Source of the DNA: a virus
Direction: 5' to 3' (one strand)
Length of the DNA stretch: 64,000 bases
IMG/VR virus record: IMGVR_UViG_3300042482_000702
Span: 199,355 to 263,354 of that record
In this document: positions 1 to 64,000 of the stretch, piece after piece
How the letters are laid out: every line of letters starts with the position of its first letter
Numbering within the stretch: position 1 is the stretch's first letter
Notes under the pieces: generated by a model
Databases searched by the model: none
What the model saw: the letters and a program-made list of their open reading frames with translations, nothing else
Told to the model about the DNA's origin: nothing
Made by a program: the position numbers and the translations under genes

Positions 1-824
1 AAGTCATTATACGGAATACTTGTCATATCTTGGAATAATAAATATTTAGAGTAATGACCATGGTCTAACATTAGTTCTTTTGTTGGTGTGTTAGCCATTA
101 TATTTGTATTGGTGTGGTATCCAAATACATTAGGGTTAGTTCCAACCCAAGTAACAACAGATGGAAGATTTAATGATGCCGCAATGTGCATAACACTTGA
201 ATCTATTAATAATCGTTTTTTAGATAAACTCAATAAAATTGCAATACTTCTAAAATCATCTAACGCTTGTAAAGTGTCTTCATAAACAAATTGGTCTTCT
301 CTTTTAATGTGAAGAATTGCGTAATCATTTTTAAAATATCTAATCACTTCCTCTATTGTTGGTTGAGGTATATCACGAGTCCAACTATATTTTAAAGGTT
401 GTCCTACAGCACCACCATTTGGTTGTATAACCATAATTGGTTTATCCACTTTATAGAATTGTGTGAAGTATTGTTTTTCGGCTTCAGATATAAAAATTTC
501 AGGTAATTCACCTCTATACTCAACACCAAACATTTCACACCAAATCTGAATTAAGTGTTTAGATTCCGTAATGTAATCTGATGTTTGATATGGTTCACCA
601 ACAAACACTTTGGCGTCTTGGTCCATAATGTACTTAGCGTACAGCCCTGATAATTGTCCGTGATTTAATACCTTGTTCATATTTGGATTGTTAATAAAAA
701 CATCCGGAAAACCAGTTACTACAATTATATAACCGTCAGGGTATTGTCTTCTAATGGCTTTTAATACGGCGGTTCCCATTACGGATTTCCCCAATCCACC
801 TTCTATTGAAAATATTATATTCAT
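1..824 (-). CDS. Glycosyltransferase family 9-like protein, 3' end outside the window
   Basis: An open frame starts with ATG at 822-824 and runs off the left edge, so about 274 codons are visible. The N-terminus has a Gly-rich loop (IEGGLGKSVMGTAVLKAI) followed by a beta strand, as in the ADP-heptose:LPS heptosyltransferase (GT9, GT-B fold) family. Near residues 132-150 it reads IQPNGGAVGQ, and near 202-225 LLIDSSVMHIAASLNLPSVV, which matches the GT9 donor-binding pattern (D-S/T, HIA, A-L, P). It lies 12 bases downstream of the APS kinase gene on the same strand, so the two are probably co-transcribed. Family membership is fairly secure; donor and acceptor cannot be read. A role in host or virion glycan modification is inference. 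Confidence 0.7.
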   Translation of the reverse strand, partial: MNIIFSIEGGLGKSVMGTAVLKAIRRQYPDGYIIVVTGFPDVFINNPNMNKVLNHGQLSGLYAKYIMDQDAKVFVGEPYQTSDYITESKHLIQIWCEMFGVEYRGELPEIFISEAEKQYFTQFYKVDKPIMVIQPNGGAVGQPLKYSWTRDIPQPTIEEVIRYFKNDYAILHIKREDQFVYEDTLQALDDFRSIAILLSLSKKRLLIDSSVMHIAASLNLPSVVTWVGTNPNVFGYHTNTNIMANTPTKELMLDHGHYSKYLLFQDMTSIPYND

Positions 825-836
825 ATTTGTTTTTTT

Positions 837-1283
837 TTAATTGTTTAATATTTTTTTTATACATTCATTAACACCAATACTTGTTGTGTCAATATCAATA
901 AAGTTTTCTGTTGGAGGTTCATAGTCATCAACAAACAAATTCTCCCTACCTCTAATTTCGGATGTGTGAACATAAATCTCTGTGATTTTTCTACCCATCT
1001 TTTTTTTAAATTTATCTCTTTGGTCTTTATATGGTGATACTAATGAAACAACAATATTAACACTTTGAGAACTGAGATATTGGGACATTTGTTGAGCAAG
1101 TTGAATATTTTTTCTTCTACCATCTTCAGAATAATCTTTATTATCAAATAAATCTCTAATATCATCACCATCAATGTGGAAACATAATTCCCTTTTAATA
1201 TCAATAAGTGATGAAGATAATTCTTTTCCCAATGTTGTTTTACCAGCGCCCGGCTGACCTGTTATCCAATATATGTTAGACAT
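837..1283 (-). CDS. cysC: Adenylylsulfate (APS) kinase-like protein
   Basis: 148 residues. APS kinase phosphorylates adenylylsulfate to PAPS, the universal sulfate donor. Visible signatures are a P-loop near residues 9-16 (GQPGAGKT), HIDGDDIRDLF (the D-G-D-x-x-R motif), GRRKNIQLAQ (the G-R-x-x-N-I motif) and SPYKDQRD (the S-P-Y-x-x-x-R segment), all in family order. A longer frame begins at 1364, but it lies inside the sulfotransferase gene. The start at 1283 places MSNIYWITG directly before the P-loop and overlaps the upstream stop by 8 bases (ATGTCTAA), a typical translational coupling. Somewhat shorter than bacterial CysC. The sulfotransferase neighbour strongly supports PAPS synthesis as its role. 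Confidence 0.85.
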   Translation of the reverse strand: MSNIYWITGQPGAGKTTLGKELSSSLIDIKRELCFHIDGDDIRDLFDNKDYSEDGRRKNIQLAQQMSQYLSSQSVNIVVSLVSPYKDQRDKFKKKMGRKITEIYVHTSEIRGRENLFVDDYEPPTENFIDIDTTSIGVNECIKKILNN

Positions 1284-2097
1284 ACCCAAAATAATCATAA
1301 AACCATTTATAATGATTCTTAATGTTGGTTGATAATTCATAACCCAATATATCCAAATAATCATCCGGTAATTTTCTAAATTCTTTTCTCAATACATGGT
1401 CACCATATATACCGTGAACAACATCATTTTCGTTTGTCACCTGTTCGATATATTCAAAATTGTGTTCTTGATACATTGGTTGTCCAACATAGTCGTAAAA
1501 TCGTTTTAATTCTCTTTCAGGGTTATCCATCAAATCCTCGTATCTAATAAATAAAATTTTAGTATGAAGTCCTTGTTGGAAGATATCTTGTAGTCGGTCT
1601 AATGTCACACCAACCGGTGGACCACTAGCCCAAATATCTATTCGTTTGTTTACAGTTGTTCCAACCAATTCGTTTGGGTTCTGTATATGATTTTCTTTGT
1701 GGGGGTTTTTTCTGAAGTTTTTTTCCATTGAGGAATAGACACATCTAATGTCTCTAACCATACAAACAATCTTTGGGTCTTCTTTGAATAAACTCAATAG
1801 ATTGTAATTAATACCCCACCCTCGACTCTTGTCTAACACATATGGTTTATCTGTTAATTCCTCAAAGAATCCTTGAATCCCTTTTCTACAAAAATTAATG
1901 AATGCTTTTTCCATTAATTTGGGGTCTTGTGCTCTAATTTCTTGAGAACCATTATAATGATTTTTAGCTCCCGATACCAACTCAATTAATCCTGAAGTTG
2001 GGGTTACGTAAAATTGGGGGTTTTGTCCGATTAAATTTTGAAATAGGGTTGACCCTGCTCTAGGTAGAGAAGAGTTAAAAAAGATTATCTTATCCAT
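1276..2097 (-). CDS. PAPS-dependent sulfotransferase
   Basis: 273 residues. The N-terminal FFNSSLPRAGSTLFQNLIG is the 5'-phosphosulfate-binding loop of the sulfotransferase fold (a P-loop-like P-R-x-G-S/T-T/S). The segment MVRDIRCVYSSM near residues 115-127 fits the 3'-phosphate-binding motif (R, D-x-R, S). The C-terminal part contains ILFIRYEDLMDNPERELKRFYDYVG, typical of Sulfotransfer_1/3 proteins (R-Y-E-D-L, N-P). It would transfer sulfate from PAPS to a sugar, lipid or peptide hydroxyl; the acceptor is not readable. It is translationally coupled to the APS kinase gene, giving a complete make-and-use PAPS pair. High confidence for the family, low for the substrate. Confidence 0.85.
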   Translation of the reverse strand: MDKIIFFNSSLPRAGSTLFQNLIGQNPQFYVTPTSGLIELVSGAKNHYNGSQEIRAQDPKLMEKAFINFCRKGIQGFFEELTDKPYVLDKSRGWGINYNLLSLFKEDPKIVCMVRDIRCVYSSMEKNFRKNPHKENHIQNPNELVGTTVNKRIDIWASGPPVGVTLDRLQDIFQQGLHTKILFIRYEDLMDNPERELKRFYDYVGQPMYQEHNFEYIEQVTNENDVVHGIYGDHVLRKEFRKLPDDYLDILGYELSTNIKNHYKWFYDYFGYV

Positions 2098-2147
2098 AAA
2101 TTATAACATATATTTGTGTTAATAATAAATGGATGTTGAATTGTTGT

Positions 2148-2179
2148 AAACCCTATTGAAGTAATTTTTAATAGGGTTT
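2148..2179 (-). terminator. Perfect 10-bp inverted repeat, likely terminator
   Basis: AAACCCTATT (2148-2157) and AATAGGGTTT (2170-2179) are exact inverse complements with a 12-base loop. It lies between the end of the small membrane-protein gene and the start of the sulfotransferase gene, both on the minus strand. The following T-run is weak, so intrinsic termination is probable rather than certain. Confidence 0.5.
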
Positions 2180-2238
2180 ATTCGAAAAAATAAAGTGGTC
2201 TTGTCCTCTCCGACCAGCCAATTCCCGTAGCAACCACC

Positions 2239-2502
2239 TTATAGTAATATTGTTCCGATGATAGCACCTAATGTTGTGAAGGCGATGTCATAGTAATCAA
2301 AAGGGGCTTCGTGATATTTTCCATGATACCATTCCCAAACAAACCCTATTACATATCCAAATAGACCTGCAACAAATGCCTGTCCAATCTTTCCGATGTC
2401 AAAGGAGGGGTCGTATTTTATTAATAACCAAATAAATGGTGTCACTATTAAAGCACCACCAAGTATGTGTAGGTAATATCGCTGTTTAAAAAAATTATTC
2501 AT
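2239..2502 (-). CDS. Small integral membrane protein
   Basis: 87 residues with three hydrophobic spans: about 12-28 (HILGGALIVTPFIWLLI), 40-55 (GQAFVAGLFGYVIGFVW) and 70-87 (DIAFTTLGAIIGTILL, ending at the C-terminus). The W-E-W-Y and D-x-x-D...G-A-x-x-G arrangement resembles small VanZ-like or phage membrane proteins of unknown role. Its place at the end of the tail-fibre block and its size would suit a holin or other lysis or superinfection membrane protein, but no lysozyme or spanin lies beside it. Function unknown. Confidence 0.6.
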   Translation of the reverse strand: MNNFFKQRYYLHILGGALIVTPFIWLLIKYDPSFDIGKIGQAFVAGLFGYVIGFVWEWYHGKYHEAPFDYYDIAFTTLGAIIGTILL

Positions 2503-2507
2503 AAATT

Positions 2508-2681
2508 TTAATTATTATTGTTTATATAAGGTTGTTCGTCATACCAAGTCCATCCATCGACGGGGTAAGTGTAAGTATCTTTTAATTCTTTTTCTAATGT
2601 ATAGTTGGGTGCGTAAATAGCATTTGGCGCATATTGCCAATTCCCATCTTCTAGTTTATAAAATCCTGATGTATTTTCCAT
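2508..2681 (-). CDS. Small hypothetical protein, 57 residues
   Basis: Starts with ATG at 2679-2681 (MENTSGFYKLEDGNWQYAPN) and stops at 2508, exactly filling the gap between the LRR protein (start 4866, stop 2686) and the small membrane protein. It is aromatic-rich, with two W-x-Y type segments (GNWQYAPNAIYAPNY and YPVDGWTWYD). The sharp fit between neighbours and protein-like composition support a real gene. It was not recognised. Its place directly downstream of a fibre gene would suit a fibre chaperone or tip protein, which is inference. Confidence 0.55.
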   Translation of the reverse strand: MENTSGFYKLEDGNWQYAPNAIYAPNYTLEKELKDTYTYPVDGWTWYDEQPYINNNN

Positions 2682-2685
2682 ATTT

Positions 2686-4866
2686 TTAAAATGTTACTGT
2701 CCAGCCTTTATTTGTTGCAATTGTTTTTGTGCAACCTGCTACTCCTGTGCAACCTGTTATATTAATTGTTTTTGTTGTTACTGTTGTTAAGTCTGTGAAT
2801 AACTGATTCAACGCTGCTATATCTAAATCACAATAAGAAACATTTATTTGTGGTGATGTTCCTGTCCATTGTCCTGCTCCTGTATTTAAAAGTCTTAGAC
2901 TATTTAGTCTACTGAAGTTTGTTGCACTGGTACCGTTAATTGCTAATAACGAGAATGGACAACTAAAACTTAGTGATGGTAGTCGGTTGGCTTGAGTAAT
3001 AACACCAGCTGATACTAGAGGTGTAGCTGTTAAACTACCTAATTTATTTAGATTATTTATTGTAGTTAGGTTACTGCATTGAGCAAATATAGAGGTTAAT
3101 GTAGTTAGTGCTGATGTTTGAGTTGTTGGTAATGTTAATGTCTGTAAATTAACACATTGTACAAATGCTGATGCAAAGGTTGTTAAGGATGCAGAAACTG
3201 TTGCCGGCATTGTTATGGAAGTTAGTGACCAACAACCATTAAAGGTATTAAGAAAAGTTGTACAACCATTCATACTAGTTGGCATTGTAACTGAGGATAG
3301 AGATTCACAAGTATTAAAACAGTTAGCTGCAGTAGTTACCAAATTCATTGTTGATGGAAAAGCTACACTAGTAAGTAGTAAACAATTCTGGAATGTTGTT
3401 GATAATGATGTTGCTGCTGTCATGCTGGTAGGCATCGTTATAGATTCTAATTTGTTACATCCCAAACACATAGACGCCATTGAGGTAATACTGTTTTGAG
3501 TATTATTTGGAAGAGCTATTGTTTTTAAATTAATACAATTTTGAAAAGCAGTACTTAAACTGGTTATTGTCCATCCAGACGGTATTGTTATTGAAGGTAA
3601 TACATAACAGCTATCAAACATTCCGGCCATTCCAATAGTTGCTCCAACTGTTGTTGGTAGGGTAACAGATGTTAGTAGATAACATCCACTAAAACAACTA
3701 GTAGCGACAGTCAAATTCGCCATCCCTGATTGAAAAACAACTCTTGTTAGTGACTCGCATCCAAGAAAGCAACTAGATAATGCTGAAGCATTAAAGTTTG
3801 TTGGAAAAGTTATAGTCTTTAAATTAACAACACCATTAAATGTTGAGGTTAGGTTATATACGGCATTACTTGAGCAGGTTGATGGTAGATATACGTTCTG
3901 TAAACTAGTACATGACGGGTTAAATGCTGTGGTAAGGTTTACTGCTGTTGCGGGGCTGGCTGGTGATGGTAGTGATGTAAATTTAACCCACTGTAGTGAG
4001 CGACAAGAACCAAACGCACTCTCTAAACTTACTACTAAATTAATACTAGGTAAGGTAATATTTTTTAAACTAGCACAGTTTTGAAATGCTGTTAGTAGGG
4101 TTGTACAACTATTTAATGTTGTTGGGAATAATACTGTTCTAAGATTTATACAACCATTAAATGTAAGAGTTAAGTTAGTTATGGTAGTAGCATTTGATGG
4201 CAGTACTATATCTCGTAGATTAGTACAACTATTACACATGCTTGTTAAATTAGTTAATGAATCGGCAGATGTTGGCATCACAATTTTATATAAACTACCA
4301 CAGTTCATAAACATAGCTACCATTTGAGTTGTCCAAGCAACTGAAGAAGGTAGTTTTACATATTCCAATAATTCAAAAGTGGAAACTGAAGTTGTACCAC
4401 CAGCAGAAGAAAAATAAGTACCGGTTAATTCTGTTGTATTACAAGTGTTATCCCCAAAATACGCCTCTAACAATCCAACATTATAATAAATAGCACCTCC
4501 GGTAACCGTAAAATTAGACAAATGTTTGGCGTTAGTTATGACACAGGTTGCGTCACCATATATTCTTATTTTAAATGTGTTATACCCTCTATAACAAGGA
4601 GTACCTCCTGTTGAATAGACGTGTTCAGTTGTTGTAGAGGTAATAGTTGATATTGTATCTACGGTACCATCTCCCCAATCAATATAAATATTTCCTGAAG
4701 TTCTTGTAAATGTGGTTTGAATTGCAAATGCCTTCGCACTTGTATCGGCAACTAAAAACTGAACCTCATTTGCGGTGTCAGTAATTGTTATCCAGTCAGA
4801 AGGTCTTACCCAATCAGATGGTGTTGCAATTGGCGCTATTGAATTTATTGGTACATTAAAAGCCAT
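2686..4866 (-). CDS. BspA-like leucine-rich-repeat surface or tail protein
   Basis: 726 residues. After an N-terminal region with a PKD-like strand (IYIDWGDGTVDTI, about residues 61-75) there are roughly twenty repeats of about 23 residues of the form L-x-x-V/I-x-L/M-P-x-x-x...L-x-x-x-F-x-x-C/N-x-x-L, the BspA/LRR_5 type pattern. Many repeats carry Cys in the N-C / S-C position. The C-terminus ends in ITGCTGVAGCTKTIATNKGW. BspA-type repeats bind host-surface ligands, so a receptor-binding or adhesin role on the virion is likely. It starts 4 bases after the stop of the upstream fibre gene, so the two are co-transcribed. Confidence 0.75.
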   Translation of the reverse strand: MAFNVPINSIAPIATPSDWVRPSDWITITDTANEVQFLVADTSAKAFAIQTTFTRTSGNIYIDWGDGTVDTISTITSTTTEHVYSTGGTPCYRGYNTFKIRIYGDATCVITNAKHLSNFTVTGGAIYYNVGLLEAYFGDNTCNTTELTGTYFSSAGGTTSVSTFELLEYVKLPSSVAWTTQMVAMFMNCGSLYKIVMPTSADSLTNLTSMCNSCTNLRDIVLPSNATTITNLTLTFNGCINLRTVLFPTTLNSCTTLLTAFQNCASLKNITLPSINLVVSLESAFGSCRSLQWVKFTSLPSPASPATAVNLTTAFNPSCTSLQNVYLPSTCSSNAVYNLTSTFNGVVNLKTITFPTNFNASALSSCFLGCESLTRVVFQSGMANLTVATSCFSGCYLLTSVTLPTTVGATIGMAGMFDSCYVLPSITIPSGWTITSLSTAFQNCINLKTIALPNNTQNSITSMASMCLGCNKLESITMPTSMTAATSLSTTFQNCLLLTSVAFPSTMNLVTTAANCFNTCESLSSVTMPTSMNGCTTFLNTFNGCWSLTSITMPATVSASLTTFASAFVQCVNLQTLTLPTTQTSALTTLTSIFAQCSNLTTINNLNKLGSLTATPLVSAGVITQANRLPSLSFSCPFSLLAINGTSATNFSRLNSLRLLNTGAGQWTGTSPQINVSYCDLDIAALNQLFTDLTTVTTKTINITGCTGVAGCTKTIATNKGWTVTF

Positions 4867-4870
4867 TTAA

Positions 4871-7800
4871 TTATGTTGTTTGTGTTATTATAATATCTAC
4901 CGTCATATTTGCGTCAGGTGGAAATTGAGAGTAAAATGTTGCGACTCCTGAAGCAACACCTACATAAGGTAATACTTGTGCGTTATACGCTGTTAGATAA
5001 CTTGCATTTTGTGGTGTGACAGATACATCACAATTTGCGGTAATATTTACATTACTGAATGAGTATGTGTAATATCCTGACACTAATGTCCACGATGATG
5101 CGGTTAATGTTTGACCTGTAAGTTTAATTGGTGTTGAACCTCCACCACCTGAACTTGTTCCACTAGTACCTGACATTCCTGATGTTCCCGCAATACCATT
5201 TTCTCCTGATGTCCCTGATGAACCACTAACCCCTATTCCACTTGTTCCACTAGAACCTGCGGCTCCTGATGTTCCTGAAGAACCGCTATTACCAGTACTA
5301 CCAGATGTTGTTACTAATAAACCATTTGCTCCAACACAGATTGAACATCCCGATGAACCAGTGAAACTACAAACAGATAAGTCATTAACAAATGTTGTAC
5401 ACGCTCTATTCGCTGTTATATTACTACCTATGATGTTAGAATGAGGAAAGGAAGATGATATTGTGTTTAATTGACCACCAAGGATTGATGAATAAGAACT
5501 AGAAACAGAATTACAACAACCACCACCGACTGTTGACAAAGGGCTAAAAGTTTTATTACCTTTACCACCAGCAATTGTTGAACAATTTCCACAACTAGCG
5601 TTACCATAACCACCACCAATAAATGATGTTGTCCCCGATGCAATGTTACTTATACCACCAACAACAACAGACGCACATCCAAAAGCTGTGTTACCAATAT
5701 AAGTCAAAGGGTCCCAAAATCCACCACCAACGAATGAATAGTAACCTAAAGCACAATTACCTTTACCACCACCAATTGTTGAGGAACGACCACAAGCCCT
5801 ATTACTCCTACCACCCGCAATTGTTGAGTAGTAACCGTTGGCATGATTAGCATCACCCCCTCCAACTGTTGATATATACTTAGCACAATTATTAGAACCA
5901 CCAGCGATTGTTGCAGTTGAACACGTAGTATAATTACCCTGACCACCACCAATGGTTGAGATACTACCGCTACAAATATTATTACTATAACCACCACCAA
6001 TTGTTGTATAAGCACCTGAACCTGTCTTATTACGACAACCACCACCAATAGTTTGATTAAGATAAGAGGTAACATTATAGGCACCACCACCAATGGTTGA
6101 ACAATGTCCCGTTGCAGAGTTTTTAAATCCACCACCAACTGTTGAGGTATTTCCTGAAGAAATATTAAAATGACCACCACCGATGGTTGTATGAACTCCA
6201 CCGACAGTGTTACAACGACCTCCACCAATGGTTGTAAAACCAACATAAGGAGTTGAGGTATTACAATAACCTCCTCCTATTGTATTACCACCAGTATTTA
6301 AACTAACCCCTCCATATACGTTTGTATTAATAGTATTTTTATTTCCACCGTTAATAACATCACCTATTCTTGGAGATGTATTATTATAGTTTTGTGATGG
6401 AAATATTCTGTTACAACAACCACCACCGATAAATGATGTTGTTCCTGACGATACATTATTTTGACCTCCAACAACTGTCGAAAAATTACATGATGCAGTA
6501 TTTCCACTACCCGCTAATGCGGCTGAAAAACACGATGATGCTGTATTATTAACACCACATCTAATAGTCGAATTAACACCTGTTCCGGTAATGATTATAC
6601 TATCACCACCTCCACCACCAGAAGCAACAGGAATTAATAAACCATTTGCTCCAACACAGATTGAACATCCAGATGACCCAGTAAAACTACAAACAGATAA
6701 GTCATTAACAAATGTTGTACAAGTTCTATTTGCGGTTATATTACTACCTATGATGTTAGAATGAGGAAAGGAAGATGATATTGTGTTTAATTGACCACCA
6801 AGGATTGATGAAAAATTACCACAAACAACATTACGAAAACCACCATTAATGGTATTACATCCATATTCAGGAAATATATTGTTACAATAACCACCATTAA
6901 TGGTATTACCACCAACAATATTATATGCACCACTATTTGAGTGGATAGTATTACAACCACCTCCTCCAATAATATTTGGTATAATACTATAAAGATTACC
7001 GTTAGTGGTAAAATTACAAATAGTGTTACAACATCCACCACCAATTGTTGAGTTATCAGCAATAGCTCTATTTAATACACCACCGCCAATTGTAATATTA
7101 CATCCAACAACTGTTCCGGTACAAGATGTGTTTGTAAAAGTGAGTGTTTGTCCGGCAGTAAAATAAGTGTTTGTTGGGATTTTTGTAAGTCCCGATGAAT
7201 AGTTTACACCATACGTACAAGATATAACCGCAACACAATTAACCCATTTATTTGTTTGGTTGTAAACCATTAATGTTGTTGAGTAAGGGGTAAATTGACT
7301 AACAAGATTACCTGAAACATATATATATGCACCATTAACACAAACGGAGTTAAATCTTGGTGTGTTTGAAATAAAATTCATTACTCCACCACCAATAGTT
7401 GACACAGGACCTTTTGATATATTACCTTGACCACCACCAATAACTGAACAACCATTAAATATGATATTATCACCTCCTCCTCCAATTGTTGAGGTATTAC
7501 CAGACGAGATATTACTAATACCTCCACCAACTGTTGAACAATTACCTGTTGCGCGGTTACTTATACCACCACCAATAAATGATGTTGTTCCTGATGCAAC
7601 ATTACCTAGTCCACCAACAACAGCAGACGCAAATCCGAAAGCTGTGTTACTAATATAAGTTGTACCCTCTCTACATCCACCACCAACGAATGAATAGTCA
7701 CCTAAAGCACAGTTATACCACCCACCACCAATTGTTGAAGATTTCCCACATGCTTTATTACTTCTACCACCACCAATTGTTGAGTAGAAACCTTTGGCAC

Positions 7801-10441
7801 AATTATTACCACCACCTCCAACTGTTGATATATATGTAGCGCAATTACCCACACCACCACCAATTGTTGCTTGACTATAATTAACTCTATTACCTTGACC
7901 ACCACCAATTGTTGGATAATTACCACTATAAATATTATTATCTGAACCACCACCAATAGTTCCTCCAATACTCGCACCCATTTTATTTTGAACACCACCA
8001 CCAATAGTTTGATTACAATAAGAGGTAACATTATAGGCACCACCACCAATGGTTGAACACGCTCCCATTGCAGAGTTTCTAAATCCACCACCAATGGTTG
8101 ATAATCTACCAGAGTTAAAACAATCAATTGTTTCGGTTAAATAACCTGTATACATATCAAATGTCCCACCTGATGAGTTATGTCCAATACCTCCTCCAAT
8201 TGTTACACCTAATGAACTACATTCGTCAGTTGGTGATTGAATTGTATTTCTTTGTCCACCACCTATTATTGAGAATCTAGCGTTTGTCGTGTTTCCACTA
8301 CCACCTAATGCTGCTGAAAAATTTGCCGAAGCAATATTACCAACACCACATCTCATAGTTGAATTAACTCCTGTTCCTGTAATGATTATACTATCACCAC
8401 CTATTGGACTTGTTCCACTTGTTCCTGCTGAACCTGTTTCACCACTAGTTCCTGAAGAACCACTCTCACCACTTGTTCCTGATGTTCCGTTATCACCACT
8501 TGTTCCGCTAGAACCTGTTTCACCACTTGTTCCTGCTGAACCTGTTTCACCACTAGTTCCTGAAGAACCACTCTCACCACTTGTTCCTGATGTTCCGTTA
8601 TCACCACTTGTTCCGCTAGAACCTGTTTCACCACTTGTTCCTGAAGAACCACTAGAACCTGATGTTCCGTTATCACCACTTGTTCCTGAAGAACCACTAG
8701 TCCCACTTTCACCTGATGTTCCCGAAGAACCACTTGTTCCGGATGTTCCATTAGCTCCACTTGTTCCACTAGAACCTGACGAGCCATAAACAGCTCCAAG
8801 AGTTGTTATTACATAAGAATAATTGGTTGTACCTTCCGTATACCACGTAACATCACGATTCCCATTTGATTGGTCAACTACATAAATTTTAACAATCATT
8901 CTATCAGTTGGAAGAATAGTAAATGATGTTGGTATAACTAAATCAACATATACTTCAACAGGTAAAATAGAACCAATCCAACCAATTTCTATTTGATTTG
9001 TTGAGAGGGGTGTTCCTGAATATGGTGTTCCAGTACTATCGGCTAGTTCTATTGTGCAGAATGTGTCTGTTAAAAATGATTGTCCACTTTTTAAGAAATG
9101 TAAATGGAATCTCTGTACTCCTGGTGGAATAACGGTAACACCTAACCCTGATGAATCAGTTATAAAAGTGTCGACTAACACAGGTGTTAACCCTGTTGTT
9201 GTTCTCGTTACTGTTTGAGTAGTTGCTGTTGTTGCTGATGAACTAATCTGTTTATACGATAACGGTGTTTGTGTTACGGATTCATTAAAATAAAATATTT
9301 GTCCTGATGAAATACCGTTTTCTCCTGATGAACCACTTGTCCCGCTAGAACCACTTGTCCCGCTAGAACCTGAAGAACCTGATGTTCCTGAAGAACCCGA
9401 AGTTCCGTCAATACCGCTAGTACCTGAAGTTCCGTCAATACCGCTAGTCCCTGAAGAACCAGAAGTTCCGTCAATACCGCTAGTGCCTGATGTTCCGTCA
9501 ATACCGCTAGTTCCACTTGACCCTGAAGTTCCGTCAATACCGCTTGTCCCCGAAGTTCCTGAAGTTCCGTCAATACCGCTAGTCCCTGAAGAACCAGATG
9601 TTCCGTCAATACCGCTAGTTCCTGAAGAACCAGATGTTCCTGAAGAACCTGAAGTTCCGTCAATACCGCTAGTTCCACTTGACCCTGAAGTTCCGTCAAT
9701 ACCGCTAGTTCCACTTGACCCTGAAGAGCCGCTAGAGCCTGACGAACCTGATGTACCATCAATTCCGCTAGTACCCGATGTACCATCAATCCCGGTGGTA
9801 TCAATAGATACGGTTGCACCGTCATTTCTATATAAATCTAAAGTAGATGTTGCGGAAAAATAAGTTCCTCCCGTAACATATATATCTTGTATTGCTGTTG
9901 CAAATTTTCTCCATCTAGCATTAATTCGTGTGACACCATCAACATCTTCAATCGTTGACCCTGTCCAAGTATTAATAAATAATTGACCTTCTAAAGAATT
10001 ATTTTTAACTGTTGTCCCAAAATCTGATATAACGACAGTATCACCCCCAGGTCCTGACGCGCCTAAAGCGTCAGACCATAATGTGTTATAATTATCTATT
10101 GAAAATTGATATACTTGGTCTGTTTCATATACATAAACCAACATACCCAATCGTCTTCTACCTGATGAAATATTGTCAGAATTTAAAGTTATAGTGTCAA
10201 ATGAGAATGAACTATTAATCCCTTTATAAAATTGGATAGGAATAGTATTACCCGAAAATTCAATATCACCGGTATCTCCAAAAGGTATGGTATAAATTAA
10301 ATCATTTAAGGTGTAAACCTCCATAAAACCCCCCGTATTTAAAACGCTAAATGTTGTTCCAAATGTGCTAGTTCTTAATGAAGATTGACTCCCTAAAGCG
10401 ATTATAGGTGATAATGGGTTTTTATAATTTAAATTAGACAT
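4871..10441 (-). CDS. Giant collagen-like and YadA-like beta-roll tail fibre
   Basis: 1856 residues. Residues about 1-210 form a non-repetitive head (it contains RRRLGMLVYVYE, a segment common at phage fibre N-termini). Residues 214-379 and 552-680 are Gly-Thr-Ser-Gly / Gly-Ile-Asp-Gly collagen-like repeats, separated by a folded domain. Residues 680-1277 and 1277-1710 are two related copies of a left-handed beta-roll region with about 15-residue units, S-T-I-G-G-G-x-x-N-x-A-x-G, as in trimeric autotransporter heads. Then come a short third collagen-like stretch (about 1714-1764) and a C-terminal domain. Cys often occupies the small-residue position in the beta-roll. This is most likely a trimeric virion fibre. 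It lies upstream of the LRR gene in the same transcription direction. Confidence 0.8.
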   Translation of the reverse strand: MSNLNYKNPLSPIIALGSQSSLRTSTFGTTFSVLNTGGFMEVYTLNDLIYTIPFGDTGDIEFSGNTIPIQFYKGINSSFSFDTITLNSDNISSGRRRLGMLVYVYETDQVYQFSIDNYNTLWSDALGASGPGGDTVVISDFGTTVKNNSLEGQLFINTWTGSTIEDVDGVTRINARWRKFATAIQDIYVTGGTYFSATSTLDLYRNDGATVSIDTTGIDGTSGTSGIDGTSGSSGSSGSSGSSGTSGIDGTSGSSGTSGIDGTSGSSGTSGSSGTSGIDGTSGSSGTSGIDGTSGTSGTSGIDGTSGSSGTSGIDGTSGTSGIDGTSGSSGTSGIDGTSGTSGIDGTSGSSGTSGSSGSSGTSGSSGTSGSSGENGISSGQIFYFNESVTQTPLSYKQISSSATTATTQTVTRTTTGLTPVLVDTFITDSSGLGVTVIPPGVQRFHLHFLKSGQSFLTDTFCTIELADSTGTPYSGTPLSTNQIEIGWIGSILPVEVYVDLVIPTSFTILPTDRMIVKIYVVDQSNGNRDVTWYTEGTTNYSYVITTLGAVYGSSGSSGTSGANGTSGTSGSSGTSGESGTSGSSGTSGDNGTSGSSGSSGTSGETGSSGTSGDNGTSGTSGESGSSGTSGETGSAGTSGETGSSGTSGDNGTSGTSGESGSSGTSGETGSAGTSGTSPIGGDSIIITGTGVNSTMRCGVGNIASANFSAALGGSGNTTNARFSIIGGGQRNTIQSPTDECSSLGVTIGGGIGHNSSGGTFDMYTGYLTETIDCFNSGRLSTIGGGFRNSAMGACSTIGGGAYNVTSYCNQTIGGGVQNKMGASIGGTIGGGSDNNIYSGNYPTIGGGQGNRVNYSQATIGGGVGNCATYISTVGGGGNNCAKGFYSTIGGGRSNKACGKSSTIGGGWYNCALGDYSFVGGGCREGTTYISNTAFGFASAVVGGLGNVASGTTSFIGGGISNRATGNCSTVGGGISNISSGNTSTIGGGGDNIIFNGCSVIGGGQGNISKGPVSTIGGGVMNFISNTPRFNSVCVNGAYIYVSGNLVSQFTPYSTTLMVYNQTNKWVNCVAVISCTYGVNYSSGLTKIPTNTYFTAGQTLTFTNTSCTGTVVGCNITIGGGVLNRAIADNSTIGGGCCNTICNFTTNGNLYSIIPNIIGGGGCNTIHSNSGAYNIVGGNTINGGYCNNIFPEYGCNTINGGFRNVVCGNFSSILGGQLNTISSSFPHSNIIGSNITANRTCTTFVNDLSVCSFTGSSGCSICVGANGLLIPVASGGGGGDSIIITGTGVNSTIRCGVNNTASSCFSAALAGSGNTASCNFSTVVGGQNNVSSGTTSFIGGGCCNRIFPSQNYNNTSPRIGDVINGGNKNTINTNVYGGVSLNTGGNTIGGGYCNTSTPYVGFTTIGGGRCNTVGGVHTTIGGGHFNISSGNTSTVGGGFKNSATGHCSTIGGGAYNVTSYLNQTIGGGCRNKTGSGAYTTIGGGYSNNICSGSISTIGGGQGNYTTCSTATIAGGSNNCAKYISTVGGGDANHANGYYSTIAGGRSNRACGRSSTIGGGKGNCALGYYSFVGGGFWDPLTYIGNTAFGCASVVVGGISNIASGTTSFIGGGYGNASCGNCSTIAGGKGNKTFSPLSTVGGGCCNSVSSSYSSILGGQLNTISSSFPHSNIIGSNITANRACTTFVNDLSVCSFTGSSGCSICVGANGLLVTTSGSTGNSGSSGTSGAAGSSGTSGIGVSGSSGTSGENGIAGTSGMSGTSGTSSGGGGSTPIKLTGQTLTASSWTLVSGYYTYSFSNVNITANCDVSVTPQNASYLTAYNAQVLPYVGVASGVATFYSQFPPDANMTVDIIITQTT
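5317..5490 (-). repeat. Copy B of a duplicated fibre segment
   Basis: Nearly identical to 6634-6812. It encodes the end of the second beta-roll module (LGGQLNTISSSFPHSNIIGS to CSICVGANGLL). The differences are scattered single bases, so the copies arose by duplication followed by drift. Confidence 0.85.
6634..6812 (-). repeat. Copy A of a duplicated fibre segment
   Basis: Partner of 5317-5490. The start of the same module is duplicated too: the segment ending ACTATCACCACC near 6605 matches that near 8402 (both encode GDSIIITGTGVNST). The repeat unit is therefore a whole beta-roll domain of 1.3-1.8 kb. Confidence 0.85.
8424..8639 (-). repeat. Two tandem 108-bp units in the collagen-like region
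   Basis: The stretch beginning CCTGCTGAACCTG at 8424 recurs at 8532 with virtually no change, giving a 36-residue tandem repeat within the Gly-Thr-Ser-Gly region of the giant fibre. A third, partial unit follows. Length polymorphism by slippage or recombination is expected here. Confidence 0.8.
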
Positions 10442-10458
10442 ATTTTGATAATTATTTG

Positions 10459-11478
10459 TTACGAAGAAACAGTATTTCCTCTGAAATAAATACTTTGATT
10501 ATTGTTTAATGCGAAAATTCTGTTTGGAAAAGTGGTGTAAACTCTATAAGTAACCGGCGGTATTGTTCCTCCACTATAAGTGAAAGTATAAGTGCTAATT
10601 GCACTTTCTGTACTCACCGTAACTAATGAATTAGGGTCACCATCACTGTTAACATCAATAGCTGTTTGTCGTTCATTATTGGTTAACGATATTGGTATTA
10701 TCCAAGTATACCAAGCCGATACAGGAATTGTATGTTCAAAAATTTCTGTTGTTAAGAAATTGTATCTAACAATTGGATTACCGAAAGTATCGAATCCGCC
10801 GCTTTGTTGTGGAACTGATTGTCTAATAACTGACGGGAATAAACCGCTAGTCCAACCACTAAAATCAACATAACGATTCATATCAATGTTGAATTGTGTT
10901 TGGTCTTGGTTTGGCTGACTATTATTTGTGAATCCAAAGAAATTAGAACCACTATCATACATCCATTGACCAATTTCCGTTGCTCCCGATATTGGCTCAA
11001 TAAATAAATGGGCATAATACATCGGTGTCGGAGTAGGTGTTGGTGTTTTAGTTGGAGTAGCACTCGGTGGATAACAAGGTGTTAACGATGGTGTTGGTGT
11101 TGGAGTATTTGTCGGAGTGTTTGTCGGAGTCTCTGTTGGTGTAGGTGTTTGAGATGGTCCCGGACAAGGGTCGTAAGTTGGTGTAACAGTTGGTGTTGCC
11201 GTAGGAGTCGGAGTTTGAGTTTTTGTGGTCGTAGGTGTTGGTGTAGGTGTAGGTGTTGGTCTTGGAACATTTAAAATGTTAGGGCAGTCACTATCCAATA
11301 CTAATATAGTATAAGTTCCATATACATCTTTAGGGGGTGTTAATAATCCAGGTGAGAATAAATACGGTAATTCTTGATTACCCAAATTAATGACTGTAAG
11401 TTCATTAAAAGGTTTAAATAAAATATTCGCAAATTCACCATCGTAATTTATACTTTTTATAGTTATTGATTGTGACAT
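10459..11478 (-). CDS. Virion-associated protein with a Pro-Thr-rich stalk
   Basis: 339 residues. Residues 1-65 form a small folded head. Residues about 72-150 are dominated by T-P-T-P, T-P-T-N-T-P-T and similar repeats. The remaining 190 residues form a non-repetitive C-terminal domain rich in Ser, Thr and aromatics. Pro-Thr tracts of this kind make extended, flexible, potentially O-glycosylated linkers. It lies 17 bases upstream of the giant fibre gene and 10 bases downstream of a jelly-roll-like protein, all on the minus strand. No enzymatic motif was seen. Probably a fibre or decoration component. Confidence 0.6.
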
Positions 11479-11488
11479 TTATAGTGTT

Positions 11489-12067
11489 TTACGAAATAAT
11501 GGTACATGTTATTGCAACTGATGGCGTTGTTGGTCTCTCATATGGAGACATTATTTCATCAACAAATTTTAAATACATAGTATCGTCTGATGATGCAAAT
11601 ACAAATTCAACATATTGACCAGCGGTTAAAACGAAGGAATAAGGTATATAGGGTAATTGTTCATTATTATTATTTAATAATACAAGTTCACCTGTGGTTC
11701 CAGGAACATTAACACCATCTACTCTAGCCCAAAAATAAGCCGTTTGATTTCCAGGTGTTAAGGTTGTTTTATCTAACTGAAAAGACACACCAAACAAGTA
11801 TGTCCCATCCTGCGATACTGTAAATTTCGAACCATCGACCACAGTTATACCGACTTCAATATCGGTATAATCAACTGTAACAACAGTTGGTGTATTTGAC
11901 CCCGACACAATTTGATTAACATTGGATGTCCATGAACCATTTGACCTTGATAAAATTTGAGAGTAGTTAATATGGTAAGTTACACCACTTAATTCCACTG
12001 GAGCAACCATATTTGGGTTTAAAACCGATAATAATGGTAATTCGCTAATTGTTTTTCCTGTTAACAT
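11489..12067 (-). CDS. Tail-associated protein with a probable C1q/TNF-like jelly-roll domain
   Basis: 192 residues. The N-terminus (TGKTISELPLLSVLNPNMVAP) resembles the start of the collagen-like protein encoded at 46888-48954 (ISQLPLVSSGQSDSLMV), suggesting a shared virion-anchoring peptide. The C-terminal 130 residues have alternating beta strands with VSQDGTYLFGVSFQL and AGQYVEFVFASSDDTMYLKF, which fits the C1q-like or phage fibre-head jelly roll. A TATTTAT promoter-like motif lies 15 bases upstream. Fold assignment is by pattern only. Confidence 0.55.
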   Translation of the reverse strand: MLTGKTISELPLLSVLNPNMVAPVELSGVTYHINYSQILSRSNGSWTSNVNQIVSGSNTPTVVTVDYTDIEVGITVVDGSKFTVSQDGTYLFGVSFQLDKTTLTPGNQTAYFWARVDGVNVPGTTGELVLLNNNNEQLPYIPYSFVLTAGQYVEFVFASSDDTMYLKFVDEIMSPYERPTTPSVAITCTIIS

Positions 12068-12082
12068 AATTTTGTTTTATTT

Positions 12083-12089
12083 ATAAATA
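12083..12089 (-). promoter_or_regulatory. Candidate late promoter motif TATTTAT
   Basis: ATAAATA on the plus strand, i.e. TATTTATAAATA reading toward the gene starting at 12067, 15 bases away. One member of a recurrent motif set (see findings). Confidence 0.5.
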
Positions 12090-12142
12090 TTGTTTATTTT
12101 TAATTAAATTTTAAATACTTCATATTTCATACTGAAATATAT

Positions 12143-12205
12143 TTATACACTGGTTGGTGTAGGTGTTGGAGTTGTTGTATTTGTTGGTGTCACTGTCGGT
12201 GTTGG
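12143..12205 (-). other. In-frame Pro-Thr coding remnant beyond a TGA stop
   Basis: Directly after the TGA (12206-12208) of the upstream gene, the same frame continues for 20 codons, mostly Pro and Thr (PTPTVTPTNTTTPTPTSV), to a TAA at 12143-12145. It matches the Pro-Thr linkers inside the upstream protein. It is either a stalk cut off by a nonsense change or a readthrough extension. Confidence 0.6.
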
Positions 12206-15200
12206 TCACGGACAAGTACCCCATACCGGTTTTGGTAATATCCAAGATGTTGCTCCTGTGTCAAAATTAACTGGTTGTGTTGGAATAAGAGTCACGCACC
12301 AACTACTTAAATCTTGATTAAATGACGTTGAACCTTCAAACATGCTATCCATATTTGTAACATTTGAAACATTCCACCCACCAATATTTTGATTGAATGC
12401 TTGACAACTCGAAAACATAGAACTCATATTTGTAACCCCTGAAACATTCCAACCACTAATATCACCATTAAATAATGTGTTATTTCTAAACATATTGGAC
12501 ATATTAATAACATTACTCACATTCCAACCTGTGAGAGGTTGATTAAACGATGTTGTTCCGTAAAACATACCATTCATAGATGTAATATTACTTACATCCC
12601 AACTATTAATGCTATTAATTGTTGTTATTGAAGTACAATTAGTAAATGTATTCTCCAAATTAGTTACATTAGTTAAGTTAAGAACATCTACAACACTCGT
12701 TAATACTAAATTACTACATCCATAGAATTGAGCTCCATTATTACCCATATTAAAACAACCCCATTGTAAAATTTCAATTATATTATCTTTTGATGTTGGT
12801 GTGCCAGCAAACCTCCAAGAACGCATTACCCCATCAATTGTAATAGTATAATCACCAGCAACTGAATATGTATGAGTATAATTACCATTAGTGTTTGGTG
12901 AAATATTTCCATCACCCCAATTAATAGTTCCACTCGGGAAAACACCACCGGCATACACTGGTAATGTAATACTTTCATTAGGTGTGGTTGTTCTCCAAAT
13001 AGAGATAAATGCTGGTGGAGGAGTAGATGTAGGTGTTGGCGTTTGAGTTGGTGTTGGAGTTTCAGTAGGTGTTTGTGTAGGAGTTTCAGTATTTGTTGGT
13101 GTCGGTGTTTGAGTTGGGGTTTCAGTTGGTGTGTTTGTTGGAGTTTCTGTAGGGGTTATTGTTGGTGTTGGGGTTATTCCGATAAATTTTAAATAAAGTT
13201 TTTCCCCCACTGAAATATAATCACCATTTTCATCTAAAATAGCGTCATCAATTATTTGTTCAGGAATTGTTGGGGTTACGGTTGGTGTTGGTGTTGGTGT
13301 TGGTGTTGGAACTATTCCGGAAAATCTCAAATATAGTTCATCCCCCACCGACAAGTATTCATTATTATTGACTAAAATAGCGTCATATATAAACTCTTCC
13401 GGTTGTGTTGGAGTGATTGTCGGAGTAATTGTAGGTGTCGGAGTGATTGTCGGAGTAATTGTAGGTGTTGGAGTTGGTGTAGGCGTAGGAGTAACATTAA
13501 ATATAAATTGAGAGTTAAAATTAAACGACATTCCTGTACCAGTATAACTAATATTGGTTATCGTTCCGGTTCCGTCTAAACTATTATAATCACCATCTGG
13601 CACATATGTTTGAGTAAAACCTGAAGTATCACCTAATGGAATTAATATAGTAACAGGTACTGGAATAGTACCTCCGGTTATTACACCCAATTCCGCAATA
13701 AATTGTAATGTAAAATCAGAAATTACGGGTACTTGAGTTTCTACTAAGAAACCAGCACCAATAGACCCTCGGAAAATATATCCGGTAATTGTGGCAATAT
13801 TATCTATTAAAATTTCGTAAGTAAAATCATCAACTAAACAAACATTAGTATTACAATCCGGACAATCCGGATTAAACATTTTGAAAGTGTCTTTTAATAA
13901 TTTAAAGTTATGTTTTATTTCAGGTGCTGATAATGGTGAAACATACATTCTAAATTGAGATATCCCCCCATCAAAAGTTCCAGCAAAATTCTGTTCTATT
14001 AATATATTAGTGTTTAGACCTGAAAATGTTGTTCCGCTTAAATCATTAGTTGGTAAACATTCAGGGTCTTGGATGTACGGACCTAATGGAGATGTGGATG
14101 AAGAGAATGTTAAATTTTCTCTTAAACCTTGAGTACCCCCACCCCACGAAACATTAAAGGGAACACCAACTTGTTTTTCTTTATCGGTATTTAATCCCCT
14201 TGGAATAATCTCTTCAAAATCCTCAATAGTGTAAAATAACTTACCATTGATATATATTTTTAATCTACCTTTTCTATAGTCTTTATCTAATAACCATTTT
14301 TCATTTAAATTAACTAATTCTATTTGTTCTGGTGTACGACCATTTGTGTGTGTATAAGGTACTGTGATTAACGATGCCGTATTATTGGCTAATGATTCTA
14401 AATATTTTCTTTCTGTTATATCACCAAGTCCCCCACGATACCATAAATCACAAGTGTCTAACCAAGTATATCTTTCCCAAACCGCATTTAACTGAAACCA
14501 ATGTTCCTCTTCTAAATAAGCTGGATTAATTAATTCACAATCTGGGTATATTCCACCAGGTGAACAATATTCTGTAATGGTATATCCGGTTGTGTAAGTA
14601 ATTCCTGTCGTTTCACAACTACCAGTTGTTTCACATCCTCCGGTGAATCGTAATACTTTTACACCAATTTGGGGATTTTTTGGGTCACCACAAAGTTTAA
14701 ATGATAATGCGTTGGACATTGAGTCATATAATGGGTCAACCTCACAAGTATTTTCTATTGATGTAAATCCGGTGGTATTACAAGTGTCACAAGTATCACA
14801 AGTGGTACAGGTATTGCAACTTGGTGTACAAACAGGTGTAATATCACAATTAGATTGAGTTGATGTTGGTGTAGGTGTTGGAGTTGGTGTTATATTAATA
14901 ATTGTCTCACAAATATGATTCTGACATTCCCAACCACAACTCGCACAAGAAGTTTCATTACAACTACAACCACAATTAACTTTAGTTACGGGATTCCCCC
15001 CGCATAAATCACAACCATAATTGGCGTGAGTATCGTGTTGATTATTTATAGACCTAGGTGGATAAACATAAATGCAACGACTATTAGTTATTGTATTATT
15101 ACAACAGGCACAAGTTGTAACACCGGTTAATTCAGATGTTATTCTTGTATATCCTGTAAAACAATTTGGAGTACCATTTGCGTGATGATAAAATTTATTT

Positions 15201-15964
15201 TCCGCCCTTGTACCTAAATAAAAGAATGTGTTCTTATTTTGGGGATATATCTCATTAAGAGTTGTCTCACCTGAACTTGGTGTGTATTCATCAATTAAAC
15301 GAGGTTTTAAAACCATCTCAACGCTCCACCCTTTATTTACTCGTTCAGGAAAAATTTCATAATCATATCCAAATAATTTATAAAACCCTTGATAAAATCC
15401 ACCATATAATTCGTGGTATTTACCTTCCGATAATCCTTCTTTACTTACAACCTCATATAGTATGGTTTTATCAAACCCTGAAAATCTAACATTAGGTGAT
15501 TGAGTATGTCCTGTTATTTGAAATAATTTTAATCTTCTATCAAATGATAACCTATCAAATTTAATAAAATCTGAGTATAGTCCTTTAGTGAAATTAATAG
15601 TTTCACCGCTCATTTTATCAACTAAACCATTGTCAATTCCTGTTAATCCAATATCACAAGATGTTGATGATGAAAAACAAGAAAAATCATCGTTATTTGG
15701 GTTATAATAATTTTGAGAAACAAAAATATTATTAACATTATAATTTTTATAAGTTAATGTTTGGTCTTGAACTGTGAGAGGATTATTTATATCAAAATAG
15801 AATGGTAATTTATTACCATATGTTTGAGCAATTAAATACGGTGAGAAAATTACTTCCTCATTATAGTCTCTTTCATCGTTAGCTAACGACATATCTTGTG
15901 AGTCTAAACTCAACTTTAGAGACCAATTTGACTTATAATATTGATTTATATTTTGACTCGCCAT
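12206..15964 (-). CDS. Large tail or adhesin protein: LamG-like, Cys-rich, Pro-Thr, PKD-like and DUF285 regions
   Basis: 1252 residues. The first 650 residues include strands typical of LamG/concanavalin folds (GRLKIYINGKLFYTIEDF; FDGGISQFRMYVSPLSAPEI). Residues about 263-405 (plus-strand 14750-15175) hold a dense Cys region with CxxC, CxC and TCDTCDTC runs interrupted by a Pro-Thr tract. More Pro-Thr linkers lie at plus-strand 13015-13170, 13255-13310 and 13405-13495. A PKD-like strand (TINWGDG) sits near residue 1015, followed by four DUF285/BspA-type units (F-N-x-x-L/I-x-x-W-N-V-S-x-V-T-N-M-x-x-M-F) to the C-terminus. A receptor-binding or surface-adhesion role is likely. The gene ends at a TGA after which Pro-Thr coding continues in frame. 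Confidence 0.7.
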   Translation of the reverse strand: MASQNINQYYKSNWSLKLSLDSQDMSLANDERDYNEEVIFSPYLIAQTYGNKLPFYFDINNPLTVQDQTLTYKNYNVNNIFVSQNYYNPNNDDFSCFSSSTSCDIGLTGIDNGLVDKMSGETINFTKGLYSDFIKFDRLSFDRRLKLFQITGHTQSPNVRFSGFDKTILYEVVSKEGLSEGKYHELYGGFYQGFYKLFGYDYEIFPERVNKGWSVEMVLKPRLIDEYTPSSGETTLNEIYPQNKNTFFYLGTRAENKFYHHANGTPNCFTGYTRITSELTGVTTCACCNNTITNSRCIYVYPPRSINNQHDTHANYGCDLCGGNPVTKVNCGCSCNETSCASCGWECQNHICETIINITPTPTPTPTSTQSNCDITPVCTPSCNTCTTCDTCDTCNTTGFTSIENTCEVDPLYDSMSNALSFKLCGDPKNPQIGVKVLRFTGGCETTGSCETTGITYTTGYTITEYCSPGGIYPDCELINPAYLEEEHWFQLNAVWERYTWLDTCDLWYRGGLGDITERKYLESLANNTASLITVPYTHTNGRTPEQIELVNLNEKWLLDKDYRKGRLKIYINGKLFYTIEDFEEIIPRGLNTDKEKQVGVPFNVSWGGGTQGLRENLTFSSSTSPLGPYIQDPECLPTNDLSGTTFSGLNTNILIEQNFAGTFDGGISQFRMYVSPLSAPEIKHNFKLLKDTFKMFNPDCPDCNTNVCLVDDFTYEILIDNIATITGYIFRGSIGAGFLVETQVPVISDFTLQFIAELGVITGGTIPVPVTILIPLGDTSGFTQTYVPDGDYNSLDGTGTITNISYTGTGMSFNFNSQFIFNVTPTPTPTPTPTITPTITPTPTITPTITPTQPEEFIYDAILVNNNEYLSVGDELYLRFSGIVPTPTPTPTPTVTPTIPEQIIDDAILDENGDYISVGEKLYLKFIGITPTPTITPTETPTNTPTETPTQTPTPTNTETPTQTPTETPTPTQTPTPTSTPPPAFISIWRTTTPNESITLPVYAGGVFPSGTINWGDGNISPNTNGNYTHTYSVAGDYTITIDGVMRSWRFAGTPTSKDNIIEILQWGCFNMGNNGAQFYGCSNLVLTSVVDVLNLTNVTNLENTFTNCTSITTINSINSWDVSNITSMNGMFYGTTSFNQPLTGWNVSNVINMSNMFRNNTLFNGDISGWNVSGVTNMSSMFSSCQAFNQNIGGWNVSNVTNMDSMFEGSTSFNQDLSSWCVTLIPTQPVNFDTGATSWILPKPVWGTCP

Positions 15965-15974
15965 CTTTTTTATG

Positions 15975-15981
15975 ATAAATA
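15975..15981 (-). promoter_or_regulatory. Candidate late promoter motif TATTTAT for the 15964 gene
   Basis: On the minus strand GAGTATTTATCAT lies 10 bases before the ATG at 15964. It forms a divergent pair with the plus-strand copy at 15995. Confidence 0.45.
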
Positions 15982-15994
15982 CTCTAAAACGAAG

Positions 15995-16001
15995 TATTTA
16001 T
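15995..16001 (+). promoter_or_regulatory. Candidate late promoter motif TATTTAT for the 16015 gene
   Basis: AAGTATTTATATG lies 13 bases before the ATG at 16015. With the minus-strand copy at 15975 it makes a compact divergent promoter region of about 50 bases between two long operons. Confidence 0.45.
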
Positions 16002-16014
16002 ATGAAAAAGTTAT

Positions 16015-16845
16015 ATGATAAATTTTAACACGGAGTACTTCAGTAATAATTATTACTTCTTTTTAAAAGATAGGGGAGATAAAATATCCCTATATTATTC
16101 TGTTGCGGATACTTTAACCGAATCAAGAAAAAAAGATGAGAAGATTGACTTTGATAAAAAAGACACAAAAAAAATTAAAGATGTTATGTCTAAAGTTTTA
16201 AAGTCAAAGAAAAAAGTATCAAAAGACGATTTAACTAAAACTTTAAAAAATGTTAAATCCAAAACGGAAATAGAAGAATTTGTTGATGAAGATGGAACAA
16301 TGTTAACATCTAGAATACCATATATTAATACAGCGCTATCTCCAAGAAAAACGATGGACCAGACTGTTCCTATGGCAAGAACAACTAACGACCCTGTTAC
16401 TAGAGGTTATAGAGTTTATTATGGTGAGGGTGAAGAAAAGGGTGATGAGATGATAAATGAGGTTGACTATTCAGAAGCATTTGGATATGTTGAAACTGAA
16501 AATATGGATTATGATAATACGGTTAAAACTCTCGCTAAAATGGGTGTTGAGAATCCTGAAGAAAGAGCTAAAGAATTTGGAAAACTTCCAAAACAAAAAA
16601 AACACGATGGTAAGTTAAAACAAAGATTATCAGAAAAAGATACAATAGAAGAACAACAAAAACAACAAATGACTAAAATGGTTGAGGATATTTTAACCAA
16701 AAAATCAAAAAATGATTCTGAAGTTATTAAAAATAATGGTATCAGTAAAATATTAATGAAAAATATCCAATCTATTAAGAAAATCGCCGAAAAAGAAGGT
16801 ATTAGTATTAATATGTTAATTAAATCACTAAAATCAAATGAATAA
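16015..16845 (+). CDS. Hypothetical Lys-rich protein, first gene of a plus-strand operon
   Basis: 276 residues, not recognised. It has a charged N-terminal half rich in Lys and Asp (KKDEKIDFDKKDTKKIKDV), a central non-repetitive part (TSRIPYINTALSPRKTM), and a helical, Gln/Lys-rich C-terminal half. No catalytic motif or membrane segment is visible. It overlaps the next gene by 8 bases (ATGAATAA). As the first of five small uncharacterised genes before the glycan cluster, it may be a virion or head-core protein, but nothing proves this. Confidence 0.6.
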   Translation: MINFNTEYFSNNYYFFLKDRGDKISLYYSVADTLTESRKKDEKIDFDKKDTKKIKDVMSKVLKSKKKVSKDDLTKTLKNVKSKTEIEEFVDEDGTMLTSRIPYINTALSPRKTMDQTVPMARTTNDPVTRGYRVYYGEGEEKGDEMINEVDYSEAFGYVETENMDYDNTVKTLAKMGVENPEERAKEFGKLPKQKKHDGKLKQRLSEKDTIEEQQKQQMTKMVEDILTKKSKNDSEVIKNNGISKILMKNIQSIKKIAEKEGISINMLIKSLKSNE

Positions 16846-17308
16846 AGATTTATACGGAAAAACTTTTGTCATTCCTCAAGATGTTGTTGAGTATTTACAT
16901 CAATGCAATCAAGCCGTTGGTGAAGTAGATGAAACAACCGAAGGATTTAAAAGAAATAAAGATTTAAGAGACAAGAAAGAAGTTACATACCAACAATTAA
17001 AAAGAATGAAAAATTGGTTTGATAATTTTGATGGTCACGAAAATGATACCACACATATTTTAAATGGTGGGCATTATGTAAAAAATTGGGTCAATGACAC
17101 ATTAAATTCAATGAGAGATAATGTTGAGAATACTAAACAAAACAAATCTGAAGTATTACCAAATCAATTTATCCAACCTCACGAAAAAAATGATATGACC
17201 ACAATGAATAGACCAAGTCAATCACATAAATCAGCGGTTAACAGATATGATTCAGCAATTGTTGAGAATTTACAAAGAATAAACGATTTAATAAAAAAAA
17301 TAATTTAA
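16838..17308 (+). CDS. Hypothetical protein, 156 residues
   Basis: Not recognised. It is hydrophilic and probably helical, with QQLKRMKNWFDNFDGHENDTTHILNGG in the middle, a Ser/Asn/Gln-rich linker and a short C-terminal helix (IVENLQRINDLIKKII). The start overlaps the previous gene's stop, and the next gene begins 3 bases after its end, so it belongs to the same operon. Confidence 0.6.
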   Translation: MNKDLYGKTFVIPQDVVEYLHQCNQAVGEVDETTEGFKRNKDLRDKKEVTYQQLKRMKNWFDNFDGHENDTTHILNGGHYVKNWVNDTLNSMRDNVENTKQNKSEVLPNQFIQPHEKNDMTTMNRPSQSHKSAVNRYDSAIVENLQRINDLIKKII

Positions 17309-17311
17309 GTT

Positions 17312-17605
17312 ATGGCAAATATAGACCCAACAGACTTAGCTCAACCAGACAATAAGTTGTCGTCAATTGCGACAGCTCAAAGAGCAATATTATTCCCAAA
17401 AAACGATTATAAAACAACCAACCAATATTCTTCGGTTAATCCTGACGCATTGGCGGATGGTGATACTAAAGGTAAAGGAACCGGTGGAGATTTAGATGTT
17501 TATAATCAAGGAGCAGGAGCAATCCAAGACATTTTAGAAAGAAAATCTGAAATAGTAGTGAATACCTTTAAACCAAACGCACCTTACACCACACCAAGCG
17601 CTTAA
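17312..17605 (+). CDS. Hypothetical small protein, 97 residues
   Basis: Not recognised. A low-complexity soluble protein with the segment NPDALADGDTKGKGTGGDLDVYNQG and a Pro/Thr-rich tail (FKPNAPYTTPSA). The stop TAA shares its last base with the next ATG (TAATG), giving tight coupling to the WYL-domain gene. The composition suggests an extended, possibly virion-associated peptide. Confidence 0.6.
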   Translation: MANIDPTDLAQPDNKLSSIATAQRAILFPKNDYKTTNQYSSVNPDALADGDTKGKGTGGDLDVYNQGAGAIQDILERKSEIVVNTFKPNAPYTTPSA

Positions 17606-18021
17606 TGAAACTTTACAATACATTTAAGTCCCTTATTTTAGAAGTAGCGTCAGTTGACTCAATAGTCAGTGCTATAAAAAATAAAGACAAGATAATAATT
17701 TACTACGATGGTGATGAACCAGGTGGTCGTGGATTAAGGGAAATTGAACCTGTATGTTTCGGATACAGTAAAGCCGATAACCCTGTCCTACGAGCTTGGG
17801 ATACTCAAGGAGCGTCTCACACCGGTTATAAAGGAGAACAACCCTTACCAGGATGGAGACTTTTTAGAGCAGATAAAATTCTCTCTTTTAAACCATCCGG
17901 AGAAAAGTTTGACACACCAAAGCCCGGTTATAATACAGCCGGAGATAAAAGTATGACAAGAGTTATCATAAATGCGGTTTTTAATGACCAACCAACTCAA
18001 ACAGAACCAACACAATATTAA
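17605..18021 (+). CDS. WYL-domain-like small protein
   Basis: 138 residues. Pattern match to a stand-alone WYL domain: an N-terminal helix (SVDSIVSAIKNKDKIIIYYDG), then a GRGLREIEPVCFGYS strand pair, AWDTQGASH and WRLFRADKILSF. This corresponds to the WYL order (I-x-Y, R-x-I/V-E-P, a-x-D, R-x-F-R-x-D-R-I). WYL domains bind ligands or nucleic acid and often regulate transcription or defence systems. There is no helix-turn-helix here. The C-terminus is Pro/Thr-rich. Regulatory or nucleic-acid-sensing function is possible but unproven. Confidence 0.6.
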   Translation: MKLYNTFKSLILEVASVDSIVSAIKNKDKIIIYYDGDEPGGRGLREIEPVCFGYSKADNPVLRAWDTQGASHTGYKGEQPLPGWRLFRADKILSFKPSGEKFDTPKPGYNTAGDKSMTRVIINAVFNDQPTQTEPTQY

Positions 18022-18027
18022 AACATT

Positions 18028-18639
18028 ATGACAAACGAAAATAGTTTAATGGAAAAATTAATGATATCTAAAAAAATGATGGATATCCACAATCAAACAC
18101 CAAGAGGGGGATTACCTTCTATGGATTCTTATAATTCACCAGAAGTTGCAACATACGACGCACCAAAAGCTAATTATGTTTTACCTCAAGAGTTTTTACA
18201 AGAAAACTCAACAACAAACGAACCTTATCTATCGTCAATCCCAAAAACACCAACGACACAACAACCAATGACTCAAGATAGAGTTATGTCGTCTAAATTA
18301 CCGGATGAGATAAAACGATTGATGATTGAACATCCAATTAATCAACCAAATTCTATGGGGGGTGGTTCAGTATTGTCGGATGAATTAGTTGAGAAAGCAT
18401 CTAAACTAATGAATTTAAAAGGCCCTCAACAACCAAAACAAATAGTTACAGAACAATCATCTCAACCAAATTTTAATAACAAACAATTAAAAGAAATGTT
18501 AAAAGAAGTTGTGGAAGAAGTATTATTAGAAAATGGTATATTAGCCGAGTCAACACAAAAATCAAACGAACTCTTTTCTTTTAAAGTTGGAAAGCATATA
18601 TTTGAAGGTAAGGTCACAAAGATAAAAAAACTATCTTAA
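18028..18639 (+). CDS. Hypothetical protein with a C-terminal amphipathic helix
   Basis: 203 residues, not recognised. Long Pro/Gln/Ser-rich disordered regions lead to LSDELVEKASKLMNL and a strongly helical segment (NNKQLKEMLKEVVEEVLLENG), then the sequence ILAESTQKSNELFSFKVGKHIFEGKVTKI. The LAE-ST junction resembles other candidate prohead-protease sites in this genome. An operon-end position before a terminator is clear. It may be an internal head or core protein. Confidence 0.6.
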   Translation: MTNENSLMEKLMISKKMMDIHNQTPRGGLPSMDSYNSPEVATYDAPKANYVLPQEFLQENSTTNEPYLSSIPKTPTTQQPMTQDRVMSSKLPDEIKRLMIEHPINQPNSMGGGSVLSDELVEKASKLMNLKGPQQPKQIVTEQSSQPNFNNKQLKEMLKEVVEEVLLENGILAESTQKSNELFSFKVGKHIFEGKVTKIKKLS

Positions 18640-18659
18640 CTTTATTTACTCTCAAGATT

Positions 18660-18690
18660 AACCCTCATCTACCAAGTTGGGGGTTTTTTT
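18660..18690 (+). terminator. Rho-independent terminator
   Basis: AACCC (18660-18664) pairs with GGGTT after a loop and is followed by a run of seven T (18684-18690). It closes the operon 16015-18639 ahead of the glycan cluster. Confidence 0.7.
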
Positions 18691-18751
18691 ATGGGACAAT
18701 GGTTGATATTCTCATTAAGTATCGTTATATTTTCATTTATAATTTAATAAT

Positions 18752-19969
18752 ATGAAAGAAAAAATTAATGTATTAGTTCTACCATCAGATACTTCAGGTG
18801 TTGGAAAATTTCGTTCGGTAGACCCTCATGTATTCTTACAAAACCAATATCCTGATGATTTTCATGTGGATATAGATTATACCCCAAAGATAGATGATAT
18901 TAATTATTGGAAAAAATATCAGATAATTCACGCTCATAGAACTATTGGTAATAACTACGAAGTGTCAGCACAAATAATTAAAGGATTAAAAGAATTAGGT
19001 ATTATTGTCATTATTGATATCGATGATTATTGGTTACCAACAGTAGACCATCCAATCCATAGTATTATCGTAAAACATAAAATTCACGAGAAAATTGTTG
19101 CAAACTTAAAAGAAGCCAGTTATGTTACAACGACAACTGATTTATTTGCAAACGAAATTCGTAAACTCAATAAAAATGTATTAGTTTTACCAAACGCTAT
19201 AAATCCAAAAGAAGGTCAATTTAATCAACCAACACCACCGTCAGAAAAGATTAGAGTTGGATGGCTCGGAGGTAGTTCACACATTGAGGATTTAAATTTA
19301 TTGGGGGATTTTGTTCAGAAAAATCAAGACATAAATGATAAATTACAATATGTTATTTGTGGTTTTGATATTAGAGGTACCGTAACAGAACTTAACCCAC
19401 AAACAGGTGAAGAAAGAAAAAGAGATATATTACCTCACGAAACTGTTTGGACTAAATATGAAGATATTTTCACTAACAAGTATAAAACCATAGATGAGAA
19501 CTATAAAAAACATTTATTAGAGTTCAAAGAACGAGAATTCTTATCAACAAGTGATTTGCCATATGTTAGAGTTTGGACAAAACCTGTTACAACTTATGCT
19601 ATGAATTATTCAAAATTTGACATATCTTTGGCACCGATTAAAAATCATATCTTCAATAGAATGAAATCTCAATTAAAAGTGATTGAGGCTGGGTTTTATA
19701 AGAAAGCGTTAATTGCGTCAGAAATTGGTCCTTACACGATTGATTTGAAACATTGTTTGAAAAATGGTAATTTCACAGATGGTAATGCAATTTTAATCCC
19801 TGAAAATAGAAATCATAGTGATTGGTCTAAATCAATTAAAAAGTTGGTTCAAAACCCTGAAATGATTACTGAATTGGGTGAACGATTATTTGAGACCGTT
19901 AAAGACAAATATGATTTAAAAAATGTTACAATTACAAGAGCAGAATTTTACAAATCTTTAATTAAATAA
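18752..19969 (+). CDS. GT-B type glycosyltransferase
   Basis: 405 residues. The N-terminal Rossmann half contains INVLVLPSDTSGVGKFR and GIIVIIDIDDYWLP. The C-terminal half contains RVGWLGGSSHIEDL (the usual strand after the inter-domain linker) and FDISLAPIKNHIFNRMKSQLK...EAGFYKKALIAS, the GT4-like donor-binding region (P-L, K, E-A). There is no signal peptide. It opens the glycan cluster, after a terminator and a 113-base gap. Predicted to move a sugar from a nucleotide donor; the acceptor is unknown. Confidence 0.75.
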   Translation: MKEKINVLVLPSDTSGVGKFRSVDPHVFLQNQYPDDFHVDIDYTPKIDDINYWKKYQIIHAHRTIGNNYEVSAQIIKGLKELGIIVIIDIDDYWLPTVDHPIHSIIVKHKIHEKIVANLKEASYVTTTTDLFANEIRKLNKNVLVLPNAINPKEGQFNQPTPPSEKIRVGWLGGSSHIEDLNLLGDFVQKNQDINDKLQYVICGFDIRGTVTELNPQTGEERKRDILPHETVWTKYEDIFTNKYKTIDENYKKHLLEFKEREFLSTSDLPYVRVWTKPVTTYAMNYSKFDISLAPIKNHIFNRMKSQLKVIEAGFYKKALIASEIGPYTIDLKHCLKNGNFTDGNAILIPENRNHSDWSKSIKKLVQNPEMITELGERLFETVKDKYDLKNVTITRAEFYKSLIK

Positions 19970-19973
19970 AAAA

Positions 19974-20675
19974 ATGATAAACATACCTTTAACCAAAATA
20001 TTGTTTCTTGATATTGAGACAGTCGGTGGTTGCACAAACTATACAGAGTGTAAAGTTAATAATCCTAATGTTGCCAAACAATTTGAAAAGTATTTTGATT
20101 GGTTTCAAAAAAGATTTCCGGAAGATATTGGTCAGTCATTAGACTATGTTTTTGAAAAACGAGCGGCTTTAGTTCCCGAGTTTTCAAAAATTGTTTGTGT
20201 TAGTGTAGCGTTTGTTATGGACAATGGGGATATTAAAAAACAATCATTCTCCGGAGACGATGAAAAAAAATTACTAAAAGATTGTCAAACATTACTTAAT
20301 CGTTGTGGTAAATTAGATTTTTATCTATGTGGACATAACTTAAAGAATTTTGACATTCCGATGTTGGCAAAACGAATGATTATTAATGGTTTAAAACCAT
20401 CATCAATTTTACCATCTTATAATACCAAACCTTGGGAGATTAAAGCGATTGACACCAAAGAAATTTGGCAATACGGAGCTTACACCGCAATTGGTTCCTT
20501 GGACTTAATGTGTTCTTGTATGGATGTTCCATCACCAAAGGAAGGTGATGTTACTGGAGATAAAGTTCACGACGCGTATTGGAATAAAAATATGTTACCA
20601 GAAATAACCGCTTATTGTGAACGAGATGTGTTGGTATTAATTGATGTAATAAAAAAATTAAAAGAGTTAGAATAA
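19974..20675 (+). CDS. DEDDy-type 3'-5' exonuclease, PolB-related
   Basis: 233 residues. Three exonuclease motifs are visible: FLDIETVGG (ExoI, D-x-E), CGHNLKNFDIPML (ExoII, N-x-x-x-F-D) and AYCERDVL (ExoIII, Y-x-x-x-D, so DEDDy). The layout matches the predicted PolB-like 3'-5' exonuclease family. It would degrade or proofread DNA with two metal ions. It is a free-standing domain without polymerase. The stop overlaps the dUTPase start (TAATGG), so the two nucleotide-related genes are coupled. Confidence 0.85.
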   Translation: MINIPLTKILFLDIETVGGCTNYTECKVNNPNVAKQFEKYFDWFQKRFPEDIGQSLDYVFEKRAALVPEFSKIVCVSVAFVMDNGDIKKQSFSGDDEKKLLKDCQTLLNRCGKLDFYLCGHNLKNFDIPMLAKRMIINGLKPSSILPSYNTKPWEIKAIDTKEIWQYGAYTAIGSLDLMCSCMDVPSPKEGDVTGDKVHDAYWNKNMLPEITAYCERDVLVLIDVIKKLKELE

Positions 20676-21271
20676 TGGAATATAATAATTTAGATTTTTT
20701 AGAGGAAAAGGCTAAAGAATTAAGACAAAGATTAGAGGGTGATTTCGAAGATTTAGATATGACCGAAATGATGAATGAATTGGGTGTTGATATTAAAGAT
20801 TTAGAGGATAAAATGTTAAATCATAGAACTAAACTACCTTTACAATTTAATAAATTACATCCCGACGCAACAACACCAAAATATAATTACGAAGGAGATT
20901 CAGGGTTTGATTTACATTCTATTGATGAGATAATCATACCCCCATTTGGAAGAGCATTAGTCCCTACTGGATTATCTTTTGATATTAAAGATGGGTATGA
21001 AATTCAAGTTAGAACCAAAAGTGGTTTAGCCATTAATCAGGGTCTTATGATATTAAATTCTCCCGGAACAGTTGATTCGTCATACACTGGAGAAATAAAG
21101 GGGATTATTTTTAATACTAACCCTTTTGAATTTACAATACCTAAAGGTATGAAAATAGGTCAAGCTGTCTTATGTCCCGTTGTAAATGGGGGGTGGGTTG
21201 ACTTGGTAGAAGTTAATAAAATAAACGAAAAAGATAGAGGTGAAAATGGATTTGGAAGTACAGGGATATAA
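20675..21271 (+). CDS. dut: dUTPase with an N-terminal extension
   Basis: 198 residues. All five trimeric dUTPase motifs are present: DSGFDLHS (I), RTKSGLA (II), GTVDSSYTGEI (III), GQAVLCPVV (IV) and RGENGFGSTG (V). It hydrolyses dUTP to dUMP and PPi, protecting phage DNA from uracil and feeding dTMP synthesis. The first 55 residues are an extra acidic helical segment (EEKAKELRQRLEGDFEDL), unusual for the family. The motif V coding sequence is also where the next gene starts, and it recurs at the end of that next gene. Confidence 0.95.
   Translation: MEYNNLDFLEEKAKELRQRLEGDFEDLDMTEMMNELGVDIKDLEDKMLNHRTKLPLQFNKLHPDATTPKYNYEGDSGFDLHSIDEIIIPPFGRALVPTGLSFDIKDGYEIQVRTKSGLAINQGLMILNSPGTVDSSYTGEIKGIIFNTNPFEFTIPKGMKIGQAVLCPVVNGGWVDLVEVNKINEKDRGENGFGSTGI
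21223..21253 (+). repeat. 31-bp direct repeat, copy 1 (dUTPase motif V and next gene start)
   Basis: Identical to 21827-21857. It contains GATAGAGGTGAAAATGGATT, which encodes the dUTPase C-terminus in one frame and carries the ATG of the downstream methyltransferase in another. Confidence 0.95.
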
Positions 21272-21878
21272 CTCAATAGATTTAAAAGTGGTAATGAGAC
21301 CTTATGAGTCAGAACATGAATTAAGATTGTTTTGTCAAGAATTAAAAAAAACATTAGGAGATTCTCCGACAATTGTTGAACTTGGTTCATATATGGGTGA
21401 AAGTAGTTTAATTTTTTCTCAAGAATTCCCTAATGGGAAAATTATATGTATAGATTCGTGGGAAGGTGGGTTTGACGATTCCGATTCCGCTAGTCACGCC
21501 GATTATATTGATGTTGAAGAACAGTTTGATTTAAGATTATCATCTGTTAATAACATTACAAAATTAAAAGGATATTCGACAGATTTCACAATCGAATGTG
21601 ATATGGTTTATATCGACGCTTGTCATAAATATGAGTGTGTTATGAACGATATTAAACATTGGGGACCATTAACCACGAAAGTAATTTCCGGTCACGATTA
21701 TAATACAGATGAATTTATTAGGATTCATCCACATATTGCAGGGGTTAAAGTTGCAATAAATGAATCTTTAGGGATTCCGGATAAAATATTTGGTGATGGG
21801 TCATGGTTTAAAATAATATTTAATAAAAACGAAAAAGATAGAGGTGAAAATGGATTTAGTTCAACAAAATTGTTTTAA
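21246..21878 (+). CDS. Class I SAM-dependent methyltransferase
   Basis: About 210 residues. TIVELGSYMGESSLIFSQ is the SAM-binding GxxxG loop, KIICIDSWEGGFDD the acidic strand-2 position, and CDMVYIDACHKYECVMNDIKHW the Methyltransf_24 type core (Y-I-D-x-x-H). A GTG at 21240 is in frame, but the ATG at 21246 fits best. Its last residues (NEKDRGENGFSSTKLF) copy dUTPase motif V, because a 31-bp direct repeat flanks the gene. The substrate is probably a sugar or lipid intermediate, judging from the neighbouring epimerase and C-methyltransferase. Confidence 0.75.
   Translation: MDLEVQGYNSIDLKVVMRPYESEHELRLFCQELKKTLGDSPTIVELGSYMGESSLIFSQEFPNGKIICIDSWEGGFDDSDSASHADYIDVEEQFDLRLSSVNNITKLKGYSTDFTIECDMVYIDACHKYECVMNDIKHWGPLTTKVISGHDYNTDEFIRIHPHIAGVKVAINESLGIPDKIFGDGSWFKIIFNKNEKDRGENGFSSTKLF
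21827..21857 (+). repeat. 31-bp direct repeat, copy 2 (methyltransferase tail and epimerase start)
   Basis: Exact copy of 21223-21253, 604 bp downstream. It gives the methyltransferase a dUTPase-like tail and the epimerase its ATG (21850), in the same relative frames as copy 1. Confidence 0.95.
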
Positions 21879-22803
21879 TAAAAAAATATTAATAATTGGT
21901 GGTAGTGGTTATATTGGTAGTTTTTTGAGAAAAAAACTACCTTATGATTTAAGTTCTGTCGATATCGAATGGTTTGATAATAATGAGTCAATATCGGTTG
22001 ATTTTGGTACTTTATCGGAATCGTTTTTATCGGAACAAGATGTTATTATTTTGTTGGCGGGACATTCAAGTGTTAAAATGTGTCAAGGGGATTATATGAA
22101 CGCGTTTAATAATAATGTTGTTAATTTTTTAAAATTAACAAATAAAATTAAATTAATTGAAAAACGAATTAAACTAATTTACGCTAGTAGTTCTAGTGTA
22201 TATGGCATGACAGGGGATTTAATTGTTGATGAAAATTATAATAGTTTCATACCTTATAATAATTATGACATAACCAAACATATAATCGATGTTTATGCGG
22301 AATTTTCAGGAGTGGAATATTATGGGTTAAGATTTGGAACGGTTAATGGATATTCCCCGATAATGAGGAGTGACGTGATGATAAACTCAATGACATCCTC
22401 AGCGTTAAATACTAAAAAAATTCAGTTATATGTTAAAGACACATTAAGACCTATTTTGGGAATTAATGATTTAACTTCAGCAATTATTAAAATTATTGAG
22501 GAGCCAAAAGATTTGAGAGGTCATTATAATTTAGCTTCGTTTAATAGTACTTCAGAAAAAATCGCGATGGGGGTTTCAAAAATTACAGGGGCCGATATTA
22601 TTGAAATGGAATCCCCAAATAAAAACCCAACAAATAAACTTGAAAGTAAAAACTATAATTTTTCAATTAATTGTGATAAATTTATTGAAAATTTTGACTT
22701 TAAATTTGAAGAAACAATTGAAAGTATTACCAAAAGTATTGTTGATAACTTTGAAAACATTAAATTAACTATAAGAGATAAAATAATTAACTATGAATTA
22801 TAA
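21850..22803 (+). CDS. NAD-dependent epimerase/dehydratase (extended SDR)
   Basis: 317 residues from the ATG at 21850. It has the Rossmann nucleotide-binding motif GGSGYIG near residues 17-23, the catalytic Ser region (YASSSSVYG) and the Y-x-x-x-K pair (YDITK). The C-terminal half contains RPILGINDLTSAIIKIIE, usual in sugar-nucleotide epimerases and dehydratases. It would act on an NDP-hexose, producing a modified sugar for the nearby glycosyltransferases. It overlaps the next gene by 11 bases. Confidence 0.85.
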   Translation: MDLVQQNCFNKKILIIGGSGYIGSFLRKKLPYDLSSVDIEWFDNNESISVDFGTLSESFLSEQDVIILLAGHSSVKMCQGDYMNAFNNNVVNFLKLTNKIKLIEKRIKLIYASSSSVYGMTGDLIVDENYNSFIPYNNYDITKHIIDVYAEFSGVEYYGLRFGTVNGYSPIMRSDVMINSMTSSALNTKKIQLYVKDTLRPILGINDLTSAIIKIIEEPKDLRGHYNLASFNSTSEKIAMGVSKITGADIIEMESPNKNPTNKLESKNYNFSINCDKFIENFDFKFEETIESITKSIVDNFENIKLTIRDKIINYEL

Positions 22804-23992
22804 CAAAAAAAAAGAATGTATTTGTTGTGGTAGTAACGATTTAACTGAAATTTTAAATTTAGGTGAGCAACCATTGGCGAATTCGTACCATAATAATGAC
22901 AATGAAATATTACCTAATTTCCCGTTAAATCTTAATTTATGTGGTAAATGTTATCATTTACAATTATCACATATTGTAAACCCGGATTTATTATTTAGAA
23001 ATTATTTATATGTTAGCGGTACTTCAAATACGTTAAGAAAGTATTTTAATTGGTTTGTTGATTTTGTAAATGAGTATTGTGAATTAAAAACCGGGTCAGT
23101 ATTAGATATTGCTTGTAATGATGGGACTCAATTAGATTATTTTAAAAATAAAGGTTGGGACACATATGGTATTGACCCGTCTAAAAATTTATATGATGTA
23201 AGTTCAAAAAATCATAATATTGTTTGTGATTATTTTGATAGTAAAAATTTTGATAGAAAATTCGATGTGATTACGGCACAAAATGTTTTTGCTCATAATG
23301 AAAACGCTAAAGAATTTTTGGATAATTGTTATACATTAATGCACGATGATTCTTTATTGTTTATCCAAACGTCGCAATCCGAAATGGTTAATAACAATGA
23401 ATTCGATACAATTTACCACGAACATATTTCATTTTTTAATATTAATTCATTTAATGAACTGACAAAACGAACTAATCTACATTTAATTGATGTTATTAAA
23501 ACACCTGTACACGGTATTAGTTATTTATTTGTGTTAAGTAAAAAAGAAAAAAATAAATTTTTAATTGATAATTTAATTTCAGTTGAAGAAGAAAAAGGAT
23601 TATTATCTTATGAGACATATATTAATTACAAAAAAAATGTCTCAGAAATAGTTAATGACTTTAAAAAGTCAATCCAAAAATATCGTGATAGAGGTTATAA
23701 AATTATTGGGTATGGTGCGGCAGCCAAAGGCATGACTTTTTTAAATTTTGCTAATGAAAAGATGGATTTTATAATTGACGATAATGAATTAAAACAAGGG
23801 TTATTCACCCCTGGGACTAACACTGAAATTAAATCGATTAATTTTTTACATGACTATAACAATGATGATTATATAGTATTCGTTCCATTGGCGTGGAATT
23901 TTTTCACCGAAATTAAAGAAAAAATTAAAAAAGTGAGAAATAATGAGAATGATGTTTATATAAAATATTTTCCAAAATTTACTGATAAATGA
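22793..23992 (+). CDS. Sugar C-methyltransferase (zinc-binding, SAM-dependent)
   Basis: 399 residues with the three-part layout of NDP-hexose C-methyltransferases. An N-terminal zinc site (CICCGS...LCGKCYHLQLSH) is followed by a SAM domain (VLDIACNDGTQLDYF near residue 103) and a C-terminal domain with IIGYGAAAKGMTFLNF, the conserved G-Y-G-A-A-x-K-G of the C-methyltransferase module. It would add a branching methyl to a 4-keto sugar, which fits the epimerase upstream. The stop overlaps the next start (ATGA). Confidence 0.85.
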   Translation: MNYNKKKECICCGSNDLTEILNLGEQPLANSYHNNDNEILPNFPLNLNLCGKCYHLQLSHIVNPDLLFRNYLYVSGTSNTLRKYFNWFVDFVNEYCELKTGSVLDIACNDGTQLDYFKNKGWDTYGIDPSKNLYDVSSKNHNIVCDYFDSKNFDRKFDVITAQNVFAHNENAKEFLDNCYTLMHDDSLLFIQTSQSEMVNNNEFDTIYHEHISFFNINSFNELTKRTNLHLIDVIKTPVHGISYLFVLSKKEKNKFLIDNLISVEEEKGLLSYETYINYKKNVSEIVNDFKKSIQKYRDRGYKIIGYGAAAKGMTFLNFANEKMDFIIDDNELKQGLFTPGTNTEIKSINFLHDYNNDDYIVFVPLAWNFFTEIKEKIKKVRNNENDVYIKYFPKFTDK

Positions 23993-24723
23993 AAACAATT
24001 ATATCACATTTTTACAATGAAGAGTATCTTCTCCCTTGGTGGCTTAAACATCACAAACAATTTTTTGACCACGGAATTATGATTGATTACCATTCTACGG
24101 ATAATTCAGTTAATATTATTAAAGAAATTTGTCCGACTTGGGAGATTGTTGAAAGTAAAAATAAAGAATTTGACGCCGCTGATGTAGATGTTGAAGTTAT
24201 GGAGATTGAATCAAAATTAGATGGGTGGAGAATCGTTTTAAACACAACGGAATTTTTAATTGGTGATTTTGAAAAGTTATCCCAAATTAATAAACCTGAA
24301 GATATTATAATATCTTCTTATGTTATGGTTGATAATGTTAATGAGGAGTTTACTTATCCTAACATAAATAAATCACTCATATCTCAACGTTTAAATGGGT
24401 TTAAAGATGTTGGATTCAGGAGGGGAAGAAAATTAAGTAATTTTTATTCTACTTATCCTTTAGGTCGACATTACAACATTATTAATACTGACAATTTTAT
24501 AATTTTATGGTACGGATTTTCACCAATGAACGATTCAATAATTAAAAGAAAATTACAGATTCAAAATAAAATGCCAGAAAGTGATAAACAAAATGGCCGG
24601 GGGTACCAACATATCACAAATGAGAATAAAATTAAGAATGAGTTTAAAGATTTACAAAATAAGTCGTATGACTTAACTATTAATATTAAAAAATATGATA
24701 ACAATAATATACTCAACACATAA
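23989..24723 (+). CDS. Glycosyltransferase family 2/92-like protein
   Basis: 244 residues. It starts MKTIISHFYNEEYLLPWWLKHH, the N-E-x-x-L-x-x-W-x-x-x-H opening of Glyco_tranf_2_4/GT92-type proteins, followed by FDHGIMIDYHSTDNSV. A D-x-D-like position is poorly defined (AADVDVEV). The C-terminal half is basic (RRGRKLSNFYS). Probably a cytosolic transferase in the same glycan pathway, or a catalytically weak relative. It overlaps the following gene by 29 bases. Confidence 0.65.
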   Translation: MKTIISHFYNEEYLLPWWLKHHKQFFDHGIMIDYHSTDNSVNIIKEICPTWEIVESKNKEFDAADVDVEVMEIESKLDGWRIVLNTTEFLIGDFEKLSQINKPEDIIISSYVMVDNVNEEFTYPNINKSLISQRLNGFKDVGFRRGRKLSNFYSTYPLGRHYNIINTDNFIILWYGFSPMNDSIIKRKLQIQNKMPESDKQNGRGYQHITNENKIKNEFKDLQNKSYDLTINIKKYDNNNILNT

Positions 24724-26218
24724 AAATGAAAATTATAATAACAAATTTAGACAACATTTGTTACAAAGTTCAGGTTTAAAAGATATTCAAATATTAGAAT
24801 ATATTAACCACAATCAATTTAGTTTATCTGAATTATATAATAAAGGGATTTCAGAATCAATTTATGATATAATAGTTTGTTGTCACAACGATATTAAACT
24901 TGAAAATGGGTGGGGTAAAAAATTACTTAATGATTTTGATGAAAACCCTGATTATGGTATTATAGGTAAAGCTGGTTCTTGTTATTTCCCTGAATCAGGG
25001 ATTTACTGGGAAAAAATGAATCAAACAATGGTTGGACAGGTTTATCACCACCCTGAAGGTCAGAAAAAATGGTTAAGTAATTATTCATCAAAATTACCAT
25101 ATTTAATACCTGTTGTAACTATTGATGGGTTATTCATATCATTTAATAAGTTAAAGATTAACCATCAATTTGATGAGACAATTGGTAAATTTCATTTTTA
25201 TGACCATTTATTTTGCGTACCAAATTATTTAGATGGTGTTAAAATTGGTGTTACCTCATCTTTTGAAATCACTCACGAATCCGTTGGTAAACCTAATATG
25301 GAATTTTATAATTCAAAAGATATGTTCATTAAAAAATGGGGTAATAAATTACCTTTGGATTTAAAACCTTTGGAGGTTCATATACCGATTATAAAAGAAA
25401 AACAATTAAAAAATATTGGTAGAGTTGCGGTAATTATACCAACAAAAGGTAAGACAGACTTATTATTTTCCTGTGTAAACTCTTTTATAAAAAATTGTAA
25501 TCCCCAATTATTTGATGTGTTTATCGCCGACACTGGGTCGTCAGATTTTGAAAAAAAAGAAATTAGAGAATTTATATTAGAAAATCAAACCAATATTAAG
25601 ATAAACTTAATTGAGTACGATTATTATAATTTTGGAAAAATTAATAATGATGTGGTTAAAAATCGTATAACCGATGAATATGAATTTTTATTATTTTGTA
25701 ATAACGATATTAAAATCCTTAACAATGTTATTTACGGGATGTTAAAAAATTTTAAAGAAAATTCAAAAATTGGGACTGTTGGGTGTAGATTACATTACGA
25801 AAATAACACAATACAACATAATGGTATTGTTGCCAATTTTGATTCTGTTGGTAATTTTGGAGTAGGACATATAGAATTAAATAAATACTATTCTAAAACA
25901 TATAAAGTTAATGATGTTATCGGTTCAACGGGTGGACTACTGATGATTAAAAAAATTATGTTTGAAAAATTAGGTTATTTTAACGAAAATTATATTTCTT
26001 GTTTTGAGGATGTTGAATTAAATTTAAAATCTATTTTATTAGGTTATCGGAATATTTGCGACACTAGTTTAGTGGCGTATCATTTTGAAAGTCAAACTCG
26101 AAATGATGACCCTGAAAATTTAAAAAAATTACAACTTGATTTTAAGAATAATTTATTTCCATTTGTTTCTAATAATATAGAGAGACTACACAAACATATT
26201 TTAATGATTAAAACATAG
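24695..26218 (+). CDS. Two-domain GT-A glycosyltransferase
   Basis: 507 residues. Residues 1-230 form one GT-A domain of the Glyco_tranf_2_5 type (MITIIYSTHKNENYN; IIVCCHNDIKLENGWGKKLL; D-I as the D-x-D position). Residues 245-507 form a second GT2 domain (VAVIIPTKGKTDLLFSCVNSF; FLLFCNNDIKIL; STGGLLMIKKIMFEKLGYFNENY; CFEDVELNLKSILLGYR). Both nucleotide-binding sites look intact, so it may add two different sugars in sequence, as chain-forming bifunctional transferases do. It ends the first part of the glycan cluster, 48 bases before phoH. Confidence 0.75.
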   Translation: MITIIYSTHKNENYNNKFRQHLLQSSGLKDIQILEYINHNQFSLSELYNKGISESIYDIIVCCHNDIKLENGWGKKLLNDFDENPDYGIIGKAGSCYFPESGIYWEKMNQTMVGQVYHHPEGQKKWLSNYSSKLPYLIPVVTIDGLFISFNKLKINHQFDETIGKFHFYDHLFCVPNYLDGVKIGVTSSFEITHESVGKPNMEFYNSKDMFIKKWGNKLPLDLKPLEVHIPIIKEKQLKNIGRVAVIIPTKGKTDLLFSCVNSFIKNCNPQLFDVFIADTGSSDFEKKEIREFILENQTNIKINLIEYDYYNFGKINNDVVKNRITDEYEFLLFCNNDIKILNNVIYGMLKNFKENSKIGTVGCRLHYENNTIQHNGIVANFDSVGNFGVGHIELNKYYSKTYKVNDVIGSTGGLLMIKKIMFEKLGYFNENYISCFEDVELNLKSILLGYRNICDTSLVAYHFESQTRNDDPENLKKLQLDFKNNLFPFVSNNIERLHKHILMIKT

Positions 26219-26266
26219 ACATTTAAATTAAAAGAAGTATTCTTATAAAATAAAAACAATTATAAA

Positions 26267-27031
26267 ATGGCTGAACAACGAAAAAAGAAACCAACAACAA
26301 CTACTTCTACCCCTGAACCAACAGGTAAACCGATAAATAAAAAAGATTTAATTGGTCAAATCATTAAGAGAAAAACTAAAGAAAAGTTTTTAACTCTAAA
26401 TCAAAAAAAGTATTACGACACTTTAATTGATAGTGAAATAACAATTTGTTCCGGACCGGCAGGTGTTGGTAAAAGTTATATAACAATGAAGGCAGCTATT
26501 GATTTACTTTCAGATTCAAAAACCCCTTATGAAAAAATAATCATTGTTAGACCAGCTGTCGAAGCCGAGGAAAAATTAGGTTCATTACCAGGAAATGTTG
26601 AGGAAAAACTTGACCCGTATATTTTTCCATCTTATTACTTATTAAATAAAATTATAGGTAAAGAATCTAGAGAAAAATTAAAAGAGATTGAAGTTATTGA
26701 AGTATTTGCTTTGGCTTTTATGCGAGGTATGAACATTGATAATTCTATTTTAATTTTTGAAGAAGGTCAAAATGCTTCTCCAAGTCAAATGAAACTACTT
26801 TTAACAAGGATTGGATATAATAGTAAGTTTTTTATTTCTGGTGATGTAGAACAGTCAGACAAATATAAAAATAAGACTCATAGTGGTTTATGGGATGCTA
26901 TTGAAAAATTTAGAGATGATGATTACGTATCAACATTTGAATTTAAAGATAAGAGCGATATTGTGAGAAATCCTTTAATTAGTAAAATATTACGTAAATA
27001 CGATAACGAATCAGATGAGAATAGCAATTGA
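26267..27031 (+). CDS. phoH: PhoH-like P-loop ATPase
   Basis: 254 residues. After a low-complexity N-terminus (TTTTSTPEPTGKP) come the PhoH core motifs: ICSGPAGVGKSYITMKAA (Walker A), IVRPAVEAEEKLGSLPGNVEEKLDPY (the family hallmark), LIFEEGQNASPSQMKLLLTR (Walker B with Q-N-x-x-x-x-Q) and FFISGDVEQSD. PhoH-like proteins are common in large phages and probably act on RNA as helicase or nuclease partners. The start has an A-rich, Shine-Dalgarno-less leader. The end overlaps the next gene by 17 bases. Confidence 0.9.
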   Translation: MAEQRKKKPTTTTSTPEPTGKPINKKDLIGQIIKRKTKEKFLTLNQKKYYDTLIDSEITICSGPAGVGKSYITMKAAIDLLSDSKTPYEKIIIVRPAVEAEEKLGSLPGNVEEKLDPYIFPSYYLLNKIIGKESREKLKEIEVIEVFALAFMRGMNIDNSILIFEEGQNASPSQMKLLLTRIGYNSKFFISGDVEQSDKYKNKTHSGLWDAIEKFRDDDYVSTFEFKDKSDIVRNPLISKILRKYDNESDENSN

Positions 27032-27614
27032 AATTAATGGTGTTTTAAGAAACACTATTAATAAAATAGAACAAACATATCAAAAATATTATATTGATAA
27101 AACTGATGGTATTGAAGATGAGATATTCAGTTATGGTATGTCTTTACCCGTAACTTCACTAACATTACAAGACCATTTCAAATTTCAAGATGATGATGAA
27201 TTGTTTTCATTTTTATATGAAGAATTTCCAATGGAAATATTTGGTCACTCACAATCGTCGGAGTATTCAACATTCACTGATTTAAACGAATTATATGTAA
27301 ATTTAAGAGATAATCACGAGTTATTAATTGTGTCTGATGAAATTGGTAGGTCTAAACCAGCTTCGTTATTTTTCTTATCAAAATTTGGTTGTTTATTAGA
27401 AAAAGTAAAATTTTATAGTAATTCTACAATAAATTCTATGTGGGAGGAAATTGATGTTTTACTTACATCAAATCCTACCTTATTATTAGAACATCCTTCA
27501 GATAAAATATTAATAAAATTTGAGACGGAGTACAATAAAGAGATTAACACAATCCATTCTATTACATCAATTAAAGAATTGGAAGATAAATTAAAAAAAA
27601 TAATAGAATGTTAA
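27015..27614 (+). CDS. Hypothetical HAD-like protein, probably inactive as a phosphatase
   Basis: 199 residues. The N-terminal MRIAIEINGVLRNTINKIEQ sits where HAD phosphatases and nucleotidases have D-x-D-G-V-L-R-D, but both catalytic Asp are replaced (E-I-N). Later segments fit the HAD outline: LLIVSDEIGRSKPASLFFLSKFG (S and K-P region) and EEIDVLLTSNPTLL (acidic motif). A degenerate 5'-deoxynucleotidase-like protein is the best guess. It lies between phoH and a short gene, with overlaps at both ends. Confidence 0.45.
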   Translation: MRIAIEINGVLRNTINKIEQTYQKYYIDKTDGIEDEIFSYGMSLPVTSLTLQDHFKFQDDDELFSFLYEEFPMEIFGHSQSSEYSTFTDLNELYVNLRDNHELLIVSDEIGRSKPASLFFLSKFGCLLEKVKFYSNSTINSMWEEIDVLLTSNPTLLLEHPSDKILIKFETEYNKEINTIHSITSIKELEDKLKKIIEC

Positions 27615-27883
27615 AAGTATTAGGTGAAAATTATTATTTGGATTTAGATAAAATTGATTCTTATGTCCAAATAGAGGAAAAAGTGTCAACATCCGGAGAA
27701 ACCGAGGGTACCGCGATTAGTATTATAAAATACGAAACAATTAAATTAATGTTAGAAATCATTATGGATGAAACCGAAGATATTGATGATAAATTAGGAA
27801 TTAAAGGTGTTAGCCAATTATCAATACCTTTTAAACTAGCGTTCAACACTTTACTATATAAAAAATTATTAAATAAATTATAA
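27608..27883 (+). CDS. Hypothetical protein, 91 residues
   Basis: Not recognised. A small acidic protein: an N-terminal beta part (VLGENYYLDLDKIDSYVQIEEK) and C-terminal helices (YETIKLMLEIIMDET; IPFKLAFNTLLYKKLLNKL). It overlaps the previous gene by 7 bases and is followed 4 bases later by a glycosyltransferase gene, so it is part of the same operon. Confidence 0.55.
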   Translation: MLKVLGENYYLDLDKIDSYVQIEEKVSTSGETEGTAISIIKYETIKLMLEIIMDETEDIDDKLGIKGVSQLSIPFKLAFNTLLYKKLLNKL

Positions 27884-27887
27884 CACA

Positions 27888-28949
27888 ATGACACAAGAAC
27901 AAATTTCAAAATTAGAGAAATCTATTCAGAACATGAAAGATAAGAAATCTAGAATTTATCTTTTAGTTCAAGACACTAAAGGTAACGCAAAAGCCTCATT
28001 ATCCTATATCTATAATTTAGGAATGGCATTATTAAATGAAGGATATAATCCAATTATGTTACACGAAAAATCTGACTACACAGGAGTTCAAAGTTGGTTA
28101 GGTCAGGAGTACATGGATTTATTGTCTCATAAACCAATTGAAGGTGAAAATTTAGAGGTTTCACCTGAAGATTTTATTATTTTACCTGAACTTTATGGGT
28201 TTGTAATGAGTCAAATTTCTAAATTACCTTGTGGTAAAATAGTTTTATGTCAAGCATATGACCATATATTAGAAACTTTACAACCAGGCCAAACTTGGTC
28301 TCAATTAGGGTTTTTCAAATGTATAACAACATCAGAGATTCAAAAAGAATATTTAGAAAATATAATGAGAAACATCTCATTTGATATATTAAAACCATTC
28401 ATTTCTGATGATTTTGTACCAAACCCATTACCGGCTAAACCAATTATAGCAATACACGCTAGAGACCAAAGAGAGTCAACTAATATTATAAAATCTTTTT
28501 ATATTAAATTCCCACAATATAGATGGGTTACATTTAGAGATATGAGAGGATTATCTGAGACTGAATTTGCTAAAGCTCTAAAAGAGTGTTTTCTTTCTGT
28601 TTGGGTTGATGAAACAAGTTCATACGGTACCTTCCCATTAGAATCTATGAAATGTAATGTTCCTGTTTTAGGATTAGCACCTAATTTAGTTCCGGAATGG
28701 ATGAATGAAGATAACGGTATTTGGATTAATAATAAAATACAAATCGTAGATTATATTTCTGACTTTTTACAAAATTGGTTAGAGGATAGCATTAACGAAA
28801 ATTTAGAAGGTGAAATGTTAAAAACTGTTGGGACATTGTCAACTAAAGAAACTTTCAACTCCGAAGTAATAAACCTTTTTGAAAGATACTTGTCTGTTAG
28901 ATTAGAATCGTTTGAAGAGCAATTATCTAAACTAGAAACAATAGAATAA
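27888..28949 (+). CDS. GT-B type glycosyltransferase
   Basis: 353 residues. It has an N-terminal helix followed by a Rossmann-like half (SRIYLLVQDTKGNAKASLSYIYNLGMALL) and a second half with PIIAIHARDQRESTNIIKSFYIKFPQYRWVTF and CFLSVWVDETSSYGTFPLESMKCNVPVLGLAPNLVPEW. The latter is the donor-binding region of GT4-like enzymes (E at the start of the G-T-F-P-L-E-S-M-K stretch). Cytosolic. The next gene starts 1 base after the stop, probably making a two-transferase pair with it. Confidence 0.7.
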   Translation: MTQEQISKLEKSIQNMKDKKSRIYLLVQDTKGNAKASLSYIYNLGMALLNEGYNPIMLHEKSDYTGVQSWLGQEYMDLLSHKPIEGENLEVSPEDFIILPELYGFVMSQISKLPCGKIVLCQAYDHILETLQPGQTWSQLGFFKCITTSEIQKEYLENIMRNISFDILKPFISDDFVPNPLPAKPIIAIHARDQRESTNIIKSFYIKFPQYRWVTFRDMRGLSETEFAKALKECFLSVWVDETSSYGTFPLESMKCNVPVLGLAPNLVPEWMNEDNGIWINNKIQIVDYISDFLQNWLEDSINENLEGEMLKTVGTLSTKETFNSEVINLFERYLSVRLESFEEQLSKLETIE

Positions 28950-28950
28950 T

Positions 28951-29763
28951 ATGGAAGAAACTAAAACATTTGACGTATCCGTAATATTACCAATAAAATC
29001 AGGTAAAACATTAGGATTTACAGAGTATTTTGAAAAATGTGTAAAATCATTACAAAATCAAAAAGTGGAAATAAACGAACTAATAATTGTTCATACTAAC
29101 GAAAGTTATTTGGTTGATTATTTAAACGAGTTTGACTTCGGAAGTTTAACTGTTAAGAAATACGAATGGACTAAAGACCCTAACTACGCTGACCAAATAA
29201 ATTACGGGGTTAGAAATTCAAATTCAGAATGGGTTTCATTATTTGAATTTGATGATGAATATTCAAGTATTTGGTTTAAAAATGTTGACTTATATAGTGG
29301 TGTGTATCCTGATGTAAACGCGTTTTTACCAATTGTTGTTGATACAGATGAATCAGGTAAATTTGCCGGATTCACTAATGAAGCGACTTTTGCTGCCAAT
29401 TTTACTGAAGAAATGGGTGTATTAACTAATGAAACATTACTTGACTATCAGAATTTTCAAACGTCAGGTATGGTTATTAAAAAATCGTCATTCCTTGATT
29501 TTGGATTAATTAAATCATCATTTAAATTAACCTTTGGTTACGAATTCTTTTTAAGAATGACACATAACTCGGTAAAAATTATATCAATTCCTAAAATAGG
29601 TTATAAGCATACAAATTTAAGACAAGGGTCCATTTTTTGGAATTATAAAAATGGTGAAAATGTTTTAACTGACGATGAAGTTAAGTTTTGGATTGAATCG
29701 GCAAAAAAAGAATATTTGTTTATTAATGACAGAAACATAAAATACGAACCTCAAGAAGTTTAA
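28951..29763 (+). CDS. Family 2 glycosyltransferase (GT-A)
   Basis: 270 residues. FDVSVILPIKSGKTLGFTEYFEKCVKSLQNQ is a GT2 N-terminus, and SEWVSLFEFDDEYSSIWFKNV holds the acidic metal-binding position (F-D-D in place of D-x-D). The segment FQTSGMVIKKSSFLDFGLI corresponds to the acceptor loop. It shares its last base with the start of the sigma-like gene (TAATG). Donor and acceptor are unknown. Confidence 0.7.
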   Translation: MEETKTFDVSVILPIKSGKTLGFTEYFEKCVKSLQNQKVEINELIIVHTNESYLVDYLNEFDFGSLTVKKYEWTKDPNYADQINYGVRNSNSEWVSLFEFDDEYSSIWFKNVDLYSGVYPDVNAFLPIVVDTDESGKFAGFTNEATFAANFTEEMGVLTNETLLDYQNFQTSGMVIKKSSFLDFGLIKSSFKLTFGYEFFLRMTHNSVKIISIPKIGYKHTNLRQGSIFWNYKNGENVLTDDEVKFWIESAKKEYLFINDRNIKYEPQEV

Positions 29764-30512
29764 TGAGTGAAATAGTTAATTTAACAGGAGATACCGTTGT
29801 TGAGTTAAAAAAGAAAGGTAGAAAACCAACTCAATTAAATTATTTTGATGTTCGGGAAGAATTAGCGGTTGTTAGGTTTCTAGCAACCGAAAATTATGAA
29901 GAAAGAAATAAAATTTATAATGAGTTTTTAAAACAACCTTTAGATAAGATGATATCTTCGATTATTCGTCGATATAAATTATATAGAAAAGACATGGATT
30001 TCACCGAAATTCACGTAGATACTCATTCATTTTTAATGACCAAGATAGAAAAATTTAAACCTTCTAGAGAAAAGAAGGCATATTCTTATTTTGGTACCAT
30101 ATGTAAAAATTATTTAATGGGTCAAATCATTAAAGACCAAAAAGAAACAAATAGAAAAATTTCATACGAGGATATTTCAACCAGCATCGAAAATAATGAA
30201 ATGTTTTCATATAGTATAGAAAACGATGGATTAGACCCCGAAAGAGTTATTAGACATTTTTTATTAGAGTTAGAAAAATTTATTAAAGATGGTAATCTTT
30301 CAGAAAATGAAATTAAATTAGGTCATGCGTTATACGAAATATTCGAGAATTACGATAAAATTTTTGTAGGAAACGATAATAATAAATTTAATAAAAACAT
30401 TATTTTATTATCGTTACGAGAGATGACAAACTTAACAACAAAAGAAATTAGAGGGTCTATGAAAAAATTTAAAAATATGTATTTGGTGTTAATTCAAAAT
30501 ATGGTTAAATAA
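29763..30512 (+). CDS. Sigma-like factor, candidate T4 gp55 analogue for late transcription
   Basis: 249 residues. The middle part reads MISSIIRRYKLYRKDMDFTE...SFLMTKIEKFKPSREKKAYSYFGTICKNYLMGQIIKDQKETNRK. This is the pattern of sigma-70 region 2 (a helix preceding the core-binding segment, then the A-Y-S-Y-F-x-T-I-x-x-N-x-x -10-recognition helix), as in gp55-type late sigma factors. The C-terminus has a helix-turn-helix-like stretch (LREMTNLTTKEIRGSMKKFKNMY). The protein would direct host RNA polymerase to late promoters. A repeated TATTTAT element in front of structural genes is a candidate target. Assignment is by pattern only. Confidence 0.6.
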   Translation: MSEIVNLTGDTVVELKKKGRKPTQLNYFDVREELAVVRFLATENYEERNKIYNEFLKQPLDKMISSIIRRYKLYRKDMDFTEIHVDTHSFLMTKIEKFKPSREKKAYSYFGTICKNYLMGQIIKDQKETNRKISYEDISTSIENNEMFSYSIENDGLDPERVIRHFLLELEKFIKDGNLSENEIKLGHALYEIFENYDKIFVGNDNNKFNKNIILLSLREMTNLTTKEIRGSMKKFKNMYLVLIQNMVK

Positions 30513-30526
30513 ATTACACACTTAAA

Positions 30527-30533
30527 TATTTAT
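30527..30533 (+). promoter_or_regulatory. Candidate late promoter motif TATTTAT
   Basis: AAATATTTATCATT lies 4 bases before the ATG at 30538, the first gene of the baseplate-type block. If it is a promoter the message is nearly leaderless. Confidence 0.35.
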
Positions 30534-30537
30534 CATT

Positions 30538-30918
30538 ATGGCAAGACCGAAAAAAAACGAAATTAATTTATCTAAAGAATCAATGTTATCATTGATGCAA
30601 GAAATCTATAATGAACTAGTAGAACAGAGAAATACCGCAATCAGAATTCAAAATAAAATGTTGACAATGATGAAGGAACCTGAAGATATGACTATCATAG
30701 GACCTGTGATTGAGAAACAACAAAAAATAATTAATGATTGTGTTGAGAAAAAATTGACTCTTTCTAAACTCCAAGCTGGTATGTGGGAAAAATCTAATAA
30801 CAATAATAGTGGTGAAAGTTTTTCTATTACTGATTTAGGTGACGACGATGATTTATTAAAAACCTTAATTGAAAAAGACATATCCAAAAGTTCTGATTCT
30901 TATAAAATGAAAAAATAA
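30538..30918 (+). CDS. Hypothetical protein, 126 residues
   Basis: Not recognised. Helical and Met/Gln-rich (SMLSLMQEIYNELVEQRNTAIRIQNKM; KQQKIINDCVEKKLTLSKLQAGMW), with an acidic C-terminal tail (ITDLGDDDDLLKTLIEKDI). The coiled-coil-like character and its position at the head of a structural block suggest an assembly or virion protein. It is followed 6 bases later by a large structural gene. Confidence 0.55.
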   Translation: MARPKKNEINLSKESMLSLMQEIYNELVEQRNTAIRIQNKMLTMMKEPEDMTIIGPVIEKQQKIINDCVEKKLTLSKLQAGMWEKSNNNNSGESFSITDLGDDDDLLKTLIEKDISKSSDSYKMKK

Positions 30919-30924
30919 TTTAAA

Positions 30925-32847
30925 ATGGGATTAGATTTAAACTTTGACTATAATTCTGTTCAAAATAAAATAAATGCGACAAAATCATATACCGATTTAA
31001 AAGGTCAGTATGATGATACTACTAAAAAAGCCGGAGAAGCATTTGAGAACGCAAAATCAGATATCACCGGTCAAATTCAAAATTTAAAAAATCAATCTAA
31101 AAGATATCAAAAAGAGATTAAAACTCAACTTGAGCAACTATTAGATATTAATAAAATCACTGGTGGTAAGGGGGGTAATTCAACTAAATATGTTAAAAGA
31201 TTATTTTTAACCGCCCTTAAAAATATTGAACCTAAAATTGCTAAAATTTTATCTGAAGAGGCATTAAACGCTGTTGGGTGTGACCAACAGCAATCTTTTA
31301 GTGCTCAAACCATATATATTAAAGTTAAATCAATCGATTTAATTAATCTTTTAAAATTATCACCAACCGAAGACGATGGAAAACCATTGTACGAAAAACA
31401 ACAAATTGATGTACAAAATTATCCATTTGCAATGAATAAAGAATTATACGAATTAATTCAAACTGGTAATCCGTATTCTACGACTAATGGTCAATTATAT
31501 AAAGGACAATCGGGACAAAATTTATTTGATATACAATATGTTGAAAAAGATAATTTTTTTGTTACCGGACCGTGGTATAAAGTGACATTACAAGACCGTA
31601 TTGGGATTGGGGGAGGAACCATAAATAAAGTTGGTGAATTCATGGTGGATTATTTCAAAACAATTAAAGTTGTTGATACCACAAACATAATGGCAAATAT
31701 TATGGAAGCCTTGTCAGGGGCTGCCTCAATTAAAGCTAACGCAGGTATTGGTCAAATTGGTGACCAAACTAAATTTGGCGCGATTGTTCAAAGAATATTA
31801 GGATTATGTTTTGATAATAGAAAAGAAATTGATGTTAGTGGAATTGCCAAATTAGCCGATTTAGATGGTGTTGATGAATCATTTTTTGAATTTAACGAAA
31901 TTGATTTAAGAAAAATAGAACAGACTATCACAAATATAAAAAATGGGGTTATCGAATTTGAAGGGTGTGATAATATTAAAGTTCCTGTGAATGCAAATGC
32001 AATTTTTGACGATTTAAACAATTTAAATTTTGTACCGGATAATGATTTAGTTGATGCTATGGATAATTTAACCAACTCATTAATTAATGACCCAATATGG
32101 GGACTATCACCTCAAATAGATGTACAAGCGACTGTTGATTTTAATTTTATAAAATTAATGTGTCAAGGTATTGCGTCATCATTATTATCACCAAAAATAT
32201 TATTACCAATTTACATTATGTTAAAATCTTTAGGTCAATCTGCTGTTGATTTAATTAATTCTTTTATGACTTTTATTAAAGAGTTTAAGAAATTTGCTAT
32301 TAATGTTATCTCAAAAGTTGGTGCAATATTTATCGAAGAATTATTTGAACTAATTAAAAGGGATATAATGGCGTTAGTTCAGAAAGTAATTACTGATTTA
32401 ATAAAAGAAAAAATTGATAAAAGATTAACGATGATTTTAAAATTAGTACAATTATTATTAATTGTATCAAGTTTTATTAGTGATTGGAGACGATGTAAAA
32501 GCGTTGTCGATGAAATATTATCAATGTTATCCTTAATAACATCATCAATACCTGGTCTTGGTGGGGGAATACCATTACCATTATTATTCGCATCACAACT
32601 ATTAGACGGGTATTCAGCATCAAGAGCTTTTATTGGTTCTATTGAGGAGTTTCAAAAAATCGGGGTCCCAACAGGTGCATTACCAGATGGGAGCCCAAAT
32701 TTAGACATATTATCAAAATTTGGGCAAATGAGAGCCATGGCAAAAGAAGAAGATTCAAATGGTAAATTAGAGATAGCTATAGGACCATTAACAATGACAC
32801 CAGCGGGTTTAACTATCCCAATGAAATCTTTCGGAAAAAAAATATAA
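30925..32847 (+). CDS. Large virion or baseplate-type structural protein, unidentified
   Basis: 640 residues. An N-terminal coiled-coil-like region (EAFENAKSDITGQIQNLKNQSKRYQKEIKTQLEQLL) is followed by a mixed domain with DIQYVEKDNFFVTGPWYKVTLQDR, then a long hydrophobic helical stretch (about residues 410-560). That stretch includes SSLLSPKILLPIYIMLKSL and ILKLVQLLLIVSSFISDW. A Gly/Pro-rich C-terminus ends in FGKKI. It lies two genes upstream of the gp5-like hub protein, so a baseplate or tail role is likely. It could also be a tape-measure-related or membrane-penetration protein. Confidence 0.55.
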   Translation: MGLDLNFDYNSVQNKINATKSYTDLKGQYDDTTKKAGEAFENAKSDITGQIQNLKNQSKRYQKEIKTQLEQLLDINKITGGKGGNSTKYVKRLFLTALKNIEPKIAKILSEEALNAVGCDQQQSFSAQTIYIKVKSIDLINLLKLSPTEDDGKPLYEKQQIDVQNYPFAMNKELYELIQTGNPYSTTNGQLYKGQSGQNLFDIQYVEKDNFFVTGPWYKVTLQDRIGIGGGTINKVGEFMVDYFKTIKVVDTTNIMANIMEALSGAASIKANAGIGQIGDQTKFGAIVQRILGLCFDNRKEIDVSGIAKLADLDGVDESFFEFNEIDLRKIEQTITNIKNGVIEFEGCDNIKVPVNANAIFDDLNNLNFVPDNDLVDAMDNLTNSLINDPIWGLSPQIDVQATVDFNFIKLMCQGIASSLLSPKILLPIYIMLKSLGQSAVDLINSFMTFIKEFKKFAINVISKVGAIFIEELFELIKRDIMALVQKVITDLIKEKIDKRLTMILKLVQLLLIVSSFISDWRRCKSVVDEILSMLSLITSSIPGLGGGIPLPLLFASQLLDGYSASRAFIGSIEEFQKIGVPTGALPDGSPNLDILSKFGQMRAMAKEEDSNGKLEIAIGPLTMTPAGLTIPMKSFGKKI

Positions 32848-32849
32848 TT

Positions 32850-33065
32850 ATGACAAAAATAGAAGAATCAGAAAAGGCGTTAGACATTATAAAAAATTAT
32901 AAATCTTCATCAAACAAGGATTTAATTTTTGTTATGGATTTTATTCAAGAAGATTTTAAATTAACAAAAGAGACTATTATAAAATTAACAGAACATTTAG
33001 ATAAGGTTGAGGTTACTTATAATACAATTTTAAAAGAATATCAAAAAAGAACAAACACTAAATAA
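32850..33065 (+). CDS. Hypothetical coiled-coil protein, 71 residues
   Basis: Not recognised. Almost entirely helical and charged (DFIQEDFKLTKETIIKLTEHLDKVEVTY). It starts 2 bases after the upstream structural gene, and its last base overlaps the hub gene start. Probably a small assembly chaperone or structural bridge. Confidence 0.5.
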   Translation: MTKIEESEKALDIIKNYKSSSNKDLIFVMDFIQEDFKLTKETIIKLTEHLDKVEVTYNTILKEYQKRTNTK

Positions 33066-34636
33066 TGCAAATAGATAGTCAAAATAAGTATCAAATATTA
33101 TTTGCTGGTAGAGTATATGACAACCAAGACCCCACTATGCTTGGTCGTTTACGTGTTTTACCTGAAAGTAAAGATTATTCCGCAATAATTGGTGCAGTAC
33201 CTGATTGGTCTGAAGAGACAGATAAATGGACAAGTAAAGACCCAATTGTCTTTATGCCATTATTACCTTTTTATCTTAGTCAAACACCTAAAATTGACGA
33301 ATATGTTCATATAATTTATATGAACAAAAAATTTCCAAATCAAAATCAATTTTATATTCAAGGGCCTTTTTCTTCACCAACAAAAACATCGTTTGAACAA
33401 TTTAATGCTTCTCAAACTTTTTTAGCGTCAGGTGATAAAATAAAAGAGGGAATATCAATTAAAAATCAAAATGGTGAATATAGAAACCCAACTTTAAATA
33501 AGGGCATTTATCCTGAGCCAGGTGATAACGCTTTATTGGGTAGAGGTTCTGCAGATGTTCTTGTGAAAGAACAAGAAGTGATAATTAGAGCTGGAAAATC
33601 AAAACCTCTTACCGGAGCATTACCGGAAGTCAATACAAAAAGAGGGTTTTTACAATTATCTAATTTCTCAACACAAGAAATTCCTGGGACACCAACAATG
33701 GACACTAGATTTGAGGAAGTTGTTGATATGGTTAAAAAAATGATAATATGGGATATTTCAAATTTAGAGAGTAATTTTAATTTTACCGGAACAGTTAGTT
33801 TACATAATGTAATACCAAGTATTTCAGTTAACACTAAAAATTTTAAACCGGAAAGTATTACATCTTTAAGTGTTGGAACTAACTATACAAATGCGGTTGA
33901 GAGTTATTCTTTTGTTGGTGATGACTTTGACACTTGTGTTAATAAAATTAATAAATTTATTTCTTCAGTTTTCAACGGTCAGATTGATATTCCGGGATAT
34001 GCAGTTAAAAATCCTCAAAATTTTGTAAAAGGAGCCAATTTACCTTTAATTGTTACACCATCAAAATTATCTTATGAAATAGGTAATAATTCTAACCCAA
34101 ATCCGACAAACATAACTGACGCAACAAATTACATTAAATTTTACTCTAAGATTAAATGTAATTCAACACAAACTAAAACCGGTTTTTTTCTAATATCAAC
34201 AACAAATTCAAAAGGAGCCCCACTTATAGGCCCACAATTTGATAAAAAAGACGAAATTTCAATATTAAATGATTTTAATAATTCAGATATAACTTATGGG
34301 ATATTGGGTAGTCAAAGAATTTATTTATTATCTCACGATTCAAGAGGACCAAAAGGTTTAATTGATTTATCCGAAACTCTTTATGGTATTCCCCAAGACA
34401 AGTTTGTTAGAGGTGAGGGAAGTATTCTCAATAAAACTTACCCTGTTGTTAGAGGAGACCAATTGATGATATTACTTAGAAAAATGTTCGCCTTTGTTAC
34501 CGGTCACGTACACCCAATTGCAACAATGGCACCAGTTCCGGTAGCATCAGGTAATGGACAAACTAGTTTTGAGATAGAAAGTATCTTAGCTAATGCGGAA
34601 AATGACATATTAAATCAAAATATTCGAATTAATTGA
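33065..34636 (+). CDS. gp5/VgrG-like baseplate hub protein with an N-terminal OB fold
   Basis: 523 residues. The N-terminus (YQILFAGRVYDNQDPTMLGRLRVL) is the opening of the gp5/gpV/VgrG OB-fold domain, and YIQGPFSSPT follows at the end of the barrel. Residues about 477-482 contain TGHVHP, the His pair seen near the C-terminus of many phage hub and spike proteins. No lysozyme domain is evident. It would sit at the centre of the baseplate and help membrane puncture. It ends with TGA; the next gene follows after a TATTTATAAATA element. Confidence 0.75.
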   Translation: MQIDSQNKYQILFAGRVYDNQDPTMLGRLRVLPESKDYSAIIGAVPDWSEETDKWTSKDPIVFMPLLPFYLSQTPKIDEYVHIIYMNKKFPNQNQFYIQGPFSSPTKTSFEQFNASQTFLASGDKIKEGISIKNQNGEYRNPTLNKGIYPEPGDNALLGRGSADVLVKEQEVIIRAGKSKPLTGALPEVNTKRGFLQLSNFSTQEIPGTPTMDTRFEEVVDMVKKMIIWDISNLESNFNFTGTVSLHNVIPSISVNTKNFKPESITSLSVGTNYTNAVESYSFVGDDFDTCVNKINKFISSVFNGQIDIPGYAVKNPQNFVKGANLPLIVTPSKLSYEIGNNSNPNPTNITDATNYIKFYSKIKCNSTQTKTGFFLISTTNSKGAPLIGPQFDKKDEISILNDFNNSDITYGILGSQRIYLLSHDSRGPKGLIDLSETLYGIPQDKFVRGEGSILNKTYPVVRGDQLMILLRKMFAFVTGHVHPIATMAPVPVASGNGQTSFEIESILANAENDILNQNIRIN

Positions 34637-34643
34637 TATTTAT
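34637..34643 (+). promoter_or_regulatory. Candidate late promoter motif TATTTATAAATA
   Basis: The 12-base palindrome starts at 34637, overlapping the last base region of the hub gene stop, and lies about 15 bases before the ATG at 34659. Confidence 0.5.
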
Positions 34644-34658
34644 AAATAAAACACTTAA

Positions 34659-36134
34659 ATGTCAATTAATAACTCGTATTTCAGCAAGAACAATACAATT
34701 ACTTCAAATAGTTTTGTAAATACAGGAAGAAATCCTGTCACAGAACTATTTTTTGGTTCAGTTATTAGTTCTCAATACCCAAATGGATATAGTAGATTTA
34801 TCTTTGATTTAGATTTTACCTTATTAAATCAAAAAGTCTCTGATGGTACCATAAATTTAAATTGTGGTGAACTTCCAACACATACTTTAAGAATGGTAAA
34901 TACTTCATCATTTAATGACGAACTATTAAATACTACCACATCTCAAGGTAGAATGAGGGCAACTTCATTTGATTTAATTTTATTTAGAATACCTTATATA
35001 GATAATGACCCAGACCAACCTCAAGTTTGGGATGAAGGTGTTGGTTATGATTTTGCGGATTTAATATATGATTATAGTCCTTCAGATAAAAACTTTTCTG
35101 ATAGACCGTCCAACTGGTTTCAAACGACAACTATTGGTACTTGGGAACAAGCAGGAATATATAATAATCAAAATATCGGTAATGTTCCTTATAGTGGTTT
35201 AACTATTGTTGATACCCAACATTTTGAATTTGGTAATGAAAATGTTAGTTTTAATATGTCAGACGAAATTAACGATATTTTAACCGGTCAATTAATAAAT
35301 GTTTCAGGATGGGGGATTGCTTACAAGCCACAAGTTGAAAATATAACAGGTATTACCGATAATTACGAAGTTCAATTTTTTACTCGTCATACTCAAACAT
35401 TCTACGAACCATTTTTAGAAACATCTTATGATGATTTAATTGAGGATGATAGAAATTCTTTTAGTTTGGGTAAAGTTAACAAACTATTCTTATATCTTTT
35501 TGATAATGGAAATCCTATTAATTTGGATTATAACCCATCCGTTGATATTTTAGATGCAACCGGTACGGAAATATCTGGTCTTATTGGTCTTAGCACTTGT
35601 CAAAAAACTAAAGGTGTTTATGAAGTAATTATTCCACCTCTTATAGGTTATAAAACACCTTGTACTTTTTCTGATAGATGGTATGATTTAAATTTAAACG
35701 GATTTGAATTACCTCAAATGACTAACGATTTTGTTATATACCCATTAAAAAATTCAATTCAAATGGGTGCTGTTTCATCTGAACCTAAATTATATGGTTT
35801 TGACTTTTATGGTTTAAAACAAGATGAGAAAATATATAATACCGACATGAGAAAAGTTGGTGTGGTTATTAAACAAGCTTACTCAACACAAAAATTATTA
35901 CAAAATGTTAGCGCGTATTATAGAATTTATGTTAGAGAAGGTCAAACGGAAGTTCAAGTCCAAGACTGGACAAAAATTAATCGAACACCAAACGAGTATT
36001 ATTTTATGTTCGACACAAGAGATAAAATACCAAATGAATATTACATAGATATAAAAGTCGAAAGTAGTGGGGAAATAAACACTTACAAAAAACAAATCAA
36101 ATTTCAGATTGTTAATGTAAAATATTCAGAATAA
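34659..36134 (+). CDS. Virion structural protein, probably tail or baseplate, unidentified
   Basis: 491 residues rich in Asn, Tyr, Phe and Ser with many short beta strands. The first 200 residues (SRFIFDLDFTLLNQKVSDGTINLN; FQTTTIGTWEQAGIY; ISGWGIAYKP in part) resemble beta-sandwich carbohydrate-binding or decoration domains. The last third has repeated Ig-like strands (VSAYYRIYVREGQTEVQVQDW; YYIDIKVESSGEINTYKKQIKF). A baseplate wedge or fibre-attachment role is plausible from position after the hub gene. No catalytic motif. Confidence 0.55.
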   Translation: MSINNSYFSKNNTITSNSFVNTGRNPVTELFFGSVISSQYPNGYSRFIFDLDFTLLNQKVSDGTINLNCGELPTHTLRMVNTSSFNDELLNTTTSQGRMRATSFDLILFRIPYIDNDPDQPQVWDEGVGYDFADLIYDYSPSDKNFSDRPSNWFQTTTIGTWEQAGIYNNQNIGNVPYSGLTIVDTQHFEFGNENVSFNMSDEINDILTGQLINVSGWGIAYKPQVENITGITDNYEVQFFTRHTQTFYEPFLETSYDDLIEDDRNSFSLGKVNKLFLYLFDNGNPINLDYNPSVDILDATGTEISGLIGLSTCQKTKGVYEVIIPPLIGYKTPCTFSDRWYDLNLNGFELPQMTNDFVIYPLKNSIQMGAVSSEPKLYGFDFYGLKQDEKIYNTDMRKVGVVIKQAYSTQKLLQNVSAYYRIYVREGQTEVQVQDWTKINRTPNEYYFMFDTRDKIPNEYYIDIKVESSGEINTYKKQIKFQIVNVKYSE

Positions 36135-36139
36135 ATAGA

Positions 36140-36146
36140 TATTTAT
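36140..36146 (+). promoter_or_regulatory. Candidate late promoter motif TATTTATAAATA
   Basis: GATATTTATAAATAAAAA lies 12 bases before the ATG at 36159. Nearly identical to the element at 34637. Confidence 0.5.
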
Positions 36147-36158
36147 AAATAAAAAATT

Positions 36159-36524
36159 ATGGCAAACATATATTACTCAGGGACATCTTGTATTGATGAT
36201 TCACCAATTGAACTTATTTCGGTTGAAGGTCTTTTAACCGGAAAAACATATCAAGATATTAATTTAAATTGTGTTTCATTGGATTTTAGCGCATCTACAA
36301 CCGGAGAAACTAATACAACATTCGTATATGGTCCATTTGACGATTGTGCCGAGTGTAATGCTCCATTCTCAGCGGGAACTGAATATAATGTATGTGCATT
36401 AGATTGTAGTGGTAACACTATATCTATAATACCCCCTCATCCGACTTACACAAATGGATTAGGTAAAGCGGTAGTTCAATTAAATGCAATTGCATTAGGA
36501 GGAATAAACGGATTAAACAATTAA
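36159..36524 (+). CDS. Small Cys-containing virion-type protein, 121 residues
   Basis: Not recognised. A beta-rich protein with six Cys, including DDCAECNAPF and VCALDCSGNT, and a repetitive Gly/Thr character. Its own TATTTAT element suggests late, strong expression. The size fits a decoration or head-fibre protein. The next gene starts 27 bases after the end and is of similar size. Confidence 0.5.
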   Translation: MANIYYSGTSCIDDSPIELISVEGLLTGKTYQDINLNCVSLDFSASTTGETNTTFVYGPFDDCAECNAPFSAGTEYNVCALDCSGNTISIIPPHPTYTNGLGKAVVQLNAIALGGINGLNN

Positions 36525-36551
36525 AAATAAATAAATAAATAAATTAAAATT

Positions 36552-36893
36552 ATGTTATACGCACAAATTACACCAGCAGCTGAAAAAACAACACAAGTAA
36601 CCCCTTTTTCAGCAATCACCGAATCAGCGGATTTAATGTACGCTGTGGCAAGACCATACACATTAGGAACAACAAAAGTTAACTTTCAAGTAACTTTTGG
36701 AAACGGAACTATTACTAACGGTAAAGTATCTAACTTCCAAGAATTATTATCTTCAAATATTAATTTAAGTGGAGATGAACTTTCAAATTGGGGTACAGAT
36801 GATTCAGTGGTATTATCAACAATCGCAACTAAATTAGGGACAACATCAGTAGCGGTTTATACATCAGCATCACAAGAAGGAAATAATTTTTAA
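36552..36893 (+). CDS. Small hypothetical virion-type protein, 113 residues
   Basis: Not recognised. Soluble and Thr/Ser-rich (MLYAQITPAAEKTTQVTPFS; TFGNGTITNGKVSNFQELL), with no motif or membrane segment. Codon use is biased toward a few codons (ACA, GGA, TTA), as in highly expressed virion genes. Likely a small structural or decoration protein, partner of the preceding gene. Confidence 0.5.
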   Translation: MLYAQITPAAEKTTQVTPFSAITESADLMYAVARPYTLGTTKVNFQVTFGNGTITNGKVSNFQELLSSNINLSGDELSNWGTDDSVVLSTIATKLGTTSVAVYTSASQEGNNF

Positions 36894-36933
36894 TTAAAAA
36901 TTAATTTTTCTTTTTTTACATCATTTTTATTAT

Positions 36934-36941
36934 TATCTTTG
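36934..36941 (+). promoter_or_regulatory. Host-type -7 box TATCTTTG
   Basis: A perfect TAnnTTTG, 19 bases before the ATG at 36961 and 7-8 bases before a likely start of transcription. A TTTT stretch stands at the expected -33 position instead of TTTG, so the match is partial. Confidence 0.5.
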
Positions 36942-36960
36942 TAGAATAAAATAAATAGAA

Positions 36961-37371
36961 ATGATGAAAAGTGTAAAAAGATTATCGAGACAAACTAATT
37001 ATAGAATTGTTAAATTTTTAAGACATCTTACGAGTAATGATATGCCGATACTTGAGGACACTGAAAAAAAATGCACTTCTGTGTGTAGAAAATTAATTAA
37101 TCATCCGAAGTCTAAATTCTTGATTGCCCCTCTTTCTATGAAAAGATATATTAAGAATGATGAATTAGAATTATTTGTTGTCCTCCAAGATAGACGAATT
37201 AGTATTACTAACCATGTGTATCATTATGATGTGGTTATTAGTAATAGAAATTGGGAAAGAGTTACAAACATGTACGATAATAAAACCGAGAAGATTAGAC
37301 AAGAATTTGAAAATGAGATGAGTTCTCAAATAAAACATTCTTTATCAACAATACTAACTAAATTGTCGTAG
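36961..37371 (+). CDS. Hypothetical basic protein, 136 residues
   Basis: Not recognised. Basic N-terminus (MMKSVKRLSRQTNYRIVKFLRH) and a mixed core (LELFVVLQDRRISITNHVYHYDVV). It has its own host-type promoter box, unlike the flanking virion genes, so it may be an early gene inserted between late blocks. Its 3' end overlaps the convergent gene at 37358 by 14 bases. Confidence 0.55.
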   Translation: MMKSVKRLSRQTNYRIVKFLRHLTSNDMPILEDTEKKCTSVCRKLINHPKSKFLIAPLSMKRYIKNDELELFVVLQDRRISITNHVYHYDVVISNRNWERVTNMYDNKTEKIRQEFENEMSSQIKHSLSTILTKLS

Positions 37372-37879
37372 TATTTTCAGATAAAACTTTTTTAATTAAA
37401 TCCCTTAACGATTCGTTTTGGGATTTTTTATTTTGGTTAATATTAAGTGGTTTTCCGGACACAATTTTATTAAAACAATCCGAAGTATCATTTGAGGTTA
37501 AATCTTCGGATATGGTGTCCTGTGTTATCTCAATCCATTCGGTAACGATGGGAACAATCTTTAATTTTTTACCAGGATTCTGATTAATGTTATTTCCTTC
37601 CTCATCACCCGCAGTTAGATTTGGGTGTTTTTCCATATACTTGGAAATTTTTTTAGCTTTAGACTCAATCTTTTTGATTTGTTTTTTTGGCTCATCCATA
37701 GACCCGTCATAACTATCATACTCCAACATTGCATTATCATATTTAGAAACAGGGATGTTAAAAGGTTGTATATCAGATTTTTTAAATATTCTAATTCCCG
37801 GTTGCATAGGAGCAATATATGAACCTCTCCCCCCACCATCAGATGTTGATTCGTTAATATGTATTTTATTATTTTTCAT
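37358..37879 (-). CDS. Hypothetical protein with a candidate prohead-protease site
   Basis: 173 residues, not recognised. The N-terminus MKNNKIHINESTSDGGGRGS closely resembles the region INEATSDGSSGSF of the major capsid protein. Both contain I-N-E followed by A/S-T-S-D-G, fitting the T4-type cleavage consensus (I/L-x-E). The middle is Lys-rich, and the C-terminus is a helix (NESLRDLIKKVLSENTT) like those of other presumed head-core proteins. Probably an internal head protein, which is inference. A TATTTAT motif lies 9 bases upstream. Confidence 0.55.
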   Translation of the reverse strand: MKNNKIHINESTSDGGGRGSYIAPMQPGIRIFKKSDIQPFNIPVSKYDNAMLEYDSYDGSMDEPKKQIKKIESKAKKISKYMEKHPNLTAGDEEGNNINQNPGKKLKIVPIVTEWIEITQDTISEDLTSNDTSDCFNKIVSGKPLNINQNKKSQNESLRDLIKKVLSENTTTI

Positions 37880-37888
37880 AGTATAATT

Positions 37889-37895
37889 ATAAATA
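37889..37895 (-). promoter_or_regulatory. Candidate late promoter motif TATTTAT
   Basis: On the minus strand AGATATTTATAATTAT lies 9 bases before the ATG at 37879. On the plus strand the same bases read TATAAATA, 16 bases before the ATG at 37912, so it may serve both genes. Confidence 0.45.
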
Positions 37896-37911
37896 TCTTA
37901 TATAATTAAAT

Positions 37912-38136
37912 ATGGAACAACAACCTGAAATATTCGGAAAACTATTTGAATCAATTCCCCTACACACTGAAGAACACTTAGATATTCTTTTAGATACTAT
38001 GGATAACGATAGAGCTAACTACTTTTTAATACAAGCAGTTAAATACGCCTTTCATTCCGGAATATACTCTCTCGGTGAAGCTGAGGTGATTTCTAAATCA
38101 ATTAGAGTATTGTCTAAAAAAGAAAAAGAGGACTAA
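37912..38136 (+). CDS. Hypothetical protein, 74 residues
   Basis: Not recognised. An acidic helical protein (PLHTEEHLDILLDTMDNDRANYFLIQAVKYAFHSGIYSLGEAEVISKSIRVL). It lies alone on the plus strand between two minus-strand genes, and its end overlaps the HNH gene end by 4 bases. Possibly a regulatory or accessory insertion. Confidence 0.5.
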   Translation: MEQQPEIFGKLFESIPLHTEEHLDILLDTMDNDRANYFLIQAVKYAFHSGIYSLGEAEVISKSIRVLSKKEKED

Positions 38137-38822
38137 TTGTCCTCTAATATCTTATTGGATTTACGAATATTCTCTTCACCCCACATAGGTTGGAGATTGT
38201 CCAAACACCAACATCTCATAAATTCCTCGTCTCCCATCTCCTGTATATCAAATGATGTTATTGGTAGTTTGTGGTCAACATGCCAAATTCCATAGTTATC
38301 CCAACTCATCGTGTCCGTGAATTGTTTCTCTAAATGATTTATCAATTCCTCCGGTGTGTATTGTAAGATGTCAAAGTAATGACCGTATTTGTCCACATTA
38401 CTTTCTTTTAGTACTGTGTAAATTGCCGTTCTGAAATTAGAAATTAGTTTATAGAGGGGGTCTCTCGATTTACGATTTCTTTCGTAATCGCGTTTTATTT
38501 GACGAATTTTATCAACATTATTTTCTCGATACTCTTTAATATACTGTTTTAAATGTTCTTTATTTTGTTCCGCCCATTTTTTATGGTATTCTGATTTTTT
38601 TTCTTTATGCTTGTGATAAGTTCTTTTATCTGACGCCTTTTTACCACCAATAAATCTTCTACCGGATGGACCCATAATAACTCCATTTTCTTTTAATATT
38701 CTTAAAATTATTGGTTTACTAATTCCTGTTTTTTCAGAAATGGTATGTGACCCCAATAGGTCTTCATTATACATTTTAAGTATGTTCTTTAGTTCTTCTT
38801 CTGTTGGTATAAATTTTTTCAT
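38133..38822 (-). CDS. HNH endonuclease with an N-terminal helix-turn-helix
   Basis: 229 residues from the ATG at 38820-38822 (MKKFIPTEEELKNIL); a longer frame up to 38867 seems unlikely. The N-terminus has a helix-turn-helix-like region (LLGSHTISEKTGISKPIILRILKENG). A Lys-rich linker follows, and the C-terminus has the HNH core: WHVDHKLPITSF and LDNLQPMWGEENIRKSNK (H, D-H, N, N). It cuts double-stranded DNA and is typical of free-standing homing endonucleases in large phages. It sits between the capsid gene and a hypothetical gene, a common invasion site. Confidence 0.85.
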   Translation of the reverse strand: MKKFIPTEEELKNILKMYNEDLLGSHTISEKTGISKPIILRILKENGVIMGPSGRRFIGGKKASDKRTYHKHKEKKSEYHKKWAEQNKEHLKQYIKEYRENNVDKIRQIKRDYERNRKSRDPLYKLISNFRTAIYTVLKESNVDKYGHYFDILQYTPEELINHLEKQFTDTMSWDNYGIWHVDHKLPITSFDIQEMGDEEFMRCWCLDNLQPMWGEENIRKSNKILEDN

Positions 38823-38827
38823 ATAAT

Positions 38828-38834
38828 ATAAATA
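38828..38834 (-). promoter_or_regulatory. Candidate late promoter motif TATTTAT
   Basis: Minus-strand GTATATTTATATTATATG, 5 bases before the HNH ATG. It supports the 38822 start. Confidence 0.35.
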
Positions 38835-38880
38835 TACAACAATCATACCAAAAAACCTATTATTCAAAATAAAGATATAA

Positions 38881-38905
38881 AAAAAGGGACATATAGTCCC
38901 TTTTT
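38881..38905 (-). terminator. Terminator downstream of the capsid gene
   Basis: AAAAAGGGAC (38881-38890) and GTCCCTTTTT (38896-38905) form a 10-bp stem with a 5-base loop and a T-run on either strand. It ends the scaffold-capsid transcript. Confidence 0.85.
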
Positions 38906-38927
38906 GTTAAATATTTTAAGATTTTGA

Positions 38928-40784
38928 TTATCTCAATTCTCTTAAATCGAATGTTCTAACACCATCAACAGTAATTCTTCCGTAAAATCTGTTGTTGACC
39001 ATTTTTTTCGCGTATCTCGTCATTATACCTTTGATAGGTGTAAAGTTGAACGGATTGTACATTGTTGGAGTTAATTGTAACGGTACGTATGGTGCGTAGA
39101 TGTAACCTGTGTCTAACAATGATGTTCCTTTGTGCCCAATTAATATTTGGTTAGCTGGGAAGTAAGGGTCACGGTAAACTTGGTAACGTCCTGCCAATGT
39201 TCCTACTCTTTCAATACCCATGTTATATTGGTCTTGTTCAGGAGAAGCATTAGATACGTGGAAGTACTCTAAATCATCAAAGATAGCAGAAACCTCAGAA
39301 GATACAACAATCCAGTTTGCTCCACCTCTTAAAGTAGATTTGTGGATTTGTGCAGACAATTGGTTGATTGCTGTAATCAATGTTTGGTTCCAATCTTTTT
39401 GAGTATAAGAAGTTGTCAAAGATAAACGTTTCCAACCATTGTAATCCCATCTCAAGTTCCAAGCAGCACCTTTACGTAAATCTCTTAAGATTTCACGGTC
39501 AATTTCAGCAGCAACTTGTTCAGATAATAAAGCTGTTAATTCAGCTTCAGCATCGATGTTGTGGAAAGCTGCAACGTCTTGAGCTAACTCAGGAGACCAT
39601 TGTGCTCTTAATTTTCTTTCTGTAACAGAAACAGTAACTGAATCTAATTCGAAAGAAACCTCACCGATTTTATCTTCAAATTCTAATTCTTTATATCTTC
39701 TGAAAACAGCACTGAAGTCATTATTTGCTAATGTTCCAATTGTTGTTCCTGTGTAACCGTCTAAAGAGTCAGCTCCACATGAAATACATACCGGACAAGA
39801 TAAATCAACTTCTAAATAGATGATACCATCAACACCACAGATGTTATTATAGCTACCACCATTACCATTAGTTGCCCAAGTAGTTGATGATTGACCACCA
39901 TACTGTACGATACCTTTACCATATTGTTGAGTAACAACTCTAAACAATAAAGAATTAGCTGTACCAGCAGCGTTAAATACTACATCACAAGGAGAAGCTC
40001 CTGACCAAGTACTATCTGTTGCAGTACCGTTAGCGAAAATTTTCAAATCAGATAAGAAAGTTTCAGAATCATATTCGTTACCATCAGGTCCGATTAATTT
40101 ACCTGCTCCAGTATCTGCGAAACCTGACATTTTAACGATTACTTTTCTAATGTTTTGGTTATCATAAGCACCATCAGCATCATCTAATCCACCATCAACC
40201 CATGCTTGTACTGTTGTTGTAGCAGTAACCGCAGACCATTGTCCTTTAGAATAATCAAACAATCCTGGAGGGTCTAATTGACCTTCAGTTCCTTCATAGA
40301 ATAAATCATAAAGATTTTTCTTGTAAGTTGGGTTGTATGTACCTGAAGAATCAGCCTCATTATAACCTGCACCTATTTGAGTTGGACCGTTTGGTGCTCC
40401 GTATGGAGAATAGTGTTCTCCTGATTCAGTTGCACTTCCACCGTCATACCCTTGAATTTTAGGTACAAAGAAGAATAATTTACCGATTGGTAAATTCATT
40501 GCTTGTACAGATACGATTTCATTCGCTAATAATTTAGAGAATACTCTTCTTACGATAGGGAATACAACAGTTTCGAATGAACCTGAAGACCCGTCAGAAG
40601 TAGCTTCGTTGATTAGGAAAGACGCTTGGTTCTCATATAATTGAGCTACGTTTTCTTTTAAGTGACCTTTAAGTCCTTCTAGGAATCCTAATTTATCCCA
40701 TTTGTTAATTGTGTCTTCTTTAATAACTTTAAGGTGTTTTAACCCGATGTTACCAACTAGACCTGATTCTAATAATGCTCCCAT
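38928..40784 (-). CDS. Major capsid protein, T4 gp23-like
   Basis: 618 residues. The N-terminal 60 residues (LKGHLKENVAQLYENQASFLINE) look like the propeptide removed in T4-type heads: I-N-E at 58-60 fits the I/L-x-E cleavage rule. The C-terminal part matches gp23-type capsid proteins (LRGGANWIVVSSEVSAIFDDLEYF; GTLAGRYQVYRDPYFPANQILIGHKG; YAPYVPLQLTPTMYNPFNF). It is longer than T4 gp23, with an insert in the middle (about residues 120-330), perhaps an exposed decoration domain. It forms a two-gene unit with the scaffold gene, bounded by terminators on both sides. Confidence 0.9.
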   Translation of the reverse strand: MGALLESGLVGNIGLKHLKVIKEDTINKWDKLGFLEGLKGHLKENVAQLYENQASFLINEATSDGSSGSFETVVFPIVRRVFSKLLANEIVSVQAMNLPIGKLFFFVPKIQGYDGGSATESGEHYSPYGAPNGPTQIGAGYNEADSSGTYNPTYKKNLYDLFYEGTEGQLDPPGLFDYSKGQWSAVTATTTVQAWVDGGLDDADGAYDNQNIRKVIVKMSGFADTGAGKLIGPDGNEYDSETFLSDLKIFANGTATDSTWSGASPCDVVFNAAGTANSLLFRVVTQQYGKGIVQYGGQSSTTWATNGNGGSYNNICGVDGIIYLEVDLSCPVCISCGADSLDGYTGTTIGTLANNDFSAVFRRYKELEFEDKIGEVSFELDSVTVSVTERKLRAQWSPELAQDVAAFHNIDAEAELTALLSEQVAAEIDREILRDLRKGAAWNLRWDYNGWKRLSLTTSYTQKDWNQTLITAINQLSAQIHKSTLRGGANWIVVSSEVSAIFDDLEYFHVSNASPEQDQYNMGIERVGTLAGRYQVYRDPYFPANQILIGHKGTSLLDTGYIYAPYVPLQLTPTMYNPFNFTPIKGIMTRYAKKMVNNRFYGRITVDGVRTFDLRELR

Positions 40785-40816
40785 TTTTTTGGTTTTTATT
40801 AATTTTTAGTTTATTT

Positions 40817-42271
40817 TTATTTTAATTTACCCATTAAATCTTTCATTCTAAGGAACTGAGGATTTTCATAAGTTTTTGATTCAATTAAGTTAATTGCTGA
40901 ACCTGACAATGGTGCTTTTTGAATTGCTCTTTCCATTGATTCGTTCATTGGTTGTGTAGTCTTAACTGAAAGTTCTTCTTTAAGATTTTGATATAAATTT
41001 TTAGATTCTTTAATAGTTTCAACACCATCAAATCTTCTTAAGATATTTATTTTTTCTTGTTTAGATGTTGAGTGTTCAGTAAACAAACGAGTAGCGTAAG
41101 CTAAGTTTGAATTAAATACTGCAACTTCATTCAATTTATTTCTAAATACATTAAGAGCTTTTCTATACTCTTCATTCTTTTCTCTAAGAATTGTTAATTC
41201 ATTTGATTCTGTATTTTCAAATGTTAGATTTCTGTTAGGAGTAATTCCTTTTCTTAATCCTCTACCTGATTTAGAACCATTTCCGTATGTGTGAGCAGCT
41301 TCTTTAGTTTCTACTTTTTTAACGGACGCTTTTTTAACCGGTGCTTTTTTGATGTCTTTAAATTCTCCATCAAGGTTTTCACCCTCTTTGTATTCAAATT
41401 TAGCTTTACCTGTTCCAACTGATTTTGGTGCTTCTTTTTTCTTCACATCAAATCCTTTTCCTTGGTTTGGTTTAGCATCGTATTTGAATTTAGGACTTCC
41501 GATTCCAGTACCTTTAGGTTTGATAGTAGATTTTGATTCAAAAATAGATTCCTCTAATTCTTCTTCTTCGTCTTCTTCTTCCTCTTCGTCGTCTTCATCG
41601 TCGTCTTCTTGTTCGTCCAGTTCAATTTCATAAACTAATTCTTCAGACTCATCGAATCCTTCGTATTCGTCTTCTTCATCTTCAAAATCACCTTCTTCTT
41701 CGTCATCAAAAGAAAATTCCTTTTCTTCGTCGTCGTTTCCAAACATTCTTTCAACAATATCTTCAATAGACTCGCCTGATTCATTAAATTCTTCTGATTG
41801 CTCAAATTCATTATATTCTTCTTCACCTTCTGTAACAACCATATATTCAGCATCGGTTTCGTTGTCTTTAATATTAATGTTACCAGAATCATCTTTAGTA
41901 ACAACAATATTATCGTCCGGACCCATCAATTTGAATACACGTAAGATTTCTTCGTCATCTTTAATGTTAGTTAGGTCGATAACATCTTCATCTTCATCAT
42001 CTGAATCGTCATCGTCCATATCAAGGTTATCCATATCCATTTCATCACCTTCTTCATCGTCAGACTCTTCGTCCTCCATGTCAGGTAATTCCATGTCAAT
42101 GTCAGTTTCAATCTCATCTTCATCTTGTTCAGTTAGAGATTCTTTTACTAGTTCGTTGATTTCTTCCTTCATAGTAGAAGCAAGTATTCCTTTTGCATTT
42201 TCAGCTACCGCTTCTTCCAAATTTTTCATTTGGATGATAGCTTCTTCAACTAAAGATTTTTCTTTTGCCAT
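40817..42271 (-). CDS. Acidic prohead scaffolding/core protein, gp22-like
   Basis: 484 residues. An N-terminal helix (SLVEEAIIQMKNLEEAVAENAKG) is followed by a very acidic middle (MELPDMEDEESDDEEGDEMDMD and further Asp/Glu runs to about residue 245), then a basic linker (KPKGTGIGSPKFKYDAKPNQGKG). A helical C-terminus ends FLRMKDLMGKLK. Charge and order (directly upstream of the capsid gene, downstream of the protease) match the T4 core protein. The TATTTAT element lies 22 bases upstream. Confidence 0.75.
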   Translation of the reverse strand: MAKEKSLVEEAIIQMKNLEEAVAENAKGILASTMKEEINELVKESLTEQDEDEIETDIDMELPDMEDEESDDEEGDEMDMDNLDMDDDDSDDEDEDVIDLTNIKDDEEILRVFKLMGPDDNIVVTKDDSGNINIKDNETDAEYMVVTEGEEEYNEFEQSEEFNESGESIEDIVERMFGNDDEEKEFSFDDEEEGDFEDEEDEYEGFDESEELVYEIELDEQEDDDEDDEEEEEDEEEELEESIFESKSTIKPKGTGIGSPKFKYDAKPNQGKGFDVKKKEAPKSVGTGKAKFEYKEGENLDGEFKDIKKAPVKKASVKKVETKEAAHTYGNGSKSGRGLRKGITPNRNLTFENTESNELTILREKNEEYRKALNVFRNKLNEVAVFNSNLAYATRLFTEHSTSKQEKINILRRFDGVETIKESKNLYQNLKEELSVKTTQPMNESMERAIQKAPLSGSAINLIESKTYENPQFLRMKDLMGKLK

Positions 42272-42293
42272 TTGTTTTATGTTATTTTAATAT

Positions 42294-42300
42294 ATAAATA
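42294..42300 (-). promoter_or_regulatory. Candidate late promoter motif TATTTAT for scaffold and capsid
   Basis: Minus-strand CATATATTTATATATTAAAA, 22 bases before the scaffold ATG, between the terminator at 42389 and the gene. It would give the capsid pair its own transcript. Confidence 0.5.
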
Positions 42301-42388
42301 TATGATATTATGAAAAAAGCACATTTGTACTAATATTCACAACATCTTTTTATTTATTAATAAATATCACAAAAATGTAAAAAACAAA

Positions 42389-42413
42389 AAAAGGAGACAA
42401 AATGTCTCCTTTT
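42389..42413 (-). terminator. Terminator upstream of the scaffold-capsid unit
   Basis: AAAAGGAGACA (42389-42399) and TGTCTCCTTTT (42403-42413) form an 11-bp stem with a 3-base loop. On the minus strand it is followed by a T-run. It ends the transcript from the packaging genes. Confidence 0.8.
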
Positions 42414-42435
42414 AGTTTAATTAATTAAAATTTTT

Positions 42436-42645
42436 TTATTCTATAACTTCGTTAATTTTACTCTCAACGATAGCGGTTATTCTCCACTCCATAGAATAAT
42501 TTTCAAATACTTTAGTGACTTTCGCCTCTACGTCGGTGGGATTGTAACCACTAACCAATTTTTCTTCTCTTAACTTTTTAAGTTTTCCTGTTTCAGTATC
42601 TACTGAATCCAATGTAATTTTTGCGATGAAATACTTTTCGTCCAT
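42436..42645 (-). CDS. Hypothetical protein, 69 residues
   Basis: Not recognised. A small beta-alpha-beta type protein (EKYFIAKITLDSVDTETGKLKKLREEKLVSGYNPTDVEAKVTKVF), acidic, without motif. It lies between the protease and the scaffold-capsid unit and ends before a strong terminator. It may be a small head protein or an assembly factor. Confidence 0.55.
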   Translation of the reverse strand: MDEKYFIAKITLDSVDTETGKLKKLREEKLVSGYNPTDVEAKVTKVFENYSMEWRITAIVESKINEVIE

Positions 42646-42659
42646 AATGTTTAATTTTT

Positions 42660-43385
42660 TTAGTATCCTAAATAATCGTTTAATTTTTTCATTAAGTCAA
42701 GCGATTTGTTTCCAGATTCGCCAACTTGTCTTTCTATTTTCATTTTTTTCTCTTCTTCCAAATTTTCATCAAAATTAAATCTATCGTCAGGATTTTGAAA
42801 AAGGTATGCTCCCGGTGTTGATGGTGATGAAACTAAATCAAAACAGATTAATTCAAAATCGTCTTGAACTTCATTTTGTTCCCCCACTTTTTTAAGAGAC
42901 CCTACACCTCTTGAAGATATCCCCAATGTAACACCTTGTCTAAGATAATTTGCAGCTAAATCACCTTTGGTTGACACAATCCCTCTTTCGTGGAAACCAG
43001 GGGATGTTAATAGTTTTATTTTACCCATTAAAACGGGTCCTTCCCACCATATCTCTGTAATTGCGTGAGACACTCTATCTAAATCAATTAACGATGATTC
43101 TGGATGATTTAATTCAGAAAGGGCAGTGCCTTTGTTAATCATTTTTTTATAGTTCTCAGCTTCTCTTTTTAATATTCTTTCAGGATACAATCTACCATTT
43201 CTATTTGGTGTGTTATATTTCTGTAGAACAGCATAAAATTCAAAAGGTTTTGAGTGGTCTAAATCTTCTTTAGACTCTTTAATCATTGCGGCATTTTTCT
43301 TATCTGTCGGTGAAATAAACCCAGCATCTTCTTCAATTAATATTCCCCTCCCTATTTCATTTGGTTTTAAAATTGTTAAATTCAT
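42660..43385 (-). CDS. Prohead protease, T4 gp21-like (S80)
   Basis: 241 residues. It contains TALSELNHPESSLIDLDRVSHAITEIWWEG (H of the catalytic pair; D-R-V-S-H), LGISSRGVGSL (nucleophile Ser in the G-x-S-S-R-G pattern) and CFDLVSSPSTPGAY, the S80/U35 prohead protease signature. It cleaves scaffold and capsid precursors during head maturation at I/L-x-E sites. The N-terminus (about 40 residues) is longer than the conserved core. Its order between portal and scaffold matches T4. Confidence 0.9.
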   Translation of the reverse strand: MNLTILKPNEIGRGILIEEDAGFISPTDKKNAAMIKESKEDLDHSKPFEFYAVLQKYNTPNRNGRLYPERILKREAENYKKMINKGTALSELNHPESSLIDLDRVSHAITEIWWEGPVLMGKIKLLTSPGFHERGIVSTKGDLAANYLRQGVTLGISSRGVGSLKKVGEQNEVQDDFELICFDLVSSPSTPGAYLFQNPDDRFNFDENLEEEKKMKIERQVGESGNKSLDLMKKLNDYLGY

Positions 43386-43401
43386 TTTGAATGTTTTATT
43401 T

Positions 43402-43408
43402 ATAAATA
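43402..43408 (-). promoter_or_regulatory. Candidate late promoter motif TATTTATAAATA
   Basis: Minus-strand AATATTTATAAATAAAAC, 16 bases before the protease ATG. It overlaps the end of the upstream gene. Confidence 0.5.
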
Positions 43409-43879
43409 TTAAACATTCTCAATTTGTACTGGTTCTTCTGACGATTTGATTTTTTTTGTTAGATAAAATTTAAAATTTTCATTTTCTAAAAAGTTATCTA
43501 AAAAGATTTGGTTAATAATTTCTTTTAGTGAATTTTTAATTTCATCAGATTTAAAGTCCATACCAATTTGAATTATAAAAAAATTAATTTCTAAATTCAT
43601 AAAAGATTTTTTTCCGGTTGATAAACCGCTTGACCTTAAATCTAAATCAACAATAAAATTTGCATCAAAAATTGTTTTGTCTAATGATTCATAGACTGAA
43701 TGTTTTATACCTCTACTCATATTAAGAACTGTCCTTGTCCAGTTATTAGATTCGTAGATTGGTTCTACCCATGTTTGAATGTTTAGGTAGAGAGATTTTA
43801 AACTCATTGAGTCCACTGTTCCGTATATTATTTTGGCAGTTTTAAACCCATGAATTTGTGAGGTTTTCCCCTTTTTCAT
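43409..43879 (-). CDS. Hypothetical protein, 156 residues
   Basis: Not recognised. A mixed alpha/beta protein (MKKGKTSQIHGFKTAKIIYG; SLYLNIQTWVEPIYESNNWTRTVLNM; LRSSGLSTGKKSFMNLEINFFIIQ). Its position between the protease and the portal-side gene suggests a head-assembly or connector role. The start uses ATG with an A-rich upstream. Confidence 0.55.
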   Translation of the reverse strand: MKKGKTSQIHGFKTAKIIYGTVDSMSLKSLYLNIQTWVEPIYESNNWTRTVLNMSRGIKHSVYESLDKTIFDANFIVDLDLRSSGLSTGKKSFMNLEINFFIIQIGMDFKSDEIKNSLKEIINQIFLDNFLENENFKFYLTKKIKSSEEPVQIENV

Positions 43880-43973
43880 TAATTTCCATATTTTCTCGTT
43901 TATTTTTTAAAAAAATAGGTGAAATTACCACAATAGTCAAAACTTTTTGAAAAGATGGGGATATATGTATTAT

Positions 43974-44168
43974 ATGTTAATAGTTAAATTAGATAAAAAC
44001 ACTACGATTGAGCGAGCTTTAAAACTTTATAAAAGTAAGGTAATAAAAACTCGACAAAGTTCTGAACTTGTTAAAAGAAAAGAATTTGTTAAAGAGTCTG
44101 TTATTAAAAGAGCTGAACTTTCTAAGGCAAAGTATGTCCAAAAGAAATTTAAGTCAAATAACGATTAA
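43974..44168 (+). CDS. rpsU: Ribosomal protein bS21 homologue
   Basis: 64 residues from the ATG at 43974 (MLIVKLDKNTTIERALKLYK). Alternative starts at 43965 (ATG) and 43947 (TTG) add only non-conserved residues. The R-A-L-K-x-Y-K core, L-V-K-R-K-E-F and the basic C-terminus (IKRAELSKAKYVQKKFK) match bacterial bS21, which sits near the anti-Shine-Dalgarno on the 30S. Tyr54 falls where the Bacteroidota protein has a conserved aromatic residue. It is the only plus-strand gene in this block, and its stop overlaps the convergent gene by 3-4 bases. Inserted copy; likely to replace or compete with host bS21. Confidence 0.85.
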   Translation: MLIVKLDKNTTIERALKLYKSKVIKTRQSSELVKRKEFVKESVIKRAELSKAKYVQKKFKSNND

Positions 44169-44884
44169 AGAGTTTCGTTTAAACTTTTAAGTTTAAAATA
44201 AGTTAGTTTGTCGTATTTCTCAGATATTACCTTGGATAAGGTATCATTGATTCTGCTATTAACTGAACTATCATCGGAGGTAGATTTCATTTTAGTTAAT
44301 TTACTAACAACACTTTCTTTAATCACATTAAAATCTTCGTTAAGAGTACTATCATCTTCAGATAGTAATTTAAACAATTCGTCTTTATCTGATTCGTTTA
44401 AAGATTCAATGTAATTACTAATTGTTTGATTTGCAATACTAACCATCGCTTTTAAAGGTATGTTAACACTTTCAGTTTTAGTGATAGGTAATTTTCTTAA
44501 AGTTTCTGAAATAATTTTTTTACTTTTAATTCTTGATTCGATTGTTAGAACATCTCTTGAAAATAATTTATCAATATTATCGTATGAGTCATTTGATTTA
44601 GAATCTTTAACCCATTCGTTTAATTTTTTAATTTCTGATGTAGATATTTTGTTTACAGTGTTTTCATATATAGTGATACATTCGTTAATGTAATCACTCA
44701 CATATGATTCCGACAATGCTTTCGGTGAATTTAATTCATCGTACATATAGAAAATTTTACTGATGTTTTTATTCTCTAACACCAATTTTTTAAAATTTTT
44801 TATTTCTTGTTTAAATGTTCCGTTATTATATGATTCTAATAACACATTTTCTATTTTCGATTTTAATATACCAAACTTTGTCAT
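44165..44884 (-). CDS. Hypothetical helical protein, possible prohead core component
   Basis: 239 residues from the ATG at 44882-44884 (MTKFGILKSKIENVLLES); a frame extended to 44914 overlaps the portal gene end. Almost wholly helical, Ser/Lys/Glu-rich, with LYELNSPKALSES-like and SLNESDKDELFKLLSEDDSTLNE segments in part. The position directly after the portal corresponds to T4 genes 67/68. An S-E-S junction (KALSES) could be a protease site. Function is inferred from order only. Confidence 0.5.
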   Translation of the reverse strand: MTKFGILKSKIENVLLESYNNGTFKQEIKNFKKLVLENKNISKIFYMYDELNSPKALSESYVSDYINECITIYENTVNKISTSEIKKLNEWVKDSKSNDSYDNIDKLFSRDVLTIESRIKSKKIISETLRKLPITKTESVNIPLKAMVSIANQTISNYIESLNESDKDELFKLLSEDDSTLNEDFNVIKESVVSKLTKMKSTSDDSSVNSRINDTLSKVISEKYDKLTYFKLKSLNETL

Positions 44885-44899
44885 TTTTCTTTTTTTATT

Positions 44900-44906
44900 A
44901 TAAATA
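44900..44906 (-). promoter_or_regulatory. Candidate late promoter motif TATTTAT
   Basis: Minus-strand GATATTTATAATAAAAAAAG, 15 bases before the 44884 ATG. It also supports that start. Confidence 0.45.
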
Positions 44907-46772
44907 TCAATCATTTAGAAGTTTATTCAATTCAGTCTCAATATCTCCTAAAGAATTTCTAGATTTAGATAAATCAATATAAGAATCGTCATCGGTCATA
45001 TTACCACTTTCCAATAAAATATTCCAATTTTCTTTTCTTTTAAATGATTCTGGTGTTAGTTCACCTTCACCACCTGCTTCTGGTGCTGGTGGGAGTTCTT
45101 CACCTCCTAATGCAGGTTCTCCACCCAATTCTGATTCACCTCCAAAATCACCTCCACCAAAACTTCCTCCACCGCCCGGTGGTGGTGGTGCTGGAACTTC
45201 AGCTGATTGTGTTGTTCCTGATTTACTACCATATAACTTATCAATATTATCAAATATACCTGTGTGAGAAATTATTGTTGCTGTGTTAGTTAATTCAGCC
45301 CCAACAGCTTTTTCTATTCTTTGTTGTTGTAAATCTAATTTAATTTCATCATCAGAGAATCCTAATACGTGTTTTTTAGCCCAAGTAACAGATACAGGTG
45401 CAATACCTTCTATCGCCGTTACGGCATCTTTATACAATAATATTTTTTCTTTCCAAACATCAATTTTTAATAAATCTGCTTGGGTTGATGGATTAGTTAA
45501 ACTTAATCTAAAGTTGGATAATTCATCTTCAAACCCTAATAAAAATAAATGAACAATTGCTATTTTATTTAATTCGGCAATCATACATTTTTGTATTCTA
45601 TTGATAGTTCTTGCAAAACGAATATCTTGTAATGATAAGTTTTTACCATCTCCAACAGTTTCTTCAAATCCTAAAAATGCTTTAGGAACTCTAAGAGCTG
45701 TTAGTAATTTCTTTTGGATATATTCTATATCGGCAATTTCCGCCAAATTCTGTGCTCCTGGTAATGTTTCTATTGGAGATGTCGCTGCTGGGTCACGAAC
45801 AGGTATAAAATAATCTTGGTCAACAGCCATTTGATTAAATCTCATATCCACATTTCCAGTTTTAGAATCAACAACTTGGTCTCTTTTAAATTTATTAGCA
45901 ACTCTTTGTACGTATGGTTCAACATCTTTATCATCCATATTACCAACAAACACTTTAAAAACTCTTCTTTCAGGTGCTCGCGATGTTCTATAAATTAACA
46001 TTGCATCTTCAGATAATAATAATTGCTTCCAAATACGACGAGCCTTTTCTAACATAGAAGTACCATAAGGAAGTTTTCTATCATCACCTAATAATCTAAA
46101 ATGAGCGACTTCCCAAGAGTTAAACTCCATATCTTTAGCTTTCCACTTAAATCGTAATCCTTTGTTTTCTGCAGGTTCATCAACATTTGCCGATTTTGCT
46201 GCCATACCTCTTTCTAATCTCTCAATTTCTATGTTTGGTAATTGCATACAACCAACAATTCCTTTTTCGGCGTCAAGTTTTAAATACACAAAATTATCAC
46301 CATATTTACAAGTATTTCTTGTCCACATTGGTAAATTGGTGTTAAGGTCTAAAACATTATTAAATAAATCTGAAATAATTCCTTTTATCCTTTTTGACTC
46401 TGAATAAATTTGTAACATATGACCATTTTGGTCAACTGTGGTAGATTCTTCACCATAGATATCTAAAGCTGCCGAAATTTCCGGTGTATATTCCATACTC
46501 TCATAATCATAAAATGATGCTAAACGAGTTGGTTCATAATAAACCGCTTGAGTGTATAAATTACTTTCAATTTTTGTCCACTGATTGGCTAGATAATATG
46601 TTTGTTGTGCCTGAAGTTTTTCTCGTTCATATTCGGCTTGGGAAGTAGTTTTTAATAATTCTTTTTTATCTAACTTATATGTTGGATAATCTTGATTTAA
46701 AAGAGCATTTGGACCAAAAGCTCTGGATAATCTTTGCCAAACAGTTAAGTCGTTATTTTGATTGTTTTCCAT
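44907..46772 (-). CDS. Portal protein, T4 gp20-like
   Basis: 621 residues. Characteristic T4-type portal segments: YDYESMEYTPEISAALDIYGEEST, PMWTRNTCKYGDNFVYLKL, RTSRAPERRVFKVFVGNMDDKDVEPYVQ (in pieces) and LLTALRVPKAFLGFEETVGDG. They are followed by a helical region and a Gly/Pro/Glu-rich C-terminal tail (PPPGGGGSFGGGDFGGESEL). It forms the dodecameric ring for DNA entry and nucleates prohead assembly. The tail is unusually long and low-complexity. Located between two fibre-like genes and the head genes. Confidence 0.9.
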   Translation of the reverse strand: MENNQNNDLTVWQRLSRAFGPNALLNQDYPTYKLDKKELLKTTSQAEYEREKLQAQQTYYLANQWTKIESNLYTQAVYYEPTRLASFYDYESMEYTPEISAALDIYGEESTTVDQNGHMLQIYSESKRIKGIISDLFNNVLDLNTNLPMWTRNTCKYGDNFVYLKLDAEKGIVGCMQLPNIEIERLERGMAAKSANVDEPAENKGLRFKWKAKDMEFNSWEVAHFRLLGDDRKLPYGTSMLEKARRIWKQLLLSEDAMLIYRTSRAPERRVFKVFVGNMDDKDVEPYVQRVANKFKRDQVVDSKTGNVDMRFNQMAVDQDYFIPVRDPAATSPIETLPGAQNLAEIADIEYIQKKLLTALRVPKAFLGFEETVGDGKNLSLQDIRFARTINRIQKCMIAELNKIAIVHLFLLGFEDELSNFRLSLTNPSTQADLLKIDVWKEKILLYKDAVTAIEGIAPVSVTWAKKHVLGFSDDEIKLDLQQQRIEKAVGAELTNTATIISHTGIFDNIDKLYGSKSGTTQSAEVPAPPPPGGGGSFGGGDFGGESELGGEPALGGEELPPAPEAGGEGELTPESFKRKENWNILLESGNMTDDDSYIDLSKSRNSLGDIETELNKLLND

Positions 46773-46801
46773 CTTAATAATTTAAATATTTTTTTTTATT
46801 A

Positions 46802-46808
46802 ATAAATA
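46802..46808 (-). promoter_or_regulatory. Candidate late promoter motif TATTTAT for the portal gene
   Basis: Minus-strand AACTATTTATTAATAAAA, 29 bases before the portal ATG. The 115 bases between this gene and the 46888 stop hold no gene and no clear terminator. Confidence 0.4.
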
Positions 46809-46887
46809 GTTTATAAGTTGGATTAAACTTGGTGGTTATTATTGTTATCTACCATATTAAAATAATTATAGTTAATCATATATATTA

Positions 46888-48954
46888 TTAATAAGTTTTA
46901 TTTAGTATAAAGATATCACTATAGATGTTGTTTCCTGTAGATGCAGCACCCCATTCAGCTGTAACATTTAATGTATTACTGATTGTTGTATCGAATGTTG
47001 TGTTATTCAATACGTTAAATCCGAATCCTTGGACAGAAGCATTGTTAGTTTTTGTGTAATGGAAACTACCTAAAGAAACAATTGATGCTACAGTAGTAGT
47101 TCCAACTTGTCTAATTGTAAAATCAACATTTAAAGACCACACATCGTCTACAACACTGCTTCCAAGAGATTGTACACCACTATCTAAAAGAATTGTAGAC
47201 CCTGTTCTCATTCTAATTATAATAGTTTGATTATTGTTTGCATTCATAACACCACCAAAAACTGCTCTAAAACTATCTCCAACACTAAAACCATTAGCAG
47301 GTACACTTAATGTACCAACTCCTGTACCAATTAAAGTTGATTCAGTTATTGTATCGCTCACAATAGTACTGTTAGCTGTTTGTACATATAGTCCATATAC
47401 TAATGGTGCTGGAAAAACTGGTGAAGTACCACTAGAACCTGAAGAACCACTCGTTCCCGAAGAACCGCTAGTTCCTGATGAACCATCAATCCCCGCAATT
47501 GCCGGTGATAATGTTGTTGTTACTTGTCCGATACTTGCATCGTTAAAGTACATTGTAAGTACTTTAGTGTAAGGTGAATTAATAGCTATACCATATAATT
47601 CTATAAGAATTCTATCTGACGGTACAATATTAGATGCCGGAATAGGTATTGACCATAGTTTTAAAGTAGGGACAAGGTAATTATCTATCGGGACAGGAAT
47701 AGGTGTAGTTGTAGATAACAATGTAGTTGTTCCACCAGTATGATACGCATATACTCTTGCATATATTCCGTGGTCAGCGTTTACTGCCGTAGTATTAACG
47801 TATAATTCAAAATTCCAATTTCCACCCACAATATTACTAATATTGGGGTCATTATTAGGTGTTATAAATGTCCCAAATAATTGTGCTGTTGTTCCTGATA
47901 ATGTTTGAGATAAAGATGTTTGTCCGCTAATACTAATTACCCGGTTTAAATCATAATATGATGCACTTCCATCACCTTGGTTAGGTGTATCTCTATTGAA
48001 GTAATAAACTAACCCTGTTGAAAATCCGTTAATACCGCTTGTTCCTGATGAACCGCTTGGTCCCATAGAACCTGAATTCCCATTTACCCCACTCGTTCCC
48101 GATGAACCACTTGTTCCGCTTGAACCATTGGCCCCTGATGTTCCCGATGAACCACTTGTTCCGCTTGAACCATTTCCACCTGCAGCACCTCCTAAATTAA
48201 CGAGCCAAGATGAATAATTCCCCGAACCTACTATATTACTAATATCAACAACCATATCACCATTTGACGGGTTATAACTAACAACCATACCAATCATATG
48301 GTTTGAGAGGTCATAGGCTATAATTACGTCTTGAGCAATACTATACCCTAAGTTAGTCCCAACAACAAAAGTCCCTGTACTTCCTGTTTGGATTGTTAAA
48401 GGTGTCGAAGATGTTGTTCTATATAAATCACCTGAAAAACCACTAGAACCTGATGAACCACTTGTTCCTGATGAACCTGATGTTCCACTTGAGCCGCTAG
48501 TCCCTGAAGTACCGTTAGTACCAACACATATTCCATTATCTATAATGGTTGCGCCACCATCCGCAAATATCTCACCTGACATATAACAATCTGTATATGT
48601 CATTCCAGCACTTACCGTACCAATTTGAATGATGTAATTACAAGTTGTTCCTGTATAATTTATGGTGGTAATACCACCACTATTATCAATCGTATAACTT
48701 TTACAAGTTTGACCATTTATTCCCGATGTTCCACTAGTTCCCGATGTTCCACTAGTTCCTGATTCACCACTAGTTCCTGATTCACCACTTGTTCCCGATG
48801 AACCGCTAGCTCCCGAAAATTGTTGAGTTAAGGCTGAAAAATAAATTGAATTGGTTTCTCCTGACGGGATAACATCGTAGTTTACAATAACCATCAACGA
48901 GTCTGATTGACCGGATGATACTAATGGTAATTGTGATATAGGTAAATTAGGCAT
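46888..48954 (-). CDS. Collagen-like tail fibre or decoration protein
   Basis: 688 residues. The N-terminal anchor (MPNLPISQLPLVSSGQSDSL) is like that of the protein starting at 12067. Four Gly-Thr-Ser-Gly / Gly-Ser-Ser-Gly stretches (plus-strand 48725-48825, 48440-48520, 48040-48180, 47428-47510) alternate with beta-rich domains. One of these (YYFNRDTPNQGDGSASYYDL) resembles the second folded domain of the giant fibre. The C-terminal 140 residues form a Thr-rich beta domain (TTFDTTISNTLNVTAEWGA). Collagen-like repeats suggest a trimer. It lies between terminase and portal, where T4 carries sheath and tube genes. Confidence 0.7.
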   Translation of the reverse strand: MPNLPISQLPLVSSGQSDSLMVIVNYDVIPSGETNSIYFSALTQQFSGASGSSGTSGESGTSGESGTSGTSGTSGTSGINGQTCKSYTIDNSGGITTINYTGTTCNYIIQIGTVSAGMTYTDCYMSGEIFADGGATIIDNGICVGTNGTSGTSGSSGTSGSSGTSGSSGSSGFSGDLYRTTSSTPLTIQTGSTGTFVVGTNLGYSIAQDVIIAYDLSNHMIGMVVSYNPSNGDMVVDISNIVGSGNYSSWLVNLGGAAGGNGSSGTSGSSGTSGANGSSGTSGSSGTSGVNGNSGSMGPSGSSGTSGINGFSTGLVYYFNRDTPNQGDGSASYYDLNRVISISGQTSLSQTLSGTTAQLFGTFITPNNDPNISNIVGGNWNFELYVNTTAVNADHGIYARVYAYHTGGTTTLLSTTTPIPVPIDNYLVPTLKLWSIPIPASNIVPSDRILIELYGIAINSPYTKVLTMYFNDASIGQVTTTLSPAIAGIDGSSGTSGSSGTSGSSGSSGTSPVFPAPLVYGLYVQTANSTIVSDTITESTLIGTGVGTLSVPANGFSVGDSFRAVFGGVMNANNNQTIIIRMRTGSTILLDSGVQSLGSSVVDDVWSLNVDFTIRQVGTTTVASIVSLGSFHYTKTNNASVQGFGFNVLNNTTFDTTISNTLNVTAEWGAASTGNNIYSDIFILNKTY

Positions 48955-48956
48955 AG

Positions 48957-49631
48957 TTAATTGATTAGAATTTTATTATTATTTTCTTGGTCTAATGTAA
49001 AATAATTCTCTTGTAATAAATAGTTTGTATCTTCAATTTGTGTGGGTGTGGGTGTGGGTGTTGGTGTTGGTGTTGGTGTTTCAGTATTTGTCGGAGTAGG
49101 AGTATTAGTTGGTGTTTGGGTGTTTGTCGGAGTAGGAGTATTAGTTGGTGTTTGAGTGTTTGTTGGTGTTTGAGTAGGCGTATTAGTTGGTGTTGGCGTA
49201 TTAGTAGGCGTTGGTGGTGGTGGTAAATAACTTAAAACACAAGTCTTATTTAATTCAGTGATACATATAACATATTGACCATAATAATATTCTGTATAAT
49301 ATACATAGGGTAATACTACAGAACCTAAATCTATTGTACCTCCTGTTAGAGGGTTATAGGTTATATTTCCGCAATATCCGCTGTAATTATTTGTCGATAT
49401 TGTAAATTTAGGTGTAGGAATTAATTCAAAACTACCAGTAAAATCACAATCAATTATAAATGCCGGTGTTGGTGTTACCGGAATTTTACGGTAAGAATCA
49501 TTATCTTGTTTACTACTTAATTTATTAAAACCTGGTGGGATAACCTGAACATTAAAGATATTTTGTCCATCAACAACTAGTCGTGAACCCCCAATAATAT
49601 TCCCTGATTTTTTTCTATTAACAAATCCCAT
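48957..49631 (-). CDS. Pro-Thr-rich virion protein, 224 residues
   Basis: A small head (MGFVNRKKSGNIIGGSRLVV) and a beta-rich middle are followed by about 65 residues of T-P-T-N-T-P-T-Q type repeats (plus-strand 49039-49215). A short C-terminal tail follows (YLLQENYFTLDQENN). The Pro-Thr stalk resembles those of the proteins at 10459 and 12206. No motif known. It starts 20 bases after terminase; an extended spacer or glycan acceptor is possible. Confidence 0.55.
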   Translation of the reverse strand: MGFVNRKKSGNIIGGSRLVVDGQNIFNVQVIPPGFNKLSSKQDNDSYRKIPVTPTPAFIIDCDFTGSFELIPTPKFTISTNNYSGYCGNITYNPLTGGTIDLGSVVLPYVYYTEYYYGQYVICITELNKTCVLSYLPPPPTPTNTPTPTNTPTQTPTNTQTPTNTPTPTNTQTPTNTPTPTNTETPTPTPTPTPTPTQIEDTNYLLQENYFTLDQENNNKILIN

Positions 49632-49644
49632 CTTCTTTTAATTA

Positions 49645-49651
49645 ATAAATA
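49645..49651 (-). promoter_or_regulatory. Candidate late promoter motif TATTTAT
   Basis: Minus-strand GATAATATTTATTAATTAAA, 13 bases before the 49631 ATG, touching the terminase stop. Confidence 0.4.
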
Positions 49652-51421
49652 TTATCTTCCACCAAATAACCAACCATATTTCATATAATCGTCTTTAGAA
49701 ACTTGACTGGAACTAAATTGGTTTATTCTTTCGGTTAAATTTGGCATAACCGGATTAAAAGAAATGGATTGTCCTATGTTCTGATTATTACTAACCGACC
49801 AAGAATCAATCATCGCTTTGGTATGTTCTGTTACTTTGGTTAAATTACTAAATGATGATTCAGCCACATATGTTGCCATAGCAATTGACATAATTAAATC
49901 ATCGTGGTGTCCTTTCTGGTGGTCAGGTCTACCATTCATATAGATAAAAGTATTCATTTCCCCACATAAACGAGTACTATAAATTTTAAATCCGTGTCTT
50001 AATACTTCTTCAAAAGACGCAATAATTTGAACCCTTTTATTATTAAAATTTATTCCTGGTATTTTATCTAAAGCTTTTGGGTCGTATTTCCATTTATTTG
50101 ATGAGTCAACCCCATCAATATATAAATTTCTATATCCCATCTCTTGCATTTTTCTCGCTGTTGATACGCCCATTCCTCCGGTAATATCAATAACAACAAA
50201 ACACGAATACATTGTCGCCCATTTATAGGCGATTTCTGCCATAACATCGGGTGGTATTTTCCCCACATATTCGGCAACTTGTTCATTAGTGTCAAAATCT
50301 ACAATTTGGAATGAACTAAAATCTTCACTATCACCCCTAGATACATCACAACCCATAATATATTTATGACCGATAACTGGTTCTTTCCAAATCCAAAGGG
50401 CGTTACCCATCATTTTACTAATAGGGTCTTTAACCATATTTTCATGGATTCCTTGCATCATTTTAGAATCAAATACATTATCACCTGACCCAAGGAAATT
50501 ACATTCTAACTCCTGAGATACTTTACGTTTGTCGTATTTTAATTTTTTAACCATCGCTTCAAACCAAGAAGAACAAGGTTTGTATCCATCATCCATTAAA
50601 ACTCTTAATTCTTTATAGTCTCTTTCATATGGTGATATGTTAGCCCAACTAATGGTTTCTTTTTCATCATAATCTTCTTTATTTAAAAGGTAATGAATAA
50701 TATCCTCAGTTTTAACCATATATAAATCTTTAGTATAACGAGGGTCACGATACCAATACATTTCGGTAATCTTGAAGTCGTTCATACCTCTTAAAGCTTG
50801 GTCATAAATTTCATAGTAAATTGGGTCATATCCATTGGGTGTAGAAACCACAATTACTTTACCCCCCGTAGATAGGGATGCCATACAGGCAGACCAGAAG
50901 TCATTGTCGGCTTCAATAAACGCCGCCTCATCAAATATTAATATTGTAGGTGTAAATCCACGAAGTGCATCCTTTGATGTTGCAACGGCTTTTACTTCAC
51001 TACCATTAAGTAATTTATAATGTTTTTGAGCGTTTTTATCAGGGGAAAATCCAATACCAACCCAGTCAGGCCATTGAGCAACAAATGCTCTAATCTTGTT
51101 CGCCATTTCAATAGATGTATCAAGTTTGTTGGCAATAATTAAGACTTTCTCGGGTTTTGTTTTTTTGGCAAACGATAATTTCATTGACGCCCAAGCTGCG
51201 GTAACGGTTGTTACACCCGCTTGTCTGTATTTTAACGCAATGTTTTCGTTGTTGTTTTCGTAATCCTCAAGTAAGGTTATTTGGTCGGGGAATAATTCTA
51301 ATGGGACATATTTTGATACAGTATTGTCATAAGTTTGTAGATACGTCTTTAACGCGTAACTTACATCCTTATGACATTTTACATATTCTATTAATACTTG
51401 CTCTCTTGTTAAATTTGACAT
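49652..51421 (-). CDS. Terminase large subunit, T4 gp17-like
   Basis: 589 residues. The ATPase half has ENIALKYRQAGVTTVTAAWA (a deviant Walker A without Lys in the usual place; the Lys precedes it), TILIFDEAAFIE (Walker B with the D-E pair) and VVSTPNGYDPIYYE (motif III). The nuclease half has GCDVSRGDSEDFSSFQIVDF (RNase H-like D), VVIDITGGMGVS and GHHDDLIMSIAMA (final acidic motif). It packages DNA into proheads and cuts concatemers. It lies upstream of the portal in the T4 order, with two fibre-like genes between. Confidence 0.93.
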   Translation of the reverse strand: MSNLTREQVLIEYVKCHKDVSYALKTYLQTYDNTVSKYVPLELFPDQITLLEDYENNNENIALKYRQAGVTTVTAAWASMKLSFAKKTKPEKVLIIANKLDTSIEMANKIRAFVAQWPDWVGIGFSPDKNAQKHYKLLNGSEVKAVATSKDALRGFTPTILIFDEAAFIEADNDFWSACMASLSTGGKVIVVSTPNGYDPIYYEIYDQALRGMNDFKITEMYWYRDPRYTKDLYMVKTEDIIHYLLNKEDYDEKETISWANISPYERDYKELRVLMDDGYKPCSSWFEAMVKKLKYDKRKVSQELECNFLGSGDNVFDSKMMQGIHENMVKDPISKMMGNALWIWKEPVIGHKYIMGCDVSRGDSEDFSSFQIVDFDTNEQVAEYVGKIPPDVMAEIAYKWATMYSCFVVIDITGGMGVSTARKMQEMGYRNLYIDGVDSSNKWKYDPKALDKIPGINFNNKRVQIIASFEEVLRHGFKIYSTRLCGEMNTFIYMNGRPDHQKGHHDDLIMSIAMATYVAESSFSNLTKVTEHTKAMIDSWSVSNNQNIGQSISFNPVMPNLTERINQFSSSQVSKDDYMKYGWLFGGR

Positions 51422-51440
51422 ACATTGTCGTTTTGTTTGT

Positions 51441-52799
51441 TTAGAACCCTAGTTCTGACAAATCAAAATCATCAAAGTCGTCATCACCGTAGTCTTCGTT
51501 ATCATCATCGGAACCCATTTTTTCATCGTATTCGTCTTTTTTCAAATCTTCAGTAATTTCATTTACCATTCTTTGAATAAATTCACCGCCTTTTGGGTCA
51601 CCTTCTAAAATTAATTTAGCTACTCTCATAAATTCTGCTGCCGATAATTTTGAAAATCTAACAAATAAGTAATGTTGGATATGTTTCATATCATCTTCAA
51701 ATAATTTGTCCGGATATGATTCTATAAATTTCTCCCAAAATATTGGACCTAATCTAGAATCCCATACCTCAGCAGGTAAAGTATCTTCAGAACCTAAAAC
51801 CATTTCAGCTTGTCTTGGGTCATCAGGTAAACCGTGAGTACCAAAAACTTCATAAACACCTTTCACTAATTCGTGAATTAATAAAGGGAATGTCATTGCT
51901 TTTGCTTTAACTGTTGGTGGGTCGGTTTCTTCATCAACTTCACTTTGACCCATTTGACCACCACCTCCGGCTGCCATACCTTCCATATCAGGATATAACC
52001 AATATAAATGTTCCATTAAGGATTGTGTGACACCATAAAGGTTTAATAAATTAGGGTCTAATCTATTAATTTCATCACTAAGTAAAACATACATATGTCC
52101 ACCTTTAAATGCTGCTCCTTGTATAAGAGAATTAATCATTCTTCTTTTTGCCTTCTCTAAATTGAATTGTTCAAATTCGTCGGCAAAATCTTGTAATTCT
52201 TCACTATGTTCTTCAGCCTTTTTGAAGGCGTCTTTAACTTCTTCTTCACTAGGTTGTGTTGGTTCTGCTTGCATTCCTTGAGCGGCACCCATTGGTCGTT
52301 GGATAAGTTGAGCGTCAAATTGTAAAGACCCTTCAGGTATACCCAATTCTTTTTTAACCAAATTAACAGCCAAATTCTCAAGATATTCTTTATTTTGAGA
52401 TTCAACTCTCATAATTTGTTGTAGACTATTCATTACGGTTTGCATAATGTTCATCATAGGGTTATTTCCTTGTATAGCGGAAGTATCACCCAAATAACGT
52501 CTTACCTTATCTACAGAGTCTTTAAAACGTTTTGAGGATATAACCTCAATATAATCAGTTTCACCATCGTTTGGTAATGCCGGATGTTCAGCGTAAGGAG
52601 TTTGTCTTGAAGTTATTTTTCTCTCGATTCCCGGTTCCATTCTTTCCGGACCTTCATAGCTAATAGGAGCCTCTTTTAAATTAGATTTAATTTCATTTAA
52701 AATTAACTGTTCTTTTTTTGTTAAACCTTCGTTAACTAATTTTTTTTCTAAATTCGCCTTTGATTTCAATATCTTTTCCATTTTTAAATTTACACTCAT
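51441..52799 (-). CDS. Hypothetical protein, 452 residues, beside terminase
   Basis: Not recognised. A helical N-terminus (KANLEKKLVNEGLTKKEQLILNEIKSNL), a Met/Gln-rich centre (MMNIMQTVMNSLQQIMRVES), a conserved-looking folded part (FPLLIHELVKGVYEVFGTHGLP; HIQHYLFVRFSKLSAAEFMRVAK) and an acidic C-terminus (DDDNEDYGDDDFDDFDLSEL). It starts at the stop of the previous gene (TAATG) and lies 19 bases before terminase. It may be a packaging partner or head protein. Confidence 0.55.
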   Translation of the reverse strand: MSVNLKMEKILKSKANLEKKLVNEGLTKKEQLILNEIKSNLKEAPISYEGPERMEPGIERKITSRQTPYAEHPALPNDGETDYIEVISSKRFKDSVDKVRRYLGDTSAIQGNNPMMNIMQTVMNSLQQIMRVESQNKEYLENLAVNLVKKELGIPEGSLQFDAQLIQRPMGAAQGMQAEPTQPSEEEVKDAFKKAEEHSEELQDFADEFEQFNLEKAKRRMINSLIQGAAFKGGHMYVLLSDEINRLDPNLLNLYGVTQSLMEHLYWLYPDMEGMAAGGGGQMGQSEVDEETDPPTVKAKAMTFPLLIHELVKGVYEVFGTHGLPDDPRQAEMVLGSEDTLPAEVWDSRLGPIFWEKFIESYPDKLFEDDMKHIQHYLFVRFSKLSAAEFMRVAKLILEGDPKGGEFIQRMVNEITEDLKKDEYDEKMGSDDDNEDYGDDDFDDFDLSELGF

Positions 52800-53728
52800 T
52801 ACCCTTTAAGTTTAATACCTATTTCATTAAAAGACAACCAACTTGGTAAATTCTTTTTAATTGCTTTTGGAGCTGGTTTAGGTCCTGGTTTTGGACTATA
52901 TGGTGACCCCGGTTTTTTAGGTTTTGTTCCCGGTTTAACCGTTGGTCTTGCCGGAGCAATTTCAGGAGATTGTTCACCAATTTCTTTTTTCGCCTTTGGA
53001 GCTGGTTTAACACCAGGTTTAGGTTTGTATGGAGAATCAGTTCCCGGTTTTGTTGTTGGTTTAACTTTTGGTTTTGCAGGGGCAGTTTCTGACCCTTCAT
53101 CTAAAAGACTTAAAAAATCTTTTTTACTCATTTTTGGAGTAATGTGTTTCTCAACTAATTTTGTAATTCTATTTTCCAATTCACTTACAAATTTAGGGTT
53201 TGGTTGGACTTGTCCTACTTTATTTGACATAATTTTAGTGTGTGCGTTTTGTACCATATCTAAATAACCTTCTTTAGTTTCTGTTTTCTTTTCGGGTAGT
53301 TTAGCAAAGTTAGTATCTTTTGAGAATTCATCAGCCATTTTACACCATTTTTTTTGTTCTTTGGTTTTTCCATCACCACATTTAGCGAAGAAATATTTTT
53401 GTTGTTTTTTAGATTCAAATTTTTCATCTACTTCACCTTCAACCGTTTCGTCTTTTTCAGACACAACTGTTAATTTTTTAGTTGCCGGGTCTATACTCAT
53501 TGGAACACCTTTTTTAGCCATCAAATCTTGAGCTGCTTTTCTATCAGTATCTACCGCTGGGTCAAATGTAGTTGTTGTGGAGGTTTTTGTAACTGATTCT
53601 TTAGTATCTTTTTTAGATTCCGCTAATTTACCAAATAATAAATTAACTTGAGATTCACTTAAATTTTCTAAAGTGGATGGTTTTAATCCGTGACCAATTA
53701 ACTTTAATTTTTTTTGATTAGTGTTCAT
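52799..53728 (-). CDS. Hypothetical protein with a Pro-Lys-rich C-terminal half
   Basis: 309 residues from the ATG at 53726-53728 (MNTNQKKLKLIGHGLKPS); a longer frame would need a TTG at 53746. The first 200 residues are charged (ESKKQQKYFFAKCGDGKTKEQ). The last 100 carry K-P-G-x-K-P-A-P-K repeats, i.e. a basic disordered linker that could bind nucleic acid or span the head interior. It overlaps its upstream neighbour by 11 bases. Confidence 0.5.
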   Translation of the reverse strand: MNTNQKKLKLIGHGLKPSTLENLSESQVNLLFGKLAESKKDTKESVTKTSTTTTFDPAVDTDRKAAQDLMAKKGVPMSIDPATKKLTVVSEKDETVEGEVDEKFESKKQQKYFFAKCGDGKTKEQKKWCKMADEFSKDTNFAKLPEKKTETKEGYLDMVQNAHTKIMSNKVGQVQPNPKFVSELENRITKLVEKHITPKMSKKDFLSLLDEGSETAPAKPKVKPTTKPGTDSPYKPKPGVKPAPKAKKEIGEQSPEIAPARPTVKPGTKPKKPGSPYSPKPGPKPAPKAIKKNLPSWLSFNEIGIKLKG

Positions 53729-54128
53729 ATATAATTGTTTTTTCAAATTCTAAAACGATATCTCGTTCATATAATTTATTTTTAACCGATTCTTCGGTTT
53801 CTCCAAATTTAAAAACCAACCTTTTTTGGTGGTTAAAATCAACATCATCGTTTTCATTTTCCCAAGACAATGATATAATACCATCAATAGTATCAATCAT
53901 CGAGAAATAGTCAGAGTTTTGAATTACTGACATTGTTATAACGTCATTCTTCAAAACTCCTACTTTTTTTATATGTTCTAAATCAGGTGGTAACGGGTAA
54001 CCATTAGATGGTTTTGAATCCCAGTTTTCCCCCCAAATATCTTCTGAACTATCCGAAAAAATAAATTCATATATGTTATCACCCTTATAATTTGGACCTA
54101 ATTCATTAACATATATTAAATAATTCAT
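53718..54128 (-). CDS. Hypothetical protein, 136 residues
   Basis: Not recognised. Beta-rich and acidic (MNYLIYVNELGPNYKGDNIYEFIF; WENENDDVDFNHQKRLVFKFG), with the neat composition of a virion connector or neck protein. Short overlaps at both ends (shared base with the upstream stop; 11 bases downstream) show it belongs to the packaging operon. Confidence 0.55.
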   Translation of the reverse strand: MNYLIYVNELGPNYKGDNIYEFIFSDSSEDIWGENWDSKPSNGYPLPPDLEHIKKVGVLKNDVITMSVIQNSDYFSMIDTIDGIISLSWENENDDVDFNHQKRLVFKFGETEESVKNKLYERDIVLEFEKTIIYEH

Positions 54129-55705
54129 TACAATATTTGACCTTTGGTGTTTACTCTTAATTGTTTATTGTTCATTTCAAACACTAAATTATTTTTGTTA
54201 GTTTTACCAATTAATTTTGCTTCAGGATATTTGTTAATCACTTTAGTTGATGCAACTTCTTGAGAAATACTTTCAGAAAGTTTTTTAATATTACTAATTT
54301 TTTCTTTTCTAACTTCCTTTAATGAAGTTGATTGTTGTATTTTAGATTCTAAAATTTGTTTTTCTTTCTCATTGATTTTAAAATATTTTTCCAAAATACT
54401 ATCAACTTTTGATTCGCTAAACAATCCTTCTATCATTTCTTCCATACGACTAGAATGGTCGTCACTCATAGAATGATGTCTATTTTTACGCTTTGGATAG
54501 TTTGGTAATTCATCGTAGATATCATCCGGGTTTTCATCATTAACATCATCATAACTAAATCCTTCACCCATCTCATCTTTTCTAGTTTTAACTTTAAATG
54601 GTTTACCTGTTGTTTTTTTATAGTAATTAAAAGCGTTTTCACCATCATTTGGTCCAAACCAGTTTTGTTTATCACCATATTTGTCGTGTAATTGTTTAAA
54701 AGTTTCAAATTCTTCAGTATCAAAATCATCACCAGCTATTCCATATAACTCAGAATCTTTAGGTGTTCTATCTTTTTCATCAAAATATTTATCACCTTTG
54801 AAATCTTTTCTATCTAAATTACCAAATGAACCATACATTCCTTCACCCATTTCACCACTTGGTACTTCAGGTTGTAATTCTTCATCACCCATTTCGTCAG
54901 AACCCATTTCGTCTTGACCTTCATCATTTCCACCATCAAAAGGATTTTCATCTTCAATACCTTCTAATTTATTCATAATATCTTCTTTATCTTCTTCTTC
55001 TAAAGATTCTAAATCTAAAGCCGATAAAATAGAGTTGATAACATATTTTACATCTTTTGATGAAAGATTTTCTTCTTCACTATCTTCAAGGATTCTTAAT
55101 TTTTGAGCTAATTTCCCTGTTAATTTTTGAATAACTTTAAGGTTAACAACCTCATCGTCCATTTCTTGGTCATCTCCTAAATCCATATCTTCTTCCGGTT
55201 CAGGTAAATCTAATTCTTCTTCAGGTGCAGGAGCGGGGGCAGGTGCCGGTGCAGGAGCGGGTGCTGGTGCAGGAGCCGGAGCAGCTGCCGGTGCTACTTG
55301 TTCTGTCGCATCTATTTTTAAAATATATTTCGTAGCGTCATTATCGCTTTCAAAAAATAAATTAACATTATTTTCTTGACCTTCATTAACATTAATTTCT
55401 TTTGCAATTAAGTTAAGTCTTTTAAAGGCTTGTGAATATGATGAATAATATTTTCTATTTTTCATAGGGTCTAAATAATCACCTTCACCGGTAGATTCGG
55501 ATATTGTTTTTTTAATTACATAACCATTTCTTTCTTTAACAATTTGATAATTGTTTCCGTCAGCCAATACTTTATTATATTCAACTGATTTATTCTCATT
55601 AATTGAATTTGGAGTATTTTCTTTATATCTGGCAATTTCCATTATACGAGTAATTTTTTCCATACCCTCTAATTTTTCACTACCAACTGGTTTTAATTTT
55701 CCCAT
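54128..55705 (-). CDS. Large acidic hypothetical protein with a Pro-Ala hinge
   Basis: 525 residues. The N-terminal part includes KKTISESTGEGDYLDPMKN, where I-S-E precedes S-T, a candidate protease site (residues 68-70). A Pro-Ala run (APAPAPAPAPAP, about residues 138-160) leads to a strongly acidic helical region (EEELDLPEPEEDMDLGDDQE), another acidic linker with Met-Gly-Glu repeats and a basic C-terminus (LVFEMNNKQLRVNTKG). Length and charge suggest a core or head protein. It begins the packaging operon. Not recognised. Confidence 0.55.
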   Translation of the reverse strand: MGKLKPVGSEKLEGMEKITRIMEIARYKENTPNSINENKSVEYNKVLADGNNYQIVKERNGYVIKKTISESTGEGDYLDPMKNRKYYSSYSQAFKRLNLIAKEINVNEGQENNVNLFFESDNDATKYILKIDATEQVAPAAAPAPAPAPAPAPAPAPAPAPEEELDLPEPEEDMDLGDDQEMDDEVVNLKVIQKLTGKLAQKLRILEDSEEENLSSKDVKYVINSILSALDLESLEEEDKEDIMNKLEGIEDENPFDGGNDEGQDEMGSDEMGDEELQPEVPSGEMGEGMYGSFGNLDRKDFKGDKYFDEKDRTPKDSELYGIAGDDFDTEEFETFKQLHDKYGDKQNWFGPNDGENAFNYYKKTTGKPFKVKTRKDEMGEGFSYDDVNDENPDDIYDELPNYPKRKNRHHSMSDDHSSRMEEMIEGLFSESKVDSILEKYFKINEKEKQILESKIQQSTSLKEVRKEKISNIKKLSESISQEVASTKVINKYPEAKLIGKTNKNNLVFEMNNKQLRVNTKGQIL

Positions 55706-55738
55706 TTTTTTATTTTTGTTTTTTAAATTAATTTATAT

Positions 55739-55745
55739 ATAAATA
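55739..55745 (-). promoter_or_regulatory. Candidate late promoter motif TATTTAT
   Basis: Minus-strand GAATATATTTATATATAAAT, 33 bases before the 55705 ATG, heading the packaging operon. Confidence 0.4.
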
Positions 55746-55781
55746 TATTCAGAATTAAAAATGTTGAGATTTTAATTCTTT

Positions 55782-56528
55782 TTATTGTATTTCATTTAAG
55801 GATAATGATTTATCAATGTACTCATTTTGAAAATCAAACAATTTTTCTAGGTATCCATTTCTTCTTAATACCTTGAAAACTAAATTTTCATTTGATAGTT
55901 CCCCACCTTTTTCTAACCCTGAAGTTCTATACTTTTTTAACTTATCTTTATACCTATCTATTAATTTTTTCGCATCGTCCAATGATTCATCTTTAGCGTT
56001 TTCAATAACATCATCAATGGTTTTCATCCATTCTTCTGATTTTATTTTAACTGATTGGGTATCAATTTCTACATTTTCTTTTTTTGGTTCGCTAACCCAT
56101 TCATCAAATAAAACAGAATATTCACCACTACTAAAATGTTTTTCTACATCATCCTGAACATACAATTCAACATCATATCCATATATGGTTATATTATGTT
56201 TGTCATTATATAAAGTTTTTTTTAATCTAAACAATTCTTCATACAATGGTAATTCTTTTTCCGAAAATTGTTTAAAATCCACAATTATATGTAAATCAAC
56301 ATCAGAATATTTTGACCAATTAAAATTTGCCAACGAACCGGTCATAACCACATCGGAGACAATTACATCAACACCCAAAAAATCAATGAACTCATAAGCA
56401 ATTTCTAAAAGACGTTCCCTTACTTTGGGAGCCATCGTTTCTACTTCATCTTCTTGTGAGTTCCAAAATTTAGGATTTAGTTCGTCTTGTAATCTAAAAC
56501 TGGATAATATACTTTTTAAATTGCTCAT
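55782..56528 (-). CDS. Nucleotidyltransferase-fold protein
   Basis: 248 residues. VVMTGSLANFNWSKYSDVDLHIIVDF is the NTP-transferase signature (G-S, then D-x-D with S-D-V-D-L), and YGYDVELYVQDD supplies the third acidic position. The rest is helical (EWMKTIDDVIENAKDESL). It could transfer NMP or another group to a small molecule, RNA or protein. Similar small nucleotidyltransferases are known in phages without clear roles. It also resembles antitoxin/MNT-type folds, but there is no HEPN partner beside it. Confidence 0.65.
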   Translation of the reverse strand: MSNLKSILSSFRLQDELNPKFWNSQEDEVETMAPKVRERLLEIAYEFIDFLGVDVIVSDVVMTGSLANFNWSKYSDVDLHIIVDFKQFSEKELPLYEELFRLKKTLYNDKHNITIYGYDVELYVQDDVEKHFSSGEYSVLFDEWVSEPKKENVEIDTQSVKIKSEEWMKTIDDVIENAKDESLDDAKKLIDRYKDKLKKYRTSGLEKGGELSNENLVFKVLRRNGYLEKLFDFQNEYIDKSLSLNEIQ

Positions 56529-56533
56529 TAACT

Positions 56534-56540
56534 ATAAATA
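56534..56540 (-). promoter_or_regulatory. Candidate late promoter motif TATTTAT
   Basis: Minus-strand AAGTATTTATAGTT, 5 bases before the 56528 ATG. A further, more distal TATAAATA lies at 56547-56554. Confidence 0.35.
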
Positions 56541-56558
56541 CTTAAATATTTATAATTG

Positions 56559-56801
56559 TTACAATTTTTTGTATTTGAATACCTTTGAAATATCTGTGGT
56601 AAAAAACTTACCTTGTGATTCCGCCATTCTGAATTTTGTATATACATTATGAGGAACTGCCTCATACTCGTATTTCATACCATTTTTAAACTCAGCGATT
56701 AATTTTTTAGTTTCGGTATCGTATTCAGTTTTTACGATATTTGTTGACTCAATTTCATTAATAATTTTAGTCCCGTCTATTGTTTCTTTTTTTATTGCCA
56801 T
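56559..56801 (-). CDS. KTSC-domain protein
   Basis: 80 residues. The sequence IESTNIVKTEYDTETKKLIAEFKNGMKYEYEAVPHNVYTKFRMAESQGKFF (read in segments) matches the KTSC fold: S-x-x-I-x-x-x-x-Y, L-x-x-x-F-x-N-G-x-x-Y-x-Y, V-P, and A-x-S-x-G-x-F-F. KTSC proteins occur beside lysyl-tRNA synthetase or on phages; the function is unknown. It overlaps the upstream gene by 35 bases. Confidence 0.75.
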   Translation of the reverse strand: MAIKKETIDGTKIINEIESTNIVKTEYDTETKKLIAEFKNGMKYEYEAVPHNVYTKFRMAESQGKFFTTDISKVFKYKKL

Positions 56802-57099
56802 TTTTTAAAGGTGTTTCTAAATCAATTATTTGTAATTTATCCATAAGATAAGCGTTAAACTCATTATTATCAACATCACCAAAAAAACTTCTTAATTCTG
56901 AATAAACATTATTCTTTAATGTTGAGAATTTTTGAAAGTTTCTCATAATATCATTTGGGTAATATGGGGGTTTTTTAATATCCTCGTCAGACCAACCTTC
57001 CCGTTGGAATGACAATCTAAGATTCCTATAAGTTTCTGTTAGTTCATTATCAATACCTAAAGTATCGATATATTTCATCCAAGCATTTTTATAATCCAT
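56767..57099 (-). CDS. Hypothetical protein, 110 residues
   Basis: Not recognised. It starts with the ATG at 57097-57099 (MDYKNAWMKYIDTLGIDNEL); a longer frame would run into the clpC promoter and is rejected. Helical, with SFQREGWSDEDIKKPPYYPNDIM in the middle and a basic C-terminus (LKNGNKKRNNRRD). It overlaps the KTSC gene. The TATTTAT motif lies 4 bases before the start. Confidence 0.55.
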   Translation of the reverse strand: MDYKNAWMKYIDTLGIDNELTETYRNLRLSFQREGWSDEDIKKPPYYPNDIMRNFQKFSTLKNNVYSELRSFFGDVDNNEFNAYLMDKLQIIDLETPLKNGNKKRNNRRD

Positions 57100-57103
57100 T
57101 TTT

Positions 57104-57110
57104 ATAAATA
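57104..57110 (-). promoter_or_regulatory. Candidate late promoter motif TATTTAT
   Basis: Minus-strand AATATATTTATAAAAATGG, 4 bases before the 57099 ATG. A host-type promoter for clpC lies back-to-back on the plus strand. Confidence 0.35.
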
Positions 57111-57124
57111 TATTAAAAAAATGT

Positions 57125-57155
57125 TTTGGTAATCTAAAAATATGTATTACTTTTG
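57125..57155 (+). promoter_or_regulatory. Host-type promoter for the Clp gene
   Basis: TTTG (57125-57128), 19 bases, TACTTTTG (57148-57155): an exact fit to the Bacteroidota TTTG-N19-TAnnTTTG consensus. The ATG follows 56 bases downstream, leaving a leader of about 50 bases. Confidence 0.75.
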
Positions 57156-57211
57156 TCCAATCATTTGAAATAATGAAATTAACCCCTATACTTAAATAAA
57201 ACAAATTAATT

Positions 57212-59263
57212 ATGATAGAATCTATGGATGGTAACGAAGGAAGAGGTAAGAACACAAGTGTTTCCGAATCAGCAACACCAGTGTTAGACAATTTTAGTCG
57301 AGATTTAATAAAATTGGCTGAAGAAGGGAAATTAGACCCTGTTATTGGTAGAGAAAGTGAAATAACGAGAATTGCTCAAATTCTTTCTCGTAGAAAGAAA
57401 AATAACCCAATTATTATTGGAGAACCTGGTTGTGGTAAAACCGCCATTGTTGAGGGTCTCGCAATTAAAATCTATAATGGGGATTGTCCAAGAAATTTAA
57501 TGGATAAAAGAATCGTATCATTAGATATGACATCAATCGTTGCCGGAACAAAGTATCGTGGTCAATTTGAAGAACGAATGAAAGTAATTATAGAAGAATT
57601 ACAAAACGCACCAAACATCATCGTATTCATTGATGAGATTCATACCATTGTTGGAGCGGGAAATTCATCAGGTTCAATGGACGCATCAAACATCTTTAAA
57701 CCAGCTCTTGCTCGTGGAGAAATCCAATGTGTTGGAGCAACAACATTAGATGAATATAGAAAAAACTTTGAGAAAGATGGAGCGTTAGAAAGACGATTCC
57801 AAAAAGTTGTTGTTGATTCACCAACCAAAGGGGAAACATTACTTATCTTGGAACAATCAAAGGAAAAATATGAATCTTACCACAAGGTAACTTATTCCAA
57901 CGAGATTTTAAATCTATGTGTGGATTTAGCAGAAAGATATATCACCGATAGAGAATTTCCGGACAAGGCGTTTGACATCTTGGATGAGGTTGGGGCGAGA
58001 AGTCAGGTTGAAATTAAAATGCCGGATTCAATTGAAAAATTGAAATTACAAGCGTCCGATATTAAACAACAAAAAATGGATGTTGTTAAACGACAAGATT
58101 ACGAAGAAGCGGCAAATTTACGAGATAAAGAAAAGAGAGTTTTAACCAAACTTGAAACTGAAAAGAAAAAGTTTGAAGAGGAACTCTTAACTAATAAAAA
58201 AGAGATTACTGTTGATTTGGTTTATGAGGTTGTATCCAATATTACCAAAATTCCAATCACCAAATTAAACTCTGATGAGACTAAATTATTATCCGAAATG
58301 GAAAATAATTTATCCGATAAGGTTATTGGACAATCTGATGCAGTTTCAAAAATTGCCAAGTCAATTAGAAGAAGTAGAATCGGGATTAAAGACCCAAACA
58401 AACCAATTGGTTCATTTATCTTTTTAGGTTCAACTGGTGTTGGTAAAACATATCTAGCAAAACAACTCGCCAAACAAATGTTCGGTAGTGAGGATAATAT
58501 GATTCGTGTGGATATGTCGGAATACCAAGAAAAACATACCATATCAAGATTAATCGGAGCTCCTAGCGGATATGTTGGGTATGAAGATGGGGGACAACTA
58601 ACCGAACAGGTTAAAAATAAACCATATTCTGTTATTCTATTTGATGAGGTTGAGAAAGCTCATAAAGATATTTTCTCCACACTTCTTCAAGTATTGGATG
58701 AAGGACACTTAACCGATAGTTTAGGTAAGAAAATCAATTTCAAAAATTGTGTGATTATTATGACCTCAAATGTTGGTGCCAAAAAATTACAAGATTTTGG
58801 TTCAGGTGTTGGTTTTAAAACGGGGGGAAGTGCTTATGTTGAGGAGGAATATCGTAGAGATGTTTTGAAAAAGGAATTAAAGAAATTCTTTACTCCGGAA
58901 TTCTTAAATCGTGTGGACGAAATTGTAATCTTTAATTCTTTAGTGAAAGAAGATGTTAAAAAAATTGTGAAATTAGAATTGGATATTCTAACTAAACGAT
59001 TAACCGGAATGAAATATAACATCACTTTTGATGGTAGTGTTTTAGATTTAATATCTGATGTTGGATTTGATGAGACATACGGAGCAAGACCGATTAAAAG
59101 AGCTATCCAAGATAAACTTGAGGATTTTGTATCTGAAGAGATTATAAAAGGAAATGTTGTAGAAAACACTCCATACACAATCACCTCTGTTGATAAGGAA
59201 ATTAAATTTCAAGAGGTTGTTGAAGTTGTGAAAAAGACAAGAAAGAAAAAGGGGGATTTATAA
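57212..59263 (+). CDS. clpC: ClpC/ClpA-like AAA+ unfoldase without N-domain
   Basis: 683 residues. There are two AAA+ modules: Walker A GEPGCGKT (70-77) with B IVFIDEIH, and Walker A GSTGVGKT (about 406) with [13 protein letters not shown] short UVR-like segment ([15 protein letters not shown], about 294) replaces the long ClpB middle domain, so it is ClpC/ClpA-like and not a ClpB disaggregase. SGVGFKTG near residue 531 matches the VGF ClpP-docking loop. The usual 140-residue N-terminal adaptor domain is missing. It likely unfolds substrates and may feed host ClpP. Host-type promoter upstream, terminator downstream. Confidence 0.85.
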
Positions 59264-59288
59264 TCCCCTCTTTAAATACCAAAAAAAT

Positions 59289-59314
59289 AACCCCACCTTT
59301 CGGAGGGGTTTTTT
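59289..59314 (+). terminator. Terminator after the Clp gene
   Basis: AACCCCACC and GGAGGGGTT pair around a TTTC loop, followed by a run of T. A near-perfect symmetrical hairpin; it could act on both strands. Confidence 0.85.
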
Positions 59315-59316
59315 AT

Positions 59317-59820
59317 TTAATTTTTGTCATTTGAATTATTCTCACCATATTTATCTATAATTTGTTCAACACGATGATAAGACTTTCTTCCCATATTAAA
59401 TTTGATTGTTTTGTTACTCCCATCGTTAATTCTGTAAGATAAATCAACATTACCATCACTGTCAATTGTTATATTAACAGGTAATTTAATATTATCACGA
59501 TGTTTAAAAATGTGAGACCTATTTCCATCAATATGTAAATCAATACTGTTATCAATTTTTTCATACGATAATTTATAATCATTGGGATTAGTTTCAAATT
59601 CTCTGAACATTTTTTTGAACACCGTTTTATCATCAAGTTTTAATCCAGACATTAATATGGATTCAAGTATTTGACGACCAAACAATTTCATAAATATATG
59701 TACACCTAATGTCATTAATAAAAATTCCCCAAAATTTTCATTTATGGTTTTTTTTCCTGTGTGCATCTCAAGGATTCTACTTTTTTCTTCTTGAGAAATA
59801 TTATTAAATAAATTTTTCAT
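59317..59820 (-). CDS. Hypothetical protein, 167 residues
   Basis: Not recognised. The N-terminus NISQEEKSRILEMHTGKK is a short helical signature that I believe recurs in uncharacterised proteins of this phage type. A hydrophobic helix follows (FLLMTLGVHIFMKLFGRQILESIL), possibly membrane-associating. The C-terminal half is a beta sandwich-like region (IDLHIDGNRSHIFKHRDNIKLPVNITIDS). A TATTTAT motif lies 13 bases upstream. Confidence 0.5.
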   Translation of the reverse strand: MKNLFNNISQEEKSRILEMHTGKKTINENFGEFLLMTLGVHIFMKLFGRQILESILMSGLKLDDKTVFKKMFREFETNPNDYKLSYEKIDNSIDLHIDGNRSHIFKHRDNIKLPVNITIDSDGNVDLSYRINDGSNKTIKFNMGRKSYHRVEQIIDKYGENNSNDKN

Positions 59821-59833
59821 ATTAATTTTTATT

Positions 59834-59840
59834 ATAAATA
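59834..59840 (-). promoter_or_regulatory. Candidate late promoter motif TATTTAT
   Basis: Minus-strand AATATATTTATAATAAAAAT, 13 bases before the 59820 ATG, just downstream of the peptidase terminator. Confidence 0.4.
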
Positions 59841-59850
59841 TATTACAAAA

Positions 59851-59871
59851 AAAAAGAGACCGAAGTCTCTT
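59851..59871 (-). terminator. Strong terminator at the end of the peptidase gene
   Basis: On the minus strand AAGAGAC-TTCG-GTCTCTT is followed by a run of T. A UUCG tetraloop hairpin whose 5' arm includes the peptidase stop codon region. Confidence 0.9.
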
Positions 59872-60691
59872 AAAATTTATAAAAATATTTTGAATCCGTT
59901 TTGTATAAATATTTTTTATACCCCAAATCCTGAATCATCTTTTTACCGGTCTCTATTCCATTATAAACATCCTCAACAACCACATACTCATTTCTTGTGT
60001 GATAGTCGTAATAACCTATCGCAAAATTGATACAGGAGAAGTCAAATAAGTTCTTCAGAGCATAAACATCAGTATATGGGTTTGAAAAGTATTCTTGTTC
60101 ACCCTTAAAGTTTTCTGTTAAGACATTATCACATGTCTTAAAAAAATCACTCTCTCGGTCAAACAATTGTGTTCCCATACAAAATTCTGTAACCATTCTG
60201 TTTCCCGGAGCATCAAATTGAATTCCGTATCCTACATTTATAAAAAAATTGGGGTCAGCCTTTTTGGACCCGTGACATCCGGTTTCTTCAGATACAAAGA
60301 AAGCCGCCTTTAGATTTGGCAATTCTTTTAATAATTCCAAACAAGCATAAACACCACATTTATCATCACCACCAATACCGGTTGGATTTCCAAAATCGTT
60401 ATAAGCCTTTAACGCTGGTTTGAGTTCATATTGATTGTTCTGTAACATTTCCTCACGAATATTTATCGTGTCTATGTTATGAACCGTATCTGTATGAGCA
60501 ATTACACAGGGAAAATAATCGATAAATTCGTCTGTTTGTTTTATAGCGTAGATATTTTTATGTTCATCCACATTGAAGGGAATCCCATTTTCCTCTAACC
60601 AGTTGATTAGAAAATCTACCATTCTGTCCTCTTGATATGTTTTTGTCGGAACCGACAATACATCTTTTAATAATTGATAATTTCTTTCCAT
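59870..60691 (-). CDS. M20-family-like zinc peptidase
   Basis: 273 residues. Metal-ligand segments in family order: VIAHTDTVHNID (H-T-D), GIGGDDKCGVYACLELL (G-D-D), AFFVSEETGCHGSKKAD (E-E), FDAPGNR (D), and YYDYHTRNEYVVVED (final H). This resembles PepT/M20 di-zinc aminopeptidases, shortened and without a clear dimerisation domain. It could trim peptides or act on a tagged product. The -7 box TATATTTG lies 4 bases before the ATG, suggesting a leaderless host-type transcript. Confidence 0.8.
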   Translation of the reverse strand: MERNYQLLKDVLSVPTKTYQEDRMVDFLINWLEENGIPFNVDEHKNIYAIKQTDEFIDYFPCVIAHTDTVHNIDTINIREEMLQNNQYELKPALKAYNDFGNPTGIGGDDKCGVYACLELLKELPNLKAAFFVSEETGCHGSKKADPNFFINVGYGIQFDAPGNRMVTEFCMGTQLFDRESDFFKTCDNVLTENFKGEQEYFSNPYTDVYALKNLFDFSCINFAIGYYDYHTRNEYVVVEDVYNGIETGKKMIQDLGYKKYLYKTDSKYFYKF

Positions 60692-60695
60692 AGCA

Positions 60696-60703
60696 CAAAT
60701 ATA
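60696..60703 (-). promoter_or_regulatory. Host-type -7 box, 4 bases before the peptidase ATG
   Basis: CAAATATA on the plus strand, i.e. TATATTTG toward the gene. The spacing to ATG is the same as at smpB. No TTTG is present at the expected -33 position, so it is a partial match. Confidence 0.5.
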
Positions 60704-60732
60704 AGGAAAATAATTAACATAAAAACATTATT

Positions 60733-62100
60733 TTAATTTATTCTAACAAAACCCTCAAATAATTCAGGTGAAACTAAAAAGTTATTAAATTCTTCTTCGG
60801 TATAACTTCTACGAGCAACACCATTTTTAGTGAAAACATCCATATGTATTCTATTTGTTGCCGGGTCAATTTCTCTAATAAAAAATTCTCTACCATACGA
60901 AGTCTTACTTCTAGTGTTAGTCGGGTATTTAGATATAACTCTATCGTAGATATCTGAGTATTCTAAAATATCAACATACTTATCGGATTGTTCTAATTCC
61001 TCAAGTATTTCATCTAATTCTTCCCCTATAACAAGATTAAGTCGCTCATCATCAAAATCGTTACATTGTATTTCATATCTATATTCATCCCACCCACCAG
61101 TGTTAAATGTGTGTCCAATATCTGTTAAAACACCCTTAATGTCTTTAGTGGGGTCTTGACTAATCTTAAACATTGATAATAAAAGACCAACAGTGGTATA
61201 ATAAGTTCTAAAACAATCTATATTGATTAACCCATAATTTTGAAAAATTTCACAAATTTCATCGTTAATTTGTTTTTTAGCCTCATCGTGACGACAATTA
61301 TTTTCAAGGTCTACATACTCTTCTAACATACTTTCAATTTTACCCGCAAACATATCCGACAATTTTTCAGCAGCCTTTTCTTTCTTTTCATCATCGTCTA
61401 AAGAAATTAAATCAGGTGAAATATATTTTAAAATTTGTTTTAATTTACCCTTATTTTCATCTGAAAACCAACCGAAAAAATACCCCCCATTCCAATCATC
61501 AACCGCTGTTTCATAATCAATATAATCATATCCATTATCATAATACGAAAATAAACTACTAACATAATAAACATCATCTTCTTCAACCTCAAATAATTTA
61601 ACATAATCTTCTATATCATCAAAATGTAATTTGATTGTACTTTTACCCGGATTTTTTTCGTTGTAATTAAATTTATAAATTAAATTGTCAGCACGTTCCA
61701 TTTCATTAGATGATACCTGTTCACCATTCTTAATCTTAACTAACAAGTCATAAATTGGACTATAACCAATTATGGGTTCAAGTTCTGATTTAACATCATT
61801 AGGTAATTCGTGGAATAATTCATTTCTAGTTATGACTCTATTTCTCATAACCTCACTACCAATATATTCTATCTTATGGTCGGTATCATTTCTAAAAATA
61901 GTGTATGTCTGAATCGGTTCTTTATCCTTATCAATAACAAAATAAACATCACCATCCCTAAATTTATTAGTCCATTCTGGTTTAAGTTTTTCCGGTGCAA
62001 AATATTCAAACGCCAAACCTGTCATTGGCTCAACTATCATCCAATCTTCAGTGTTTAATATAGTTTGACTTTGCTCGTAAGCGTCGTTTTTAGTGGGCAT
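60733..62100 (-). CDS. Large acidic hypothetical protein
   Basis: 455 residues, not recognised. Starts MPTKNDAYEQSQTIL. An N-terminal part resembles a small beta domain (DWMIVEPMTGLAFEYFAPEKL; YTIFRNDTDHKIEYIGSEVM). The rest is helical and very acidic (KLFEVEEDDVYYVSSLFSYY; LNLVIGEELDEILEELEQSDKY). No catalytic motif. The C-terminus (FIREIDPATNRIHMDVFTKNGVARR) looks beta-rich. It lies divergently next to the tmRNA, with a TATTTAT motif 17 bases upstream. Confidence 0.55.
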   Translation of the reverse strand: MPTKNDAYEQSQTILNTEDWMIVEPMTGLAFEYFAPEKLKPEWTNKFRDGDVYFVIDKDKEPIQTYTIFRNDTDHKIEYIGSEVMRNRVITRNELFHELPNDVKSELEPIIGYSPIYDLLVKIKNGEQVSSNEMERADNLIYKFNYNEKNPGKSTIKLHFDDIEDYVKLFEVEEDDVYYVSSLFSYYDNGYDYIDYETAVDDWNGGYFFGWFSDENKGKLKQILKYISPDLISLDDDEKKEKAAEKLSDMFAGKIESMLEEYVDLENNCRHDEAKKQINDEICEIFQNYGLINIDCFRTYYTTVGLLLSMFKISQDPTKDIKGVLTDIGHTFNTGGWDEYRYEIQCNDFDDERLNLVIGEELDEILEELEQSDKYVDILEYSDIYDRVISKYPTNTRSKTSYGREFFIREIDPATNRIHMDVFTKNGVARRSYTEEEFNNFLVSPELFEGFVRIN

Positions 62101-62117
62101 AGATATTTATTTTAATA

Positions 62118-62124
62118 ATAAATA
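62118..62124 (-). promoter_or_regulatory. Candidate late promoter motif TATTTAT
   Basis: Minus-strand AATATATTTATTATTAAA, 17 bases before the 62100 ATG, back-to-back with the host-type promoter of the tmRNA. Confidence 0.4.
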
Positions 62125-62132
62125 TATTTTTA

Positions 62133-62163
62133 TTTGGAATTATCTAAAAATGTATTATCTTTG
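62133..62163 (+). promoter_or_regulatory. Host-type promoter of the tmRNA
   Basis: TTTG (62133-62136), 19 bases, TATCTTTG (62156-62163). Exact Bacteroidota consensus; transcription would start a few bases downstream, close to the 5' end of the mature tmRNA at 62178. Confidence 0.85.
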
Positions 62164-62177
62164 TAGAGTTAAAATAT

Positions 62178-62586
62178 GGGAGTGACACGGAATTGACTAT
62201 TCGTAATAGTTATTCGGGGCACGTAGTGAGATGTTCTCTATCACTTAAATCTATGGGTACAACAATTTAGACGGAAACGTTTTAAACAAAATGGCTCTAG
62301 TAGGTCTTGTACGTCAAGATGAGCTTGTGAACGTAGCGTAAGCAAACACACATTGGGGTCGACGGATATGTGTACCTAGCAACAGAAATATCTTAAGGTG
62401 TGATACCACCCGAAGAGTGTCAAGGTCTCGTTTGAGGGTCTACCTATTAAAGTGAACCTCCCACAGTTGTAGGTAATGATGGAAAAATTAGAACCTTCTA
62501 TTTGTCAGTTGAGAATTAACTGAATAAACGTGTAGTCCTTAATAGGTAATACAAATAACACTTGGGTTCGAGTCCCAACACTTCCA
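62178..62586 (+). ncRNA. ssrA: Transfer-messenger RNA (tmRNA)
   Basis: The ends form a tRNA-like domain: 5' GGGAGTG pairs over 7 bp with 3' CACTTCC (62579-62585), discriminator A at 62586, and a perfect T-arm (TTGGG, loop TTCGAGT, CCCAA at 62562-62578). After the acceptor the 5' part reads ACACGGAATTGAC, close to the tmRNA GGATTCGAC hallmark. A message-like frame after UUAGAC (62267-62272) begins GGA AAC GTT TTA at 62273 and ends QDELVNVA, with TAA at 62339-62341. That is a tag of about 22 residues with an unusual C-terminus. CCA is not encoded. The region between should hold pseudoknots. SmpB is encoded nearby. Confidence 0.85.
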
Positions 62587-62587
62587 C
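62570..62587 (+). repeat. tmRNA 3'-end sequence, copy 1
   Basis: GAGTCCCAACACTTCCAC, the 3' half of the T-arm and acceptor. Copy 2 at 62598-62615 differs by one base. Confidence 0.85.
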
Positions 62588-62597
62588 GTCCACTGGA

Positions 62598-62615
62598 GAG
62601 TCCCAACACCTCCAC
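62598..62615 (+). repeat. tmRNA 3'-end sequence, copy 2 (remnant)
   Basis: GAGTCCCAACACCTCCAC, beyond the gene end. It lacks the 5' T-arm half, so it is not part of a second tRNA-like domain. It resembles the duplication left by recombination at tRNA-like 3' ends. Confidence 0.8.
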
Positions 62616-62620
62616 ACAAA

Positions 62621-62647
62621 AAAGAGACCTAAATGGTCTCTTTTTTT
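62621..62647 (+). terminator. Terminator of the tmRNA transcript
   Basis: AAAGAGACC (62621-62629) and GGTCTCTTT (62635-62643) around TAAAT, then T to 62647. Confidence 0.9.
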
Positions 62648-62662
62648 ATTGATAATCACCAA

Positions 62663-62684
62663 TAAAAAAACCACCCGAAGGTGG
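62663..62684 (-). terminator. Terminator of the 63077 gene
   Basis: On the minus strand CCACC-TTCG-GGTGG followed by seven T. It lies 28 bases after the stop at 62712. Confidence 0.85.
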
Positions 62685-62711
62685 CTTATTATCAGTTCAA
62701 ATGTTTATTTT

Positions 62712-63077
62712 TTAATCTTTTAATACTTGTTTATCCCCAACCGGAGATGTGAATTTGGATGTTAATTTATCTAATCTTGAATCAAAATTTCTATATACAT
62801 CACTAAACATTTTATCTACGTCATCCATTCTTTTGTTGGTGTACATATTTGTTTCAGTATATAATCTATCAACCCTATCAATCTCCCCATCAATACGACG
62901 GTTTAGAGAATCTCCACCACTATTAATATCATTAAAGATATGTCCTTGAACTTGTTCTAATTGTTTGCATTTATTTTTTAATCTGTTAATCTGAATGCAC
63001 ATTATAACCATAACCACAACTCCCAGTACCCCGAGAACCAAACCTATACCCATAATGAACGATGTTAAATCTACCAT
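62712..63077 (-). CDS. Membrane-anchored coiled-coil protein
   Basis: 121 residues. One N-terminal transmembrane helix (about 6-28, FIMGIGLVLGVLGVVVMVIMC) followed by a charged coiled-coil (INRLKNKCKQLEQVQGHIF; RRIDGEIDRVDRLYTETNMY; RMDDVDKMFSDVYRNFDSRL). No lipobox. It could be a spanin-like, superinfection or membrane-anchoring protein; no partner identifies it. Confidence 0.6.
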   Translation of the reverse strand: MVDLTSFIMGIGLVLGVLGVVVMVIMCIQINRLKNKCKQLEQVQGHIFNDINSGGDSLNRRIDGEIDRVDRLYTETNMYTNKRMDDVDKMFSDVYRNFDSRLDKLTSKFTSPVGDKQVLKD

Positions 63078-63125
63078 AATTTCTGTTTTTTTATTTGTTT
63101 ATTATTGAACTGATAATTAATTATA

Positions 63126-63156
63126 ATAAAAAAAGGGACTATTTCAAGTCCCTTTT
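63126..63156 (-). terminator. Terminator overlapping the smpB stop
   Basis: AAAAGGGACT (63131-63140) and AGTCCCTTTT (63147-63156) form a 10-bp stem with a 6-base loop and a T-run in minus orientation. The SmpB coding end forms one arm. Confidence 0.9.
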
Positions 63157-63576
63157 CATATCTCTTTCGATGTCCCGAGATTTGATGGTATCTCGTTTAT
63201 CGTATGTTTTCTTCCCTTTGGCAAGAGCAATTTCCATTTTAATTAATCCGGTGTCGTTTATGAAGATACGATAAGGAACGATGGTTACACCATTGATTAA
63301 CTCATTCTCCCACTTATTAAGTTCTTTTCGTTTGGCTAATAGTTTTCTATCCTTTACGGTCTCGTGGAAGGACCCAAACCCATAATCGGAGATATTCATC
63401 CCCTTTATAAATAACTCCCCCTCATTGAAATAACAATACCCTTCAGAGATGGATACCTTTCCCTGACGAATGGACTTTACCTCTGAACCAACTAGTTTGA
63501 TTCCCACAATTAATGTCTGTAGGAATGAATACTCAAACTTGGCTTTCTTATTGACTATGTTAATTGAATTTTTCAT
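63139..63576 (-). CDS. smpB: SsrA-binding protein SmpB
   Basis: 145 residues, a normal length for the family. Core signatures: INIVNKKAKFEYSFLQTLIVGIKL (in part), GSEVKSIRQGKVSISEGYC (the G-T/S-E-V-K-S-x-R), DYGFGSFHE, RDRKLLAKRKELNKW-like and LIKMEIALAKGKKTYDKRD. The C-terminal tail is basic (RDIERDMKRDLK), as needed for decoding-centre entry. It binds tmRNA and delivers it to stalled ribosomes. Its -7 promoter box lies only 4 bases from the ATG, so the message is probably leaderless. Confidence 0.95.
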   Translation of the reverse strand: MKNSINIVNKKAKFEYSFLQTLIVGIKLVGSEVKSIRQGKVSISEGYCYFNEGELFIKGMNISDYGFGSFHETVKDRKLLAKRKELNKWENELINGVTIVPYRIFINDTGLIKMEIALAKGKKTYDKRDTIKSRDIERDMKRDLK

Positions 63577-63580
63577 ACGA

Positions 63581-63611
63581 CAAAGATAATATAAAAATTG
63601 ATATAAACAAA
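63581..63611 (-). promoter_or_regulatory. Host-type promoter of smpB, leaderless spacing
   Basis: TATCTTTG toward the gene (63581-63588) and TTTG (63608-63611), 19 bases apart, an exact consensus. The ATG begins only 4 bases after the -7 box. Confidence 0.8.
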
Positions 63612-63644
63612 AAAAGGTGATACAAATTAATGTACCACCTTTTT
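63604..63644 (-). terminator. Terminator upstream of smpB
   Basis: AAAAAGGTG (63611-63619) and CACCTTTTT (63636-63644) plus an inner TAC/GTA pair. On the minus strand it ends in a T-run and overlaps the smpB -33 box. It closes the transcript from the small gene at 63671-63936. Confidence 0.75.
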
Positions 63645-63670
63645 GGCTTAATACGATGAGAATACTCGTC

Positions 63671-63936
63671 TTATTGAGAATCTTCGGAAGGATTATTGTT
63701 TCCCTTCGTTTCCACCATCTTTTGAATGGTAACCCTCATTGCCGATTGGTTAGACCAATCACTCCTTGAGATATCATCTACTCTCTCATTATTCAACTCT
63801 CTTTAACCTTGCGAGCTAACTCCGGATTCGACTCCGTAGAGGTTTTTGGCGAGAATACATTCAGACTTGCGGTCATCCTGTGCAACGAACGGCTCGTTAC
63901 TATGTAGGCAACTTGTCGACGATACCTGGTAAACAT
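63671..63936 (-). pseudogene. Small gene in two frames, possibly frameshifted
   Basis: An ATG at 63934-63936 opens MFTRYRRQVAYIVTSRSLHR...PELARKVKES and stops with TGA at 63793. The -1 frame is open from 63802 to TAA at 63671 and reads LNNERVDDISRSDWSNQSAM...MVETKGNNNPSEDSQ. Joined near 63800 they give one helical protein of about 90 residues (ELARKVKE then LNNERVDD). A terminator follows. No classic slippery heptamer is visible. Either a frameshift mutation, a sequence error or two overlapping small genes. Not recognised; its codon use looks less AT-rich than its neighbours'. Confidence 0.35.
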
Positions 63937-64000
63937 TTTTGCTATTGTCTATTTAGTTTTTCACCATATGAAAATAGTTAATGTGTTGTGGATGTATTCA
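63937..64000. other. Window end, no feature seen
   Basis: The last 64 bases hold no credible open frame, promoter consensus or hairpin on either strand. They may be the leader of the small gene ending at 63671. Confidence 0.3.

What the first reader, a model, noticed from the sequence alone, without database searches (positions are those of the whole stretch)
43974..63576. Phage-borne translation and protein-fate set: bS21, tmRNA, SmpB and a ClpC-like unfoldase
Four genes that act on one pathway occur within 20 kb: bS21 (initiation), tmRNA and SmpB (ribosome rescue and tagging) and a two-domain Clp ATPase with a VGF loop (unfolding, perhaps via host ClpP). clpC, tmRNA and smpB have exact or near-exact host-type promoters unlike the surrounding virion genes. 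An M20-type peptidase with a similar -7 box lies among them. Inference: the phage rewires host translation early and controls what happens to incomplete proteins, for example degrading host products made from cleaved mRNA while recycling ribosomes. Single members are known in large phages; the combination is, to my knowledge, unusual.
Basis: partly seen in the sequence, partly recalled or inferred. Interest (0 to 1): 0.85.

Follow-up and report, generated by a model that had tools for sequence, protein, structure and literature searches.

The report
Phage-owned ribosome-rescue and protein-disposal cassette
Large viruses of Bacteroidota carry their own kit for freeing jammed ribosomes and shredding the unfinished proteins, with a tag unlike the tags found in related bacteria, and the kit sits beside GOLLD, a giant RNA whose job is unknown, which gives a concrete lead on that RNA.

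Summary
In detail: bS21, tmRNA, SmpB, a ClpC-type unfoldase and an M20-type peptidase lie where stated, in a 322-kb Bacteroidota phage. It is incomplete. The phage also encodes its own ClpP (catalytic triad intact, outside the window), and a GOLLD RNA (288 bits) lies directly upstream of smpB across the window's right edge. clpC, M20, tmRNA, (smpB) and GOLLD form a cassette kept in dozens of relatives. All five records of at least 280 kb from the smpB search have smpB, tmRNA, clpC, ClpP and GOLLD.

The tmRNA keeps the G3:U70 alanine signal, but its tag is 21-22 residues ending -VA or -TA. The 28 Bacteroidota tags read were 8-9 residues ending -LAA or -MAA. ARAGORN missed most of these tmRNAs.

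GOLLD is upstream of smpB on the same strand in 34 of 34 records measured, and stays with it where a rearrangement puts tmRNA and clpC 190 kb away. In 27 further contigs, none with a detected smpB, GOLLD lies within about 1.2 kb of the tmRNA.

'Early rewiring' is not supported: bS21 sits among virion genes and is reported expressed late. Best reading: self-contained phage trans-translation plus ClpCP proteolysis. A phage-private tag is inference; GOLLD's role is unknown.

The parts
57125..57155 (+). Bacteroidota-type promoter-like site ahead of clpC
   Evidence: TTTG-N-TAnnTTTG match; the number of matches in the window is at chance level, so positional support only
57212..59263 (+). clpC: ClpC-type AAA+ unfoldase without the N-terminal domain; VGF loop for ClpP docking
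   Evidence: Pfam; best PDB match ClpC 6em8 residues 145-812, E 3e-224; VGF/IGF loop in all 28 distinct N-domain-less sequences compared
59870..60691 (-). M20/PepT-like peptidase
   Evidence: PHROG 4191 peptidase 2.4e-37; PepT-like matches below cut-off; in 33 of 33 ClpC+SmpB loci and 15 of 15 ClpC loci without smpB
60733..62100 (-). 455-aa protein of unknown function between M20 and tmRNA
   Evidence: no Pfam or PHROG family; present, divergent, in 33/33 and 14/15 loci
62133..62163 (+). tmRNA promoter (-33 TTTG, -7 TATCTTTG)
   Evidence: -7 box conserved in aligned relatives
62178..62586 (+). tmRNA; acceptor GGGAGTG/CACTTCC with G3:U70 and discriminator A
   Evidence: Rfam RF00023 62 bits; acceptor-stem covariation in relatives
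62273..62341 (+). tag reading frame GNVLNKMALVGLVRQDELVNVA-stop, 22 aa
   Evidence: frame conserved; ARAGORN reads the equivalent frame in L094 at gene position 95, as in host tmRNAs
63139..63576 (-). smpB
   Evidence: PF01668 159 bits; NCBIfam equivalog
63581..63611 (-). smpB promoter; -7 box 4 bases before the ATG, so a leaderless or nearly leaderless mRNA
63612..63646 (-). terminator-like hairpin with T-run between GOLLD and smpB
   Evidence: read from the sequence; an equivalent hairpin is seen in relatives with the short GOLLD-smpB gap
63653..64000 (-). GOLLD RNA, 3' domain (continues to about window coordinate 64059; full transcript to about 64530 from its own promoter-like site)
   Evidence: Rfam RF02032 228 bits truncated, 288 bits whole; promoter-like site and ~880-nt length
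43974..44168 (+). bS21-like protein; in the virion gene module, not in the cassette
   Evidence: PF01165 30.5 bits; distances

Best explanation
This is a phage-encoded, complete trans-translation and proteolysis pathway. SHOWN by sequence: a tmRNA with an intact alanine-charging acceptor and a conserved long tag frame; SmpB; a ClpC-type unfoldase with pore loops and a ClpP-docking loop but no adaptor-binding N-domain; a ClpP with Ser-His-Asp triad; an M20/PepT-like peptidase; all encoded in one phage, all but ClpP in one conserved cassette next to GOLLD RNA. INFERRED: the phage tmRNA-SmpB complex rescues ribosomes stalled on cut or incomplete mRNAs (from phage mRNA turnover or host RNase defences) and appends the 21-22 residue tag. 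The tag is then read mainly by the phage ClpCP, which must bind substrates directly because it lacks the N-domain. The M20 peptidase trims the resulting peptides to amino acids. This keeps host ribosomes working and recycles amino acids under phage control. GOLLD, which others have pulled down with ribosomes, probably serves the same ribosome-maintenance programme; how is unknown.
For: Family matches. ClpP in the own genome and in all five records >=280 kb from the smpB search, triad aligned to E. coli ClpP; it matches Bacteroidetes-type ClpP (PRK14514, 212 bits) far better than phage head proteases (62-68 bits in NCBIfam), and a separate head-maturation protease exists at 42660-43385. Co-occurrence: clpC 36/51, tmRNA 35/51, GOLLD 35/51; cassette order kept; M20 33/33. 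tmRNA: G:U third pair kept through seven acceptor-stem types; 16 of 28 predicted pairs have compensatory changes. Tag: 24 nucleotide variants give 14 peptides, all 21-22 aa ending VA or TA, raw pN/pS 0.50 against 0.73 and 1.20 in the wrong frames; resume codon at the same gene position as in hosts. Host contrast: 28 of 28 Bacteroidota tags read are 8-9 aa ending AA. GOLLD is said to bind ribosomes in pull-downs (PMC12286853).
Against: No expression or biochemical data. ClpP is about 244 kb from clpC in the record, so ClpC-ClpP pairing is inferred. A -VA end need not exclude host proteases: -LVA ssrA variants are degraded in Gram-negative bacteria (PMC11003136). The tag test rests on 21 codons, and synonymous change is near saturation. 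Many GOLLD-tmRNA-clpC contigs lack a detected smpB, so host SmpB must suffice there or the gene lies off the contig. Records are related, so co-occurrence is not independent evidence; the one rearrangement (G024 and its near copies) is a single event, and it separates tmRNA from smpB.
Confidence: 0.55

Rival explanations
1. The phage tmRNA tags proteins with a peptide that escapes rapid host ClpXP degradation, so the benefit is ribosome recycling only, with ClpC/ClpP serving an unrelated purpose such as degrading host regulators or defence proteins.
For: Tag lacks the canonical LAA/MAA end of host tags; ClpP gene is far from the cassette.
Against: clpC, M20 and tmRNA stay close together in nearly all loci where they can be placed, even without smpB; hydrophobic -VA ends are still degrons in other bacteria.
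Confidence: 0.2
2. The tag is an ordinary degron read by host ClpXP or FtsH; its length and end are neutral drift, and the phage set simply boosts host capacity.
For: -LVA ends work in Gram-negative bacteria (PMC11003136); other huge phages have tags with canonical ends: Lak tags end MAA, and a 636-kb phage has a long tag ending AVAA (read from the sequences printed).
Against: All 14 tag peptides of this clade avoid the -AA end while the 28 bacterial tags all have it; tag residues look conserved at protein level.
Confidence: 0.2
3. GOLLD and the cassette are neighbours only because phage RNA and tRNA genes cluster; GOLLD has no link to rescue. (This concerns GOLLD alone and is compatible with the main explanation.)
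For: GOLLD is known to lie near tRNA islands (PMC12286853), and tRNA genes flank it here; GOLLD in some other viral contigs has no tmRNA or smpB found.
Against: 34 of 34 GOLLD copies upstream of smpB on the same strand; the pair is kept when tmRNA-clpC lies 190 kb away; GOLLD next to tmRNA in 27 further contigs; near clpC in two 635-642 kb phages.
Confidence: 0.4
4. The phage tmRNA acts as a decoy that blocks host trans-translation, as reported for the tag-less DS6A phage form.
For: A phage precedent is cited in PMC11915505.
Against: Here the acceptor, the tag frame and its stop are all conserved and SmpB is supplied.
Confidence: 0.05

Closest known systems
Freshwater Bacteroidetes bS21 jumbo phages (Chen et al. 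2022, PMC9723584)
   Same: Same kind of phage: bS21 on the reverse strand among terminase, capsid, prohead protease and portal genes; up to 331 kb; Bacteroidetes hosts; Clp protease noted
   Different: The main text does not mention tmRNA, SmpB or trans-translation, and the paper is not among those holding the word GOLLD that were listed; bS21 is reported late
Huge-phage translation gene sets (Al-Shayeb et al. 2020, PMC7162821)
   Same: tmRNA, SmpB and rpS21 listed among huge-phage genes
   Different: No tag analysis, cassette or GOLLD link in the passages read; tmRNAs were called with ARAGORN, which misses most of those found here
Bacterial tmRNA-SmpB-ClpXP trans-translation
   Same: tRNA-like domain with G3:U70, tag frame, SmpB, AAA+ protease
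   Different: Tag more than twice as long, ending -VA/-TA; unfoldase is an N-domain-less ClpC
GOLLD RNA nanocage (Kretsch et al. 2025, PMC12286853)
   Same: Rfam RF02032 match over the whole 3' domain; about 880 nt; tRNA genes nearby
   Different: Located beside smpB/tmRNA/clpC, with a Bacteroidota-type promoter-like site and a terminator-like hairpin of its own

Membership tests
tmRNA (RF00023) | Covariance model above gathering score | tested here: met
   62.3 vs 47 bits
tmRNA (RF00023) | tRNA-Ala-like acceptor with G3:U70 | tested here: met
   G:U third pair in all seven stem types extracted
tmRNA (RF00023) | Tag reading frame at the resume site | tested here: met
tmRNA (RF00023) | Short tag ending -AA (typical, not strictly defining: 2-aa and tag-less forms are known) | tested here: not met
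   21-22 aa ending VA/TA
SmpB | PF01668 and NCBIfam equivalog above cut-off | tested here: met
SmpB | Binds tmRNA and ribosome | not testable with these tools
   needs biochemistry
ClpC | Two AAA modules, ClpC-type middle domain, ClpP-docking VGF loop | tested here: met
ClpC | N-terminal Clp_N domain | tested here: not met
   protein begins at ClpC residue ~145; no Clp_N among the matches listed; so 'ClpC-like, N-domain-less'
ClpP | Clp fold family with Ser-His-Asp triad | tested here: met
   below NCBIfam equivalog cut-offs, so a divergent ClpP
GOLLD | RF02032 above gathering score | tested here: met
   288 vs 150 bits
GOLLD | 14-mer nanocage | not testable with these tools
   cryo-EM needed
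bS21 | PF01165 above cut-off | tested here: met
   30.5 vs 27 bits
M20 peptidase | Family score above cut-off | tested here: inconclusive
   23.3 vs 24.6 bits in Pfam; PHROG peptidase 2.4e-37

The most novel reading that the evidence does not exclude
The phage runs a private protein-disposal channel: its tmRNA writes a tag that host proteases read poorly and phage ClpCP reads well, and GOLLD nanocages are a working part of this ribosome-rescue system, for example holding stalled ribosomes, tmRNA or tRNAs.
Probability: 0.2. Interest if true: 0.92.

Novelty: new variant of a known kind. Interest (0 to 1): 0.72.

Why it matters
A virus carrying every step from stalled ribosome to peptides would show that phages take over protein quality control as well as protein synthesis. 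The atypical tag makes a clean prediction about a second, phage-specific degron in an infected cell. The repeated link between GOLLD and ribosome-rescue genes turns an open question (what GOLLD does) into a testable one: does GOLLD act on stalled ribosomes? Gene finders that expect short tags miss these tmRNAs, so phage trans-translation is probably under-counted.

Tried and rejected
ARAGORN on the window and on most relatives finds no tmRNA; Rfam does. Nucleotide search for the tmRNA in 50,697 phage records gave nothing. bS21 rejected as part of the cassette: distance, patchy presence, virion module. ClpP as head protease rejected. GOLLD-smpB as one operon rejected: terminator-like hairpin and separate smpB promoter between them. 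The argument from promoter counts alone was dropped, because matches are at chance level. 'Tag stabilises proteins because it ends VA' was downgraded after reading that LVA tags are degraded. The MAFFT alignment A2 misplaces the acceptor of one sub-group by a base, so acceptor pairing was taken as well. Paper searches for phage ClpP with tmRNA, and GOLLD with tmRNA, found no earlier report of either link; the library lacks most subscription papers.

Full report
What is there. The window is part (199355-263354) of a 322,477-base virus record. The closest bacterial SmpB relatives returned are all from Bacteroidota and promoters look of the Bacteroidota type, so the host is very likely a member of that phylum. 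The gene layout (bS21 on the strand opposite to its neighbours, beside prohead protease, portal and terminase) is that of the freshwater Bacteroidetes jumbo phages of Chen et al. 2022 (PMC9723584).

The observation checks out. SmpB, tmRNA, the ClpC-like protein, bS21 and the M20-like peptidase are all supported by profile search. The promoter claim is weaker than stated: the -33/-7 pattern occurs 8 times in the window against 6.8 expected, but the -7 box ahead of tmRNA is conserved in relatives and ahead of smpB in most.

Two parts were missed. First, Rfam places a GOLLD RNA (288 bits) from 63653 across the window's right edge, 76 bases upstream of smpB on the same strand. It has its own promoter-like site about 880 bases upstream of its 3' end, with a close equivalent (TTTGAC...TTACCTTTG or TTATCTTTG) in many relatives, and a terminator-like hairpin, matching published full-length GOLLD of over 800 nt. 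Second, the phage encodes its own ClpP at G000:C1:12657-13178. Alignment shows the Ser, His and Asp of the triad in every copy. It resembles Bacteroidetes housekeeping ClpP more than phage head proteases, and a separate head-maturation protease is present at 42660-43385.

The cassette is conserved. Among 51 records (50 chosen for an smpB relative, plus this one), clpC is in 36, tmRNA over the whole model in 35 (two of them just under the gathering score), GOLLD in 35, bS21 in 25 and ClpP in 11. Most records are fragments; in the five of at least 280 kb, smpB, tmRNA, clpC, ClpP and GOLLD are all present, bS21 in three. Where positions were computed, GOLLD is upstream of smpB on the same strand in 34 of 34 records, with a gap of 73-96 bases in 17. 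The M20 peptidase is in 33 of 33 loci with clpC and smpB. In record G024, smpB and GOLLD lie about 190 kb from tmRNA and clpC, yet GOLLD and smpB stay 74 bases apart, and tmRNA stays within 3 kb of clpC.

The link is wider than smpB. A motif scan of viral contigs found 57 GOLLD stretches. Of 45 records searched further, 29 have a tmRNA match over the whole model, but only one has smpB, and that one has no tmRNA. In 27 of the 29 the GOLLD motif lies within 1.7 kb of the tmRNA, convergent, the estimated gap between the two RNA genes being about 0.1-1.2 kb. All 15 such loci with a long clpC match also have M20. Two huge phages of 635 and 642 kb (LR745206, LR756502) are the only records of 50,697 with a nucleotide-level GOLLD match, and there GOLLD lies 2-6 kb from the closest clpC relatives; no full tmRNA was found in those two.

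The tmRNA is intact but its tag is odd. The acceptor stem changes in a pairwise manner while the third pair stays G:U, and 16 of 28 predicted pairs have compensatory changes. The tag starts at about the same gene position as in hosts (mostly 93-97). It is 21-22 residues, pattern G[NDE][VIT][LI]xK[ML]xxxGL[VIL]R....., ending in VA or TA in all 14 peptides. ARAGORN independently reads GNVLDKMETLGLVRESEVTVA in one relative. Raw pN/pS is 0.50 in frame against 0.73 and 1.20 out of frame: modest but in the right direction. The search pattern for required a GCN codon before the stop, but the wider searches, which did not, gave the same endings. All 28 Bacteroidota tags read by ARAGORN are 8-9 residues ending LAA or MAA. 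Other huge phages differ: Lak tags end MAA, and a 636-kb phage has a long tag ending AVAA (my reading of the sequences); one unrelated GOLLD phage has a 31-residue tag ending EVA.

ClpC. The protein aligns to a solved ClpC from residue 145 on (PDB 6em8), so the adaptor-binding N-domain is missing. The pore-loop motif GTKYRG and the second-ring GYVG motif are present in the window protein, and the VGF/IGF loop in all 28 distinct N-domain-less sequences. A ClpC without N-domain that still docks ClpP must take substrates directly; a tmRNA-encoded tag is an obvious candidate. This step is inference.

Mechanism and limits. The most economical model is a phage-owned route from stalled ribosome to peptides. 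Why the phage needs it is open: its own mRNA turnover, or host RNases cutting mRNA as a defence. The -VA end does not prove escape from host proteases, since LVA-ending ssrA variants are degraded in Gram-negative bacteria. GOLLD's role is unknown; the Nature 2025 paper cites ribosome pull-down with GOLLD, which fits the neighbourhood found here but does not show function. Timing is unknown for all parts except bS21, which a related study found late.

Novelty. Phage tmRNA, SmpB, bS21, ClpP and GOLLD are each known in phages. The combined, conserved cassette, the clade-wide atypical tag and the GOLLD-rescue link were not found in the papers searched. I file it as a new variant of a known kind.

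Noticed in passing
62590-62616: Just after the tmRNA lies a partial second copy of its 3' end (GAGTCCCAACACCTCCA), also in relatives L003 and L018; possibly a recombination or attachment-site remnant.
   Followed up: no
L322:1501-1864: Another GOLLD-bearing phage contig (G089) has an unrelated tmRNA with a 31-residue tag GNIYNSEDMMSIPTFITRVAQEAKPEVLEVA, next to several tRNAs.
   Followed up: partly
60733-62100: A fast-evolving 455-aa protein with no known family sits between M20 and tmRNA in nearly every relative.
   Followed up: partly
63576-63589: The -7 box lies 4 bases before the smpB ATG here and at about that place in most relatives, implying a leaderless or nearly leaderless mRNA.
   Followed up: partly
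L063:4046-4137: A tRNA-Pro (TGG) and a weak tRNA-like sequence lie just upstream of the GOLLD promoter-like site, outside the window.
   Followed up: no
46888-48954: A 688-aa protein with many GTSGSSGTSG repeats, followed at 48957-49631 by a protein with a long TPTPT tract.
   Followed up: no

Follow-up and report, generated by a model that had tools for sequence, protein, structure and literature searches.

A giant-phage tmRNA with a conserved long tag of a distinct class, linked to a phage ClpC unfoldase

Introduction

Tag peptides of 8-35 amino acids are known from tmRNAs (PMC8012679), and LVA, a variant of the E. coli tag, serves to direct proteins to degradation (PMC9382460). Phage tmRNAs have been reported from the mycobacteriophage Bxz1 group, Wildcat and Bacillus phage G (PMC4131195) and from Melnitz (PMC9004378), and tmRNA together with SmpB was published for huge phages in 2020 by Al-Shayeb et al. 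(PMC7162821). What such phage genes are for has stayed unsettled in the years since their discovery.

Here we analyse a tmRNA in a window of 64,000 nucleotides, the whole stretch G000:C1:199355-263354 of a 322,477-base virus record. It is encoded beside a phage SmpB and a phage unfoldase, an arrangement suggestive of a tag-and-destroy system private to the virus. The fold, the reading frame, the selection on the peptide, the partner proteins and the linkage were all read from sequence. The record contains portal, T4-type major head and terminase families, and in the retrieved part beyond the window ARAGORN identifies 22 tRNAs. In locus L081, 20 tRNA genes are clustered on one strand at 2830-13929 (record position about 282.8-293.9 kb).

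Results

The tmRNA gene and its fold

The Rfam covariance model of tmRNA, RF00023, accepts the RNA from end to end, with a full-length match on the plus strand at 62178-62589 (62.3 bits, E 8.9e-23, cut-off 47). ARAGORN did not detect a tmRNA at 62178-62586, and a blastn search of the INPHARED phage collection returned no relative of it. The mature part, 62178-62586 on the plus strand, is delimited by the Rfam match and by covariation in 24 related phage tmRNAs; CCA is not encoded. Its tRNA-like domain has an acceptor stem with G3-U70, a T arm and the discriminator A at 62586. The 5' acceptor strand GGGAGUG (62178-62184, plus strand) pairs with CACUUCC (62579-62585, plus strand); 98.2% of the cells are paired, and two-sided changes occur in four of the seven pairs. 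In the T arm, UUGGG-UUCGAGU-CCCAA (62562-62578, plus strand), all five pairs show two-sided changes. G3-U70, the alanine identity pair, is present in 24 of the 24 relatives. The pseudoknot PK1 (62225-62260, plus strand) is located 5' of the resume codon; its stem S1 is 99% paired and its stem S2 83%, the latter with two-sided changes.

Covariation across the 24 relatives is seen in the acceptor and T stems, in P2 and in PK1, with 95.3% of cells paired (94-100% in P2, 83-99% in PK1). Two-sided changes in the stems number 81, compared with a mean of 21.9 after shuffling and at most 11 when the partners are slid. The region of PK2-PK4 has a low posterior in the Rfam alignment. Judged by the model match and the covariation, the tmRNA at 62178-62586 is genuine, and the tRNA-like ends that a preliminary description of the stretch had found convincing are borne out. 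Two features that it had listed as odd are ordinary among 30 Bacteroidota tmRNA genes: many of them have GGAATTGAC or GGTTTTGAC, so that GGAATTGAC in place of GGATTCGAC is not peculiar to the phage, and the lack of an encoded CCA is common there.

A promoter-like element, TTTG-N19-TATCTTTG, was read directly at 62133-62163 on the plus strand; it is of the Bacteroidetes type, TTTG/TAnnTTTG. It is retained in most related loci despite divergent flanks. An intrinsic terminator-like hairpin followed by a U tract, also a direct reading, lies at 62620-62646 on the plus strand.

The range given in the preliminary description took in 62598-62615. This plus-strand segment lies outside the RNA and is an imperfect second copy of its 3' end, 94% identical to 62570-62587; a gap of 10 nt separates it from the terminal 18 nt of the tmRNA. 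Similar copies are found in L091 and L092, while most relatives have none. The acceptor strand of the second copy, CACCUCC, suits another allele, of the GGGGGTG type, and the copy looks like a relic of a 3'-end replacement. In alignment A3 the phage tmRNAs are mosaic, with 3' halves and tRNA-like ends exchanged among lineages and the tag block constant.

Such duplication and segment swapping might also be seen in a degenerate or captured relic of a host ssrA gene. However, compensatory pairs are found in the acceptor, T and P2 stems, the promoter is conserved, and the tag resembles none of 30 host tags. We find it scarcely credible that the tmRNA is a relic, and the covariation rules it out.

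The tag peptide

The tag reading frame, GNVLNKMALVGLVRQDELVNVA followed by UAA, occupies 62273-62341 on the plus strand and is identified by the frame itself, by a conserved peptide family and by coding tests. The resume codon GGA at 62273 follows UUAGAC, and 22 codons are read before the UAA at 62339-62341. This is the frame ending in QDELVNVA that had been proposed from the letters alone, and it passes the coding tests; its length, then called atypical, falls within the range known for tmRNA tags (PMC8012679). Relatives with compensated stems share the tag register, and Bacteroidota genomes have an identical Gly resume codon in an equivalent sequence setting.

The related phages contain 36 distinct tag peptides of 21-22 amino acids. 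Position 1 is Gly in 35 of the 36 and position 6 is Lys in 32; G11 is found in all 36, L12 in 34 and R14 in 32. Val stands next to last in 32 tags and Ala last in 35, with a single tag ending in AA. The conserved core can be written K[ML]xx[VIL]GL[VIL]R and the end -VxVA. This internal conservation, about 14 residues, is not present in host tags. The tags of the 30 Bacteroidota tmRNAs that we read are short without exception and have an A[LM]AA end; they are nine amino acids long except for one that the search read as ten, and the phage tag therefore forms a distinct class. The end had already been described as unusual, and the comparison agrees: VNVA stands in the window where an ssrA degron of the ALAA class carries the C-terminal LAA or MAA that signals to host ClpX/ClpA.

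Tests on single pairs of tags gave p-values spread from 0/5000 up to 0.06, and for this reason a family-wide coding test was chosen. The share of codon differences that are synonymous is 34.5% in the tag frame and 16% and 7% in the other two frames, and none of 500 column shuffles reached the tag-frame value. Mean entropy across the family is 0.96/0.36/1.27 for the three codon positions. The conserved Leu and Arg are encoded by codons two base changes apart. From this codon pattern we conclude that the tag family is under purifying selection as a peptide.

In some near relatives the conserved 70-nt stretch is identical despite diverging flanks, as might be expected if the segment acted as RNA, by structure or antisense pairing, with the peptide incidental. 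Against this, the variation is mostly synonymous in frame 0 only, with the codon-position entropies and the shuffling result given above, and the Leu and Arg codons differ by two bases. A purely RNA function is very improbable, and the codon test rejects it.

Mimicry of other phage proteins by the tag was looked for among 300 open reading frames, where the best local scores look like chance. None of the 300 ends in [VNT]VA, VTA or AA, a number of frames too small for this to have meaning.

Further families of long tags occur in phages of 294-636 kb (L398, L404-L406, L245, L401), for example NGKTNVWEAINSFGAPVSQVEFAVAA, NGKNNVWETINAFGTPVAKTELAIAA, NDNVNSFEQSILNELFAPVEMAVAA and NDNKSTMTFEDAMAFVGAGEVLMAA. 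Differing long tags in phages of 290-640 kb end in AVAA, AIAA, TVAA or LMAA, and only some of these phages have a ClpC of the window's type; G104 and G106 have other long tags and no such ClpC.

SmpB and the likely host

An SmpB of 145 amino acids is encoded on the minus strand at 63139-63576 (Pfam PF01668, 159 bits; alignment and tree). It scores above the cut-off of the NCBIfam equivalog TIGR00086 and retains the GKKxxDKR tail as GKKTYDKRD. In the tree it falls in an all-phage group of 20 rows with support 99/98, which argues against a recent host capture; an origin from the present host is disfavoured on the same grounds. The SmpB relatives from bacterial genomes are all Bacteroidota, except for one MAG labelled Rokubacteria. 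Since the SmpB relatives are nearly all Bacteroidota and the tmRNA promoter reads TTTG-N19-TATCTTTG, the host of this giant phage is likely a member of the Bacteroidota.

A GOLLD RNA (RF02032, 228 bits) lies immediately upstream of smpB on the minus strand, covering 63653-64000 and running past the window end; GOLLD RNA also adjoins smpB and tmRNA in L005, L007 and L008. A 121-aa protein whose N-terminal segment is hydrophobic (62712-63077, minus strand) adjoins the tmRNA only in the window's clade.

ClpC, ClpP and the peptidase

The unfoldase, at 57212-59263 on the plus strand, is a ClpC-type AAA+ protein of 683 amino acids according to homology search and alignment. It has two AAA modules and scores 749 bits to the solved ClpC 6em8. 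The alignment starts at ClpC residue 142, where the N-domain ends, so that the adaptor-binding N-domain is missing; the ClpC reading frames of the relatives are 658-719 amino acids long. A VGF loop is present in the window's protein, and nearly all its relatives have VGF or IGF at the site expected for ClpP docking. A ClpX-type zinc domain was found in none of 12 records, a search that a ClpX without the zinc domain would escape.

ClpP is encoded outside the window, at record position 12525-13259 (Pfam, 169 bits). Its best family is a Bacteroidota-type ClpP model, although it scores under the NCBIfam equivalog cut-offs, and the Bacteroidota ClpP models score far above the head-maturation ClpP models. 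The Ser-His-Asp triad is aligned in eight phage copies, in an alignment that includes an E. coli row.

Between ClpC and the tmRNA lies an M20/M42-like peptidase (59870-60691, minus strand), which has a fold like that of PepT and in which the metal-ligand motifs are conserved. It is followed by a conserved 455-aa protein, divergent from the tmRNA (60733-62100, minus strand). The confident predicted structure of this protein has no solved relative: only two matches, both viral and with TM-scores of about 0.2 or less, were found at E <= 0.001. Its identity as a known adaptor was rejected on this basis. Upstream of ClpC, a protein with a weak nucleotidyltransferase match (55782-56528) and a 525-aa protein (54128-55705) are kept; of the relatives whose sequence reaches far enough, nearly all have both.

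Linkage among related phages

A set of 50 viral records was collected by SmpB. Full-length tmRNA matches are present in 32 of them, 30 above the Rfam cut-off, and two of these 30 have ordinary short tags. A second set consists of the best 80 of several hundred viral ClpC loci, and 55 of these 80 are informative, with at least 3.5 kb of sequence downstream. In 53 of the 55, ClpC is followed at a distance of about 2-5 kb by a window-type tmRNA: the tag was found by pattern on the same strand in 47, and six more loci have diverged tags in tmRNAs located by stem pairing. Among the best 80, the tag-bearing loci keep the order ClpC, peptidase, 455-aa protein, tmRNA, with the peptidase in 47 of 47 and only one of the 47 lacking the 455-aa protein. 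Genes can remain neighbours for many reasons, and the linkage of tmRNA and ClpC is thus confounded by shared phage descent.

The five long SmpB-carrying records of the window's group (282-322 kb) all contain tmRNA, SmpB, ClpC and ClpP. In the wider records SmpB was detected in none of 18, and ClpP was not found in two records of 291 and 304 kb. A complete pathway in all relatives is rejected by these counts. The tag and ClpC persist in records without detectable SmpB and/or ClpP, and because SmpB and ClpP are absent from some wider relatives, the tag and ClpC are the constant pair. Where SmpB and ClpP are missing, they could be supplied by the host. In G021 a long distance separates smpB (near 24 kb) from the tmRNA (near 218 kb), whereas ClpC adjoins the tmRNA. 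No tmRNA was found in G047 (L060), which has SmpB and ClpP and whose ClpC is longer, an open frame of 810 aa that may include an N-domain.

The preliminary description had left two possibilities for the tag, a phage Clp protein of its own or escape from host proteases. The first is strengthened by the phage ClpC, ClpP and SmpB and by the 53 linked loci among the 55 informative ones of the best 80. The second is less well supported: the tag retains a terminal Ala preceded by a hydrophobic residue, and LVA, an E. coli variant, is a degradation tag (PMC9382460).

Because E. coli variants ending in VA are used for degradation (PMC9382460), the tag could be read by host ClpXP. The tmRNA might then work with host machinery alone, its tag a variant degron for host ClpXP/ClpAP, and the phage ClpC and ClpP would serve otherwise, in head maturation, host takeover or disaggregation. 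The terminal Ala in 35 of 36 tags fits this, as do the wider relatives that have a tmRNA without detectable ClpP or SmpB. However, it leaves unexplained both the conserved core, some 14 residues that host tags do not have, and the linkage to ClpC in 53 of the 55 loci, and the phage ClpP fits Bacteroidota ClpP models far better than head-maturation ones. We hold this explanation to be unlikely.

It is also conceivable that the tag does not lead to degradation. The purpose would then be ribosome release, with the long tag shielding the products from host proteolysis or rerouting them. Ribosome release by tmRNA does not require degradation, and the C-terminus differs from LAA. The conserved linkage to a peptidase and to a ClpC with a loop of the ClpP-docking type, and the presence of ClpP in the window's clade, speak against such a tag, and we consider it quite doubtful.

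Discussion

The reading that we find fairly probable is that the tmRNA supplies a phage-dedicated trans-translation degron, which is handed to the phage ClpC working with phage or host ClpP. That this amounts to an orthogonal route, a private degron co-evolved with the N-domain-less ClpC and served by viral SmpB, ClpP and peptidase, has in our view an even chance. Points against the phage-degron reading are that the synteny is partly shared ancestry, that the full pathway is not universal, that some phages (G104, G106) carry other long tags without a window-type ClpC, and that host ClpXP is not necessarily blocked by a -VA end.

From the sequence evidence we infer that the tmRNA is charged and tags proteins during infection, that the phage ClpC recognises the tag and hands over to ClpP, and that the peptidase does the trimming. 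During infection, ribosomes would stall on broken or depleted mRNAs, and alanyl-tmRNA with phage (or host) SmpB would enter them. Translation would restart at GGA62273, the stalled protein would acquire A-GNVLNKMALVGLVRQDELVNVA, and the ribosome would be freed. The co-encoded ClpC may read the core K[ML]xx[VIL]GL[VIL]R together with the -VxVA end, without an N-domain adaptor, and pass the substrate to phage ClpP, or to host ClpP where the phage has none. The M20-like peptidase may complete the breakdown of the peptides. As the phage ClpC would itself read the tag, disposal of the debris would be independent of host ClpX/ClpA specificity. Most likely, the main gain lies in rescuing ribosomes that stall where infection has broken the mRNA, and in a disposal requiring neither host ClpX/ClpA nor their adaptors.

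A conserved viral tag unlike that of the host, linked to a viral unfoldase, turns this into a testable question: does the phage tag its own debris for its own protease? If so, ribosome rescue and amino-acid recycling would be freed from host protease specificity, and the tag and ClpC would form a new ALAA-independent pair of degron and unfoldase, useful for controlled protein degradation.

Comparison with known systems

The RNA and its SmpB follow the bacterial plan (RF00023) in the tRNA-like domain, P2, PK1, G3-U70 and the DKR tail of SmpB. As in Bacteroidota ssrA, the resume codon is Gly in the same sequence setting. Unlike those genes, with tags of the G[END]xNYA[LM]AA type, the phage encodes a tag of 22 rather than 9 amino acids, with an internal core and VNVA instead of ALAA, and unlike bacterial ssrA in general the gene is carried by a phage that also encodes SmpB, ClpC and ClpP.

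Compared with other phages, the Bxz1 group, Wildcat, phage G and Melnitz also have a complete tmRNA gene. A dedicated Clp partner is not described in the reports on them (PMC4131195, PMC9004378), and the tmRNA of Melnitz is two-piece, unlike that of the window. The huge phages share tmRNA and SmpB, and the text of PMC7162821 does not mention Clp. Lak phages have SmpB, tmRNA and ClpP, but their tags are 11 amino acids long and end in MAA (NDDEIDFRMAA), and they have no close relative of the ClpC.

The Clp proteins resemble ClpC-ClpP proteases in the two AAA modules, the VGF/IGF loop of the docking type and the ClpP catalytic triad, whereas the phage ClpC has no adaptor-binding N-domain as known ones do. 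The nearest functional parallel is the Mesoplasma florum tag with mf-Lon (PMC9382460), a long non-LAA tag paired with a particular protease. That system is cellular, uses Lon rather than ClpC, belongs to a mollicute without active ClpXP and has an unrelated tag sequence.

Neither the tag family nor its Clp linkage was found in the open-access papers searched, and both the family and the linkage to ClpC appear to be new; phage tmRNAs and the SmpB of huge phages were already known. We place the RNA of the window in the tmRNA family, with a tag of a new class, and regard the system as phage trans-translation in a new form.
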